A stretch of DNA of 64,000 bases from Quillaja saponaria. Lineage: Eukaryota > Streptophyta > Magnoliopsida > Fabales > Quillajaceae. This document shows positions 1-64,000 of this stretch, piece by piece. The position numbers were made by a program, and so were the translations under genes. The DNA lies in assembly GCA_029379385.1 (NCBI GenBank), contig CM055612.1, positions 16,988,001 through 17,052,000 on the forward strand, written 5' to 3'. The number at the start of each line of letters is the position of its first letter. The first letter of the stretch is position 1. The notes below the pieces were generated by a model that worked only from the letters and a program-made list of their open reading frames with translations, was not told the DNA's origin and made no database searches.

Positions 1-1111
1 TTATATAATATTGAAACTCCAGATTTTGTTTTTATGTGGGATTGGTAGTACTATATTAATTTCTTTCTTTTAGACTAACTAATATTAAAAACTGGTAACA
101 AGTTGTCGTCCTTCTTTGATGTACGCAAATTTTAGTTTTTTATGCGCACAGATTAGAGAAAGAGTATTCTTTCGGTCTCATGCATATGTCCTACTCATAT
201 TCATTTTGCTAAACCTTTACTTCATATATACTTTTTATAGATAATTAGATATTGTGCAGCATCAACAAAACTATATTTTGGGAATTAGATTATTGGCCTA
301 CAAATCTTATTTGACATAATCTAGATTTAATGCATTTTGAAAAAAATGTTTTCGATAATGTATTTAATACTGTTATGAACATCAAGGGCAAGTCCAAAGA
401 TAATCTCAAAGCACGTACTAATTTGGGGTATTTGTGCAAGCGTCGAGACATAGAAAACATTGTAGTGGCTAATGGTGAACAGAAAGTAAATAAAGCTGCA
501 TATACCTTAAATAAGATAGAGAAAAAATTAGTATGCTGATGGGTTAAAAATTTAAAGTTTCCTGATGGGTATGCTTCTAATTTGTCTTGATACGTGAAGG
601 TCAATAAATGTAAGTTATATGGTATGAAAAGTCACGATTGTCATGTTTTTATGGAGAGATTGATACCTATGGCATTTCGAGATTTTGTGAAAGATTGTAT
701 TTGGGATGCTTTGACAGAACTCAGCACTTTTTTCAAGGATATATGTGCAGTTAAATTACAGGTTGGGTACATAAAATTACTTGAGAATAACATTTTGGTC
801 ACCTTGTGCAAAATTGAAAAGATATTTGTTCCAGCTTTTTTTGATTCTTGGAACATCTAATCATCTATTTGGCTTATGAAACTAAAGTTGGCGATCCAGT
901 GCAATACTGATGGATGTATCCATTTGAGAGGTAACATATACAACTCAATAAATTTAATATATATTACAAGATATATTAAAGGTGTATTTTATAATCTTTT
1001 TAGATGTATGCATAGCCTTAAGAAAAGGCTCATAATAAAGCACGGGTTGAAGCTTCTATTGTCGAAGCATACACTTTAGAGGATATTTCAAATTTTTGTT
1101 GCCACTATTTT
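1..1111 (+). mobile_element. CACTA (En/Spm-like) remnant, copy 0
   Basis: Internally deleted piece of the CACTA family seen more completely at 22600-32385. Bases 1-75 match about 25622-25690 and bases 76-172 match about 26184-26280, with roughly 490 bases missing between them. Bases 173-257 have no counterpart there. From about 271 the sequence jumps to the DUF4218 part of the transposase gene, so the catalytic Transposase_21 part is gone. Neither terminal repeat is present: the left end lies outside the window and the right side stops in mid-exon at 1111, fused to a MIR unit. It cannot move itself. Confidence 0.85.
271..1111 (+). pseudogene. CACTA transposase fragment, DUF4218 region (copy 0)
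   Basis: Reads as the DUF4218 module of plant CACTA transposases. The typical motifs are visible: DYWPTNL, then NLDLMHFEKNVFDNVFNT, GKSKDNLKAR, and after a break LYGMKSHDCHVFMERLIPM. The reading frame is cut by an in-frame TGA at 537-539, just after EKKLVC, where family members continue towards a KFPDG motif. The same stop is present in the other three copies in this window. A further frameshift falls near 850, where the frame for the HLI motif is lost. The upstream catalytic exons are deleted and the DUF4216 exon is missing downstream. This is a dead fragment. Confidence 0.85.
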
Positions 1112-1181
1112 AGGTTAACTCACAAACACACTTAATATAGATATGCATATTTAGGTTAATTCTTATTAGAGTTTTTGATTT

Positions 1182-1330
1182 GGTTTTAAGCCAAATTTGG
1201 GGCTCTTTGCTCTCTAAATCTAGAAGGAGGTGATGGTAGCACTCAGCTGCAAGTTCATGAAAAATTTTGATGGGTTTCTTTTATCTCTTTGGTATTGGAT
1301 TGAAGGGAGTTTTGATTGTGACTCGGAGGC
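1182..1330 (+). ncRNA. MIR159: miR159-like hairpin 1 (decayed, promoter lost)
   Basis: Foldback with the putative mature strand on the 3' arm at 1294-1314, core TTGGATTGAAGGGAGTTTTG. Its first 15 bases equal the miR159 core, but the 3' end carries T where the paralogs have C (GAGCTCCG to GAGTTTTG), a pattern of C-to-T decay. The 5' arm (about 1198-1218) still pairs, now largely through G-T wobbles; T1213 faces A1299. The TATA box found in the other five units is absent because the upstream DNA is CACTA-derived. It is probably not expressed. A short reading frame runs through the hairpin (start about 1230) but is not convincing as a protein. Confidence 0.65.
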
Positions 1331-3433
1331 CATGAATATATCTTACTCTTTTTTTCTTTTCTTTTTTTCATTTTTGGATTACTATAGAACTCTCACAAGC
1401 ATATATAACTCTATCAATTTCTCTTCAGTTTCTATTTAGATTTAGTACCCTGCGACGTACAAATTGTTTTTTGACACATTATTAATTAATTTCTTACATT
1501 GGCAGACAAGAAAATTATTAATTTATTTTGTTAATATTCGCACATATGTACTCTTTTCAAAAGAGGATCACTGGTTTTTATTTTTTATTTTTTTGGTGTT
1601 TGATTAAAAGCTAGAGATCCTACCCACAACAAGGAGGTGAAGGATAATTGATTTCTTTCAATTGTAGACAAAAAAAGCTTTAATTCATTGTGCTCATAGG
1701 AGATACATAAGTTATTACTAGTATTAGTATTAGTCTTTTATATTCTCTTCTATAAAATTTTAACAAATTCTTATATGCAAATCATCAAAACATAAAAGTA
1801 TTTAGCCTTATTAATAATCCACCAAGTTGGAATACAAAGAAGAAATATACGCATTAAAACATTAAAACAGAATTTACGAGTTCAGTTTTAATATCATATA
1901 AATATTTTATTTATTTTTTATAAATGTTAAACATAATATAATTTTGCCTACATGAATTAATTTACTAATACATATTACCAACTTAGGAAAATAAATTAAT
2001 AATTTAAATTTATTTAATATAGTCACACCTACAAAATATTCAATTTAATCTTCATAATATTAAATATAATATAATATAATTATACCGACATTAATTAAAT
2101 TACTAAAATATTGATATTATATATTAACAACCTAGGAAAATAAAAATAAAAATTTGAAATTTATTTAATACAGTCACGCCTAGAAAATGTTTAATTTAAT
2201 ATTTATAATATAATTATTTCTTCATTAATAAGATTATTTATATATTGATATTATATATTAACAACTTTGGAAATAAAATTAATAATTTGAAATTCATTTA
2301 ATATAGTCACATTTACAAAATATTATATATTAATTAGTGTGTTTTAGTGATACATCACACGTTTTGGGGTTTTAATTGACTTTTTAACTAGATTTAAATG
2401 CATATTAGTATGACCTATCAAAATATTGAAAACTCAATTCAATTTTCAATTTTTTTATATTTTTGAAAAGAGAAAAAAGAAAAGAATATAAAAGAAATCC
2501 AAACTAACCAAATCTGTCCTGGGTGGTCCAACTTACACATTTCAATCAATAAAATATATTTATGGTGCAAATTAGTGTTTCTCTACGAACCAAATAAAAG
2601 TCTAACCGTTCAAGTCGATTAGATTTTTTTTATTTTTGTGAAATGCAAATTTGGTATCAATCCATGTAATTAATCTCCACTATTTCTTTTATTTCATTAA
2701 TAATTACAATATTATAAACATAACTGTATATTTCATGAAAAAAAATGGACAATGAAAAAAAAAAAAAAAAAACATATTATTAAATTACTTGTTATGGCTC
2801 TCTTACTTGCTTCATATATATCTTTTCTAGAATTTTGGTATATGTAATAGAGATTTAAGGTCTCTTTTGCATATTAGTGGTCTTTTTTTTTTCAATACCA
2901 TTAAAATTTTGGTTAACATATGTACAATTATAATTAGATTTTCTCTTGAAAACAATTTTATAAATAAACTCAAAATCAAATAAATGGATTTCTAGTTTCT
3001 TCAACCATCTTGTTTCTAATTTTACATTGCCAAATAAAATTCAAACTTTTTTAACTTATTGATATCAATACATTTTTCTTACACTACAATTAAATTTTCT
3101 CTTTCTCTATAGGATTTATTTTTAATGATATCTTAGAGATACATGTTAAGGTTTAATAGTTGAAAATTAAATTTAAAAAAAAATAGTAATCCATTAATTA
3201 CTTAGCACTTAATCATTATCAAGTTAATAGATGATTAAAAAAAAATACATATACCCTTTAACAAATAATAGTGTTCAACCGAACAAGATGATTAAGTTTT
3301 CGATAAAATTTGCTCGACCTAGCAAAATTTATTTGATTAAAATTTTACTCGATTTTTGAAGTCAAAAATTTGTGACGATATAAAATTGTACTTAATTAAA
3401 AACTAAGTTAGTCATGATTGCTTACTTCATTAA

Positions 3434-3459
3434 TTGGGCCTTATCCCACAATGGGCCAA
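3434..3459. promoter_or_regulatory. GGGCC/GGCCC near-palindrome (site II-like)
   Basis: TTGGGCC and GGGCCAA face each other across about 12 bases in unit 1; unit 2 has a cleaner version at 17065-17090 (TTGGCCC and GGGCCAA). TGGGCC/GGCCCA is the core of plant site II elements, which TCP factors bind. It lies 370 bp from the minus-strand gene fragment, on its downstream side, so a promoter role for that fragment is unlikely. Function is unproven. Confidence 0.3.
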
Positions 3460-3831
3460 TAATTATTTAGAACAAAAACTGAGAATTGGATACCATAAAT
3501 TCAAGTACTTTTATGATCTTCTTATCCATTGTTTTTCTCACAACTCATTACTTTTTTTTATAAGCAATTGGATATATATTGATGACGTCATCCTTGTTCC
3601 ATGTAAAAATTATGCCTAGCATCTCACCCACCTTTACTGTCTTCAACAAATCAGCTTTTAACAACTCATTACATTATTTTATTCTCCTTGCTCCCTCCTC
3701 CTAGTGGATCCATTTGGGCATGAGTTCAATATGTCAATAGCAACTTGAAATATGATCAAATAGACAAACATTGTTAATAATAAAATAATTATTTTTTAAA
3801 AAAATAATAAGAAGAAGAATTTATAGATGTA

Positions 3832-4262
3832 CACACCGTAACAAAAAGAACATGTAGGCATGTTCACAATTGTAAAGCCTACTTTCCAGTATTCGTAGAC
3901 AGTACAGCCACATATACAATCTCTAGGTATGGTGCCAGGGTCTTTACCTAAATTGTAAAACTTGGGAGAAAGGCTCGTAGTATGGTTCAAAGGTTTCTCT
4001 GATTGAGAACCATCATCAGTCTCCTCTTCCTTTATCTCTAAACATACATTGAAAACAAAACTAAGGAAAAAAAATAGTTACAAACAATTTTTTATGAAAT
4101 CAAAATGAAAACTTCTAATTTGAATTACAATGAATAATACCTTTGATGTATCATTGATTTAATTGGTTGATAAAGAAAACTTGCTTCTCAAATTAATGTC
4201 ATAATTTTCATCGCATTTGTCTTCTTCAACTACTCTGGTGATCATGGATCACACATAACAAG
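3832..4262 (-). pseudogene. Minus-strand gene fragment with Cys-rich exon (unit 1)
   Basis: On the minus strand two exon-like stretches can be joined. Exon I (about 4262-4145) encodes VVEEDKCDENYDIN and ends at NDTSK before a GTATTA donor. Exon II (about 4055-3838) begins IKEEETDDGSQ and contains KDPGTIPRDCICGC and then MPTCSFCYG, ending at a possible GTGTGT donor. The acceptor reading TTTAGAG/ATAAAG keeps phase. The two CxC/CxxC-like pairs suggest a small metal-binding or Cys-rich region, but I do not recognise the family. Exon I contains a stop (TAA). Related copies are at 17481-17648 and 51655-52080. Probably a captured or duplicated host gene fragment, now decayed. Confidence 0.45.
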
Positions 4263-5173
4263 AAAGAGTTATGTTGTGGCTTAGAGACCTCAGGCTTGTC
4301 ACTTTATATAGATGATATATGTTCTACCTACAATGGAACTCCATTGCTATTATTAGGTGATGAGTGTATGATCTTATATTTCATTAAGAAAACTATAGGC
4401 GAGAGTAATACAATGTACCTGGTTGGTTTAGCTTGGATAAGAGTGATATCGTTCAAGTTTGGAAATTGTTAGATGCATGCATTACCTTAATCAAGCATTG
4501 GGTTTCCTAACTTCATATTTTTCAATTTTATATAAGGGCACAAGCCTTCCAATGTAACTTTATTTATAGAGATATCAACATGTACGATTAATTCGTGAAC
4601 TAATTGATAGGCAAGAAAAACATATAAAAGGAGTATCAATTAAAATATTAATTTCATGTGTTAATATTAAAATCAATGATTTGTATATTAATTTTATGGT
4701 TTTATATTTCAAAGACTTGCTTGATATTTTCTTTATGCATTGACTGACAAGAAAAATATATATATCATTGATTTGATCAGTTGATGAAGAACAATTTCTT
4801 CTTCAATTAATCGCATCATTTTCATTGACTTCATCTTCTTCAACTACTTCGATGGCCACAGATCACACACAAGAAGACAAAGTTGCCGTGCCTTAACAAT
4901 GCAGCCTCAGACTTGTCGATTTATTTGATTTATACAAATGATTATGTTCTACCTACTATGTATCTCCATCACTTTTGTTAGGTGATGACTGCATGGTTTT
5001 AGGTTTCATTAAGAAAACTGTAACAAGAGTAATACAATATATGTGGTTAGTTTAGTTTGGATAAGAGTGATGCTATTCAAGTTTAGAAATTGTTAGATGC
5101 GTGCACTTCCTTAATCAAGCATTAGGTTTCCTAAATTTCTATTTAAAATTTGTATATAAGGTCACAAATTTTA

Positions 5174-5178
5174 CGATG
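5174..5178. repeat. Target-site duplication CGATG, left of solo LTR S1
   Basis: CGATG directly precedes the LTR start TGTGATAACC and recurs at 7139-7143 right after the LTR end ATGACA. A 5-bp duplication is what Ty3/gypsy integrases make. Confidence 0.85.
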
Positions 5179-7138
5179 TGTGATAACCTGACACTTTAAC
5201 TTGTGTTCTAGGAAGCCTGTACAGAAATTTTCGTGACTTGGTAACTAAATTTCATACCAAGACAAATGTACATAATTAAAAATTTGTATAAATATAGAAA
5301 TAATGCAAGAATTAATTTTTATTATATAATTGACTAAATAGGAATTGAGTGGGTTCATGACAAATTTTATGAAAAGTTTCTAAATAGTAAATATAGACAT
5401 ATTTTTCTATTAATAAACCCAACAAATGGAATCCGATTTCGTTTTTCCTAGAGAAAATTATGTTCAATTAACTAAGGTATAGTCAAAGCTGTCAAAATCT
5501 TGCGTTGTGTAGAATTTAATGCAACTTCAAAGAATAAATTGTATTGAGATACAAATCCAAAAATTACAAATGATATAGCATTATAAAGCTACATGTATCT
5601 AGTATTTTATAAATTTTACGAAACTGGATTTGAAATTTCCTAGAGAAAGATATGATAGTTAAAGTGGATACTAATCCAAACCCCAAGTTTGGACAGTTTC
5701 AACATCTCTAATTCACTAAGTGCTTTCTATCTTTTCTAATGGTTTCTTCTACCCTATGCATTATCAAGACATTTAAAATGTCTCTTCATTGTTAACCTTA
5801 TCACATAAAGTATAATTCATATTACATGACATGTAATAGCTTAATAGAAAACTTACATAAATAAACCTATACAAGTTGAGATAGAAGTTTAGTAATTAAA
5901 AGATTATAACAATTATGTTTATGAACTAAGTATTATTTGGGAATATGAATTTCAGTTCTGAATTCTAATGTGGACCTGATAAGACGCGTGGATGCGAGTG
6001 TGAGTGACGAATGGAGTCAGTTACGAGTGAGTGGTTAATTGCTGCCTTTAAGGGCTAGATTAGTATGTGTAATTATATGTTTATTTGAATATATGTGATA
6101 TATGGTAAGTAAGCAAGTAAAGTATTTCAGTAATTTATTTGGATTATGTTTGTTTGATATGGATTGCTTTGTATGACATTGGTTGTGGTTGATAAGGGCG
6201 GACAAAGTGGGGTTTTTATGAAAAATGATTTTTATCTCCAAATTAAAAATCTAGGTGCACCTAGAATGTTCTTATTTAAAATCATAAGAAAATTTTGATT
6301 CTGATAAATATTTTTTTTAATTGAGTGCTCAACCCTGGTGGGATGGATTGTGTACGATGATCAATTTGTTGTGCGGGCACGTAAATGCTCAGTAGGGGGT
6401 GATAATGTTGTGCGAGGCTGGGTCACACGTTGGCCCTTTGATTGCTTTGGTGATATTGTTGTTCTGATTTAATTTGTGATCCTGAGTGGCATATAAATTT
6501 GAATTTGTGCAATTTACCACATATACGTGTTATGTGAAATGTTATGTGAACAATATTACATGATGTTACTATCTATGTTATACATACTTGTACTGTGTGG
6601 TGCTAGTACCCTTTGGGTATGATTTTCCACTCAGAGTCCATAAGACTCACCCCTCTCTTATGGATATATTTTTTAGTGACAGGAGTTCAATATATTGCAT
6701 CGCCGAGCTGGTGACTTGCCGATTGAGTGCAACAAGGTAATTCTAGGATCTCAATCTTGAAGTTAAAGGATGGAAGTTTGCATTAACACTAGAATTGTGG
6801 GGGTATAATCTCAAATGATTTAAGCGTCTAGTCATGTGTCTTGTTTTTGATGTGGATGGAGCGGAGCTCTTTGTTATCTTTATGTGATGGTTGTGTGGAG
6901 TCATGAGTATATATATTTATATTTTCAGGCATGTTCCATATTATAGGGAACCTCTGCCAAAATTTTCAGTAACTTGTTAATTGTTACAGGTAATAAACTT
7001 TTATGGTGAACTTCAGTTTTAGCAAAGCTATCTTTATTCTGTAATTGAGTCAGGTTTGTTATTTGTTTCGAAGTCAAGGTTACAGTGGATCGGTTTTCCA
7101 ATCCTCTGGCCAGTTATGCCTCCGTGAGGGGTATGACA
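5179..7138 (+). mobile_element. Solo LTR S1 (Ty3/gypsy type), internally deleted
   Basis: Begins TGTGATAACC and ends TATGACA, with CGATG on both sides and no internal retrotransposon sequence, so it is a solo LTR left by LTR-LTR recombination. Compared with the 3.6-kb paralog at 53005-56616 it lacks about 1.65 kb; the break is at about 5340, where AAATAGGA runs into ATTGAGTGGG, with a short shared GGA. Gypsy LTR landmarks are kept: the GGCTGGGTCACACGTTGGCC stretch near 6416-6435, a TTTCCACTCAGAGTCC stretch near 6625, and the end region with GCCTCCGTGAGG. Confidence 0.85.
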
Positions 7139-7143
7139 CGATG
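7139..7143. repeat. Target-site duplication CGATG, right of solo LTR S1
   Basis: Matches 5174-5178 exactly. Units 2 and 4 keep the same site at 19529-19533 (CGATG) and 56617-56621 (CAATG). Confidence 0.85.
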
Positions 7144-8238
7144 TAATATTATTTATATGGATATCAACAAGTATATTTAATTCGTGAACTACTTGTAAAA
7201 ATTTTTGGAAGGAGATCAACTAGTTTTCGAAACAAGTCCAGTTTAAGTTTTATTTTTGATTAGTTCTCTAAACAAGTCAAACACAATCTTGGTAAAGCTT
7301 ATCCACTAAACTCGTGAGTCCAACTTCTTAAATATATACTATCTAATTTAATGTTTAATTATGATGATATTTTCTTAGCAAAATTAGCATATATATATAT
7401 TTGTGATAAATATTATGAAAATAATATAAGAATAAGCTTATTGACAGTCCACTTGGTAAGAATAAAAAGGAGAAAAATGAAGAATTATAGATTTAAAAAC
7501 TATGAAAACACAAATTATGTTTGTGAAAGGAAAAATTGGTATCGACCTATACTTATATCTATGGTTTCTTCATTTTCATTAAAATTAATTTTTATGTCAT
7601 GCACGTTGCGCTAGCCGTATTTACAATAGGAAATTTGCTAGAAATAAAGTCTTTTATTACAAAATTTCTTATTTTTTTAATCGTTTAAAAAAAAATTAAT
7701 AATCTTTAACACAAGTTCTTGATTTTTATTCTTTATGTCATGTTATGAACAACAATCACGTAAACATTACAAAATAAAATTAAACTAATTTTTCGAGAAA
7801 AAAAAAAAAGGATCCATTTAATATACATCAATATAAAGATTGTAATTGTCTTCACAAATATGACTAGAAAGAATTTAACATATCCCATGTGGTTGACTAG
7901 TTAAGAAGTTGTGCTCCTTTCATTGACTTCCTTTATTTGAATCTTCTTGGGGAGAGCTTAAGGACTAAACTCCTTACAAATTTCTTAATTTTGACATGGA
8001 TGACTTGTCTTTGACCAAACCGAAATGATGATTAGTCGAGATGTGCCTAAATTGACTCGGACATTCCTTTGCAGAATAAAAAAAATGAATTAACATAATT
8101 TTATGATAATAGTGTGAATTAAAATTTAGCATTATCTAATTAGTAAGTTTATTAGTTGCACCTGTGACAATCAACATTAACTTTTTATATCTCTAGTTAA
8201 GTCAAAATCAAGTCTGGAGAATTGATTGAAATTTTACT
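7144..8238. repeat. Spacer u2, copy 1
   Basis: Non-coding stretch between solo LTR S and the L2 LTR, repeated at 19534-20866 and 56622-57977. It starts with the continuation of the MIR unit (GATATCAACAAGTA). A frame at about 7351-7614, with RKMKNYRFKNYE, can be followed in all three copies but with different starts and ends and no recognisable domain, so I do not call it a gene. Copy 1 lacks about 225 bp near 8175 that copies 2 and 3 keep (20596-20815 in copy 2), including a TATAAATA stretch. Confidence 0.75.
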
Positions 8239-9141
8239 TGTTATAACTTGGTACTGTAATGGTAAGTTTTAGGGAATAAAAAGGAAAAACTTATTACTTT
8301 TGGTTATAAACACAAACTAAATAAATGAATAAAAAAATAAAATACCCATTATTTATCCTTTCATTTTATTTTCGTTTTCCTCCTATTTTCCTATTCTTTT
8401 CCTTACATTTTTTTTCTTTTTTCTCTTCCTCCTCCACGCCTTCTCCTCCCCCTTTTTTTCTTGACACTTCCCTCAACTCCTTTCAAGAAGGCCAAAGCAC
8501 CAACTCCTCATTAGTAGCTTGTGTCTTGATCTTTCCAAGCCCACACTTGAGCCAAGGAGTAGCCTTTGTGGATTAGCAACACCTCCTTTACCTCTAGTTT
8601 TGTTTTCTTGGAGCTGATTCCTTTTCCTTTTTGTTTTGTTTGAGGATTTAGATGTAGGGATTGAGTGGGTTTGTGAAAGACAAAATATGATCAAGGTGGT
8701 AAGAAAAATGATAGGTAAAATGTTGTTTGGTTGTTGTGGAATTCTAAGATTTAAGCTCTTTATTTTCCCTAAATGATTCATCCAATTTCAATCTACTATT
8801 TGAATTGTGGTTAGTGTTGGTGCTAGTTTTGGTTACACAAATAAGATATATATATATGGATTAGAACAAAGTATGCCTTCAAGATGTTTGATAAAATGAC
8901 TAAAAGAAGTTATTTGTAAATTAATGCTTTGGAATTATTATAGTCAAGTCCTTATCATTAAGGACTAATAATATATGAAATTTAGAAACTAAACGGTACT
9001 TGGAAATGTAATTTCAGTTCCAGAACGTAATGCTATCTCAATGACACTTTTGGACTCTAGGGGAAGCCATGAATAACAACTGTAAAGTTATGAGTGAAAG
9101 ATATTATCTTTTGGTTACTAGTTGTGTTTTGAAATTCTGTC

Positions 9142-9174
<33 letters not shown>

Positions 9175-9474
9175 GGTAAAGATGTGTTTAGTACTTTGAG
9201 TTGAATATAAATGTTGAATTATATGATAAAATTCTAAATCTTCACAAATTTGTTATTTAATGTGTTGTGCGATGGTTTGAATGATTTGTATGCAGTTGAT
9301 AGAGCTAGAGAATTCATTTTTAATATGATTTAGAATCCAGGTGCACCTAGGATAAATTTGATTTGATTAAGTGATTATATAAATACACGTTTGAGTAACT
9401 CAGTCCCGAAAAGGTTACTGTGGGAGATTATTTGTTATGGTGTGTGGGAACTGAATAGCCCCGAGGAAGATATA

Positions 9475-9505
<31 letters not shown>

Positions 9506-10048
9506 GGTGTGCAGGAGCTGAGTTACTACGACTAATGGCCCTTGGATGCTTTCTTTGATTAGTTTATTATATGATTACTTGCGAGTATGTAAGTTTTACG
9601 TCATCCATATATATATATATGATGTAAGGATTGTAATTGGATAATGAGTTATGTTATGATTTTATGAAAAAAGATAATTTTTTTTTTATAACTTTATGAT
9701 GCTTTAAGTTAGTACCCTTTTGGTACATTTCTCACTCATTGAGTTTATATGACTCACTCTTTTTTCTTCTATGTTTTTTTTAGCTCTATGTTCTTCTTAG
9801 ACTCCTTCAGCAGTACCTTGACTTGCTAGTAGTCGTTATGGCAAGGTACTCTTGAAAGAATGCACAATTGATGCCCCTAGAACGAAACACTACAGTCATA
9901 TAAGGGCTTAATGTTATGTATTGTGTATTTTGGATCATTGTGTCTTATTTTTTTTTTTTTTTTTTTTTTTTCTTGTTCTTTGATCCAACGAAGCTCCCTG
10001 TGTATATGTTGTAAACTGTGGTGGTATTTAGATTGTATTATTCAGAGA
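8239..10048 (+). mobile_element. L2 gypsy LTR, copy 1, 3' truncated
   Basis: Starts TGTTATAACTTGGTACTG, very like the start of the complete solo LTR at 44901 (TGTTATAACCCTTATAACTC). It follows the complete L2 LTR at 57978-60029 up to ATTCAGAGATG, then switches directly to CACTA sequence at 10049. The last about 190 bp of LTR, the primer site and all internal sequence are gone. It includes (TA)n tracts at about 9142-9167 and 9482-9506, a pyrimidine-rich stretch at about 8340-8470 and a T-run at about 9948-9971. Confidence 0.8.
9948..9971. repeat. Poly(T) tract
   Basis: Run of more than 20 T inside the L2 LTR. The paralog at about 59745 has TTTTTCTTTTTTTTTCTTG, so the tract has expanded in this copy. 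Confidence 0.8.
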
Positions 10049-11908
10049 TGGTAATGGATGCTGCTGGGCCATATTTCCAGTTTTTTAAGTAGATCCAAAT
10101 CCTAATATTGCCAAGTTTATAAAAAATTTATCAGACACAGATGAGCCATTGTGGGAGGGTTGCAAGACACATACTAAGCTATTTACAGTCACACAACTTT
10201 TAAATTGTAAATCTAAATTCAATGTGCCTGAGAGTTGTTATTATCGATTTGTAACAGCATTTAAATCTATGTTGCTAGATAGGAATAAACTACCACTAAA
10301 CTTTTATGAGAGAAGAAGGTAGTTAAAGTTTTGGATCTCGGGTATGAAAAGATAGATGCATGTCCAAATGACTACTTATTGTACTATGGCGATGATAAAT
10401 CTAAGACAGAATGTTATATTTGTGGTTTTCCCCGATATAAACATAAACAAAATAAAAAACAGTCGAATGTACCTGAGAAAGTGGCACGTTATCTACCAGT
10501 AATACCAAGACTTTAAAGACTTTATATGGTAGAAAGCACCGGTAGACATATAAGATGGCATAAGTTCGGCATTTGTGAAAAAGAAAACATGATTGTCCAT
10601 CTGTCAGATGCAGAGGCTTGGAAACACTTTGACAATACTCTTCCTGAGTGTGTAGAAGAATTCAAGAATATTTGTTCGGGTCTATCCTCTGATGGTTTCA
10701 CTCCATTTGGTAATTCATCATCTCTTTAGTCTTACTGGCCAGTTTTAGTTACACCATATAACTTGCCACCAGGATTATGCATGAAGGAGCAATATTTTTT
10801 CTTAACATTAATAATTCCTGGTCCATTTCATCCTGATAAGAAAATAGACATCTATTTAAGGCCATTGGTTGATGACTTGAAGAAGTTATGGGTGAATGGT
10901 GTGACAACTTATGATACATCACTTAAGCAAAATTTTATCATGAAAGCTACATTGTTATGGATGATTAGTGACCTTCTCGCATATGCAATGCTTTCTGGAT
11001 GAAGTAAACATGGTAAGTTAGCCTGTCCTTATTGTATGGATAATACTAAGTCATTCCAACTTAAACATGATCAGAAGCCATGTTAGTTTGATTATCACCG
11101 CCAGCTTTTACCACTTGATCATCCATTCAGAAAACAAAAGAATGCTTTCAAAAAGAACAAAGTAGAATTGGATTCACCACCACCACGGTTATCTGGGAAA
11201 GAGGTGCTCGAAAGAGTGAGTTCTTTCATACAAGTTAAATTCGGTAAAGGGTACGAAGAGATTGATAGGTTCAAGAATACTCATAATTAGATAAAGAAAT
11301 CTATATTTTGGAAATTGGATTATTGGCCTACTAATCTTATTCTACATAATCTAGATTTAATGCATTTTAAAAAAAATGTTTTCAATAATTTATTTAATAC
11401 TGTTATGAACTTCAAGGGCAAATCCAAAGATAATCTCAAAGCACGTATTAATTTGGGGATTTTGTGCAAGTGTCGAGACTTAGAAATCATTGTAGTGGCT
11501 AGTGGCAAATAGAAAATAAATAAAGGTACATATACTTTAAATAAGAAAGAGAAAAAAATTAGTATGCTGATGTGTTTAAAATTTAAGTTTTCTGATGGGT
11601 ATGCTTTCTATTTGTCTCGATGCGTGAAGGTCAATGAATGCAAGTTATATGGTATGAAAAGTCACGATTGTCATGTTTTTATAGAGAGATTGATACCTAT
11701 GGCATTTCAAGACTATATGAAAGATTATATTTGGGATGCTTTGATAGAACTCAGTACTTTTTTCAAGGATATATGTGCAGTTAAATTACGGGTTGGGCAC
11801 ATAGAATTACTTGAGAATAACATTGTGGTTGCCTTGTGCAAAATTGAAAAGATATTTGTCCAAGCTTTTTTTGATTCTATGGAACATATAATAATCCATT
11901 TAGCCTAA
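10049..11908 (+). pseudogene. CACTA transposase, Transposase_21 and DUF4218 parts (copy I)
   Basis: Collinear pieces of a plant CACTA transposase: LGYEKIDACPNDYLLYYG, then a run of VPEKVARYLPVIPRL, the LSSDGFTPFGN block with the first catalytic Asp, a DIYLRPLVDDLKKLW segment, and MISDLLAYAMLSG, where the family has NDF (Asp). DUF4218 follows (11315-11908) with LYGMKSHDCHVF. Breaks include a 1-base loss near 10310, TAA at 10514-10516, TAG near 10728, TGA near 11000, TAG at 11084-11086 (shared with copy III) and TGA at 11568-11570 (shared by all four copies). An extra A near 11558 changes frame. Not functional. Confidence 0.85.
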
Positions 11909-12555
11909 TATTGGTATAGTATGTTGACTAAAATAGTAGAACTTGAATACCATGGGAATAATATTGTTGCACTGTTCAAATGTAATTGGTATGATCCAGA
12001 GAAAGGGATTAAAGTAGACCTTAAACACGGTTTTATAAAAATCAATCATCATTCATGTTACAAGAAATATGAGCCATTTGTGTTGGCAAAACAAGCTACC
12101 CAAGTATATCATATGTCGTACCCTTCTCAAAAGAAAGAAAGACAAGATTCGGGAGTTGTTTGTAAGATAAAGGTTAGAGGCAATGTTCATAATATAATGG
12201 TAGAGTAAGAAGATAATGAACCAGTGCCTATAGTTACATAATTCTTACAGGAGGATCTAACTGGTTTTATAACACCAGTTCTTCCTGATGATGATCTAGA
12301 TCTTCCAGGAATCCTTGTTCGTGATGGTTCATCGGAAGAGGAAGATAATGGTGAAGATATAGACAAACTTAGGAAGAGAAAAAGAAAAATTAGAAGACGT
12401 GCCAAAGATTTAGAAGAAGAAAAAGAAAAAGAGGAAGAGGAAGATGAATATGAATATGAGGACAATGATGACGGTGAAAAGGAAGATGAGGAAGATGAAG
12501 ATCAATATGAAGATGAAGATGAGGAAGAAGAAGAAGAGGAAGAGGAAAATGAATG
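11909..12555 (+). pseudogene. CACTA transposase C-terminal part: DUF4216 and acidic tail (copy I)
   Basis: DUF4216 is recognisable from MLTKIVELEYHGNNIVALF, the CNWYDPEKGIKVDLKHG motif and YEPFVLAKQATQVYHMSY. Unlike copies II and III the frame stays open through RQDSGVV and ends only at a TAA near 12206. Beyond it a strongly acidic Glu/Asp-rich tail is encoded to TGA at 12553-12555, after a basic RKRKIRR patch. The sequence joins abruptly at 11908 to the DUF4218 part, so the spliced connection between the modules is lost here. Confidence 0.8.
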
Positions 12556-12732
12556 AATTTATCTCTTTGCTATTAAGCTTGTCTATTTATTTTAATTGGT
12601 ACCTCATGTATTGATATGATTAATATTATTGTTAGAAAACTTGACATTTAATGCATGTCTATATATTATAAATCATATTGTAGTTAAATTTATTAGAAAT
12701 TATTTGACGTAAGTTTTGACACTTTTTTCAAA

Positions 12733-13523
12733 TAGTGTTGTTATAGGGAGAGGTATGATAGGATAGGATGTTAAATCTTATGGAGGTCGTGGTAGAAGAG
12801 ATTCATCATCCTCGAGGGGTCGTGGTAGAGATGATTCATCATTATCAAGAGGTCGTGGTGGAGGTGATTCATCATCGTGGAGAGATCGTGGTAGAGGTGA
12901 TTCACCATTCTCTAGGGATCATGATAGAGGTGATCCGGTTGCTTCAAGTGCAGGATGTAGCAGACATCATGCCTCAGTACCAAATGAAGGAGATGGGGGA
13001 GGTGATGACAAAGGTGTTGTGTCTGCATCATTGATTGTAGGACATAGTAAAGTTGATGCATCCTTTAGTAATGGAGTTCATGTTACATGTGATCACTCAG
13101 ATGCTTTGATCTCACATGGGGATGCATTACCTATAGAAGAAATAGTTAATCATGTGAGTGGATCGGATACCTATGCATGCTAAGGACTTGGTACAAATAT
13201 GTGAATTTTAGTTTTTTACCATGTTATTCGAATTGGATTCTAAACTCATACTTATTTATAGTTACTTATATGCTAAATGCTTAGGTGGAAACCCTTAGAA
13301 GACCAATGAAAGATATTGTGGTTTTTAATAAAACTCATATGAAGTACAAACATTCTAAGCATAGGTTGTGTTATTTATATACATTCTATTCATATAGTTA
13401 GATAATTATAGGTTATGTTATTTACATGTTCAATTTTTGTTTGAAATTATCATGCTGGTGATGATGTTCAAGCCGGTGATGATGATCAACATGATGATGA
13501 TGTGGATATTTGTGATAACTAAT
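12733..13523 (+). pseudogene. Second CACTA gene, Transposase_24-like with RG repeats (copy I)
   Basis: Downstream of the transposase lies a second gene. Its N-terminal part is a run of GRGRGDSSSSR-type 11-residue repeats. Further on, reading through introns, there are INHVSGSDT and METLRRPMKDI-like stretches that resemble the HttGSk and LGRpPtplEvF blocks of Transposase_24 (PF03004). The start codon present in copy II at 30526 is ATA here (about 12738), and a TAG follows soon after, so the copy is dead. The exon carrying RSEDKK-like sequence in copy II is largely deleted here. The family call rests on remembered motifs, not a search. Confidence 0.6.
12785..12916 (+). repeat. 33-bp coding minisatellite, 4 units (copy I)
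   Basis: Four 33-bp units, each encoding an 11-residue repeat of the type GRGRGDSSSSR, plus a partial fifth. Copy II has 4 units (30568-30699) and copy III has 6 (40942-41139). Confidence 0.85.
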
Positions 13524-13951
13524 CATATTGCAACTTTTTTTCTTAAATGACATTACTTTTATTGTGTAGTTTGAATTGTTAATAACTTTGATATTGTTGT
13601 TTCAGTACTAGCTGCTGTTATGACTAAACTAATGTCTTTAAGAATTCTTTTTCTTTTTCTATTATGTCATAACTAATTAGGTTGTGTTATTTAATATTGA
13701 TTGAAGTATTGATACCCAAACAAAAATCTTATGTTCTTATAGTATTGAATTGTTCTTTTTATATTGTGGTATTGGATTTAGGATTTTTGTTTTGTATGGA
13801 TGAATGTATATTTACAGGTGAAAGATATTTTACCTTGATCATCTTTTTTTACTTCTATAATAAAAAAACAAAAAACCTGGACTATCTACGATGGGCAACC
13901 CGTATTCTATAACTATTTACGACGAATAGGACATTTCATTATTTACAACGA

Positions 13952-14128
13952 ACACTTATTATCTACGACTGGAAATGCCCATCCAAGATAATTTGGCACC
14001 GTTTTGTGCAAAAACTTATCCAAGAGACTTATATTATCTAAGATGGGATACCCATCATGGATATATTTTGGCGCAAAATGGCGCCAAATTATCTAAGACG
14101 GCCATTTCCCGTCGTAGATAATAAGTGT
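13952..14128. repeat. CACTA subterminal palindrome (copy I)
   Basis: Left arm 13952-14010 and right arm 14071-14128 are inverted copies, with ACACTTATTATCTACGAC on the left and GTCGTAGATAATAAGTGT on the right, around a 60-base centre that itself carries CTAAGATGGGATACCCAT. The repeated ATCTAAGACGGG words are the expected kind of subterminal transposase-binding repeats of CACTA elements. Confidence 0.85.
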
Positions 14129-14217
14129 CCGTTGTAGATAGTGGATTATCCACAATGGATTTATTATTGTTGTAGATGCTTATTATTAGTGACAATGTTT
14201 TCTACATCGGGTCTATC

Positions 14218-14319
14218 TGTGATTCAGCATAACTATTAGACTCTTTGAGGCAATGCCTAACTATTAGGCTGGGTCACTCGTTGGCCCTGTGATTCAGCAT
14301 AACTATTAGACTCTTTGAG
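14218..14319. repeat. Rearrangement junction with templated filler
   Basis: A 32-bp sequence starting TGTGATTCAGCATAAC occurs at 14218-14249 and again at 14288-14319. Between them sits GCTGGGTCACTCGTTGGCCC (14268-14287), identical to a piece of the S-family gypsy LTR (as at about 18804). The first three repeat bases are CACTA end sequence and the rest is MIR-unit sequence. Confidence 0.85.
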
Positions 14320-14889
14320 TCCATCAAGTTACTACTGTCATATATCAAGTTGTTCTCGATTTAACAAAACCATTTTACCAAAGAACAACTCCAAACTAGA
14401 GAAGGAAACTTCAATTGTTTTTGTTCAATGGTTCATATAGCCATAGCCCTTTGGTCTACAATTGCTTCTTCAATTATATGCCTCTAACCCTAATTGAATA
14501 TGAAAAAGGATACTGATCAAATGAGGTAAGTCAAGCCCAGAACAATGGGTAAAAATAAAAAATAATAATAATCATTGAAAAATGGAAAGTCTCTCCCTTA
14601 AATAAAAAGAAATTAGAAAGATAAGTATTTCTCAAAACGAAATGGAAACAAATGCATAACAGAAGGAAAGTTTCCCTCGTAAATTAAACAAATTAGAAAT
14701 CAAGTCTTTCTCAAAATAAAAGAAAACTTATAATGCATAAAAGAAAAGGAAAATCATATGCCCATTACAACATTTAGGAAATTAACTAAATATTAATTAT
14801 GCAAATTGGATGCTAAAAGGAAAGTAACTAATGTATTTCATCATTCAAGTTCAACAGTTCATATTACATCTAGACCATTTGCCTTAGCC

Positions 14890-14898
14890 TATATATAA
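14890..14898 (+). promoter_or_regulatory. TATA box of miR159-like gene 2
   Basis: TATATATAA within GCCTATATATAACTCAC, 72 bp upstream of the hairpin. It is conserved in units 2 to 6, with about 350 bp of conserved upstream DNA that includes an AACCCTAA (telo-box-like) word. The position suits a Pol II start at about 14920. Confidence 0.6.
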
Positions 14899-14961
14899 CT
14901 CACAAACACACTTAATATAGATATACGTATTTAGGTTAACTCTTATTAGAGTTTTTGATTT

Positions 14962-15110
14962 GGTTTTAAGTAAAATTCAGGGCTCTCTGCTCACCAAATC
15001 TAGAAGGAGGTCATGGTAGCACTTAGCTGCAAGTTCATAAAAAACTCTGATAGGTTACCTTTATCTCTTTAGTATTGGTTTGAAGGGAGCTCCGATTGTG
15101 GCTATGAGGC
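14962..15110 (+). ncRNA. MIR159: miR159-like hairpin 2
   Basis: Putative mature strand at 15074-15094 on the 3' arm, core TTGGTTTGAAGGGAGCTCCG, one base (T for A) away from the miR159 core TTGGATTGAAGGGAGCTC. The 5' arm from C14978 (CAGGGCTCTCTGCTCACCAA) pairs with it except at four or five positions, and A14993 faces T15079. Pairing continues below the duplex and towards the loop, giving the long foldback typical of MIR159/MIR319 precursors. As I remember it, rice miR159d has nearly this sequence. The family's known targets are GAMYB-type mRNAs. A TATA box lies upstream. Expression is unproven. Confidence 0.75.
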
Positions 15111-17064
15111 TATGAATATCTCTCACTCCTTTTTTTATTTTTTATTTTTGGATTACTGAAGAACTCTCGGAGGTATATATAACTCTCTCAATTTCTCTTT
15201 AGTTTCTATTTAGATTGAGTACCCTGCTACTTACAAATTATGTTTCGACACGTTATTAATTAATTTCTTACATTGGCATACAAGAAAATTATCAATTTCT
15301 TGTGTTAATATTGGCACATATGTACTCTTTTCAATTGAGGATCAATGGTTTTTTTGTTTTTTGGTGTTTGATTAAAAGCTGGAGATCGGACCCACAACTT
15401 GGAGGCGAGAAATAATTGATTTCTTTCAATTGTAGACAAAAAAAGCTTTAATTTATCATGCTCATAGGAGATACATAAGTTATTACTACTATTAGTATTT
15501 ATCTTTTACATTCTCTTATTTAAAATTTTAACTAATTTTTATATGCAAATCAGCAAAACATAAAAGTATTTAGCCTTATTAATAATCTACCTAGTTGGAA
15601 TACAAAGAACAAATATACGCATTAAAACACAATTTACGTCAATATTTTAAAATTTGAAAAAAAAAATATTGATTTACAAGTTAAGTTATAATTGTGGTTT
15701 AACCAATGATATCATATAAATATTTAATTTACTTTTTATAAATGTTAAACATAATAAAATTTTGCCTACATGAATTAATTTACTAATATATATTACCAAC
15801 TTAGGAAAATAAATTATTAATTTAAATTTATTTAATATAGTCACACCTACTAAATATTCAATTTAATCTTCATAATATTAAATATAATATAATTATACTG
15901 ACATTAATTAAATTACTAAGATATTGATATTTTATATTAACAACCTAGGAAAATAAAAATAAAAATTTGAAATTTATTTAATACAGTCACACCTAGAAAA
16001 TGTTTAATTTAATATTTATAATATAATTATTTCTTCATTGATAAGATTATTAATATATTGATATTATATATTAACAACTTTGGAAATAAAAATAATAATT
16101 TGAAATTCATTTAATATAGTCATAGTTACAAAATATTATATATTAATTAGTGTGTTTTAGTGATACATCACACGTTTTGGGATTTTAATTGACTTTTTAA
16201 CTGGATTTAAATGCATATTAGTATGACCTATCAAAATATTGAAAACTCAATTCAATTTTAATTTTTTAGATTTTTGAAAAGAAAAAAATAAAATAAAATA
16301 AAAGAAAGGAAATCCAAACTAACCAAATCTACCATGGGTCATCCAATTTACACATTTCAATCAACAAAATATATTTATGGTTCAAATTAGTGTTTCTCTA
16401 CCATCCAAATAACGGTCTAAACATTCGAGTCGATTAGATTTTTAAAAAACCAATTTATTTTTGTGAAATGCAAATTTGGTATCAACCCATGTAACTAATC
16501 TCCAATTAGTGTTTTATTTTTTTTCAATACCATTAAAATTGTAGTTAACATATACACAATTATAATTAGATTTTCTCTTGAAAACACTTTTATAGATAAA
16601 CTCAAAATCAAATAAATGGATTTCTAGTTTCTTCAACCTCTTGTTTCTAATTTTATATTGCCAAATAAAATTCTAATTTTTTAACTTATTGATATCAATA
16701 CATTTTTCATAAACTACAATTAAAATTTCTCTTTTTTTATGGGATTCTTTTTTAATGATATCTTAGAGATACATGTTAAGGTTTAATGGTTGAAAATTAA
16801 ATTTTTTTTAAAAAGGTAATCCATTAATTACTTAGCACTTAATCATCATCGGGATAATAGATGATTAAAAAAAAATACATATGCACTTTAACAAATAATA
16901 GTGTTCAACTGAACAAGATGATTGGGTTTTCGATAAAATTTGCTTGACATAACCAAATTGATTTGATTAAAATTTTACTTGATTTTTGAAGTCAAATTAT
17001 CTGTGACGATATAAAATTGTACCTAATTAAATACTAAGTTAGTCATGATTGCTTATTTCATTTA

Positions 17065-17090
17065 TTGGCCCTTATCCCATAATGGGCCAA
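17065..17090. promoter_or_regulatory. GGCCC/GGGCC palindrome (site II-like), unit 2
   Basis: TTGGCCC and GGGCCAA as a 7-bp inverted repeat around CTTATCCCATAAT-like DNA, matching the TGGGCC core bound by plant TCP factors. A counterpart is at 3434-3459. Confidence 0.3.
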
Positions 17091-17480
17091 TAAAAACAAA
17101 AACTGAGAACTAGATACAATAAATTCAAATACTTTCATGATCTTCTTATCCATTGTTTTTCTCACAACTCATTACATTGTTTTAATAAGCGATAGGAAAT
17201 ATATTGATCACATCGTCCTTGTTCCTTGTAAAAATTATGCCCAACATCTCATCCACCTTTACTGCTTTCAATGACTCAGCTTTTAACAACTCATTACACT
17301 ATTTTATTCTCCATTTGCTCCCTCCTCCTCGTGGATCCATTTGGGCATGAGTTCAATATGCAAATAACAAACAGAAATATGATCAAATAGACAAACTTTG
17401 TTAATAATAAAATAATTATTTTTAAAAAAAATAATAAGAAGAATAATAATTTATAGATGTAAAGAAGCAAAAGAAAAGAC

Positions 17481-17648
17481 GTACACACCGTAACAAAAAG
17501 AACATGTAGGCCTGTTCACAATCGTAAAACCTGCTCTCTAGTATTCCTTGATAGTACAACCACATATACGTTCTCTAGGTATGGTGCCAGGGTCTTTACC
17601 TAAAATTATGAAACTTGGGAGAAAGGTTCGAAGTATGGTTCAAAGGTT
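17481..17648 (-). pseudogene. Minus-strand Cys-rich gene fragment (unit 2), truncated
   Basis: Only the second exon-like part survives, with GTIPRERICGCTI where unit 1 has GTIPRDCICGC, so one Cys has changed to Arg. Its upstream side (higher coordinates) is removed by the 17648 junction with the S LTR. Decayed fragment of the same unrecognised gene as at 3832-4262. Confidence 0.45.
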
Positions 17649-19528
17649 CCAAATATATTTTGAGTTATAGCTATTAGACTCGGGCTAGGTCAAGCAGGAT
17701 TCGTTGTGCCCTGTTTTTGGTTCATGTAAGGAATTGAGTTCGTTCATGACAGATTTTAGGAAAAGTTTCTAAATAATAAATATAGACATATTTTTCTATA
17801 AATAAATCTAACAAACGGAATCGGATTTCGTTTTTCCTAGAGAAAATTATGTTCAATTAACTAAGGTAAGGTCAAAGATGTCAAAATCCTGCATTTTGTA
17901 GAATTTAATGTAACTTTAAAGAATAAATTGTATTGATATACAAATCCAAAAATTACAAATGATATACCATTATAAAGCTATATGTATCTAGTATTTTATA
18001 AATTTTACAAAACTAGATTTAAAATTTACTAGAGAAAGATATGATAGTTAACGTGGACACTTGTCCAAACCCCAAGTTTGGACAGTTTCAACATCTCTAA
18101 TTCACTCAGTGCTTTCTATCTTTTCTAATGGTTTCTTCTACCGTATGCATTGTTAAGACATTTAAAATGTCTCTTCATTGTTAACCTTATCACATAAAGT
18201 AAATTCATATTACTTGACATGTAATAACTTATTAGAAAACTTTCATATAGAAAACTATACAAGTTGAGATAGAAGTTTAGTAATTAGAAGATTATAACAA
18301 TCAAGCTTATGAACTAAGTATTATTTGGGAATAAGAATTACAATTTTGGATTCTAATGTGGACTTGATAAGACGTGTGGACGCAAGTGTAAGTGACGAAT
18401 GAAATAAGTTACGGGTGAGTGGTTAATTGCTGCTTTTAGGGGCTAGATTAGTATGTGTAATTATATGTTTATTTGAATATATGTGATTTATGGAAAGTAA
18501 GCAAGTAGAGTATTTCAGTAATTTATTTGAATTATGTTTGTTTGATATGGGTTGCTTTGTATGACATTGGTTGTGGTTGATAAGGGCGAACAAAGTGAGG
18601 TTTTTATAAAAAATGATTTTTATCTCTGAAATTAAAAATCCAGATGCACCTATGATTTTCTGATTAAAAATCATAAGAAAATTTTGAGTATGATAAATAA
18701 TTTTTTTAATTGAGTATTCAGCCCCGGTGGGATGGATTGTGTACGGAGATCAATTTGTTATGCGAGCACGTAAATGGTCGGTAGGGGGTGATAATGTTGT
18801 GCGAGGCTGGGTCACTCGTTGGCCCTTTGATTGCTTTGTGTGATATTGTTGTTTTGATTTAAGTTGTGATCTTGAGTGGCATATAAATTGTGAATTTGTG
18901 CAGTTTACCACGTATACGTGTCATGTCAAATGTCATGTGAACAATATTACATGATGTTACTATCTATGTGATACACACTTGTATTGTGTGATGCTAGTAC
19001 CCTTTGGGTACAATTTTCCACTCACAGAGTCCATAGGACTCACCCCTCTCATGGATATTTTTTTAGTGATAGGAGTTCGATGTATTGCATCACCGAGCTG
19101 GTGACTTGCCGATTAGTGCATCAAGGTAATTCCAGGATCTCAATCTTGAAGTTAAAGGATGGAAGTTTGCAGTTACAATAGAACTGTGGGGATATAATCT
19201 CGAATAATGTAAGCGTTTAGTTATGGGTCTTATTTATGATGTGGATGGAGTGGAGCTCCTTCTTATCTTTATGTTATGGTTGTGTGAAATCATGAGTATA
19301 TGTATTTATATTTTCAAACATGTTACATATTACAGGGAATCTCTGTTAAAATTTTAAGTAACTTGTTAATTGTTACAAGCAATAAACTTTTATGGTGAAC
19401 TTTAGTTTTAGCAAGGCTACCTTTATTCTTTAATTGAGTCAGGTTTGTTATTTTATTTCAAAATCAGGGTTACAGTGGATTGGTTTTCCAATCCTCCAGC
19501 CAATCATGCTTCTGTGAGGGGTATGGCA
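17649..19528 (+). mobile_element. Solo LTR S2 (gypsy), 5' truncated
   Basis: Aligns with the 3' half of the 53005-56616 LTR from TTCCAAATATATTTTGAG onwards and ends TATGGCA followed by CGATG, the same right-hand target site as S1. The left half and left target site are deleted, and the LTR is fused to MIR unit 2. It is therefore the same ancestral insertion as S1 and S4, copied with the block. Confidence 0.85.
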
Positions 19529-19533
19529 CGATG
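19529..19533. repeat. Right target-site duplication CGATG of S2
   Basis: Identical in position and sequence to 7139-7143. Confidence 0.8.
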
Positions 19534-20866
19534 TAATTTTATTTATAGGGATATCAACAAGTATAGTTAATTTGTAAACTACTCGTAAAAATTTTTGGAT
19601 GGAGATCAACTAGTTTTCTAAACAAGTCGAGTTTAAGTTTTATTTTTGATTAGTTCTCTAAACAAGTCAAACTCAATCTTGGTAAAGCTCATCCACTAAA
19701 CTCGTGAGTCCAACTTCTTAAATGTATAATACAAATAAATATATACTATCTAATTTAATGTTTAATTATGATTATATTTTCTTAGCAGAATTAGCATATA
19801 TATATATATTTGTGATAAATATTTAAATGAAAATAATATAAGAATAAGTTTATTGACAATCCACTTGGTCAGAACAAAAATGAGAAAAATGAAGAATTAC
19901 AGATTTCAAAACTATGAAAAAACAAATTATGTTTGGGAAAGGAAAAATTGGTATCGACCTCAAACTTATATCTATGGTTTCTTCATTTTCATTAAAATTA
20001 ATTTTTATGTCATGCACGTTGCGCTAGCCATATTTGCATTAGGAAATTTGCTAGCAATAAAGTATTTTATTACAAAATTTCTTATTTTTTTAATCTTTTA
20101 AAAAAATAAAATAATAATCTTTAACTTAAGTTCTTGATTTTTATTTTTTATGTCATGTAATGAACAACAATCACGTAAGCATTACAAAATAAAATAAAAA
20201 TAATTTTTTGAGAAAAGAAAATGATCCATTTAATATACATCAATATAAATATTGTAATTGTCTTCACAAATATGACTAGAAAGAATTAACATATCCCATG
20301 GGGTTGACCAGATAGTTAAGAAGTTGTGCTCCCTTCATTGACTTCCTTTATTTGGATCTTCTTGGGGAGAGCTTAGTGACTAAACTCCTCATATATTTCT
20401 TAATTTTGACGTGGATGACTTGTCTTTGACCAAACCGAAAAGATGATCAGTCGAGATGTGAGTAAACTGGCCTGGACATACCTTTGCGGAATAAAAAAAA
20501 TGAATTAACATAATTTTATGATAATAGTGTGAATTAAAATTTAGCATTATCTAATTAGTAAGTTCATTAGCTGCACTAGTGACAATCAACATTAACTTTC
20601 CGTTTGCTATAAATATACACGTAAAAGAAAAATGTATTTATATGATAAATGTTTTATTATACAAGAAGAATTTAATACTATCATGATTAAAAGAATTAAT
20701 AAAATATGAATTTATTAAATAAAAATATTTTTTTACTATCCTGATTTATTATTATTATTAGAAACTCAAATAAAATAAGACTTTCGTTATTTTTTATTTT
20801 TTTCGAGTTTTTCATCTTTCTGGTTAAGTCCAAATCAAGTATTAGAGAATTAATTGAAATTTTACT
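19534..20866. repeat. Spacer u2, copy 2
   Basis: Collinear with 7144-8238 but with the extra about 225 bp at 20596-20815. No gene recognised. A frame around 19853-20101 with FFIFIKINFYVMHV is shared with copy 3 but lacks any family signature. Confidence 0.75.
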
Positions 20867-21560
20867 TGTTATAACTTGGTACTATAATGATAAGTTTTAG
20901 GGAATAAAAAGGAAAAACTTAGTACTTTTGGTTATAAACACAAACTAAATAAGTGAATAAAAAAATAAAATACCCATTTTTTATCCTTTTATTTTATTTT
21001 CCTTTTCCTCCTATTTTCCTCTTTTCCTACATTTTTTTTCTCTTTTTTCTTCCTTCTCCACGCCTTTTCCTCCCTCTATTTTCTTGACGCTTCCATTAGC
21101 TCCATTCAAGAAGGCCAAAGCACCAACTCCTCATTAGTAGCTTGTGTCTTGATCTTTCCAAGCCCACACTTGAGCCGATGAGTAGCCTTCGTGGATTAGC
21201 AACACCTTCAATCAGCCTCCAACTACTTCTCGACCACTCCTCTATTTTAAGGTAGTTCTAACTACCTCTAGTTTTGTTTTCTTGGAGCTGATTCATTTTC
21301 GTTTTTGTTTTGTTTAAGGATTTAGATGTAGGGATTGAATGGGTTTGTGAATGACAAAATATGATCAAGGTGGTAAGAAAAATGGTATGTAAAATGTTGT
21401 TTGGTTATTGTGGAATTCTAAGATTTAAGCTCTTTATTGTCCCTAAATGATTCATCCCATTTCAATCTCATATTTCAATTGTGGTTAGTGTTGGTGCTAG
21501 TTTTGGTTACACAAATAATATATATATATCTATGGATTGGAAAAAAGTATGCTTTCAAGG
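20867..21560 (+). mobile_element. L2 gypsy LTR, copy 2, only the 5' third
   Basis: Begins TGTTATAACTTGGTAC like the other L2 copies and follows them to GCTTTCAAGG at 21560, where it jumps to gag coding sequence. The rest of the LTR, the primer site and the leader are deleted. Confidence 0.8.
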
Positions 21561-22599
21561 GTTCCACCAGTCCTCATGTACCAGTAGTAAGAGGTCTTGG
21601 CCGTAAAGGACATGGTAGAGGTAGAGCAGCTAAACAAGTCGAGGTGAGGGCACCTAGTCCTTATATAAAACAACTTATGGTGAGACTAAATAGAGTTTGG
21701 AGAATATTGGGTAACTGAGTTGGGATTTTAGCTTAACAACAACCTCAACAGGTCAGCCATAAACTCCTTAAGTTCCCCTACTCAACCTAAATAAGAGGCC
21801 AATCCTCCAGATTTAGCTCAGCAAAGTCAATAGGCATTTGTGACCATACTTGATTTTCAGAAGATGAAGCCACCAAAGTTTTTCGGTGTAGATTCTACAC
21901 AGAATCCTTATACTTTCTTAGAAGAGTCTGACCCACTATGTGTGGCATTAGGGTGTGACCCTGTTCGAGCAGGGAAATTAGCTAGCTACTAGTTTCATAA
22001 TGTGGTATATGAATGGCACAGGTCTTGTTGTAGCATTGAATTGAGCCAACTCACTTTCTTGGCCTAACTTCAGCAGAGCTTTCACTAAACGCTTTCAACC
22101 TAAGAGCATGAGGGATAAGTACGCTTGGGAGTTTGAGAGGTAATTCAAACCAAAGGAATGACAATGAGGGAGTATGAGACTCGATTCACCAGATTATCCT
22201 GTTTTGCTTCACATATGGTGTTAACTGAGCAGAAGAGAGTGAAGAGGTTTGTTAATGGCTTGAGAGATTCTCGGTTTAGGTCAGTGTCCGTAATGGACAC
22301 TACTACCTACACTCAGGTCGTGGATTTTGCTTATCAATTGGAAAAATAATACTTAGAAACACAGATAGAACAGGAGAACCATAAAAAGTCTAGACAGTAG
22401 GGTCCTTCCATCTCAAGGCCGAGTGGTTCTCGGAGATCTGAAGATGAACCTATAATAAGACGTGGCTCATTTCGAGGAAATTTTCAGTCGGATAGAGGTC
22501 AGATTAGATAGAGTTATGGAAGTTAGTTACAAGTGGTATCATATAGTAGTCCTGAGCCTCTGAAGTTCCGGTATGCTATACTTGTAACATCTATATTGC
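21561..22599 (+). pseudogene. Ty3/gypsy gag, degraded
   Basis: Translates in pieces as a gypsy Gag. An Arg/Gly-rich N-terminal part (RGLGRKGHGRGRAAKQ) is followed by MKPPKFFGVDSTQNPYTFLE (family: PPxFxG...Pxxaxxwl) and, at 22158-22349, by MREYETRFTRLSCFASHMV then QKRVKRFVNGLRDS, the conserved retrotransposon Gag block in which a YexrFtrLs motif precedes RFvxGL. A TAG interrupts near 21990 and there are frameshifts around 22140 and 22350. No protease or reverse transcriptase follows, because a CACTA terminus begins at 22600. It belongs to the L2 element whose LTR flanks it. Confidence 0.8.
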
Positions 22600-22629
22600 C
22601 ACTTCAAGAAAATCACTTATTTGTGATGG
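22600..22629. repeat. Left terminal inverted repeat of CACTA II
   Basis: CACTTCAAGAAAATCACTTA and following bases; 23 of 30 positions agree with the inverted right end at 32356-32385. Confidence 0.65.
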
Positions 22630-25600
22630 TACAAGACCCATCATAAATAAACCTGTCTTAGATATCATCTTTTGTTATTATGCTTGTATATTAGTAATGG
22701 CCCAATTTAAATAAACAAATTTTAATTATTTACGACCAAATAATAGTTTATTTGCAAACAAGACAATTGCTATTATTTTTTTCTAAATCAACCCTTTTAC
22801 ATGGGTGATGGCCCACAATTGTAGCAATATTGAAAATTAAGAAAATAAACCTAACATTCATTTTCTCAATTTGCTTTCTATTCTTCTTACTCATTTTCAA
22901 TTCTCTACCTCTCCCTCACTCTCCGACTTCACATCACATCTCACTCTTCTGCAAGCCACCATGTATTGGTGGTAAGTCTTTAACCCACCGATGCTTCACG
23001 GAAAAAGCTCAGAGACCATTTTACAAAAGGAGATTAGGATCCAAACTTGCCTCACCTGATCTCATTTGCTTATAAGGGTGAAGCATTTTTTTTCGAATTT
23101 AGATCTGGCTACTTTTAAACCTTCCTATTCTTCATCTTCTTCAATTTTAATTGCACGGAGAGTTCGGGGAGTTTTCATGGCTTCTCCTACTAGATTAAAC
23201 TATATGGCTTTCAAATCCTCTGAAATTTCAAGTATTAGTAATAGGAAGGTGGATCAGTTTTGACAATGGTTTCATGCTTGTTAAGTAGAATTGAGTCAGC
23301 TCCATTATTCTTTTGGGCTTTAGTGCATACCAAAGAGTTCATTTGGTTTGACTAGTATGTAGATCATTGCATTGCATTGGAATTCTTTTCCTGTTTTTCG
23401 CACCTTACATGTTGTGAATTTTCATTGTTTATAGTAGCTGCTAGAAGAGTATTAAAATATTGTTGAGCTAACACTGACTTATTACCCATATTGAAACCCA
23501 AAAGAAAAAAAAAAAAAAAAAAGACTTGTTCCTTGATGAAAATTTTGAATTTGGGAGTTGGTAGACAAGTTCTTCCTTTTTGTATGGTGCTTTTTCAAAA
23601 ATTCTATTTTTTTTATATATTTCATACTACATGAAGAAGATTGGTCACTACTACTAATAATCAGGTTTGTAAAGCATCTATTTTATTTTTATGATAGCCA
23701 TAATAGTAGCATTTATATGTCTTTGATGTTCTTCTAACATGGGTGCTTCAGATTGATTTTTGTAGAACAGGCTGGATGGTTGTTTATTAGAGCACTAAGA
23801 AGAGAGCAAGCTAGCCTAACTGTCCTATACCAAGGGTAAGCTCTTATTGTTATTCTCATCTTAAATTCTTTAGGTTTGTATCAATTTTGTTTTACTGCAT
23901 TTTAGAAAGATAATAAAATACTGGCTTGTTATTTCAAATACTGGCTTGTTTTTTTAGAGATTGATTGCAGATACATGATAATTTTATTGCGATGGTACTT
24001 ACCAGTCTTAAATAAACCCGTCGTAGATAAATTATCTACTATGGGCAAGTAGTTATCTAAGAAGAGATGCACCGTCTCGAGTAATAAACATAAAAAATTT
24101 CAAATTTGATATTTTTATTATTTTCTGAGATGGTACTACACTTATCTACAACAGGATACACCTCTCTTAGATATTATAAGTAATAAGTTTTAATTTTTGC
24201 TTTTATCAAAGACGGGTTAATATTATCTACAATGGGATTTTACCTGTCTTAGATATTAATTATTTTTTACATCATATCACATATCCACGATGGGCTTTTT
24301 TCAATTTTGCCTATCTTAGATATCTTTTTGGCTGTCGTAGATAGCTTTCCCCCAATATCAAAATCACAAACCGAACCCAAATTTTAGACGATCCTTCTTG
24401 TGTCTTCAAGGCCTAAGAGTGCGTGTCCGATGCAACTGAGTATTTCTGGTGAGTCGTTCAACCTTGCTAGCAATTGGATTTCTGCTGAATAAATTTTTCT
24501 CTTAACTCTAACTCTCTAATTCTCTTAATTTCAGTTTCTCCTCGCCCTATTTGTCACTGCTCATCTGTTTGCCAGCCCGTATTATCGCTACTCAGTTTCT
24601 AGTGAGACTTTCTCTCTTACTGTCTCTTTCTTTCTTTCTCTCCCTATCTCCCTCTTCCTTTCTCAATCTATCTTTGTCTCTTATTGCTAAAACTTTTTTC
24701 ATTTTTAATTGATTTTGTTTGCAAATGGGTTTGCTTAAGAAGCCTTATGAAATCTCTGTACTATATAACGCTCAGGTAGCTTTGATTGTGCTGTCTACCA
24801 AAGAAATTTTTTTGGAGTATTCCACAGATTCCAAGTTCATATATATTACTGTCTCTCCTTCTTTATATGAAAAGTTAAATTTCTATAAATTATTTATTTG
24901 TTCTTCTTGAAGCTAGCTAGAAAATATTGGTTTTTTTTCAGATTTCTAATTTATATTTTTGTCATTTGGGTATTGTTCTTCTTGATTTTGCTAATACCTT
25001 TCACTTATAGTAGAGTGAGACATATCATGGAAATGTATAGCTCATAGGGAATTAGAAAGCCCCAAAATATACAGCCGATTGCAAGTGGTATTAATGTCAC
25101 CTATCCTAGTGCTGCTGTTAATGCAAGCATAATAGGTAGTACATAAGCCTTGTGTTAAACTTTCACACTCAATCATTTTTCTAAGCTCACCATCAATGGG
25201 TAGTCCTGTTGCTACTCATTCCCTTCGTTTATGTCTTAAGCTTGCTAAAGGGTACACAGGAATCTCAAGCACTATATTCGGTATTATGCATCTCTCTTCA
25301 TCCTTTTATTTTTCTGCACTCTGTATGAACTCTCATTCCTCTTTATTGATAGGAATTTTTTGTCTATGATATTATGGGAATTACTTTATGCTATGTTCAT
25401 CTGAAACAAGAAGACCCAATTCATATAAGTTTCAATTTTGGGCTTTAAATATTTCAAGTTTCGTTTCTCTACTTTAAGTTACTTTCAATTCCAAAATTGA
25501 CTTGTTTATCATAGTAACTAACCATGTTGCATCCATATTAGACTAATTGTTCTGTTAGTTATACTTATATTTTTCTTAGGTTCTAAAGCATGATGAATGT

Positions 25601-27196
25601 GATGTTTGATGTTACTTGTTATATAATATTGAAACTCTTGATTTGTTTTTACGTGGGATTGGTAGTGCTATATTAATTTCTTTCTTTTTTCTTTTTGTGA
25701 TCTTTGTCTATTAATATATGTGTGATTTTATAGAATTAAATATCTCCTATGAGATTTCATCAATACAAGTACAATAAGAAACAATAATATTTACTGGAAC
25801 AATAAGACATAGTATTATTAATATTATGCTACATTGGTGTTCACATATATATGATCTACTTATAATATATTAAGGTAATAGTAATTCTCAAATATTCAAA
25901 GTTAACATCTTAGGAGTAAGAGTATAGTAACTAAGCATGGTATCACAGTTAAGACTTTCATTCTACCCCTAAGTCATGGATTTGATTTCCGATTTCCCAT
26001 CAAACTAAATATATATATATATAATCAACTCTTCTAAATAAACCTCTAAATAAACATCCATTTGTTTTATTTTATTTTATTTTATATAACACCTATCTAG
26101 TATCTACTTTGTATGAGTGCCAATAAGATCCCATCTTATTTGTTTTCGTGCATAATTACACTGAATGACTGAAGTAACTATTCCTTTAGACTAACTAATA
26201 ATAAAAACTGGTAACAAGTCGTCATCCTTCTTTGATGTAGGCAAATTTTAGTTTTCTATGCGCACAGATTAGATATTGTGTAGCAGTAACAAAATTTTAT
26301 GAAAGGAAAAAAATTAATTACATAATATTAACTGCATGTTTCATCAAGTTTAAGAATCCTGTACTTTCCAAACTCTGCAAACAAAAGTGTGTATAGCAGA
26401 AGCCACTTGAGCCTTTTTTATGTCATTTTTTCTAAATATTAAGAGGACCCTTTTTGAAGAGTTACCCTTGCCCATCCTCAATTGAACGTGGGGAACATAA
26501 ATAATTATGTGTCTATATCATTAATCATTAGATTAGGACCCCACACTTTGGTGACTTTTTTAGCAATGCAATGCTATGATTTTATATAAAGTCACAAAGA
26601 CTTAAAATGTAGCGCTAACATTGTTTTTTATTTTCTAATATGTAGGAAAATAAAGTTACTGATACTTATATGACAGTGGAATACCTAAATTGTTTTTTGT
26701 CATTGCCCATTCATTTTATTTGAAATCGTTAGATTATAATCTGACTTTTTTTTTTTAAACTAAACTTTACTAGGACTTGGGACAGGCCTTTGGATTTTTT
26801 TAATTTTCAAGAAAAAACAAAGGCTAGAGTATATTCTTACTTTGTGGTATAATTTTGAGTGAATACTATCTATGTATCTGATTTGTGTTGCCATTGATGT
26901 TGGGTTTTCGTTTGTTTTTTGGGTTATAAGCATTGATGCTTAATAGTGTGTTGTACTTGTTTATAGCTCTACACACAATTTTGTTTGTTCTTCTTCATAT
27001 GATGTTTATGATTAAGAGCTTGATGTTCTTTTCTACAAAGAATTCATGGCTGCTTTAGTTGTTTGCTATCTAGGATTTAATGTAGGACTACAGCTTTGAA
27101 CTTTATTAGTAACCATTGGTAGAAGTTGGGAATCTCATAATTGGTAGCAAGTGTTCTCCTTTTTAAGGTCAAATCTTGCTATTAACATGCAGAAAC
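22630..27196 (+). other. CACTA II 5' non-coding region and introns
   Basis: No supported protein gene. Subterminal words such as GTCTTAGATATC occur at 22630-22760, and denser ones (CCCGTCGTAGATAAATTATC and relatives) at 23983-24370. The stretch around 22619-22670 recurs, diverged, at 23983-24034. From about 24400 the layout suggests a 5' UTR with a GGTGAGTC donor near 24449 and a pyrimidine-rich tract with TTTCAG near 24534. An A-run sits at about 23504-23522. The part at 25620-26300 is the one shared with CACTA copy 0. Short frames here, for example at 22830-23075, have no recognisable content. Confidence 0.6.
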
Positions 27197-29248
27197 ATGG
27201 ATCTTGATTGTAGTTGGATGGATCACCCACGAGCTGTTCGTGGGACATTGACAGTTGAATTTAAGTCTGGAGTTGAAGCTTTTCTCGACTTTGCGTTTCA
27301 TCATCTGACATGTGTCAATTCTGGAAAAATTAGATGTCCTTGCTTGGTTTGTTATCATACGAAATTTCTAGATCAAGATGATGTTACTGTTCACTTATAC
27401 AAAAATGGCTTTGTTAAGAATTACAATAACTGGACCCTTCATGGCAAGAGTTGGATTGATCAACCTTCAGTAGATAATGTAATATTTGATGATTTTGGAG
27501 AAACTAGTTAGATAGAAGACATGGTAATAGATGTTGCTAGGCCATATTTCAATTTTTTTGAAGAAGATCCAAATCCTGATATTGCCAAGTTTATAAAAAA
27601 TTTATCAGACGCAGATGAGCCATTGTGGGAAGGTTGCAAGACACACTAAGCTAACTGCAGTCACACAACTTTTGAATTGTAAATTTGAATTCAATGTGTT
27701 TGAGAGTTGTTATTATCAGTTTATGACAGTATTTAAATCTATGTTGCCAGATAGGAATAAACTGCCACTAAACTTTTATGAAGCGAAGAAGGTAGTTAAA
27801 GTTTTGGATCTCGGGTATCAAAAGATAAATGCATGTCCAAATGACTGTTTATTGTACTACGACAATGACAAATCTAAGGCAGAATATTATATTTGTGGTT
27901 GTCCCCGGTATAAACCAAAACAAAACAAAAATCAATCTAATGTACCCGAAAAAGTGGCACGTTATCTACCAATAATACTAAGACTTCAAAGACTTTATAT
28001 GGTAAAAAGCACCGCTAGACATATAAGGTGGCATAAGTTTGGCATTCGTGAAAAAGAAAACATGATTGTCCATCCGTTAGATGTAGAGGCTTGGAAACAC
28101 TTTGACAATACTTTTCCTGAGTTTGCAGAAGAATTCAGGAATATTCGTTCTGGTCTATCCTCTGATGGTTTCACTCCATTTGGTAATTCATCATCTCCTT
28201 ATTCTTACTGGTCAGTTTTCATTACACCATACAATTTGTTGCCAAGATTATGCATGAATGAGAAATATTTGTTCTTGACATTAATAATTCTTGGTCCATT
28301 TCATCCTGGTAAGAATATAGACATTTATTTAAGGCCATTGGTTGATGACTTGAAAAAGTTATGGGTGAAAAGTGTGATAACTTATGACGCGAGACTTAGA
28401 AATCACTGTAGGGGCTAATGGCAAACAGAAAGTAAATAAAGCTGCATATACCTTAAATAAGAAAGAGAAAAAATTGGTTTGCTGATAGGTTAAAAATTAA
28501 AAGTTTCCAGATGGGTATGCTTCCAATTTGTCCTGATGCGTGAAAGTCAATGAATGCAAGTTATATGGTATGAAAAGTCACGATTGTCATGTTTTTATGG
28601 AGAGATTGATACCTATAGCATTTCGAGACTTTGTAAAAGATTGTATTTGGGATGCTTTGACAGAATTTAGCACTTTTTTCAAGGATATATGTGCAGTTGA
28701 ATAACGGGTTGGACAAATAGAATTACTTGAGAATAACAATGTGGTCGCCTTGTGCAAAATTGAAAAGATATTTGTTCTAGCTTTTTTTGAGTCTATAGAA
28801 CATCTAATCATTCTTTTGGCCTATGAAGCTAAAGTTGGCGGTCCAGTGCAATGCCGATGGATGTATCCATTTGAGAGGTAACATATACAACTCAATAAAT
28901 GTAATATATGTTACAACATATATTAAAGGTGTATTTTATAATCTTTTTAGGTGTATGCATAGCCTTAAAAAGAAGGCTCGTAATAAAGCACGGGTCGAAG
29001 CATACACTTTAGAGGAGAATTCAAATTTTTGCTACCACTATTTTGCTAGCAACATTCAAACCAAGTTGAGACAAGTAAGCCACAATGATGATGGTGGAGA
29101 TAAGGAGGAAGACCACCTTTCTATTTTTTGTTATTCAGGAAGAACAATTGGTCGTGCTAATTTTAGAGATCTAGAAGATAATGAATATAAAGCAGCAAAG
29201 CTATATGTTCTCCTGAATTGTGACGAGCTGAGTCCATATGTGGAGTAA
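27197..29248 (+). pseudogene. CACTA transposase: Transpos_assoc, Transposase_21, DUF4218 (copy II)
   Basis: Starts MDLDCSWMDHPRAVRGTL and contains the transposase-associated domain (VEAFLDFAFHH, GKIRCPCLVCYH, VTVHLYKNGFVKNY). The first frame stops at TAG 27509-27511. A 2-base loss near 27642 shifts frame, after which Transposase_21 runs open to 28385 with LSSDGFTPFGNSSSPYSYW. There about 0.55 kb, including the second catalytic Asp block (NDFHAYAMLSGW in copy III), is deleted between TATGACGC and GAGACTT. DUF4218 follows to 29248, broken by the shared TGA at 28483-28485. It ends at a plausible donor, GTGGA/GTAAAT. The product would have been the nuclear CACTA transposase. Confidence 0.85.
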
Positions 29249-29320
29249 ATTTCTAAATACATAATCTTATTATTGTTGAAGATATATTCTAATCAGATTA
29301 TTGTTAAATTTTTGTTGTAG

Positions 29321-30339
29321 CCAATACGATGCAATGCTACGATAACAAAAATATGGAATTTCTGATCAACAAATTCAAAAATTACGTGATAAGAATTTTG
29401 TAAATTGGTTTCTTGATCTTGTAAGAAACATATTCTAATCAAATTCATGTTGTGCATTGTTTTAACTATAATATATTTTTCTTTAATTGATAGGTGATGT
29501 ATGATTCAACTATTGATAAACAAATAAGGGATATAAGGCATCATTTGAGTAGGCGTGTTAAAACGTATAAAGGATATGTTGTCAACAGATTCAATTTTCA
29601 TAGACAAGAATATGGAAAATATAAGAAAATGATGAATAGTGGTGTATGTGTGAAGGGTGAATGTTACAATGAAAATGAAGTTGAGTGGTATGGTATGTTG
29701 ACTGAAATAGTAGAACTTGAATACCATGGGAAGAATATTGTTGCACTGTTCAAATGTAATTGGTATGATCCAGAGAAAGGGATTAAAGTAGACCTTAAAC
29801 ACGGTTTTATTGAAATCAATCATCAATCATGTTACAATAAATATGAGCCATTTGTGCTGGCAAAACAAGCTACACAAGTATATTATATGTCATACCCTTC
29901 TCCAAAGAAAGAAAGACAAGATTGAGAGGTTGTTTGTAAGATAAAGGTTAGAGACAATGTTCATGCTGCAATGGTAGAGTTAGAAGATAATGAACCAGTG
30001 CTTATAGTTACAGAATGCTTACAGGAGGATCTAACTAGTTTTGTAACACCAGTTCTTCCTGATCATGATCTAGATCTTCCAGGAATCCTAGTTCGTGATG
30101 GTTCATCGAAAGAGGAAGATGATGGTGAAGATATAGACAAACTTAGGAAGAGAAAAAGAAAAATTAGAAGACATGCCAAAGATTTAGAAGAAGAAAAAGA
30201 AAAAGAGGAAGATGAATATGACGACAATGATGACGATGAAGAGGAAGAATATCAAGAGGAATATGATGAAGATGAGGAAGATGAAGATGAGGAAGAAGAA
30301 GAAGAGGAAGAGGAAAATGAAGAAAAGGATAATGAATGA
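29321..30339 (+). pseudogene. CACTA transposase C-terminal exons: DUF4216 and acidic tail (copy II)
   Basis: A short exon (29321-29420) reads QYDAMLR then a stop where relatives have Gln, continuing KYGISDQQIQKLRDKNFVNW, and ends at GTAAGAAA. The next exon, from 29494, encodes DUF4216: RRVKTYKGYVVNRFNFHRQE, VCVKGECYNENEVEWYGML and CNWYDPEKGIKVDLKHGF. TGA at 29923-29925 interrupts at RQD. The frame reopens with ELEDNEPVLIV and ends in a basic RKRKRKIRR patch followed by about 45 mostly Glu/Asp residues. The acidic tail is present in all three copies that reach this point. Confidence 0.8.
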
Positions 30340-30525
30340 ATTTATCTCTTTGCTATTAAGCTTGTCTATTTATTTTAATTTGTACCTCATGTATTAATAT
30401 GATTAATATTATTGTTAGAAAACTTGACATTTAATGCATGTTTATATATTATAAATCATATTGCAGTTTAATTTATTATAAATTATTTGACATAAGTTTT
30501 GACACTTTTTTCAAATAATGTTGTT

Positions 30526-31601
30526 ATGGGGAGAGGTACGATAGGACAAGATGTTAGATCTTCTGGAGGTCGTGGTAAAGGAGATTCATCATCCTCGAGG
30601 GGCCGCGGTATAGGAGATTCATCATCGTCAAGAGGTCATGGTAGAGGTGATTCATCATAGTCGAGAGGTTGTGGTAGAGACGATTCACCATCCTCAAAGG
30701 ATCATGATAAAGGTGATCTGGTTGCTTCAGGTGCAGGATGTACCAAACTTGGTGCCTCAGTACCAAGTGAAGGAGATGGAGGAGGTGATGACAGAGGTGT
30801 TGTGTTTGCATCATCAATTGTAGGACATAGTAGAGTTGATGCGTCCTTTAGTAATGGAGTTCAGGCGACATGCGATGACTCAGATGCTTTGATCTTATAT
30901 GGAGATACATTACCTATAGGAGATCCTTCTGTAGGCAATACATCCATCAGTATTAACATGTCTTAAATAAATTCATTTATCTATCATTATTTTTATATTG
31001 ACTTTGTGTTTAATTTAGGTGAGAACAATGCTGTGTTACCTCTCGTAGAGGTAGAGGCACTAATAAGACTTATCTTACTACTACTATTAATAGTGATCAT
31101 CCAGAAATAAATATTTGTGAACGGTAAATCTTAAAAATTATATTTTTTGGAAAGATATGTGTGATATTTTTAGATCAGAAGATTAGAAAAAATTATCTGA
31201 GATTAGAAAGAAAAATAGATTGGCTAATGAAGAAACAATTAATCATGTGGGTAGATCTAGACCGATACCTATTCATGCTAAGGACTTGGTACAAATATGT
31301 GAATTTTAGTATTTTACCATGTTATTCGAATTAGATTCTAAACTCATACTAATTTATAATTACTAATATGCTAAATACTTAGGAGGAAACCCTTGGAAGA
31401 CCAGTGAAAGATATTGAGGTTTTTAATAAAACTCATGAAGTACATACATTCTAATCATAGGTTGTGTTATTTATATACATTCTATTCATATAGTTAGATA
31501 ATTATAGGTTATGTTATTTACAAGTTCAATTTTTGTTTGAAATTATCAGGCTAGTGATGATGATCAACATGATGATGATGCCATTATTGGTGATAACTAA
31601 T
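30526..31601 (+). pseudogene. Second CACTA gene, Transposase_24-like with RG repeats (copy II)
   Basis: This is the only copy that keeps an ATG, giving MGRGTIGQDVRSSGGRGKGD. Four 11-residue GRGRGDSSSSR-type repeats follow, interrupted by a TAG in unit 3, then a region with VGHSRVDASFSNGVQ. After a likely intron (acceptor near 31018) come short exons. One holds KNRLANEETINHVGRSRPI, resembling the nRxk...hxtGSksf block of PF03004; another, GRPVKDIEVFNKTH, resembles its LGRpptplEvFxktH block. An Asp/His-rich DDDQHDDD end leads to TAA at 31599-31601. Known CACTA elements often carry such a second gene for a DNA-binding accessory protein. Confidence 0.65.
30568..30699 (+). repeat. 33-bp coding minisatellite, 4 units (copy II)
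   Basis: Units of 11 codons, G-R-G-x-G-D-S-S-S-S-R, followed by a diverged partial unit (DHDKGD). Confidence 0.85.
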
Positions 31602-32022
31602 CAAATTGCAACCTTTTTTCTTAAATGACTTTACTTTTATTGTGTAGTTTGAATAGTTAATTACTTTGATTTTGTTGTTTCGAAACTAGCTACTGTTATG
31701 ACTGAACTAATATCTTTAAGAATTCTTTTTCTTTTTCTATTATGTCATAACTAATTAGGTTGTGTTATTTAATATTGATTGGAGTATTGATACCCAAACA
31801 AAAATCTCATGTTCTTATGGTATTGAATTGTTCTTTTTATATTGTGGTATTGAATTTTGGATTTTGGTTTTGTATGGATGAATGTATATTTATAGGTGAA
31901 AGATATTTTGGCATGATCATCTTTTATTACTTCTATAATAAAAATAAAAAAACCTGGACTATCTATGACGGGCAATCTTCTATAACTATTCACGACGGGT
32001 GGGACATTTCATTATCTACAGC

Positions 32023-32203
32023 GGACACTTATTATCTATGACGAGAAATGCTCGTCTTTGATAATTTGGCGCCGTTTTGCGCTAAAACTTATCCAAGACC
32101 CTTATATTATCTAAGACGGGATACCCGTCGTGGATATATTTTGGCTCAAAATGGTGCCAAATTATCTAAGAGGGGCATTTCCCGTCGTAGATAATAAGTG
32201 TCC
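32023..32203. repeat. CACTA subterminal palindrome (copy II)
   Basis: Arms 32023-32082 and 32143-32203 are inverted copies (GGACACTTATTATCTATGAC against ATAATAAGTGTCC) with a 60-base centre. The same structure occurs in copies I and III. Confidence 0.85.
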
Positions 32204-32355
32204 ATTGTAGATAATGGATTATCCACAACGGGTTTATTACTATTGTAGATGCTTATTATTAGTGACGGCGTTTTCTACGTCGGGTCTATCTGTGACGGTT
32301 TCCGGTCGTAGATGTCTCTATGATGGTATTTTTGATTATCTAAAACGGTTTTTGC

Positions 32356-32385
32356 CCGTCTCAGATAACTTATTTTCTGGTAGTG
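32356..32385. repeat. Right terminal inverted repeat of CACTA II
   Basis: Ends TTTTCTGGTAGTG, the inverse of CACTACCAGAAAA, a typical CACTA terminus. It is followed by TATTAAATC, MIR-unit sequence. Confidence 0.85.
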
Positions 32386-33433
32386 TATTAAATCAATTTG
32401 TGCATTAAAAAAAAAATTTTTGAGATACCACATTGTTTATTTCTTCATTTTGTTCTTTGGATTTTATAAAAAAAAAAATACAAACCACTAGAGGTAAGCT
32501 ACCTATAAAAATTTACCAAATAGGAAGAAGAAGATTATATAGTGCATGTGCATAACTGTAATATGTACACACGTTATTTTACATATATAAAAAATTTATT
32601 TTTCATTTTTTTTTTCAAGCTGTATAAAAATTAGTATAACAATTTTATTTTTATTATTGGTACAAAAGGGAATAACATTAAGTAAAAAACAATAGAAAGT
32701 CTTGGGCTAACTCCCATCAAATCAACCATAAACATGCACTAAAACTAAGAACAATAAAGAATAACTTAAGGTTTTTGGATGACATTTCCCAATTTTACTA
32801 GTTCATCAGCAATTCAGCATAATTATTAGACTCTTTGAAGTAATGCTTAATGCTGGAAGGAGTCCGTCCATCAAGTTACTGTAGTCATATATCAAGTTGT
32901 TCTCAATTCAACAAAATCATTGAACCAAAAAACAACTACAAACTAAAGATGGAAACTTCAATTGTTTTTTGTTCAATGGTTCATATTGCCATATCCCATA
33001 AGTTTACAATTGTTTCTTCAATTATATCTTCAAACCCTAATTGAATATGAAAAAGGATACTGATTAAATTAGGTAATTCAAGGCCTAAACAATGGGTAAA
33101 AATAAAAATAAAATTAATTATAGAAAAATGGAAAGTCTCCTCCTAAATAAAAAGAAATTAGAAAGAGAAGTATTTCTCCAAAAGAAATGGAAACAAATGC
33201 ATAATAGAAGGAAAGTTTCCCTCCTAAATACAGAAAATAGAAATCAAGTCTTTCTCGAAATAAAAGAAAACTTATAATACATAAAGTAAAAGGAAAGTCA
33301 TAGGCCCATTATAGCAATTAAGAAATTAACTAAATATTAATTACGCAAATTGGATTCTAAAAGGAAAGTAACTAATGTATTTCATCATTCAAGTTCAACG
33401 GTTCATATTACATCTAGACCATTTGCCTTAGCC

Positions 33434-33442
33434 TATATATAA
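33434..33442 (+). promoter_or_regulatory. TATA box of miR159-like gene 3
   Basis: TATATATAA, 71 bp upstream of the hairpin, in the same context as unit 2. Confidence 0.6.
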
Positions 33443-33504
33443 CTCATAACACACTTAATATAGATATGCATATTTAGGTTAATTTTTATTAGAGTTTTTG
33501 ATTT

Positions 33505-33655
33505 GGTTTTAAGCCAAATTCGGGGCTCTCTGTTCTCTAACTCTAGAAGAAGGTGATGGTAGAACTTAGCTGCAAGTTCATGAAAAACTCTGATGGGTTA
33601 CCTTTTATCTCTTTGGAATTGGATTGAAAGGAGCTCTGATTGTGACTCTGAGGCC
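33505..33655 (+). ncRNA. MIR159: miR159-like hairpin 3 (type B)
   Basis: Putative mature strand at 33618-33638, core TTGGATTGAAAGGAGCTCTG: the miR159 core with A for G at one central position and T near the 3' end. The 5' arm from C33521 (CGGGGCTCTCTGTTCTCTAA) pairs with it; T33536 faces A33623. The mature strand is identical to that of unit 5, making a second lineage beside type A. The central change lies near the position opposite a target cleavage site, so target choice could differ from type A. Confidence 0.75.
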
Positions 33656-35755
33656 ATGAATATCTCTTACTTTTTCTTTTTTTGTCAATTACATTAAGAA
33701 TTCCTACAGGTATATATAACTGTCTCATTATTTCTCTTTAGTTTCTATTTCGATTAAGTACCCTGCTACGTACAAATTATGTTTTATCACATTATTAATT
33801 AATTTCTTATTAATTATTTTCTTACATTGGCAGATAAGAAAATTATTAATTTCTTGAGTTAATATTGGACATATGTACTCTTTCCAATTGAGGATCAATT
33901 TTTTGTTGTTTGAGTAAAAGCTGGGGACCAGACCCACAACTTGGAGGTGAGGAATAATTGATTTCTTTCAATTGTAGACAAAAAAAACTTTAATTTATCA
34001 TGCTCATGGGGATACATAACTTATTACTAGTATTAGTATTTCTTTTTTATATTCTCTTATAAAAAAATTTAACAAATTTTTATATGCAAATCATCAAAAC
34101 ATAAAAGTATTTAGCCTTAGTAATAATTCATCTAGTTGGAATACATAGAAGAAATATATGCATTAAAATATTAAAACACAATTCATGTCAATTTTTAAAA
34201 AATTGAAAAAAAAATATTGATTTTCAAGTTAAGTTTTAATCGTGGTCGAACCAATGATATTATATAAATATTTAATTTGATTTTTATAAATGTTAAACAT
34301 AATATAATTTTTCCTACATTAATTATTTTACAAATATATATTAACAACTTAGGAAAATATATTTAATATTTTACTAAAATTGATGGTGAATGAATGATAT
34401 ACTTTAGCTGGGTATTAAATACCCTACAAAAAGAGTTGGGTATTGTATAACTCACCTAGTATCATTATCAAACAAGATATTACATGATAACTACTTTTAC
34501 ATATTTTATCTTTAAAAAATTTGCTATAAGGCCAATGTTTAGAAAGACACTTTATTTTATTATCAAATATACTCTGGTTTTTTTTTTTTTTTTTTTAATT
34601 ATAACTACAAAGTTGACACTAACTATTATGCACTAAGGTGCATTTTTAAAATGTTTGTACAATTTAATCCTAGTTTTGCTGCTTAGCCGATAGATATGTA
34701 ATATTAAATCAATTTGAGCATAAAAATAAAATAAAATGAGATACTACATTATTTATTTCTTCATTTTGTTCTTTAGATTTAAAAAAAATAAAATAAAATA
34801 CAAACCACTAAAGGTAAGCTACCCATAAAAAATTACCAAATAAAAAGAAGAAGAAGATTATAGAGTGTGTAACATGTACACACGTTATTTTACATAGATG
34901 AAAAAGTTATTTCTCTTTTATTTTTTTCAAGCTGTATAGAAATTAGTATAACAATTTTATTTTTATTGTTGGTACAAAAGGGAATAACATTAAGTAAGAA
35001 ACAATACAAAATATTGGGAAACTAGCTCCCATCAAATCACCCATAAACATATTAGCATTACAACTAAGAACAATAAATAATACCTTAATGTTTTTGGATG
35101 GAATTTCCCATTTTTACTAGTCCATCAGCAATTCAGCATAACTATTAGACTCTTTGAAGCAATGCCTAATGTTGGAAGGAGTCCATCAAGTTACAGCAGT
35201 CATATATCAAGTTGTTCTCAGTTTAACAAAACCATTGTACCAAAGAACAACTCCAAACTAGAGAAGGAAACTTCAATTATTTTTGTTTAATGGTTCATAT
35301 AGTCATAGCCCTTTGGTCTACAATTGCTTCTTCAATTATATGCTTTTAACCCTAATTGAATATGAAAAAGGATACTGATCAAATGAGGTAATTCAAGCCC
35401 TGAGCAATAGGTAAAAAATAAAGAAAATAAAAAATAATCATTGAAAAATGGAAAGTCTCCCTCCTAAATAAAAAGAAATTAGAAAGAGAATTATTTCTCC
35501 AAAAGTAATGGAAACAAATGCATAACAGGAGGAAAGTTTCCCTCCTAAATTAAAGAAACTAGAAATCAAGTATTTCTCAAAATAAAAGAAAACTTATAAT
35601 GCATAAAAGAAAAAGAAAGTCATATGCCCATTATAGCAATTAGGAAATTAACTAAATATTAATTATGCAAATTGGATGCTAAAAGGAAAGTAACTAATGT
35701 ATTTCATCATTCAAGTTCAACGATTCATATTACATCTAAACCATATGCCTTAGCC

Positions 35756-35764
35756 TATATATAA
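35756..35764 (+). promoter_or_regulatory. TATA box of miR159-like gene 4
   Basis: TATATATAA, 72 bp upstream of the hairpin. Confidence 0.6.
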
Positions 35765-35827
35765 CTCAAAAACACACTTAATATAGATAAGCATTTTTAG
35801 GTTAACTCTTATTAGAGTTTTTGATTT

Positions 35828-35977
35828 GGTTTTAAGCCAAATTCGGGGCTCTCTGCTCACCAAATCTAGAAGGAGGTGATGGTAGCACTCAGCTGCAAGT
35901 TCATGAAAAACTCTGATGGGTTACCTTTATCTCTTTAGCATTGGTTTGAGGGGAGCTCCGATTGTGGCTTTGAGGCC
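35828..35977 (+). ncRNA. MIR159: miR159-like hairpin 4 (best preserved arms)
   Basis: Putative mature strand at 35940-35960, core TTGGTTTGAGGGGAGCTCCG, type A with one extra A-to-G change that keeps pairing as a wobble. The 5' arm from C35844 (CGGGGCTCTCTGCTCACCAA) pairs at 16 of the first 20 positions, counting G-T. A35859 faces T35945. Below the duplex AAGCC (35834-35838) pairs with GGCTT (35966-35970). Towards the loop GGTAGC pairs with GTTACC. This is the clearest of the six foldbacks. Confidence 0.78.
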
Positions 35978-37897
35978 TTGAATATCTCTTACTCTTTTCT
36001 TTTATATTTTATTTTTGGATTACTAAAGAACTCTCGTAGGTATATATAACTCTCTTAATTTCTCTTTAGTTTCTATTTAGATTGAGTACTCTCTACGTAC
36101 AAATTGTGTTTCAACACATTATTAATAAATTTCTTACAATGGCAAACAAGAAAATTATTAATTTCTTGTGTTAATATTGGCACATATGTACTTTTTTCAA
36201 TTGAGGATCAATGGTTTTTGTTTTTTATTTTTTTGGTGTTTGATTAAAAGCTGGATATTGGACCATAACTTGAAGGTGAAGAATAATTGATTTCTTTCAA
36301 TTGTAGACAAAAAAAGCTTTAATTTATCGTGCTTTTATGTCAATATTTTAAAAATTGAAAAAAAAAATATTGATTTACGAGTTAAGTTATAATTGTGGTT
36401 TAACCAATGATATCATATAAATATTTAATTTAATTTTTATAAATGTTAAACATAATATAATTTTGCCTACATGAATTAATTTACAAATATATATTACCAA
36501 CTTAGGAAAATAAATTATTAATTTAAATTTATTTAATATAGTCACACCTACTAAATATTCAATTTAATCTTCATAATATTAAATATAATATAATTATACC
36601 GACATTAATTAAATTATTAAAATATTGATATTATATATTAACAACCTAGGAAAATAAAAATAAAAATTTGAAATTTATTTAATATAGTCACACCTAGCAA
36701 AATGTTTAATTTAATATTTGTAATATAATTATTTCTTCATTAATAAGATTATTAATATATTGATATTATATATTAACAACTTGGGAAATAAAAATAATAA
36801 TTTTAATTTCAATTAATATAGTCACGTTTACAAAATATTATATATTAATTAGTGTGTTTTAGTTATACATCACACGTTTTGGGGTTTTAATTGACTTTTT
36901 AACTGGATTTAAATGCATATTAGTATGACCTATCAAAATATTGAAAACTCAATTCAATTCTAATTTTCTTAGTTTTTTGAAAAGAAAAAAAAAAGAAAAG
37001 AAAACCAAACTAACCAAATCTTTCATGGGTCGCCCAATTTACACATTTCGATCAACAAAATATATTTTTTGTTCAAATTAGTGTTTCTCTATCATCCAAA
37101 TAACGGTCTAACCATTCGAGTCGATTAGATTTTTAAAACACCAATCTATTTTTGTGAAATGCAAATTTGGTATCAACCCATGTAACTAATCTCCATTATT
37201 TCTTTTATTTCATTAATAATTACAATATTATGAACATAACTGTATATTTCATCACTAAAAATGGACAATGAAAATATAAAAAAAAAACCATATTATTAAA
37301 TTACTTGTTATGGCTCTCTTACTTGCTTCATATATATCTTTGCTAGAATTTTGGTATATGTTATTGAGATTTAAGGTCTTTTTTGCATATTAGTGGTGTT
37401 TTTTTTTTTCAATACCATTAAAATTCTAGTTAACATATGTACAATTATAATTAGATTTTCTCTTGAAAACACTTTTATAGATAAACTCAAAATCAAATAA
37501 ATGGATTTCTAGTTTCTTCAACCATCTTGTTTCTAATTTTATATTGCCAAATAAAATTCAAACTCTTTTAACTTATTGATATCAATACATTTTTCTTAAA
37601 CTACAATTAAAATTTCTCTTTTCTATGGGATTTTTTTTAAGGATATATTAGAGATACATGTTAAGGTTTAATGGTTGAAAATTAAATTAAAAAAAAGAAG
37701 TAATCCATTAATTACTTAGCACTTAATCATCATTGAGATAATAGATGATTAAAAAAAAAAAATACATATGCACTTTAACAAATAATAGTGTTCAACTGAA
37801 CAAGATGACTGGGTTTTTGATAAAATTTTCTTGACCTAACCAAATTGATTTGATTAAAATTTTACTTCATTTTTGATGTCAAATAATCTGTGACGAT

Positions 37898-37920
37898 ACT
37901 ACAAAGCTAACACTAACTAT
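37898..37920. repeat. Filler patch at the unit 4 / CACTA III junction
   Basis: ACTACAAAGCTAACACTAAC and the next bases match 34601-34623 and 48365-48386 (upstream flank of a MIR unit), not the sequence expected on either side. It is a short patch copied from elsewhere in the array. Confidence 0.7.
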
Positions 37921-39472
37921 GATTGTCCATCCGTTAGATGTAAAGGCTTGGAAACACTTTGACAATACTTTTCCTGAGTTTGCAGAGGAATCCAGGAATA
38001 TTCATTCAGGTCTATCCTCTGATGGTTTCACTCCATTTGGTAATTCATCATCTCCTTATTCTTGCTGGCCAGTTTTTGTTACACCATATAACTTGCTGCC
38101 AGAAGTATGCATGAATGAGAAACATTTGTTCTTGACATTAACAATTCCTGGTCCATTTCATCCTGGTAAGAATATAGACATTTATTTAAAGCTATTGGTT
38201 GATAACTTGAAACCGTTATGGGTGAAAGGTGTGACAACTTATGACGCATCACTTAAGCAAAATTTTATCATGAAAGCTGCATTGTTATGGACAATTAATG
38301 ACTTTCACGCATATGCAATGCTTTCTGGGTGGAGTACACATGGTAAGTTAGCCTGTCCTTATTGTATGGAGAATACTAAGTCATTCCAACTTAAACACGG
38401 TTAGAAGCCATGTTAGTTTGATTGTCACTGTGAGCTCTTACCACTTGATCATCCATTTAGAAAACAAAATAATGCTTTCAAAAAGAACAAAGTAGAATAA
38501 GATTCACCACCACCACAGTTATTTGGGAAATAGGTGATCGAAAGAGTGAGTACTTTCAAACAAGTTAAATTCGGTAAAGGGTACAAAGAGATTGATGGGT
38601 TCAAGCATACTCATAATTGGATAAAGAAGTCTATATTTTGGGAATTGGATTATTGGCCTACAAATCTTATTCGACATAATCTAGATTTAATACATTATGA
38701 AAAAAATGTTTTGATAATGTATTTAATACTGTTATGGACTTCAAGGGCAATTCCAAAGATAATCTCAAAGCACGTATTGATTTAGGGATTTTGTGCAAGC
38801 GTCGAGACTTAAAAATCATTGTAGAGGCTAATGGCAAACAGAAAGTAAATAAAGCTGCATATACCTTAAATAAGAAAGAGAAAAAATTAGTTTACTGATG
38901 GATTAAAAATTCAAAGTTTCATGGTGGGTATGCTTCCAATTTGTCTCGATGCGTGAAGGTCAATGAATGCAAGTTATATGGTATGAAAAGTCACGATTGT
39001 CATGTTTTTATGGAGAGATTGATACCTATGGCATTTTGAGACTTTGTAAAAGATTGTATTTGGGATGTTTTCACAAAACTCAGCACTTTTTTCAAGGATA
39101 TATGTGGGCAAATAGAATTACTTGAGAATAACAATGTGGTCTCCTTATGCAAAATTGAAAAGATATTTGTTCCAACTTTTTTTGATTCTATGGAACATCT
39201 AATCATCCATTTGGCCTATGAAGCTAAAGTTGGCAGTCCAGTACAATACCGGTGGATCCATTTGAAAGGTAACGTATACAACTCAATAAATTTAATATAT
39301 GTTACAAGATATATTAAAGGTGTATTTTATAATCTTTTTAGGTGTATGCATAGCCTTAAAAAAAAGGCTCGTAATAAAGCACGGGTCGAAGCTTCTATAG
39401 TCGAAGCATACACTTTAGATGAGATTTCAAATTTTTGCTACCAATATTTTGCTAGCAACATTCAAACCAATT
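37921..39472 (+). pseudogene. CACTA transposase, Transposase_21 and DUF4218 parts (copy III)
   Basis: Open from IVHPLDVKAWKHFDNTFPEF through LSSDGFTPFGNSSSPYS, FLTLTIPGPFHPGKNIDIYL and, unlike copy II, the second Asp block TINDFHAYAMLSGWSTHGK and CPYC. TAG at 38401-38403 and 38414-38416 interrupt before FDCH; the latter is shared with copy I, where relatives have Trp. DUF4218 follows with HNWIKKSIFWELDYWPTNLI, but a 1-base loss near 38712 shifts frame and TGA occurs at 38896-38898 (shared by all copies). The last open part, 39136-39472, ends with LDEISNFCYQYFASNIQTN. Confidence 0.85.
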
Positions 39473-40712
39473 GACAAGTAGGCCACAACGATGATGGTAG
39501 GGATAAGGAGGAAGACCACCTTTCTATTTTTTGTTATTCAAGAAGAACAATTGGTCATGCTAATTTTAGAGATCTAGAAGGTAATGAATATGAAGCAGCA
39601 AAGCTATATGTTCTCCTGAATTGTGACGAGCTGAGTCCATATGCAGAGTATATTTCTAATTACATAATCCTTTTATTGTTGAAGATATATTCTAATCAGA
39701 TTATTAATTGTATTATTGTTATATTTTTGTTGTAGCCAATACGATGCAATGCTACGACAACAAAAATATGGAATTTCTGATCAACAAATTCAAAAATCGC
39801 GTGATAAGAATTTTCTAAATTGGTTTCGTGATCTTGTAAGAAACATATTCTAATCAAATTCATGTTGTGCATTGTTTCAACTATAACATATTTTTCTTTA
39901 ATTGAAAGGTGATATATGGTTCAACTATTGATAAACATATAAGGAATATAGGGCATCATTCGAGTAGGCGTGTTAAAACGTATAAAGGATATGTTGTCAA
40001 TGGATTCAAGTTTCATAGACAAGAATATGGAAAATATAAGAAAATGGTGAATAGTGGTGTATGTGTGAAAGGTGAATGTTAAAATGAAAATGAAGTTGAT
40101 TGGTATAGTATGTTGATTGAAATAGTAGAACTTGAATACCATGGGAATAATATTGTTGCAGTGTTCAAATGTAATTGGTATGATCCAGAGAAAGGGATTA
40201 AAGTAGACCTTAAACACGGTTTTGTAGAAATCAATCATCAATCATGTTACAAGAAATATGAGCCATTTGTGTTGGCAAAACAAGCTACACAAATATATTA
40301 TATGTCGTACTATTCTCCAAAGAAAGAAAGATAAGATTGGGGGGTTGTTTGTAAGATAAAGGTTAGAGGCAATGTTTATGCTGCAATGGTAGAGTAAGAA
40401 GATAATGAACCAGTGCCTATAGTTACAGAATGCTTACAGGAGGATCTAACTGGTTTTGTAATACCAGTTCTTCCTAATGATGATCTAGATCTTCTAGAAA
40501 TCCTAGTTCGTGATGGTTCATCAAAAAAGGAAGATGATGGTGAAGAGATAGACAAACTTAGAAAGAGAAAAAGAAAAATTAGAAGACGTGCCAAAGATTT
40601 AGAAGAAGAAAAAGAAAAAGAGGAAGAAGAAGTTGAATATGAGGAAGTTAAAGATCAATATGAACATGAAGATGAGGAAGAAGAAGAAGAGGAAGAAGAG
40701 AATAATGAATGA
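39473..40712 (+). pseudogene. CACTA transposase C-terminal exons and acidic tail (copy III)
   Basis: After a TGA at 39472-39474 the DUF4218 end continues to about 39648. A short exon near 39736-39836 reads QYDAMLRQQKYGISDQQIQK without the stop seen in copy II. DUF4216 follows from about 39910 (RRVKTYKGYVVNGFKFHRQE) with a stop at 40081 and CNWYDPEKGIKVDLKHGF; TAA at 40332-40334 interrupts. The last part has a RKRKRKIRRRAKD patch and a Glu-rich tail to TGA at 40710-40712. Confidence 0.8.
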
Positions 40713-40897
40713 ATTTATCTCTTTGCTATTAAGCTTGTTTATTTATTTTAATTGGCACCTCATGTATTGATATGATTAATATTATTGTTAGAAAACTTGA
40801 CATTTAATGCATGTCTATATATTATAAATCATATTGCAATTTAATTTATTAGAAATTATATGACGTAAGTTTTGACATTTTTTACAAATAGTGATGT

Positions 40898-42028
40898 TAA
40901 GGGGAGAGGTACGATAGGACAGGATAGTTAAATCTTGTAGAGGTCGTGGTAGAGGAGATTCATCATCCTCGAGGGGCTGCGGTAGAGGAGATTCATCATC
41001 CTCGAGCGGCTGCGGTAGAGGAGATTCATTATCCTCGAGGGGTCGTGGTAGAGATGATTCATCATCTTCAAGAGGTCGTGGTGGAGGAGATTCATAATCG
41101 TCGAGAGGTCATGGTAGAGGCGATTCACCATCCTCTAAGGATCATGATAGAGGTGATCCGGTTGCTTCAGGTGCAGGATATAGCAGACTTGGTGCCTCAG
41201 TACCAGGTGAAGAAGATGGAGAAGGTGATGATAGAGGTGTTGTGTCTGCATCATCGATTGTAGGACATAGTAGAGTTGATGCGTCCTTCAGTAATGGAGT
41301 TTAGGCGACATGCGATGACTCAGATGCTTTGATCTCATATGGAGATGCATTACCTATAGGAGATCCTTCTGTAGGCAGTACATCGATTAGTATTAACATT
41401 TATTTTTACATGTCTTAAATAAATTCATTTATCTATCATTATTTTTATATTAACTTTGTGTTTAATTTAGGTGAGAACAATGCTGGTGTTACAGCTCGTA
41501 GAGGTAAAGGCTCTAATAAGCCTCATCTTACTACTACTATTGATAGTGATCGTCTAGAAATAAATATTTGTGAATGGTAAATCTTAAAAATTATATTTTT
41601 TAGAAAGATATATGTGATATTTTTAGATTAGAAGATTAGAAAAAATTATTTGAGACTAGAAAGAAGAATAGATTGGCTAATGAAGAAACAGTTATTCATG
41701 TGGGTGGATCTAGACCAATACCTATGCATGCTAAGGACTTGGTACAAATATGTGAATTTTAGTTTTTCACCATGTTATTCGAATTAGATTCTAAACTTAT
41801 ACTGATTAGGAGGAAACCCTTGGAAGACTAGTGAAAGATATTGAGGTTTTTAATAAAACTCATATGAAGTACATACATTCTAATTATAGGTTGTGTTATT
41901 TATATGCATTCTATTCATATAGTTAGATAATTAAAGGTTATGTTATTTACAAGTTCAATTTTTGTTTGAAATTATCAGGCTGGTGATGATGATCAGCATG
42001 ATGATGATGTGGATATTGGTGATAACTA
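40898..42028 (+). pseudogene. Second CACTA gene, Transposase_24-like (copy III)
   Basis: Same organisation as copy II, but the start codon is AAG and an in-frame stop follows soon after. The RG repeat block is longer (6 units). Downstream pieces show ENNAGVTARRGKGSNKPHLT, then KKNRLANEETVIHVGGSRPI-like sequence and GRLVKDIEVFNKTH-like sequence, with an Asp/His-rich end near 41995-42028. The block order agrees with PF03004 as I remember it. Confidence 0.6.
40942..41139 (+). repeat. 33-bp coding minisatellite, 6 units (copy III)
   Basis: Six 33-bp units (11 codons each) against four in copies I and II. Units 2 and 3 have GGCTGCGG where the others have GGTCGTGG, so the expansion involved these neighbours. 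Confidence 0.85.
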
Positions 42029-42461
42029 ATCAGATTACAACCTTTTTTCTTAAATGACTTTACTTTTATTATGTAGTTTGAATTGTTAATTACTTTGATT
42101 TTGTTGTTTCGGTACTAGCTGCTATTGTGACTGAACTAATATCTTTAAGAATTCTTTTTCTTTTTTTATTATGTTATAACTAATTAGGTTGTGTTATTTA
42201 ATATTGGTTGGAGTATTAATACCCAAACAAAAATCTCATGTTCTTATGGTATTGAATTGTTCTTTTTATATTGTGGTATTGGATTTGGGATTTTGGTTTT
42301 GTATGGATGAATGTATATTTACAGGTGAAGGATATTTTGGCATGATCATCTTTTTTGACTTCTTTCATAAAAAATAAAAATCAAAACTGGACTATCTACG
42401 ACGGGCAACCCGTCTTCTATAATTATTTACGACAAGTAGGACATTTCATTATCTACAACAG

Positions 42462-42630
42462 ACACTTATTATCTACGACAAGAAATGCTCGTGTTAGATA
42501 ATTTGGTGCCGTTTTGCACGAAAACTTATCCAAGACGCTTATATTATCTAAGACAGGATACTCATCGTGGATATATTTTGGCTCAAAATGGTGCCAAATT
42601 ATCTAAGACGGGCATTTCCCGTCGTAGATA
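42462..42630. repeat. CACTA subterminal palindrome (copy III)
   Basis: Arms 42462-42519 and 42571-42630, inverted, with ACACTTATTATCTACGAC and GTCGTAGATAATAAGTGT at the outer ends. Confidence 0.85.
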
Positions 42631-42785
42631 ATAAGTGTCCGTTGCAATTAATGGATTATCCAAAACAGGTTTATTACTATTGTAGATCCTTATTATTAGT
42701 GACAGCATTTTCTATGTCGGGTCTATCTACCACGGTTTCCCGTTGCAGATGTTTGTATTTTTGACTATCTAAGACGGTTTTTGCC

Positions 42786-42815
42786 CGTCTCAGATAACTC
42801 ATTTTTCTGGTAGTG
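42786..42815. repeat. Right terminal inverted repeat of CACTA III
   Basis: Ends TTTTTCTGGTAGTG; preceded by CCCGTCTCAGATAACTC as in copy II. Confidence 0.85.
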
Positions 42816-43850
42816 TTTAAATCAATTTGTGCATAAAAAAATATATATATATATATGAGATACCACATTGTTTATTTCTTCATTTTGTTTTTTGGATTTT
42901 ATAGATAAAAAATAAAAAATACAAACCACTAGAGGTAAGCTACCCATAAAAATTTACCAAATAAGAAGATGAAGAAGATAGTGCATGTGCATATCTGTAA
43001 CATGTACACAAGTTATTTTACATGGATGAAAAATTTATTTTTCATTTATTTATTTTTCAAGCTGTATAGAAATTAGTATAACAATTTTATTTTATTTATT
43101 GGTACAAAAGGGAATAACATTAAGTAAGAAACAATACAAAGTCTTGAGCTAACTCCCTTCAAATCACCCATAAACATATTAGCACTACAACTAAGAACAA
43201 TAAAGAATAACTTAAGGTTTTTGGATGGCATTTCCCATTTTTACTAGTCCATCAGCAATTCAGCATAACTATTAGACTCTTTGAAGCAATGCTTGATGCT
43301 AGAAGAAGTCCATCAAGTTACTGTAGTCATATATCAAGTTGTTCTCAGTTCAACAAAATTAGTGAACCAAAAAACAACTCCAAACTAGAGAAGGAAACTT
43401 CAATTGTTTTTTGTTCAATGGTTTATATAACCATAGCCCATATGCTTCTAACCCTAATTGAATATGAAAAAGGATACTGATTAAATGAGGTAATTCAAAC
43501 CCTGAACAATGGGTAAAAATAAAAATAAAATTAATAATAGAAAAATGGAAAGTCTCCTCCTAAATAAAAAGAAATTAGAAAGAGAATTATTTCTCCAAAA
43601 GAAATGGAAACAAATGCATAATAGAAGGAAAGTTTCCCTCCTAAATAAAGAAAAAAGAAATCAAGTCTTTTTCGAAATAAAAGAAAACTTATAATGCATA
43701 AAAGAAAAGGAAAGTCATAGGCCCATTACAACAATTAGGAAATTAACTAAATATTAATTACCCAAATTGGATTCTAAAAGGAAAGTAACTAATGTATTTC
43801 ATCATTCAAGTTCAACAGTTCATATTACATCTAGACCATTTGCCTTAGCC

Positions 43851-43859
43851 TATATATAA
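43851..43859 (+). promoter_or_regulatory. TATA box of miR159-like gene 5
   Basis: TATATATAA, 71 bp upstream of the hairpin. Confidence 0.6.
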
Positions 43860-43921
43860 CTCACAAACACACTTATATAGATATGCATATTTAGGTTGAT
43901 TTTTATTATAGTTTTTGTTTT

Positions 43922-44071
43922 GGTTTTAAGCCAAATTCGGGGCTCTCTGCTCTCTAACTCTAGAAGGAGTTGATGGTAGAACTTAGCAGCAATTTGATGA
44001 AAAACTCTTATGGGTTACCTTTATCTCTTTGGAATTGGATTGAAAGGAGCTCTGATTGTGGCTTTGAGGCC
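43922..44071 (+). ncRNA. MIR159: miR159-like hairpin 5 (type B)
   Basis: Putative mature strand at 44034-44054, core TTGGATTGAAAGGAGCTCTG, identical to unit 3. The 5' arm from C43938 (CGGGGCTCTCTGCTCTCTAA) pairs with it; T43953 faces A44039. AAGCC at 43928-43932 pairs with GGCTT at 44060-44064 below the duplex. The TATA box and upstream DNA are intact, so it is among the better candidates for expression. Confidence 0.76.
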
Positions 44072-44895
44072 ATGAATATCTCTTACTTTTTCTTTTTTTC
44101 AATTACATTAAGAATTCCTACAGGTATATATAATTCTGTCACTAATTTCTCTTTAGTTTCTATTTCAATTAAGTACCCTGCTACGTATAAATTGTGTTTT
44201 ATCACGTTATTAATTAATTTCTTACATTGGCAGACAAAAAAATTAATAATTTCTTGAGTTAATATTGGACATATGTACTATTTTCAATTCAGGATCAATA
44301 GGTTTTTTTTTTTTTTTGTTTGAGTAAAAGCTGGAGACCGGACCCATAACTTGGAGGTGAGGAATAATTGATTTCTTTCAATTGTAGACAAAAAAAGCTT
44401 TAATTTATCATGCTCAGGGGATACATAAGTTATTACTAGTATTAGTATTTCTTTTTTATATTCTGTTATAAAAAATTTTAAGAAATTTTTATATGCAAAT
44501 CATCATAAACATAATAGTATTTGGCCTTAGTAATAATTCTCCTAGTTGGAATACATAGAAGAAATATATGCATTAAAACATTAAAACACAATTTATGTCA
44601 ATTTTTAAAAAATTGAAAAAAAAATATTGATTTTCGAGTTAAGTTTTAATCGTGGTCGAACCAATGATATTATATAAATTTTTAATTTTATTTTCATAAA
44701 TGTTATACATAATATAATTTTTCCTACATTAATTATTTTACAAATATATATTAACAACTTAGGAAAATATATTTAATATTTTACTAAAATTGATGATGAA
44801 TGAATGATATACTTCAGCTGGGTATTAAATACCTTACAAAAAGAGTTGGGTATTGTATAACCCAACTAGTATCATTATCAAACAAGATATTACAG

Positions 44896-44900
44896 ATAAC
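44896..44900. repeat. Target-site duplication ATAAC, left of solo LTR S3
   Basis: ATAAC precedes TGTTATAACCC and recurs at 48252-48256. The empty site in unit 3 (34475-34486) has a single ATAAC. Confidence 0.9.
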
Positions 44901-47900
44901 TGTTATAACCCTTATAACTCGGTACTGAAAAAAATAAAAATAAAAATTGAGTAATCAAGTTTTAGATGCAAGGTGTTAATTTATATTATAAAATAAATGA
45001 ATTAATTAAATAACATGTTATAATTCGATTTATTAGTATACAATTTTAGAATATTATGTAAGTATTTCCATAAATTAATTAGCAGTGTGATCAAATAAAT
45101 TTAAACAAGTGGATAATTAACGTACAATATACATAAATATATATACATATATATATTATGATTTAAACATATGAAAGTTATATGTATAATTTTAGTTATG
45201 TGTACAACAAATATGTAAACAACTTAAATATTTGGAATATATATATAAGTTAAATTATGTTGACTTTGACCATGTCTTCTTTTCCTATTATTTTTTTTCT
45301 TATTTTTCTTGGTGGCTGGAGAATTTGTTTTTCTACCTTTTCTTTCTCTCTCCCGAATGTTCCTCTTCCCCTATTTTACTCCAATTTTTAGTTGTGAGGA
45401 AGTGGCTGAATCCTTCTTGCTTTTACCACCGCCTTACTCCTTGGCTCTAGAAAATTCTAGTGTCCTTCATATGTAATAGAGAGAATCATCCTCTTTCCTC
45501 TTTGTTTGTGTGTGAGGTTCCATTTCTTTTCCTTGAATCAAGTGGTTGTGAGGTATGGTTGGGCAGCAATTTTGAAATCCCTTGTGGTGTGCCTTGTTTT
45601 CCTTGTTGTTTTGTTCATTGAATTGGAGTTGGTTGATGAAGCTTTCTTATTTTGTTTTGTTTTCCTTCTGATTTTGCTGCATACTTCCTTCATAGCAGCC
45701 AAGTCCTCTTCTTTTCTTAGCCGTTCCCTTCATTTCCATAAGCCTTTCAAGTCCACCCTTTGTTCGGTCATGTAACTGAGGAGTGGTCTTATTTTGTTTG
45801 GCCTTGAGAACTTCATCCTGGCAGCTAGTTAGTTCTTCTTCTTTTGTTACTTGGGTTGTCTTCATCAACTTATGAATTTCAGCAAAGAATACTTGCTTGC
45901 CGTGAGAGGATGGTGGGAGGACAGCAAAGTTTCTTATTGTTTGCAGCCAGCCTCTTGGTTGTGTGGTAATTTTCTAGCTTAACCTTTTAATTCCTTTAAG
46001 ATTGTTGGTAGTTTGATAATTTTGGAATTTAGAGTTGAATATAAGTAAAATGGAAACTATAGGCTCATGTTGAACTAGTAATATATTTATATATAAATAT
46101 ATACACATATCCTTATAAAAATAACTTACCTTTAAATTCTTAATATGATACTAATAGAAGTTAAATATTAATATGTATACATGGAAATTAACTTATGTAG
46201 AATTCCATTATTGAATAATGAACTAGGAAACATGAAATTGGACTAGGTTAGTGTTAAGCTACAAAAATTTAAATTAATGAATAAAAAGTTTATAAGTAAG
46301 AGTAAGTAATGGTTGATTAATATTATGGATTGATGGGTATGGACAAAAGAGTGTTAGTTGTGGTTAAAGTGTTAGAAAGTGAAAGTTGAAGGGTTTTCAA
46401 GGGATGCAGGGAAGATTTCGAGGGTGAAAGAAATCGTGTATTTCGGATACTTTCGGTTCTGAATTAAATTAAGAGTTCAAAAAATAAAGTGTAGCCTAGG
46501 ATCTTGGGATATTGTCTACAAAATTTCGTAGCTTGGTTCCAAGTATGTTGCGAGTTATAGCTGTTAGACTCTGACTAGGTCAGGCAGGATTTGTAGTGCC
46601 CTGTTTTTGGTTCATGTAAGAAATTGAGTGAGTTCGTGAAATATTATAGGAAAAGTTTCTGAATAATAAAGATATATATACTTGTCTATTAATAAAACCA
46701 ACAAACGGAATCAGATTTCGTTTTTCCTAGAGAAAGTTAAGTCCAATTAACTAAGATAAGGTCAAAGCTGTCAAAATCCTGCGTTTTGTAGAATTTGATA
46801 CAACTTCAAAGAATAAAATGTATTGATATACTAATCCAAAAATTATAAATAATATACCCTTATAAAGATACATGTGTCTAGTATTTTATAAATTTTATGA
46901 AACTAGATTTGGAATTTCCTAGAGAAAGATATGACCGTTAAAGTGGACGCTGGTCCAAACCCCAAGTTTGGACAGTTTCAACATTTATACCTTACTAAGT
47001 GCTTTCTATTCTTTTTAATGGTTTCTTCTACCCTATGCTTTGTCAAGACATTTAAAACGTCTCATCATTATTAACCCTATCACATAAAGTCCAATTCATA
47101 TTAATTGGCATATAATAGTTTAATAGAAAACTTTCATAAAGGAACCTATACAAGATGAGATATAAGTTTAGTAACTAAAATATTATAATAATAACGTTTA
47201 TGAACTAAATATTATTTGGGTATATGAATTTCAGTTCCGGATTTTAATGTGGAGCTGATAAGACCCGTGGACGCAGGTGTGAATGACGAATGAAATTGGT
47301 TACTGGTGAGTGGTTAATTGCTGCCTTGAGGGGCTAGATTAGTATGTGTAATTATATGTTTATTTGAATATATGTGATATATGGAAAATAATCAAGTAGA
47401 GTATTTCAGTAATTTATTTAAATTATGTTTGTTTGATATTGGTTGTTGTGTTTGACATTGGTTGTGGTTGATAAGGGCCAACAAAGTGAGATTGTTATGA
47501 AAAGTGATTTTATCTCTTAAATTAAAAATCTAGGTGCACCTAGGATAACTTGATTTAAAATCATGAGGAATTTTGATTTTGATAAATGTTTTTTTTAAAT
47601 TGAGTGCTCAGCCCAGGTGGGATGGATTGTGCACGGAGATTAATTTGGTATGCGGGTGCGTAAATGCCCGGTAGAGGGTGATAATGCTGTGCAGGGCTGG
47701 GTCACTCGTTGGCCCTTTGGTTGCTTGGTTTAATATTATTGTTCTGATTAATTTGTGATCCTATGTTTCATGTAAATTGTGAATTTATGACGGTTATAAT
47801 GTATACGTCTAATGTGAATTAAGATATAACAATGTTACCTGAGGTTATTATATATGTTATATGTTTGTGTTTGGTGATGCTAGTACCTTTTGGGTACAAT

Positions 47901-48251
47901 TTTCCACTCACAGAGTCCGTAGGACTCATCCCTCTCATGGATAATATTTTTTTCAGGAATCCAATGAATGATGGCGCTGAGTTTGTGACCTACCGATAGT
48001 GTACGGCAAGGTATTTTCCAGGATTTCAAACTTGAAGTTAAGGATAAAAGTTGCAGTCACACTAGAATGGTGGAATATTTGAATTTTGTATGATGCGATA
48101 GTCTAGATATTTGTCTTCGTGTCTTTGTGTGAAATTAGGAATACATATATTGTATTTTGGGTCATGGTTGTTACTTTGTTTTTAATTCAGGGTTACGGAG
48201 GTTTGGTTATCCAATCCTTCAGCCAGTCATGCCTCCGTGAGCGGTGTGACA
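44901..48251 (+). mobile_element. Solo LTR S3 (Ty3/gypsy type), complete
   Basis: A 3351-bp solo LTR, TGTTATAACCC at the start and GGTGTGACA at the end, flanked by ATAAC on both sides, with no retrotransposon coding sequence. Its 3' half resembles the S LTRs (GGCTGGGTCACTCGTTGGCC at about 47695-47714, CCACTCACAGAGTCCG, GCCTCCGTGAGCGG), while the first 1.7 kb is diverged. Frames at 45232-45450, 45506-45775 and on the minus strand at 45647-45868 lie in this LTR; they have no known domains and I do not call them genes. Confidence 0.9.
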
Positions 48252-48460
48252 ATAACTACTTTTACATATATTATCTTTAAAAATTTTCTATAAGGCCAAT
48301 GCTTAGAAAGACACTTTCTTTTATTATCAAATAAACTCTGCCTCTTTTTTTTTTTAGTTATAAGTACAAAGCTAATACTAACTATTATGCACTAAGGTGC
48401 ATTTTTAAAATGTTCATACAATTTAATTATAGTTTTGTTGCTTAGCTGATAGATACGTAA
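48252..48460 (+). repeat. MIR unit 5, right part
   Basis: Continues unit 5 after the solo LTR (ATAACTACTTTTACATATAT), collinear with 34475-34701, to the unit boundary at TAATATTAAATC. Confidence 0.85.
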
Positions 48461-49494
48461 TATTAAATCAATTTGTGCATAAAAAAAAAAATGAGATACT
48501 ACATTATTTATTTCTTCATTTAGTTCTATAGATTTTATTAAAAAAAAAAATACAACCCACTAAAGATAAGCTACCCATAAAAAACTACCAAATAAGAAGA
48601 AGAGGAAGATTATATAGTGCATGTGCATAACTGTAACATGTACGCACGTTATTTTACATAGATGAAAAAGTTATCTCTCTTTTATATTTTTCAAGCTGTA
48701 TAGAAATTAGTATAACAATTTTATTTTTATTGTTGGTACAAAAGGGAATAACATTAAGTAAGAAACAATACAAAGTCTTGGAAACTGAATCCCATCAAAT
48801 CACCCATAAACATATTAGCACTACAACTATGAACAATAAAGAATACATTAATGTTTTTGGATGTAATTTCCCATTTTACTAGCAATTCAGCATAATTATT
48901 AGACTCTTTGAAGCAATGTCTAATGCTGGAAGGAGTCCATCAAGTTACTGCAGTCATATATCAAGTTGTTCTCGGTTTAACAAAACCATTGTACTAAAGA
49001 ACAACTCCAAACTAGAGAAGGAAACTTCAATTGCTTTTGTTCAATGGTTCATATAGCCATAGCCCTTAGGTCTACAATTGCTTCTTCAATTATATGCTTC
49101 TAACCCTAATTGAATATGAAAAAGGATACTGATCAAATGAGGTAATTCAAGCCCTGAACAATAGGTAAAAAATAAAGAAAATAAAAAATGGAAAGTCTCC
49201 CTCCTAAATAAAAAGAAATTAGAAAGAGAATTATTTCTCCAAAAGAAATGGAAACAAATGCATTATAGAAGGAAAGTTTCCCTCCTAAATAAAGAAAAAA
49301 GAAATCAAGTATTTCTCAAAATAAAAGAAAACATATAATGCATAAAAGAAAAGGAAAGTCATATGCCCATTACAGCAATTAGGAAATTAACTAAATATTA
49401 ATTATGCAAATTGGATGCTAAAAGGAAAGTAACTAATGTATTTCATCATTCAAGTTCAATGGTTCATATTACATCTAGACCATATGCCTTAGCC

Positions 49495-49503
49495 TATATA
49501 TAA
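49495..49503 (+). promoter_or_regulatory. TATA box of miR159-like gene 6
   Basis: TATATATAA, only 58 bp upstream of the hairpin, because about 14 bp of leader (ATATAGATATGCAT in other units) is deleted. Confidence 0.6.
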
Positions 49504-49552
49504 CTCACAAACACACTTTATTTAGGTTAACTCTTATTAGAGTTTTTGATTT

Positions 49553-49702
49553 GGTTTTAAGCCAAATTCGGGGCTCTCTACTCACCAAATCTAGAAGGAG
49601 GTGATGGTAGCACTCAGCTGCAAGTTCATGAAATACTTTGATAGGTTACCTTTATCTCTTTAGTATTGGTTTGAAGGGAGCTCCGATTGTGGCTTTAAGG
49701 CC
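49553..49702 (+). ncRNA. MIR159: miR159-like hairpin 6 (type A)
   Basis: Putative mature strand at 49665-49685, core TTGGTTTGAAGGGAGCTCCG, identical to unit 2. The 5' arm from C49569 (CGGGGCTCTCTACTCACCAA) pairs with it; A49584 faces T49670. The lower stem (AAGCC with GGCTT) is kept. A TATA box is present but closer than in the other units. Confidence 0.76.
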
Positions 49703-51654
49703 ATGAATATCTGTTACTCTTTTTTTTTTGGATTACTGAAGAACTCTCATAAGTATATATAACTCTTCTTTAGTTTTTATTTAGATTGAGTACCCTGCTA
49801 CGTACAAATTGTGTTTTAACACATTTTAATTTCTTGTGTTAATATTGGCCCATATGTACTCTTTTCAATTGAGTATCAATGATTTTTATTTATTATTTAT
49901 TGGTGTTTGATTAAAAGCTAGAGATCGGACCCACAACTTGGAGGTGAGGAATTGATTTCTTTCAATTGTAGACAAAAAAAGCTTTAATTTATCGTGCTCA
50001 TAGGAGATACATAAGTTATTACTAGTATTCGTATTTGTCTTTCATATTCTCTTTTATAAAATTTTAAGAAATTTTTATATGCAAATCATCAAAACATAAA
50101 AGTATTTAGCCTTATTAATTAATCCACCTAGTTGGAATACAAAGAAGAAATATATGCATTAAAACATTAAAACACAATTCGTGTCCATTTTTTAAAAATT
50201 GAAAAAAAATTATTGATTTGCGAGTTAAGTTTTAATTGTGGTTTAACCAATGATATCATATAAATATTTTATTTAATTTTTATAAATGTTAAACATAATA
50301 TAATTTTGCCTGCATGAATTAATTTACTAATATATATTATCAACTTAGGAAAATAAATTGATAATTTAAATTTATTTAATATAGTCACACCTACAAAATA
50401 TTCAATTTAATCTTCATAATATTAAATATAATATAATTATACTGATATTAATTAAATTACTAAAATATTGATATTATATATTAACAACCTAGGAAAATAA
50501 AAATAAAAATTTGAAATTTATTTAATACAGTCACACTTAGAAAATGTTTAATTTAATAATTATAATATAATTATTTCTTCATTAATAAGATTATTAATAT
50601 GTTGATATTACATATTAACAACTAAGGAAATAAAAATAAAAATTTGAAATTCATTTAATATAGTCACATTCACAAAATATTATATATTAATTAGTGTGTT
50701 TTAGTGATACATCACACGTTTTAATTGACTAGATTTAAATGCATATTAGTAAGACCTATCAAAATATTGAAAACTCAATTCAATTTTATTTTTTTTTAGA
50801 TTTTTTGAAAGAAAAAAAGAAAGAAAAGAAAAGAAAAGAAATCCAAACTAACCAAATCTATCATGGGTTGTCTAACTTACACATTTCAATCAACAAAATA
50901 TATTTATGGTTCAAATTAGTGTTTCTCTACCATCCAAATAACGGTCTAACCGTTCGAGTCAATTAGAATTTTTAAACACCAATTTATTTTTGTGAAATGC
51001 AAATTTGGTATTAACCCCTGTAACTAATCTCCACTATTTCTTTTATTTCATTAATAATTACAATATTATGAACATAACTGTATATTTCATGACTAAAAAT
51101 GGACAATGAAAATAAAAATAAAAACATATTATTAAATTACTTGTTATGGCTCTCTTTCTTGCTTCATATATATCTTTGCTAGAATTTTGGTATATGTAAT
51201 TGAGATTTAAGGTCTTTTTTGCAAATTAGTAGTGTTTTTGTTTCAATACCATTAAAATTCTGGTTAACATATGTACAATTATAATTAGATTTTCTCTTCA
51301 AATACTTTCATGATCTTCTTATCCAATGTTTTTCTCACAACTCATTACATTTTTTTCATAAACAATAAGAAATATATTGATCACGTCGTCCTTGTTCCAT
51401 GTAAAAATTATTCCCAACATCTCACCCACCTCTACTATCTTCAACGACTCAGCTTTGAATAACTCATTGCACTATTTTATTCTCCATTTGCTCCCTCCTC
51501 CTCGTGGATCCATTTGGGCATGAGTTCAATATGCTAATAGCATACTGAAATATGATCAAATAGACAAACATTGTTAATAATAAAATAATAATTTAAAAAA
51601 AAATAATAAGAAGAAGAATAATTTATAGATGTAAAGAAGCGAAAGAAAAGATGT

Positions 51655-52080
51655 ACACACCGTAACAAAAAAAAAATGAAGGCATGCTCACAATTTTAAA
51701 GCTTGCTCTCTAGTATTCCTTGACGGTACAACCACATATACAATCTCTAGGTATGGTGCCAGGGTCTTTACCTAAAATTGTGAAACTTGGGAGAAAGGCT
51801 CATAGTATGGTTCAAAGGTTGCTCTGATGGAGAACCACCATTAGTCTCCTCCTCCTTTATTTCTAAACATACATAGAAAACAAAACTAGGGAAAAAAAAA
51901 ATAGTTTCAAACAATTTTTTATGAAATCAAAATGAAAACTTCTAATGTGAATTGCAATAAATAATACCTTTGATGTATCATTGATTTGATTGGTTGATGG
52001 AGAAAACTTTATTCTCTAATTAATATCATCATTTTCATTGCATTTGTCTTCTTCAACTACTTTGGTGGCTATGGATCACA
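51655..52080 (-). pseudogene. Minus-strand Cys-rich gene fragment (unit 6)
   Basis: Same two-part structure as 3832-4262. Exon I has ATKVVEEDKCNENDDIN then a stop (TAG), and STNQINDTSK before the donor; exon II has LGKDPGTIPRDCICGCTV. The stop is at a different place from that in unit 1, so the common ancestor may have been open. The last Cys pair is degraded. I do not recognise the product. Confidence 0.45.
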
Positions 52081-52999
52081 CACAAGAAGACAGAGTTGTG
52101 GTGTGGCTTAGCGACCTCAGGTTTGTCACTTTATATAGATGATATATGTTCTACCTACAACGTATCTCCATTGCTATTATTAGGTGATGAGTGTATGATT
52201 TTATATTTCATTAATAAAACTATAGGCGAGAGTAATACAATGTACTTGGTTGGTTTAGCTTGGATAAGAGTGATATCGTTCAAGTTTGGCAATTGTTAGA
52301 AGCATGCATTATCTTAATCAAGCATTGGTTTTCCTAACTTCATATTTACCAGTTTTATATAAGGGCACAAGCCTTCCAATGTAACTTTATTTATAGATAT
52401 CAACATGTACAATTAATTCGTGAACTAATTGATAGGCAAGAAAAACATGTAAGAGGAGTATCCGTGAAAATATTAATTTCATTTGTTAATATTAAAATCA
52501 ATAATTTGTATATTAATTTTATGGTTTTATATTTCAAAGACTTGCTTTATATTTTCTTTATACATTGACTGACAAGAAAAATATATATATCATTGATTTG
52601 ATCAGTTGATGAAGAACAATTTCTTCTTCAATTAATCGCATCATTTTCATCGACTTCATCTTCTTCAACTACTTTGGTGGCCACGAATCACACACAAGAA
52701 GACAGAGTTGTTGTGCCTTAACAATGTAACCTCAGACTTGTCGATTTATTTGATTTATACAAATGATTATGTTCTACCTACCATGTATGTCCATCACTAT
52801 TGTTGGGTGATGAGTGTATGGTTTTAGGTTTTATTAAGAAAACTGTAAGAAAGAGTAATACAATGTACGTGGTTGGTTTAGCTTGGATAAGAGTGATGCT
52901 ATTCAAGTTTAGAACTTGTTAGATGCATGCACTACCTTAAACAAGCATTCGGTTTCCTAAATTGCTATTTAAAATTTTTATACAAGGTCACAAGTTTTA

Positions 53000-53004
53000 C
53001 GATG
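53000..53004. repeat. Target-site duplication CGATG, left of solo LTR S4
   Basis: CGATG before TGTGATAACC; the right copy at 56617-56621 reads CAATG, one G-to-A change. Confidence 0.85.
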
Positions 53005-53322
53005 TGTGATAACCTGAAACTTTAACTTGTGTTCTAGGAAGCTTGTACGGAAATTTTTGTGAATAGGTAACTATATTTCATACCAAGACAAATGTATGTA
53101 ATTGAAAATTTGTATAATATAGAAATAGTGCAAGAATAATTTTTATTATATAATTGACTAAATAGGAGTGTAAAAATTTATGTGGGTAAATTGTTTTTAA
53201 GGTGTACAATATTTATATTTATAGATACAACAAGATTAATGATGCACATTGTAATTTTTTAGAAAGTAAAAATATATAGAGGTATATACCCAAGCAATAT
53301 GATTTAAATTCACATTCCATAT

Positions 53323-53353
<31 letters not shown>

Positions 53354-56300
53354 CATATAATTGATATCCACCATAAATTAAAAATAAAGACTGATTTTTC
53401 TTTTATCTTTTTATTTCTTTCTTTTCTCCTTCCTTGGCAGAGAGGTCTTCAAACGTCTGAACTATTCTAGCTAGGCTGCACCGCCTCTCCCATTCTATTG
53501 TTTTGCTGCTGAAACTTCCTCCATTTCCATTTTCTTTTGTTGTGTGTTCCTCCATTCCAGCCATCTTCATAACATATATTCTTCTTATTTTCTTGTTGGT
53601 TGGTAGGCCATATAAACCCATAGTTTCAGCTGTTGTCCTCTCTTATAGCCATGGAGATAGCTCCCTTATCTTGGCCATGTGAGATTAGTATGGTTGCCTT
53701 GCTTCATGGCAGTATTGTTCAATCAACATGTCGGTGTGAATCTGCCCTGTTTTTGCTTTGAATCTTCTTTTTTCCTAAGATATCTTAGGTGAAGGTTGAA
53801 AATTTTTTAAAAAGAAATTGGAGCTGCTCTGTTTTACAAGGTTAACCCGCCACCTTTCACTTTTAAGCTACAGTTCTTTATCAGGGGTGGCGGTCATCCC
53901 TAGGTGTAGTAGCCAAATAGAGTATAGCGGTTGATTTTTGGGTGTGACCGTGAGGCACCACCAAAATTTTGAAGCAGCCTTGCTTGTGTGAAGGGGAGTT
54001 GGCAGCAATAAGGAATTTTCCCAACCCGTGAGCTTGAATTCTCTTAACTCGTGAGCTCTTTGTTTCATTCAACTGTGAAAGAAAATAACAAGGCTAGGAA
54101 GGCTGGTAGGTACACACACCTTCTTCACCGCATTAGCAAGAATATTGGGTAAGGTGTGGGCTGAGTATGGATTCTAAGTATTATATTAGTTTAATTACTT
54201 TAAATTAGTACAATTCTTGTGGATTGTGGTTGTGGGTATAGATTAAAGTAGAGGATTAAGGGAGTAAATGGGATTATGAACAAGATGTAATATGATGGAC
54301 GTATGTAAGTCTCATGGTGAATATATATACATACTTGCTTATAAGCTAACACAAAAACATGCATAGAAGGTAGTTGATAAAAATTTTACAAGAAAATAAT
54401 TGTATCTTAATGAATAAGAATTGGTTGGATTGATATTGGAAAGTGAAATTTAAGTTCTTGATTAATTCTAAATCACTAATACAATCTTAAATTTAATTGG
54501 ATTAGGAGTAATGTTAGTGAATTAATTATGAAGTGAGGAGTATGAATTGGAGCTTGAAAGTGGTGGAAAATGAGAGTTAAGTGGATTTTGAAGGGGGTAC
54601 AGGGGCAGATTCTTGGATGAAATAAATCCTTGGTTTTGGGTGCTTTTGGAGCTGAATTGAAATAAGAGTTCAAAATAGAAAGTGTAGGTTAGGATCTTGG
54701 GATGTTTTCTACAAAATTTCTTAGCTTGGTTCCAAATATGTTGTGAGTTATAGATGTTAGACTCCAGCTAGGTCAGGCAGGATTCGTAGTGCCCTGTTTT
54801 TGGTTCATGTAAAAAATTGAGTGGGTTCATGACAGATTTTAGGAAACGTTTCTGAATAATAAATATATACATACTTGTTTATTAATAAACCCAAAAAACA
54901 GAATTGGATTTCGTTTCTCCTAGAGAAAATTATGTTCAATTAACTAAAGTAAGGTCAAAGCTGTCAAAATCCTGCGTTTTGTAGAATTTAATGTAACTTC
55001 AAAGAATAAACTGTATTGATATACAAATCCAAAAATTATAAATGATATACCATTATAAATATACATGTATCTAGAATTTTATAAATTTTACTAAACTGGA
55101 TTTGAAATTTCCTAGAGAAAGATATGATAGTTAAAGTGGACATTGGTCCAAACCCCAAGTTTTGGACAGTTTCAACATCTCTAATTCACTAAGTGCTTTC
55201 TATCTTTTCTAATGGTTTCTTCTACCCTATGCATTGTCAAGACATTTAAAATGTCTCTTCATTGTTAACCTTATCACGTAAAGTATAATTCATATTACTT
55301 GACATATAATAGCTTAATGGAAAACTTTCATAAATAAAACCTATACAAGTTGAGATAGAAGTTTAGCAATTAAAAGATTATAACAATCATGTTTGTGAAC
55401 TAAGTATTATTTAGGAATATTAATTTCAATTCCAGATTCTAATGTGGACCTGATAAGGCGCGTGGACGCAAGTGTGAGTGACGAATAGAATCAGTTATAA
55501 GTGAGTGGTTAATTGTTGCCTTTAGGGGCTAGATTAGTATGCGTAATTATATGTTTATTTGAATATGTGTGATAAATGGAAAGTAAGCAAGTAGAGTATT
55601 TTAGTAATTTATTTGAATTATGTTTGTTTGGTATGGGTTGCTTTGTATGACATTGGTTGTGGTTGATAAAGGCCAACAAAGTGAGGTTTTTATAAAAAAT
55701 GATTTTTATCTCCAAAATTAAAAATCCAGGTGCACCTAGGAAGTTCTGATTTAAAATCATAAGAAAATTTTGATTCTGATAAATATTTTATTTAAATGAG
55801 TACTCAGCGCCGGTGGGATGGATTGTGTACGGAGATCAATTTGTTATGCGGGCGTGTAAATGCTCGGTAAAGGGTGATAATGTTGTGTGAGGCTGGGTCA
55901 CTCGTTGGCCCTTTGATTGCTTTGCGTGATATTGTTGCTCTGATTTAAGTTATGATCCTGAGTAGCATATAAATTGTGAATTTGTGCAATTTACCACGTA
56001 TATATGTCATGTGAAATGTTATGTGAACAATATTACATGATGTTACTATCAATGTGATACACACTTGTACTGTATGATGGTAGCACCCTTTGGGTACAAT
56101 TTTCCACTCACGGAATCCATAAGACTCACCTTTCTCGTGGATATTTTTTTCACTGACAGGATTTCTGTGTATTGTGTCGCCGAGTTGGTGACTTGCCAAT
56201 TGAATGCAACAAGGTAATTCCAGGATCTCAATCTTGAAGTTAAAGGATGGAAGTTTGCAGTAACACTAGAACTGTGGGGGTATAATCTCGAATGATGTAA

Positions 56301-56616
56301 GCGTCTAGTTATGTGTCTTGTTTATGATGTGGATAGAGCGGAGCTCCTTGTTATCTTTATGTTATGGTTGTGTGGAGTCATGAGTATATGTATTTATATT
56401 TTCAGGCATGTTCCATATTACAGGGAACCTCTGCCAAAATTTTCAATAACTTGTTAATTGTTACAGGCAATAAACTTTTATGGTGAACTTCAGTTTTAGA
56501 AAAGCTACTTTTATTCTTTAATTGAGTCAGATTTGTTATTTTGTTTCGAAGTGAGGGTTATGGTGGATCAGTTTTCTAATCCTCCGTCCAGTCATGCCTC
56601 TGTGAGAGGTATGACA
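53005..56616 (+). mobile_element. Solo LTR S4 (Ty3/gypsy type), full length
   Basis: A 3612-bp LTR from TGTGATAACC to TATGACA, flanked by CGATG and CAATG, without internal sequence. It is the reference for S1 and S2, which lie at the same point of their MIR units. It includes a (CA)n tract at 53323-53345 and a pyrimidine-rich stretch at about 53395-53430. Minus-strand frames at 53403-53621, 53868-54072 and 55509-56231 lie within it and carry no known domain. Confidence 0.9.
53323..53345. repeat. (CA)n microsatellite
   Basis: About eleven AC repeats followed by ATATAT, inside solo LTR S4. Confidence 0.9.
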
Positions 56617-56621
56617 CAATG
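56617..56621. repeat. Target-site duplication CAATG, right of S4
   Basis: Counterpart of 53000-53004, with one CpG-type transition. Confidence 0.8.
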
Positions 56622-57977
56622 TAATTTTATTTATAAGGATATCAACAAGTATAGTTAATTCGTGAACTACTCGTAAAATTTTTTGGATGTAGATAAACTA
56701 GTTTTCTAAACAAGTCGAGTTTAAGTTTTATTTTTGATTACTTCTCTAAACAAGTCAAACTCAATCTTGGTAAAACTCATCCACTAAACTCGTGAGTCTA
56801 ACTTCTTAAATATATAATACAAATAAATATATACTATCTAATTTAATGTTTAATTATGATGATATTTTCTTAGCAGAATTAGCATATTTATATTTATATA
56901 TATATATTGTTTGATAAATATTTAAATGAAAATAATATAAGAATAAGCTTATTGACAATCCACATGGTCAGAATAAAAAGGAGAAAAATGAAGAATTATA
57001 GATTTAAAAACTATACAAAAACAAATTATGTTTGTGAAAGGAAAAATTGGTATCAACCTATAACTTATATCTATGGTTTCTTCATTTTCATTAAAATTAA
57101 TTTTTATGTCATGCACGTTGTGCTAGCCGAATTTGCATTAGGAAATTTGCTAGAAATAAAGTCTTTTATTACAAAATTTCTTATTTTTTTAATCGTTTAA
57201 AAAAATAATAATAATCTTTAACATAAGTTCTTGATTTTTATTTTTTATGTCATGTAATGAACAACAATCACGTAAGCATTACAAAATAAAATAAAACTAA
57301 TTTTTTGAGAAAAAAAAGGATCCATTTAATATACATCATTATAAAGATTGTAATTGTCTTCACAAATATGCTAGAAAGAATTTAATATATCCTATAGGGT
57401 TGACCAGATAGTTAAGAAGTTGTACTCGCTTCATTGACTTTCTTTATTTGAATCTTCTTGGGGAGAGCTTAAGGACTAAACTCTCCACAAATTTCTTAAT
57501 TTTGACGTGGATGACTTGTCTTTGACCAAACCGAAAAGATGATTAGACGAGATGTGCGTAAACTGGCCCGAACGTACCTTCGCGAAATAAAAAAAAAATG
57601 AATTAACATAATTTTATAATAATAGTGTGAATTAAAATTTAGCATTATCTAATTAGTAAGTTCATTAGCTGCACTAGTGACAATCAACATTAACTTTCCG
57701 TTTGCTATAAATATACAAGTAAAAAAAAAAATGTATTTTTATGATAAAAGTTTTATTAAACAAGAAGAATTTAATACTATCTGATTAAAAGAATTAATAA
57801 AATATGAATTTATTAAATAAAAATATTTATTTACTATCCTGATTTATTATTATTATTAGAAACTCAAATAAAATAAGACTTTATTTATTTATTTTTTCGG
57901 GTTTTTCATCTCTCTGGTTAAGTCCAAATCAAGTCAGGACTCCCAAGCTAGTATTAGAGAATTGATTGAAATTTACT
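56622..57977. repeat. Spacer u2, copy 3
   Basis: Collinear with 19534-20866. A frame at 56907-57200 (KMKNYRFKNYTKTNYVCERK and on) is shared with the other copies but has no family signature. No gene is called. Confidence 0.75.
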
Positions 57978-59370
57978 TGTTATAACTTGGTACTGTAATG
58001 GTAAGTTTTAGGGAATAAAAAGGAAAAAATTAGTACTTTTGGTTATAAACACAAACTAAATAAATGAATAAAAAAATAAAATACCCATTTTTTATCCTTT
58101 TATTTTTTTTTTCCTTTTCCTCCTATTTTCTTATTCTTTTCCTTACATTTGTTTTCTCTTTTGTCTTCCTCCTCCATACCTTTTCCTCCCCCTGTTTTCT
58201 TGATGCTTCCATCAGCTCCATTCAAGAAGGCCAAAGCACTAACTCTTCATTAGTAGCTTGTGCCTTGATCTTTCCTAGCCCACGCTTGAGCCGAGGAGTA
58301 GCCTTCGTGGATTAGCAACACCTCTAATCAGCTTCCAACAACTGCTCAACCACTCTTCTATTTTAAGGTAGTTCCAACTACCTCTAGTTTTGTTTTCTTA
58401 GAGATGATTCCTTTTCCTTTTTGTTTTGTTTGAGGATTTAGATGTAGGGATTGAGTGGGTTTGTGAATGGTAGAATTTGATCAAGGTGGTAAGAAAAATG
58501 GTGGGTAAAATGTTGTTTGGTTGTTGTGGAATTCTAAGATTTAAGCTCTTTATTGTCCCTAAATGATTCATCCAATTTCAATCTAGTATTTGAATTGTGG
58601 TTAGTGTTGGTGCTAGTTTTGGTTACACAAATAAGATATATATATATATATATAGATTGGAACAAAGTATGCCTTCAAGGTGTTTGATAAAATGACTAAA
58701 ATAAGTTATTTGTAAATTAATGCTTTGGAATTATTATAGTCAAGTCCTTATGATTAAGGACTAATAATATATGAAATTTAGAAACTAAACGATACTTGAA
58801 AATGTAATTTCAGCTCCGGAAATTAACGCTATATCGATGACACTTTTGGACTCTAGAGGAAGCCATGAATAACAACTGTAAAGTTGTGAGTGAAAGATAT
58901 TATCTTTTGGTTACTAGTTGTGTTTTGAAATGTTGTCTATATATATATTATTGTTGGGTAAAGATGTGTTTAGCACTTTGAGTTGAATATAAATGTTCAA
59001 TTATATGATAAAATTCTAAATCTTTGCAAATTTGTTATTTAGTGGGTTGTGCGATGGTTTGAACTATTTGTATGCAGTTGATAGGGCCAAAGACTTCATT
59101 TTTAATATGATTTAGAATCCAGGCGCACTTATAATAAATTTGATTTGATCAAGTGATTATATAAATATAAATTCGAGTAACTAAGTACCGAAGAGGTTAC
59201 TGTGAGAGATTATTTGTTATGGTGTGTTGGAGCTTAATAGCCCCGAGGGAGATATATATATCTATATATGGTGTGCAGGAGTTAAGTTACTACGACTACT
59301 GGCCCTTGGATGCCTTGTTTGATTAGTTTATTATATAATTACTTGCAAGTATGTAAGTTTTACGTCATCC

Positions 59371-59403
<33 letters not shown>

Positions 59404-60029
59404 TATATTAGTTATGTAAGGATTGTAATTGGATAATGAGTTATGTTATGATTTTATGAAAAAAAGATTTTCTTTTATAACTTTATGACGCTTTAAGCTA
59501 GTACCCTTTTGGCATGTTTCTCACTCACTGAATTTATATGACTCACTCTTCTTTCTTCTATAATTTTTTTTAGCTACAGTTTCTTCTCAGACTCCTTCAG
59601 CAGTACCTTGACTTGCTAGTAGTTGTTGTGGCAAGGTACTCTTGAAAGAATGCACAATTGAAGCCCCGAGAATGAAACACTACAATCATATCAGGGCTTA
59701 ATGTTATGTATTGTGTATTTTGGATCATTGTGTCTTGTTTTTCTTTTTTTTTCTTGTTCTTTGATCCAACGAAGCTCCCTGTGTATATGTTGTAAACTGT
59801 GGTGGTATTTAGATTGTATTATTCAGAGATGTTCTACTTTATGGGGGAACTCTACTGAAATTTTTGTGAAACTATTTTTTTGTGCTATATATATACTTTA
59901 ACTTTTACAAAGGTTACTCAAATTTTTATTTTTAGTAGTGTTGTATGTTTTCATTTTTGATTAGTCAGGGTTACAAGGGTTTCGGAATCCACTCCTATAG
60001 TCGGTCATACCTCCATATGGTGTGTAACA
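57978..60029 (+). mobile_element. L2 gypsy LTR, complete 5' LTR
   Basis: A 2052-bp LTR from TGTTATAACTTGG to GTGTAACA, followed three bases later by a primer-binding site, so it is a 5' LTR. Its end region (GGGTTACAAGGGTTTCGGAA, GGTCATACCTCC) parallels the S LTR ends. It contains (TA)n tracts near 58637-58654 and 59370-59409. Frames at 58064-58315 and 59701-59901 lie inside it and are not convincing genes. No 3' LTR is in the window. Confidence 0.8.
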
Positions 60030-60032
60030 AGT

Positions 60033-60045
60033 TGGTATCGGAGCC
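60033..60045 (+). other. L2 primer-binding site
   Basis: TGGTATCGGAGCC, one base from the TGGTATCAGAGC word complementary to initiator-Met tRNA that follows many plant gypsy and copia 5' LTRs. Confidence 0.75.
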
Positions 60046-60158
60046 CAGTTTAAAGATTCATGACTGCAAGTGTAGGATGTGATTACTTTGTTCACATATG
60101 TTACTCGAGATGTATGTGGACTTAGTAATGCATCTTAATGCATCATGAAACTTCAAGT
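60046..60158 (+). mobile_element. Start of L2 leader, interrupted by copia
   Basis: About 110 bp of gypsy leader between the primer site and the copia insertion at 60159. The preceding CAAGT (60154-60158) should be the left copia target site; the right one is outside the window. Confidence 0.65.
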
Positions 60159-60382
60159 TGTTAGAGTGTAAATATTGGCAGCTTAATTAGTGGGTCAAAT
60201 TTCCTTATTTATAGTTTCCTTCCTTATTTTTAGTTTCCTTATTTCTGTGTAATTTCTATTACGTATTTGGTTGATATTTAGTCTAGGTTCACTATGTTAG
60301 GTTAAATACTTTAGCCTATAAATAGAGGCTCCTTCTTGTATATTGAAAATCATCTGAATATACATTCTTCTTATATTCAACA
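60159..60382 (+). repeat. Copia 5' LTR
   Basis: 224 bp, starts TGTTAGAGTG and ends ATTCAACA. A TATAAATA promoter word lies at about 60316, and the typical ATCTGAATATACATTC end region is present. Confidence 0.9.
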
Positions 60383-60394
60383 TGGTATTAGAGC
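60383..60394 (+). other. Copia primer-binding site
   Basis: TGGTATTAGAGC directly after the LTR, one base off the initiator-Met tRNA complement TGGTATCAGAGC. Confidence 0.9.
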
Positions 60395-60465
60395 TTAGGG
60401 AGAAAAAATCCAAATTTTTATTTTTCGCAGAAAAAAAAAAAAAAACCTAATTTTTATTTTCAGCT

Positions 60466-63400
60466 GTGTTTCTTTCCAACGTGTCTCTCTATTGTTGCGT
60501 TTCATTCCAGGGTGTCTCTTTATTGCTGCGTTTCATTCCAGCAGTACTATTATTGTTCATCGAGGTACTGTTCATCGGTATGTCAAAACCTAGTACTTTT
60601 ACCTCTGTGTTTTCTAGATCCCCTGTTATTACTACAGCTAATATTGTTCAATCAGCCAATTCACTTGAAGTTTCACAATCTAAAGACAAGCATATTAATG
60701 TCTCATTATCAGCTACTGAATATGATAAGTTCCTACAGTATCAAGCTACCCAGCAATCTTCTCACGGTAATTCTGTCGCTTGCCTCTCTCAGACCCCTTC
60801 TGACACTTGGATTCTTGATTCTGGTGCCTCTGATCACATATCTGGTAATCCCAAACTTTTTTCTAGTATTAGTAATCCATCATCACCTTCCACTATCACT
60901 ATAGCTAATGGCTCCATAACCATTGCGAAAGGTATAGGTCAAGCTACACCATTATCTTCTTTGTCTTTAGAATCTGTGCTTTATGTCCCTGAATGTTCAT
61001 TCAATCTAATTTCTATTAGTCAATTGACACGTTCTCTCAATTGTTCTGTTACTTTTATTGATGATTCTTTTACTATACAGGACCGATGTACGGGACGAAC
61101 GATTGGCACAGGGCGTGAGTCACAGGGCCTCTACTATCTTACCACAATACCTACATCTTCAGTGGCTTGCTCTACAGATGTATCACCTACTCTCATTCAC
61201 AGTCGATTGGGTCATCCTAGTCTATCTAAGCTTCAAAAGATGGTCCCTCGTTTGTCATCTCTGTCATCTTTAAATTGTGAATCGTGTCAGCTTGGCAAGC
61301 ACACACGTGCTTCGTTTCTAAAGCATAGTCGTTTTAGAGCAGAGTCTCCCTTTCATCTTGTTCATACTGATATTTGGGGTCCTAGTCGTGTTAGTTCATC
61401 TTTGGGATTTCAGTATTTCGTAACCTTTATTGATGACTATTCTCGTTGCACGTGGTTATTTTTAATGAAAAATCGTTCTGAGTTATTTTCTATATTCCAA
61501 CAGTTTTGTGCTGAAATTAAAACACAATTTGGTGTTTCTATTCGTATTTTGCGTAGTGATAATGCACGTGAATATTTTTCTACATCATTTCAGCACTTTA
61601 TGACATCTCAAGGTATGCTGCATCAATCATCTTGTTCTCACACCTCTCAACAAAATGGAGTTGCTGAGCGCAAAAACAAACATTTAATTGAAACAGCTCA
61701 CACTCTATTACTTCATGGTCATGTTCCACTTCAGTTTTGGGGTGATGCTGTACTTACTGCATACTACCTTATTAATCGCATGCCATCTTCTACATTGCAT
61801 AACACAATTCCATATTCTATCATCTTTCCTAATCATCCTTTATATTCACTTCCGCTTCGTATCTTTGGTTGCATTTGTTTTGTTTGTGATCTAACACCTG
61901 GACAGGATAAACTCTCTTCCAAATCATTTAAGTGCATATTCTTGGGTTATTCTCGCCTTCAAAAAGGGTATAAATGTTACTGTCCAGATAAGAATCGTTA
62001 CTTTATCTCCGCTGATGTTACATTTTTTGAGGAATTTTCATTCTTTTCCTCGACTATTCCCGAGTCACATTCTATCTCTGAGGCTTTTCCGGTTCCTTAT
62101 CTTGGACCAAATGATTATGTATCATCTTCACCACTACCTGATCTTCCAGCAGACACTGTTGATGTACCTAATGACTCACCTTCTGTCCCAACACCTTCCC
62201 GTGCCTCGGATCCTGTGTCACCACCTATTTTACGAAGAGGTACTCGTTCAACTCGTAATCCTTATCCTATTTATACTTTTTTGAGTTATCATTGTTTATC
62301 TTCACCTTATTATGCATTTGTCTCCTCTTTGTCTTCTATTTCTGTTCCAAAGTCCACCAGTGATGCTCTTGCTCATCCCGGGTGGCGGCAGGCCATGATT
62401 AATGAAATGAACGCCTTACATACTAATGGTTCTTGGGAACTGGTCTCTTTACCTTCTGGAAAATCCACTGTTGGCTATAAATGGGTATACACCGTAAAAG
62501 TTCATCCTGATGGTTTTGTTGATCGCTTAAAGGCTAGATTGGTAGCAAAAGGCTACACTCAGGTCTATGGTGTGGATTATTCAGAAACTTTCTCTCCCGT
62601 AGCTAAAATTATATCTGTCAGGGTATTTATATCTCTAGTTTCTATTTTTGATTGGCCACTCTATCAATTGGACATAAAAAATGCTTTCTTACATGGTGAT
62701 CTTGATGAAGAAGTCTTTATGGAGCAACCACCTGGTTTTGTTGCTCAGAGGGAGTCTGGTATGGTGTGTCGATTGAAAAAGTCTCTATATGGCTTAAAGC
62801 AATCTCCTAGAGCTTGGTTTGGTAGATTCAGTGAAGTAGTTCTTAGTTTTGGCCTTCAGAGGTGTACTGTTGATCATTCAGTTTTCTATAAACATACACC
62901 TAATGGCAGAATTCTTTTAATTGTATATGTGGATGATATTGTGATTGCAGGTGATGATAATCATGGGATTCAACAATTGAAATCATTCCCACAGTCTAAG
63001 TTTCAAACTAAAGACTTAGGACAGCTAAAATATTTCTTGGGCATTGAGGTTGCAAGATCACAATTGGGTATTTGCCTTTCTCAAAGAAAGTATTGTCTGG
63101 ATGTCTTAAGTGATATAGGTATGTTGGATTCCAAACCTGTAGATACTCCTATGGATCCCAACACTAAACTTGTACTAGATGAGGGAGAGCTACTGACTAA
63201 TCCTGAGCAATATAGACGTCTTGTTGGTAAGTTGAATTATCTCACAGTCACTAGACCAGATATTGCTTTTGCAACTAGTATGGTTAGCCAATTTCTTTCT
63301 CAACCTCGAACATCTCATTGGAATGCTGTTATTCGTATCCTAAGATACCTTAAAACTGCACCCGGAAAAGGATTATTATATAAGAATCATGGGCACACTC

Positions 63401-63936
63401 TAGTTCGAGGACATGGTCGTGGTCATACATTAGTCCATAAACATAATTCTACTCCAGTTCAAGGTTATAGCGATGCTGATTGGGCAGGCGCTCAATTTGA
63501 CAGAAGATCTACTACAGGATACTGTATATTTCTAGGTGGAAATCTTGTTTCATGGAAAAGTAAAAAGCAGACTGTTGTTGCAAGATCTAGTGCTAAATCT
63601 GAATATAGGGCCATGACTCATACCACTGCTGAGTTAGTTTGGCTGAAAAATCTATTAGACAAACTTGGATTTCAGCACTCACAGCCTATGGAGTTAGTAT
63701 GTGATAATCAAGCTGCATTACATATTGCATCAAATCCAGTGTTTCATGAACGAACAAAACATATAGAAGTTGACTGTCATTTCGTTCGTGAGAAGCTTAT
63801 GGATAATACAATCAAGACTATATATACAAAATCAGAAGATCAGTTAGCAGACTTATTCACAAAATCTTTGACAGGAAACCGATTGCGATATCTATGCAAC
63901 AAGCTTGGAACATATAATCTTTATACTCCAGCTTGA
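60466..63936 (+). CDS. Ty1/copia polyprotein (protease, integrase, RT, RNase H) lacking most of Gag
   Basis: An open frame of 1156 codons, in copia order. Protease is around DSGA at 118-121. A GAG pre-integrase zinc module uses H245, H250, C271 and C274. Integrase has D302, D365 and E401, the last two 35 residues apart. Reverse transcriptase has D736 and YVDD at 821-824. RNase H has D1003, E1046 and D1080. All catalytic residues I can check are present. Gag is nearly gone: only about 70 residues lie between M39 (MSKPSTF, a likelier original start than the first Met) and the protease, with no CCHC knuckle, although the usual Gag-end piece SLSATEYDKFLQYQA is kept. Residues 976-999, before RNase H, look like an insertion. 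The enzymes may work, but particle formation would need Gag from elsewhere. Confidence 0.93.
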   Translation: MFLSNVSLYCCVSFQGVSLLLRFIPAVLLLFIEVLFIGMSKPSTFTSVFSRSPVITTANIVQSANSLEVSQSKDKHINVSLSATEYDKFLQYQATQQSSHGNSVACLSQTPSDTWILDSGASDHISGNPKLFSSISNPSSPSTITIANGSITIAKGIGQATPLSSLSLESVLYVPECSFNLISISQLTRSLNCSVTFIDDSFTIQDRCTGRTIGTGRESQGLYYLTTIPTSSVACSTDVSPTLIHSRLGHPSLSKLQKMVPRLSSLSSLNCESCQLGKHTRASFLKHSRFRAESPFHLVHTDIWGPSRVSSSLGFQYFVTFIDDYSRCTWLFLMKNRSELFSIFQQFCAEIKTQFGVSIRILRSDNAREYFSTSFQHFMTSQGMLHQSSCSHTSQQNGVAERKNKHLIETAHTLLLHGHVPLQFWGDAVLTAYYLINRMPSSTLHNTIPYSIIFPNHPLYSLPLRIFGCICFVCDLTPGQDKLSSKSFKCIFLGYSRLQKGYKCYCPDKNRYFISADVTFFEEFSFFSSTIPESHSISEAFPVPYLGPNDYVSSSPLPDLPADTVDVPNDSPSVPTPSRASDPVSPPILRRGTRSTRNPYPIYTFLSYHCLSSPYYAFVSSLSSISVPKSTSDALAHPGWRQAMINEMNALHTNGSWELVSLPSGKSTVGYKWVYTVKVHPDGFVDRLKARLVAKGYTQVYGVDYSETFSPVAKIISVRVFISLVSIFDWPLYQLDIKNAFLHGDLDEEVFMEQPPGFVAQRESGMVCRLKKSLYGLKQSPRAWFGRFSEVVLSFGLQRCTVDHSVFYKHTPNGRILLIVYVDDIVIAGDDNHGIQQLKSFPQSKFQTKDLGQLKYFLGIEVARSQLGICLSQRKYCLDVLSDIGMLDSKPVDTPMDPNTKLVLDEGELLTNPEQYRRLVGKLNYLTVTRPDIAFATSMVSQFLSQPRTSHWNAVIRILRYLKTAPGKGLLYKNHGHTLVRGHGRGHTLVHKHNSTPVQGYSDADWAGAQFDRRSTTGYCIFLGGNLVSWKSKKQTVVARSSAKSEYRAMTHTTAELVWLKNLLDKLGFQHSQPMELVCDNQAALHIASNPVFHERTKHIEVDCHFVREKLMDNTIKTIYTKSEDQLADLFTKSLTGNRLRYLCNKLGTYNLYTPA
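60481..60541 (+). repeat. 31-bp tandem duplication in the copia leader
   Basis: GTGTCTCTCTATTGTTGCGT and on (60481-60510) repeats at 60512-60541 with two differences. It creates part of the extra N-terminal frame before M39. Confidence 0.85.
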
Positions 63937-63943
63937 GGGGGAG
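63933..63943 (+). other. Copia polypurine tract
   Basis: TTGAGGGGGAG just before the 3' LTR start TGTTAGAG; overlaps the stop codon TGA of the polyprotein. Confidence 0.9.
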
Positions 63944-64000
63944 TGTTAGAGTGTAAATATAGGCAGCTTAATTAGTGGGTCAAATTTCCTTATTTATAGT
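63944..64000 (+). repeat. Copia 3' LTR, first 57 bp
   Basis: Identical to the 5' LTR except one base (A for T at position 17 of the LTR). Cut by the window end. Confidence 0.95.

Follow-up and report, generated by a model that had tools for sequence, protein, structure and literature searches.

Few plant miRNAs are as conserved as miR159, whose sequence is usually called nearly fixed. Excerpts from published reports describe tandem MIR159 loci in soybean (PMC3481472), a six-gene MIR159 cluster in maize and two genes in sorghum (PMC2773440), and one such excerpt gives a second, loop-proximal duplex of MIR159 as the most plentiful type (PMC3118147). The window analysed here, a 64,000-nucleotide stretch of the Quillaja saponaria genome, contains six short miR159-like hairpins, which are a sample of a larger family and not a simple six-gene cluster: the family occupies at least 86 places, grouped as three arrays that lie on two chromosomes.

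The six hairpins and the arrays

The six segments proposed by the first-pass annotation lie on the + strand at the positions given there and are mutually paralogous, each with a miR159-like word in its 3' arm (Table 1). The accompanying statement that each of them folds back was upheld in part, as comparison with 500 dinucleotide shuffles per segment (+ strand) found a much better fold than in shuffled sequence for three of them, a weakly better one for two and no improvement for h1, the last being an outcome named beforehand as counting against a hairpin. Seven of the 11 changes in h1 from its inferred ancestor are C>T; h1 is dead as a hairpin, and others of the six are decaying. The window copies have 3-4 duplex mismatches in a fixed register (four in h2, three in h4), the full duplex register is absent from the MFE structures of h1, h3 and h5, and two-sided change affects only 1 of 56 predicted pairs among the six.

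The exact 18-nt core TTGGATTGAAGGGAGCTC, on which the first-pass argument against chance was based, has no occurrence in the window; four copies differ from it by one substitution, and the remaining two read TTGGTTTGAGGGGAGCTC (35941) and TTGGATTGAAGGGAGTTT (1295). Across all copies in hand, 9 of 74 carry the exact canonical 18-mer and the others are near-matches. Genome-wide, TTGGNTTGARRGGAGCTC has 57 matches and TTGGNNTGAAGGGAGCTC has 69, against none for either reversed control; therefore, a chance origin is very unlikely.

The figure of 86 counts places seen, as the union of scored candidates (40 of 106 and 40 of 113), window copies and pattern matches in the array regions, and is made up of 51, 15 and 20 places per array. 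Eighty array members were inspected as hairpins, and copies occur in both orientations. Five TTGGAATG loci beside the window were considered as GAMYB copies and rejected, as they are array hairpins.

Table 1. Positions of the hairpins, repeats, arrays and related genes (window coordinates unless a contig, C, is given)
Feature	Position	Strand	Details
h1	1182..1330	+	mature-like 1294-1314; star-like 1199-1219; decayed (GGAGTTTT); shuffle z -0.03
h2, TT-type	14962..15110	+	mature-like 15074-15094 ATTGGTTTGAAGGGAGCTCCG; star-like 14979-14999; z -2.2
h3, AT-type	33505..33655	+	mature-like 33618-33638 ATTGGATTGAAAGGAGCTCTG; star-like 33522-33542; z -2.7
h4, TT-type	35828..35977	+	mature-like 35940-35960 ATTGGTTTGAGGGGAGCTCCG; star-like 35845-35865; z -5.9
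h5, AT-type	43922..44071	+	mature-like 44034-44054; star-like 43939-43959; z -4.2
h6, TT-type	49553..49702	+	mature-like 49665-49685 ATTGGTTTGAAGGGAGCTCCG; star-like 49570-49590; z -6.5
MIR-bearing repeat stretch (example)	14317..17648	.	self-BLAST
CACTA (tnp2) block in duplicated array	27517..32385	+	right end TTTCTGGTAGTG at 32374
Second CACTA block	37915..42815	+	right end at 42804
Array	C8 16.76-17.10 Mb
Array	C8 19.43-19.75 Mb
Array	C1 14.73-16.59 Mb
Full-length MIR159 (L107)	C11:16910490		mature ATTGGAGTGAAGGGAGCTCC; foldback -88 kcal
Canonical MIR159	C3:9036943, C4:4607976		TTTGGATTGAAGGGAGCTCTA; ~190-nt foldbacks, -102 and -101 kcal
GAMYB sites	C1:10696439, C6:17198007, C8:27036674, C12:11071010

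MIR159 descent and the truncated form

By sequence comparison, a MIR159 gene on contig 11 is the closest full-length relative found. Both of its arms align with every one of the six window hairpins at 79-87%, which leaves the inner ~57 nt of the gene unmatched, and more than this for two hairpins. The mature strand bearing the miR159 core lies on the 3' arm. An Rfam search of the window gave no match at the gathering score and 13 matches in all at E<=10. These include the MIR159 family (RF00638) on the + strand at 49559 (E 1.6e-5), 14968 (2.6e-5), 35834 (0.0048), 33511 (0.14) and 1188 (3.5), and once on the - strand at 14966 (E 6.6); h5 is absent from the matches at E<=10. The + strand scores of 20-41 bits compare with a gathering score of 74, so even the best (41) falls below it. 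This gathering score is a curated cut-off and not a trait of the family, and the array form is short.

Plant miRNA genes are expected to show a miRNA/star duplex with <=5 mismatches. Counted in a fixed register, mismatches number 2-5 in 69 of the 74 copies, six in three and 12 in two. The second, loop-proximal duplex is absent from the array form, which is missing the inner ~57 nt of the contig-11 gene; this duplex is the usual MIR159 type and no universal criterion, and the array form is classed as a truncated MIR159-derived lineage. Descent from MIR159 and the array organisation are close to certain. The proposed miR159-family cluster is retained in its ancestry, its 3'-arm mature strand and its several copies, and recast in its extent, the six being a sample.

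The family could instead consist of MIR319-type genes that target TCP mRNAs, as the two belong to the same superfamily and have a short core in common. However, the UUGGACUGAAGGGAGCUCC mature form was not found among the copies: of the 74, one is gapped at mature nt 6-7 and none of the other 73 reads AC there. In addition, a TCP target site pairs less well with every window mature form than a GAMYB target site does, and the genome has eight TTGGACTG words at other places (a count of words only). This alternative, raised at first pass, is now barely credible.

Drawing on the observed homology, place count, fold and complementarity, we propose that the hairpins are truncated MIR159 precursors of the type whose mature strand starts AUUGG. 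A short form without the loop-proximal ~57 nt would have spread by segmental duplication into the three arrays, taking flanking DNA and neighbouring transposons with it. The least decayed copies may be transcribed and cut by DCL1 to yield 21-nt miR159 variants, which would slice GAMYB mRNAs with preferences set by nt 6-7 (AG for ELPSLQ, AA for ELPSFQ and TT for ELPSNQ genes), while most other copies would be redundant and drifting. Taken as a blend of descent, array and function, this explanation is fairly probable, and its rivals mainly dispute function; that some copies still make a miRNA is, judged from their letters, an evenly balanced proposition.

Repeats, drift and hairpin integrity

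The transposon surroundings reported at first pass are confirmed, and self-BLAST shows that the duplicated blocks bring transposons along. The right end of the first CACTA block directly adjoins a MIR unit. CACTA left ends were not located in either block. Capture of the MIR unit inside a CACTA element was considered and argued against: the unit lies outside the right end, and two units (near 34.7 and 48.46 kb) have no element at that site.

Such duplication is consistent with the hairpins being dead passengers of CACTA/LTR blocks, none of them expressed, with GAMYB matching due to chance and the shared ancestry of miRNA and target. In addition, a six-frame search for Pfam domains across 14300-21300 found none in this MIR-bearing stretch, and the mature stretch shows no excess conservation. 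In 40 copies selected by upstream flank, the hairpin as a whole diverged by 0.052, the mature stretch by 0.073 and the downstream flank by 0.081, so that relative to the downstream flank the hairpin shows a small excess of conservation and the mature stretch none. Over nt 1-19, 47.5% of copies share the commonest haplotype; downstream windows average 39%, and 32% of them equal or exceed the nt 1-19 value. Within the window, conservation is 0.899 for the hairpins and 0.915 for the flanks (h1 left out). Special conservation of the mature strand was sought by three approaches and rejected, as flank-chosen copies showed no excess over the downstream flank. An apparent hairpin conservation (0.056 vs flank 0.10) was also discarded, as it came from copies picked by hairpin similarity. 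Because copies evolve at about the flank rate, the gene cluster proposed at first pass is not shown to be a working one; most copies are probably drifting, and some could, from their sequences, make miR159 variants.

The passenger reading is also favoured by terminal branches that look neutral in branch tests, and by an excess of change at the C of two CpG places (20/79 cells, vs 81/1147 for other C). This excess, the transposon surroundings and the occurrence of copies in both orientations would also suit repeated, partly inverted hairpin DNA that feeds 24-nt siRNAs and methylation, with miR159 identity incidental. The G at the same two places shows no excess (7/79 changed vs 131/1543 for other G), which leaves the sign of methylation weak and lowers the weight of this reading; it also leads one to expect neither paired change in the duplex nor GAMYB matching over nt 1-19, and is improbable.

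Against passive carriage, 31 of 74 copies pass an intact filter (MFE <=-50, <=4 duplex mismatches and a mature strand identical over nt 1-19 to one of three types), in a sample that leans towards intact hairpins since 37 copies were fetched by hairpin similarity and six came from the window; h6 is the only window copy to pass. Mature nt 6-7 read AG, AT, TT or AA, with AG the ancestral state, and the star base at position 31 changes with nt 6 (A-T in 48 copies, T-A in 24, one A-G and one gap), so that 31/117 is paired in 72 of 73 copies with letters. Average folding is also better than under neutral placement: 28 of 38 copies, which are not independent, fold better than the neutral-placement mean, with a mean difference of -2.9 kcal. 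On the inferred branch to the TT-type, the fold beats random placement (5/300; one of 8 branch tests). Together with the array variants that match each of three GAMYB site types, these observations leave the passenger reading a little short of an even chance.

GAMYB pairing and comparison with known systems

Four GAMYB genes of three site types were found, in a list that is incomplete. Over nt 1-19, the AG-type pairs without mismatch with two ELPSLQ genes, the AA-type with the ELPSFQ gene and the TT-type with the ELPSNQ gene; complementarity is best for these three types and weaker for AT. Penalty scores are 0.5 for the AA-type with the ELPSFQ gene and 1.5 for the TT-type with the ELPSNQ gene, compared with 3 and 4 for canonical miR159. 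Inside the window, the target search found a single weak site, at 25988 (5.5), and otherwise only the complements of the hairpins themselves. By a hand estimate, three derived dinucleotides from 15 include AA and TT with a probability of about 0.03, a figure of little weight as the draw is not random.

The TT-type might otherwise have been retained to silence LTR retroelements, as three LTR-element-like leaders have near-complementary sites just before the ATG, and the TT-type scores 2.0 at one of them (L047) and the h4 form 3.0 at another (L053). However, these loci number only three and come from one and the same pattern; away from L047 the TT-type scores 4.0 and 5.0, at L047 canonical miR159 also reaches 3.0, and the LTR nature of the leaders is a reading of their sequence without a family match. 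This role is very improbable.

The sequences suggest, tentatively and with the balance against it, that one miRNA gene radiated into at least 86 truncated copies, that nt 6-7 diversified (the TT-type together with its opposing star base), and that subfamilies came to match different GAMYB genes without mismatch over nt 1-19, so that repeat-driven amplification would have split the family by target paralogue. With dozens of drifting copies, four nt 6-7 variants and matching targets, this genome makes it possible to test directly how target preference shifts in a conserved miRNA, and whether a MIR gene multiplied on this scale was favoured by selection or simply travelled with repeats.

The array form has the core, the 3'-arm position and the foldback in common with the canonical MIR159 genes, and is shorter (~150 nt). 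The legume word AUUGGAGUGAAGGGAGCUCC appears in papers on miRNAs of soybean, common bean and chickpea, and also of carrot and tree peony. The same 20 nt occur in AG-type array copies and in the contig-11 gene. The array form differs in lacking the inner ~57 nt and, in most copies, in reading TT or AT at nt 6-7. We take this word to be named miR159 in those plants. Conifer miR159 carries TTGGTTTGAAGGGAGCTC in the excerpts concerned (PMC8304282, PMC6683148), with TT at the same positions as the TT-type; the lineage is distant, and the resemblance may be convergence or chance. Tandem duplication of this family is known from soybean, maize and sorghum, as in Quillaja; relative to those excerpts, the scale of the arrays and the nt 6-7 matching look new, with six genes at most in maize and sorghum, and at least 86 places here, in transposon-bearing blocks, with variants matched to different GAMYB genes.

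Hairpins and transposons of the window

The six segments that the first-pass annotation had read as miR159/miR319-like hairpins (h1 to h6) are present at the positions it gave, at 149-151 nt each and with 93% mean column identity in alignment. The 3' arm, where it placed a miR159-like word, has TTGG(A/T)TTGA(A/G)(A/G)GGAGCTC in five of the six (h2-h6), h1 having TTGGATTGAAGGGAGTTT instead, and the exact canonical miR159 18-mer claimed as the core is absent from the window. That every segment folds back holds best for h4, h5 and h6 (z of -5.9, -4.2 and -6.5 on the + strand, 500 shuffles each), less well for h2 and h3 (-2.2 and -2.7), and not for h1 (-0.03). The miRNA/star duplexes have 3-4 mismatches in a fixed register, from which the minimum-energy folds of h1, h3 and h5 depart. 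Rfam returned zero matches in the window at its gathering score, and MIR159 was the top match at a loosened threshold (E down to 1.6e-5). Within window 1116-1840, the h1 hairpin is h3/h5-like at 5/8 sites separating h2/h4/h6 from h3/h5, and its downstream flank is h2/h4/h6-like at 22/23 scorable sites; this mixed affinity suggests recombination or conversion.

Self-BLAST of the window revealed overlapping repeat blocks, mostly 83-94% identical, in which MIR units, CACTA blocks and others occur in varying order. CACTA right ends at 32374 and 42804 directly adjoin a MIR unit, and the MIR units near 34.7 and 48.46 kb are without a CACTA element at that site. Near-palindromes with arms of 97-111 nt lie at 13929-14151, 32002-32224 and 42439-42661, two of them shortly before CACTA right ends; in a scan of 150-nt windows the best fold, -62 kcal, came from such a stretch at 32051, outranking the MIR hairpins as sampled there. 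A direct repeat (offset 134 nt, 15717-16147) lies downstream of a MIR hairpin, a retrotransposon gag fragment (PF03732) at about 22065-22270, and six frames of 14300-21300 contain no Pfam domain at E<=0.01. Over 58% of its length, the Copia ORF (60466-63936) matches a Quillaja saponaria protein at 99% identity, and 60159-60382 is repeated at 99.1% just beyond the window end, as expected of young LTRs.

Features of the window and the genome
Feature	Location	Detail
Hairpins h1-h6	window 1182, 14962, 33505, 35828, 43922, 49553 (starts)	
CACTA tnp2 domains	window 27615 and 37919	
Copia element (L054)	window 60159 to beyond 64000	open 1156-aa frame
Array 1	C1 14.73-16.58 Mb	51 places
Array 2	C8 16.76-17.10 Mb	15 places
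Array 3	C8 19.43-19.75 Mb	20 places
GAMYB gene	C8:27036674	ELPSNQ, two Myb repeats, GAMYB-like C-terminal part
GAMYB gene	C1:10696439	ELPSFQ
GAMYB genes	C6:17198007 and C12:11071010	ELPSLQ
Canonical MIR159	C3:9036943	foldback -102 kcal
Canonical MIR159	C4:4607976	foldback -101 kcal
CTTGGATTGAAGGGAGCTCCC	C7:20930819 (L051)	foldback -99 kcal
Full-length MIR159 foldback (L107)	C11:16910490	mature ATTGGAGTGAAGGGAGCTCC, -88 kcal

Array copies and their constraint

The window spans C8:16988001-17052000. In the 352 Mb of genome searched, h4 gave 106 candidates, of which 40 were scored (91-100% identity), and a second query, the flank upstream of a contig-1 copy, gave 113, of which 40 were scored. Two sequence patterns had 57 and 69 exact matches genome-wide (reversed controls, 0 and 0), a mixture of array copies with canonical MIR159, MIR319-type words, sites in GAMYB genes and three places that resemble LTR elements. 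The union of window copies, search matches and array-region pattern matches comprises at least 86 places (Table): 74 entered the hairpin analysis, including one whose mature strand is lost (L074); five AA-type and one AG-type copies (named, like the TT-type h2/h4/h6 and AT-type h3/h5, by mature nt 6-7) were folded separately; C1:14769468 lies inside a stretch aligning with a MIR unit; and five were placed by pattern and position alone. Within the 1.35-kb stretch compared, each of the 37 first-fetched copies has flanking DNA in common with h4, the shared length ranging from a few hundred bases up to about 1 kb.

Identity among five window copies was 0.899 in the hairpin versus 0.915 in the flank. 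An apparently conserved hairpin in the first 43 copies was set aside, as 37 had been picked by hairpin similarity, and a flank-picked set was used instead. Divergence in these 40 copies was 0.073 for mature, 0.051 for star, 0.052 for the whole hairpin, 0.081 for the downstream flank, and 0.035 for the upstream flank, a value biased low because that flank was the search query. The mature 19-mer was intact in 47.5% of copies, which is unexceptional beside the mean values for the downstream flank (39%) and the upstream flank (52%, biased). Fold energy beat neutral placement by a mean of 2.9 kcal, with a standard error (0.76) that is too small because the copies are related; 28 of 38 copies were better, two of the 40 being skipped for gaps. 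Of eight branches tested on the tree of the six window copies, the one leading to h2/h4/h6 alone stood out, folding better than random placement (5/300).

The sole pair among the 56 predicted to have changed on both sides in the six window copies is star-31 with mature nt 6. Across 74 copies this pair is A-T in 48, T-A in 24 and A-G in a single copy, with one more gapped. Parsimony on a tree built from the flanks of 43 copies gives it six changes of state, which may reflect repeated paired change or gene conversion. C at two CpG places was altered in 20/79 cells versus 81/1147 for other C, and G there in 7/79 versus 131/1543 for other G; an excess for C but not for G only weakly suggests methylation decay. 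The structure of the hairpins was probably under past selection, and little or no selection is now detectable on the average copy.

GAMYB sites and mature nt 6-7

Four GAMYB genes, those on C1, C6 and C12 labelled from a C-terminal reading only, came from patterns in which nothing but nt 6-7, or part of these, could vary, so GAMYB genes with other changes would be missed. Several named relatives of the C8 gene are called MYB97-like. Over nt 1-19 there is zero mismatch between TT and the site read as ELPSNQ, AA and ELPSFQ, and AG and ELPSLQ, the last pairing being read from bases and the others having computed penalty scores: AA-type 0.5 on ELPSFQ and 5.5 on ELPSNQ, TT-type 1.5 on ELPSNQ and 5.5 on ELPSFQ, and canonical miR159 3 and 4 in the ELPSFQ/ELPSNQ comparison. 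Since the contig-11 gene itself carries AG, derived matches are limited to AA and TT; the fourth type, AT, has a perfectly matched site in none of the four genes.

P0121, a second Quillaja MYB of the MYB97-like group, has EFPSNH in place of the usual ELPSNQ, and its miR159 site may be weakened. Upstream of the MYB97-like gene is an RPS2-type leucine-rich-repeat frame (L098, 3296-4000). Near-complements of the TT-type miRNA occur in LTR-element-like L047 (C3:11152898), L049 (C4:21091881) and L053 (C14:1123788), with ATG starts 24-27 nt past the first base of the site.

Origin and known MIR159 loci

The full-length foldback L107, whose mature form occurs in legume miRNA papers, aligns with both arms of h1-h6 and leaves its inner ~57 nt unmatched (more for two copies). 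In our reading, the array form derives by truncation from this gene or a close relative. In the proposed mechanism, a truncated MIR159 would have multiplied through repeat-driven duplication; mutations at nt 6-7 would have given variants with predicted preference for different GAMYB genes, the nt 6 change in the TT type being balanced by the star base, and most copies would have decayed afterwards.

Elsewhere, CTTGGATTGAAGGGAGCTCCC at C7:17170277 did not form a good foldback in any of the stretches folded. MIR159-like foldbacks at C7:20926518 (L106) and C7:20930819 lie 4.3 kb apart, with mature forms CTTGGAGTG... and CTTGGATTG..., and eight TTGGACTGAAGGGAGCTC words (C2:4522756, C4:5072132, C6:13071700, C8:20840831, C9:11413334, C10:31334, C10:11357732, C14:20316935) probably mark MIR319 genes.

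No report of a Quillaja MIR159 array was found in the open-licence literature, the scope of the search. Tandem MIR159 loci are described in soybean and clusters are mentioned in maize and sorghum (PMC3481472), a maize cluster has six genes (PMC2773440), and homologous MIR clusters generally have two to three members, at most eight (PMC2812943). MIR159/319 stem-loops are described as having two conserved duplexes (PMC3118147), in contrast to the array form, which is without the loop-proximal duplex.
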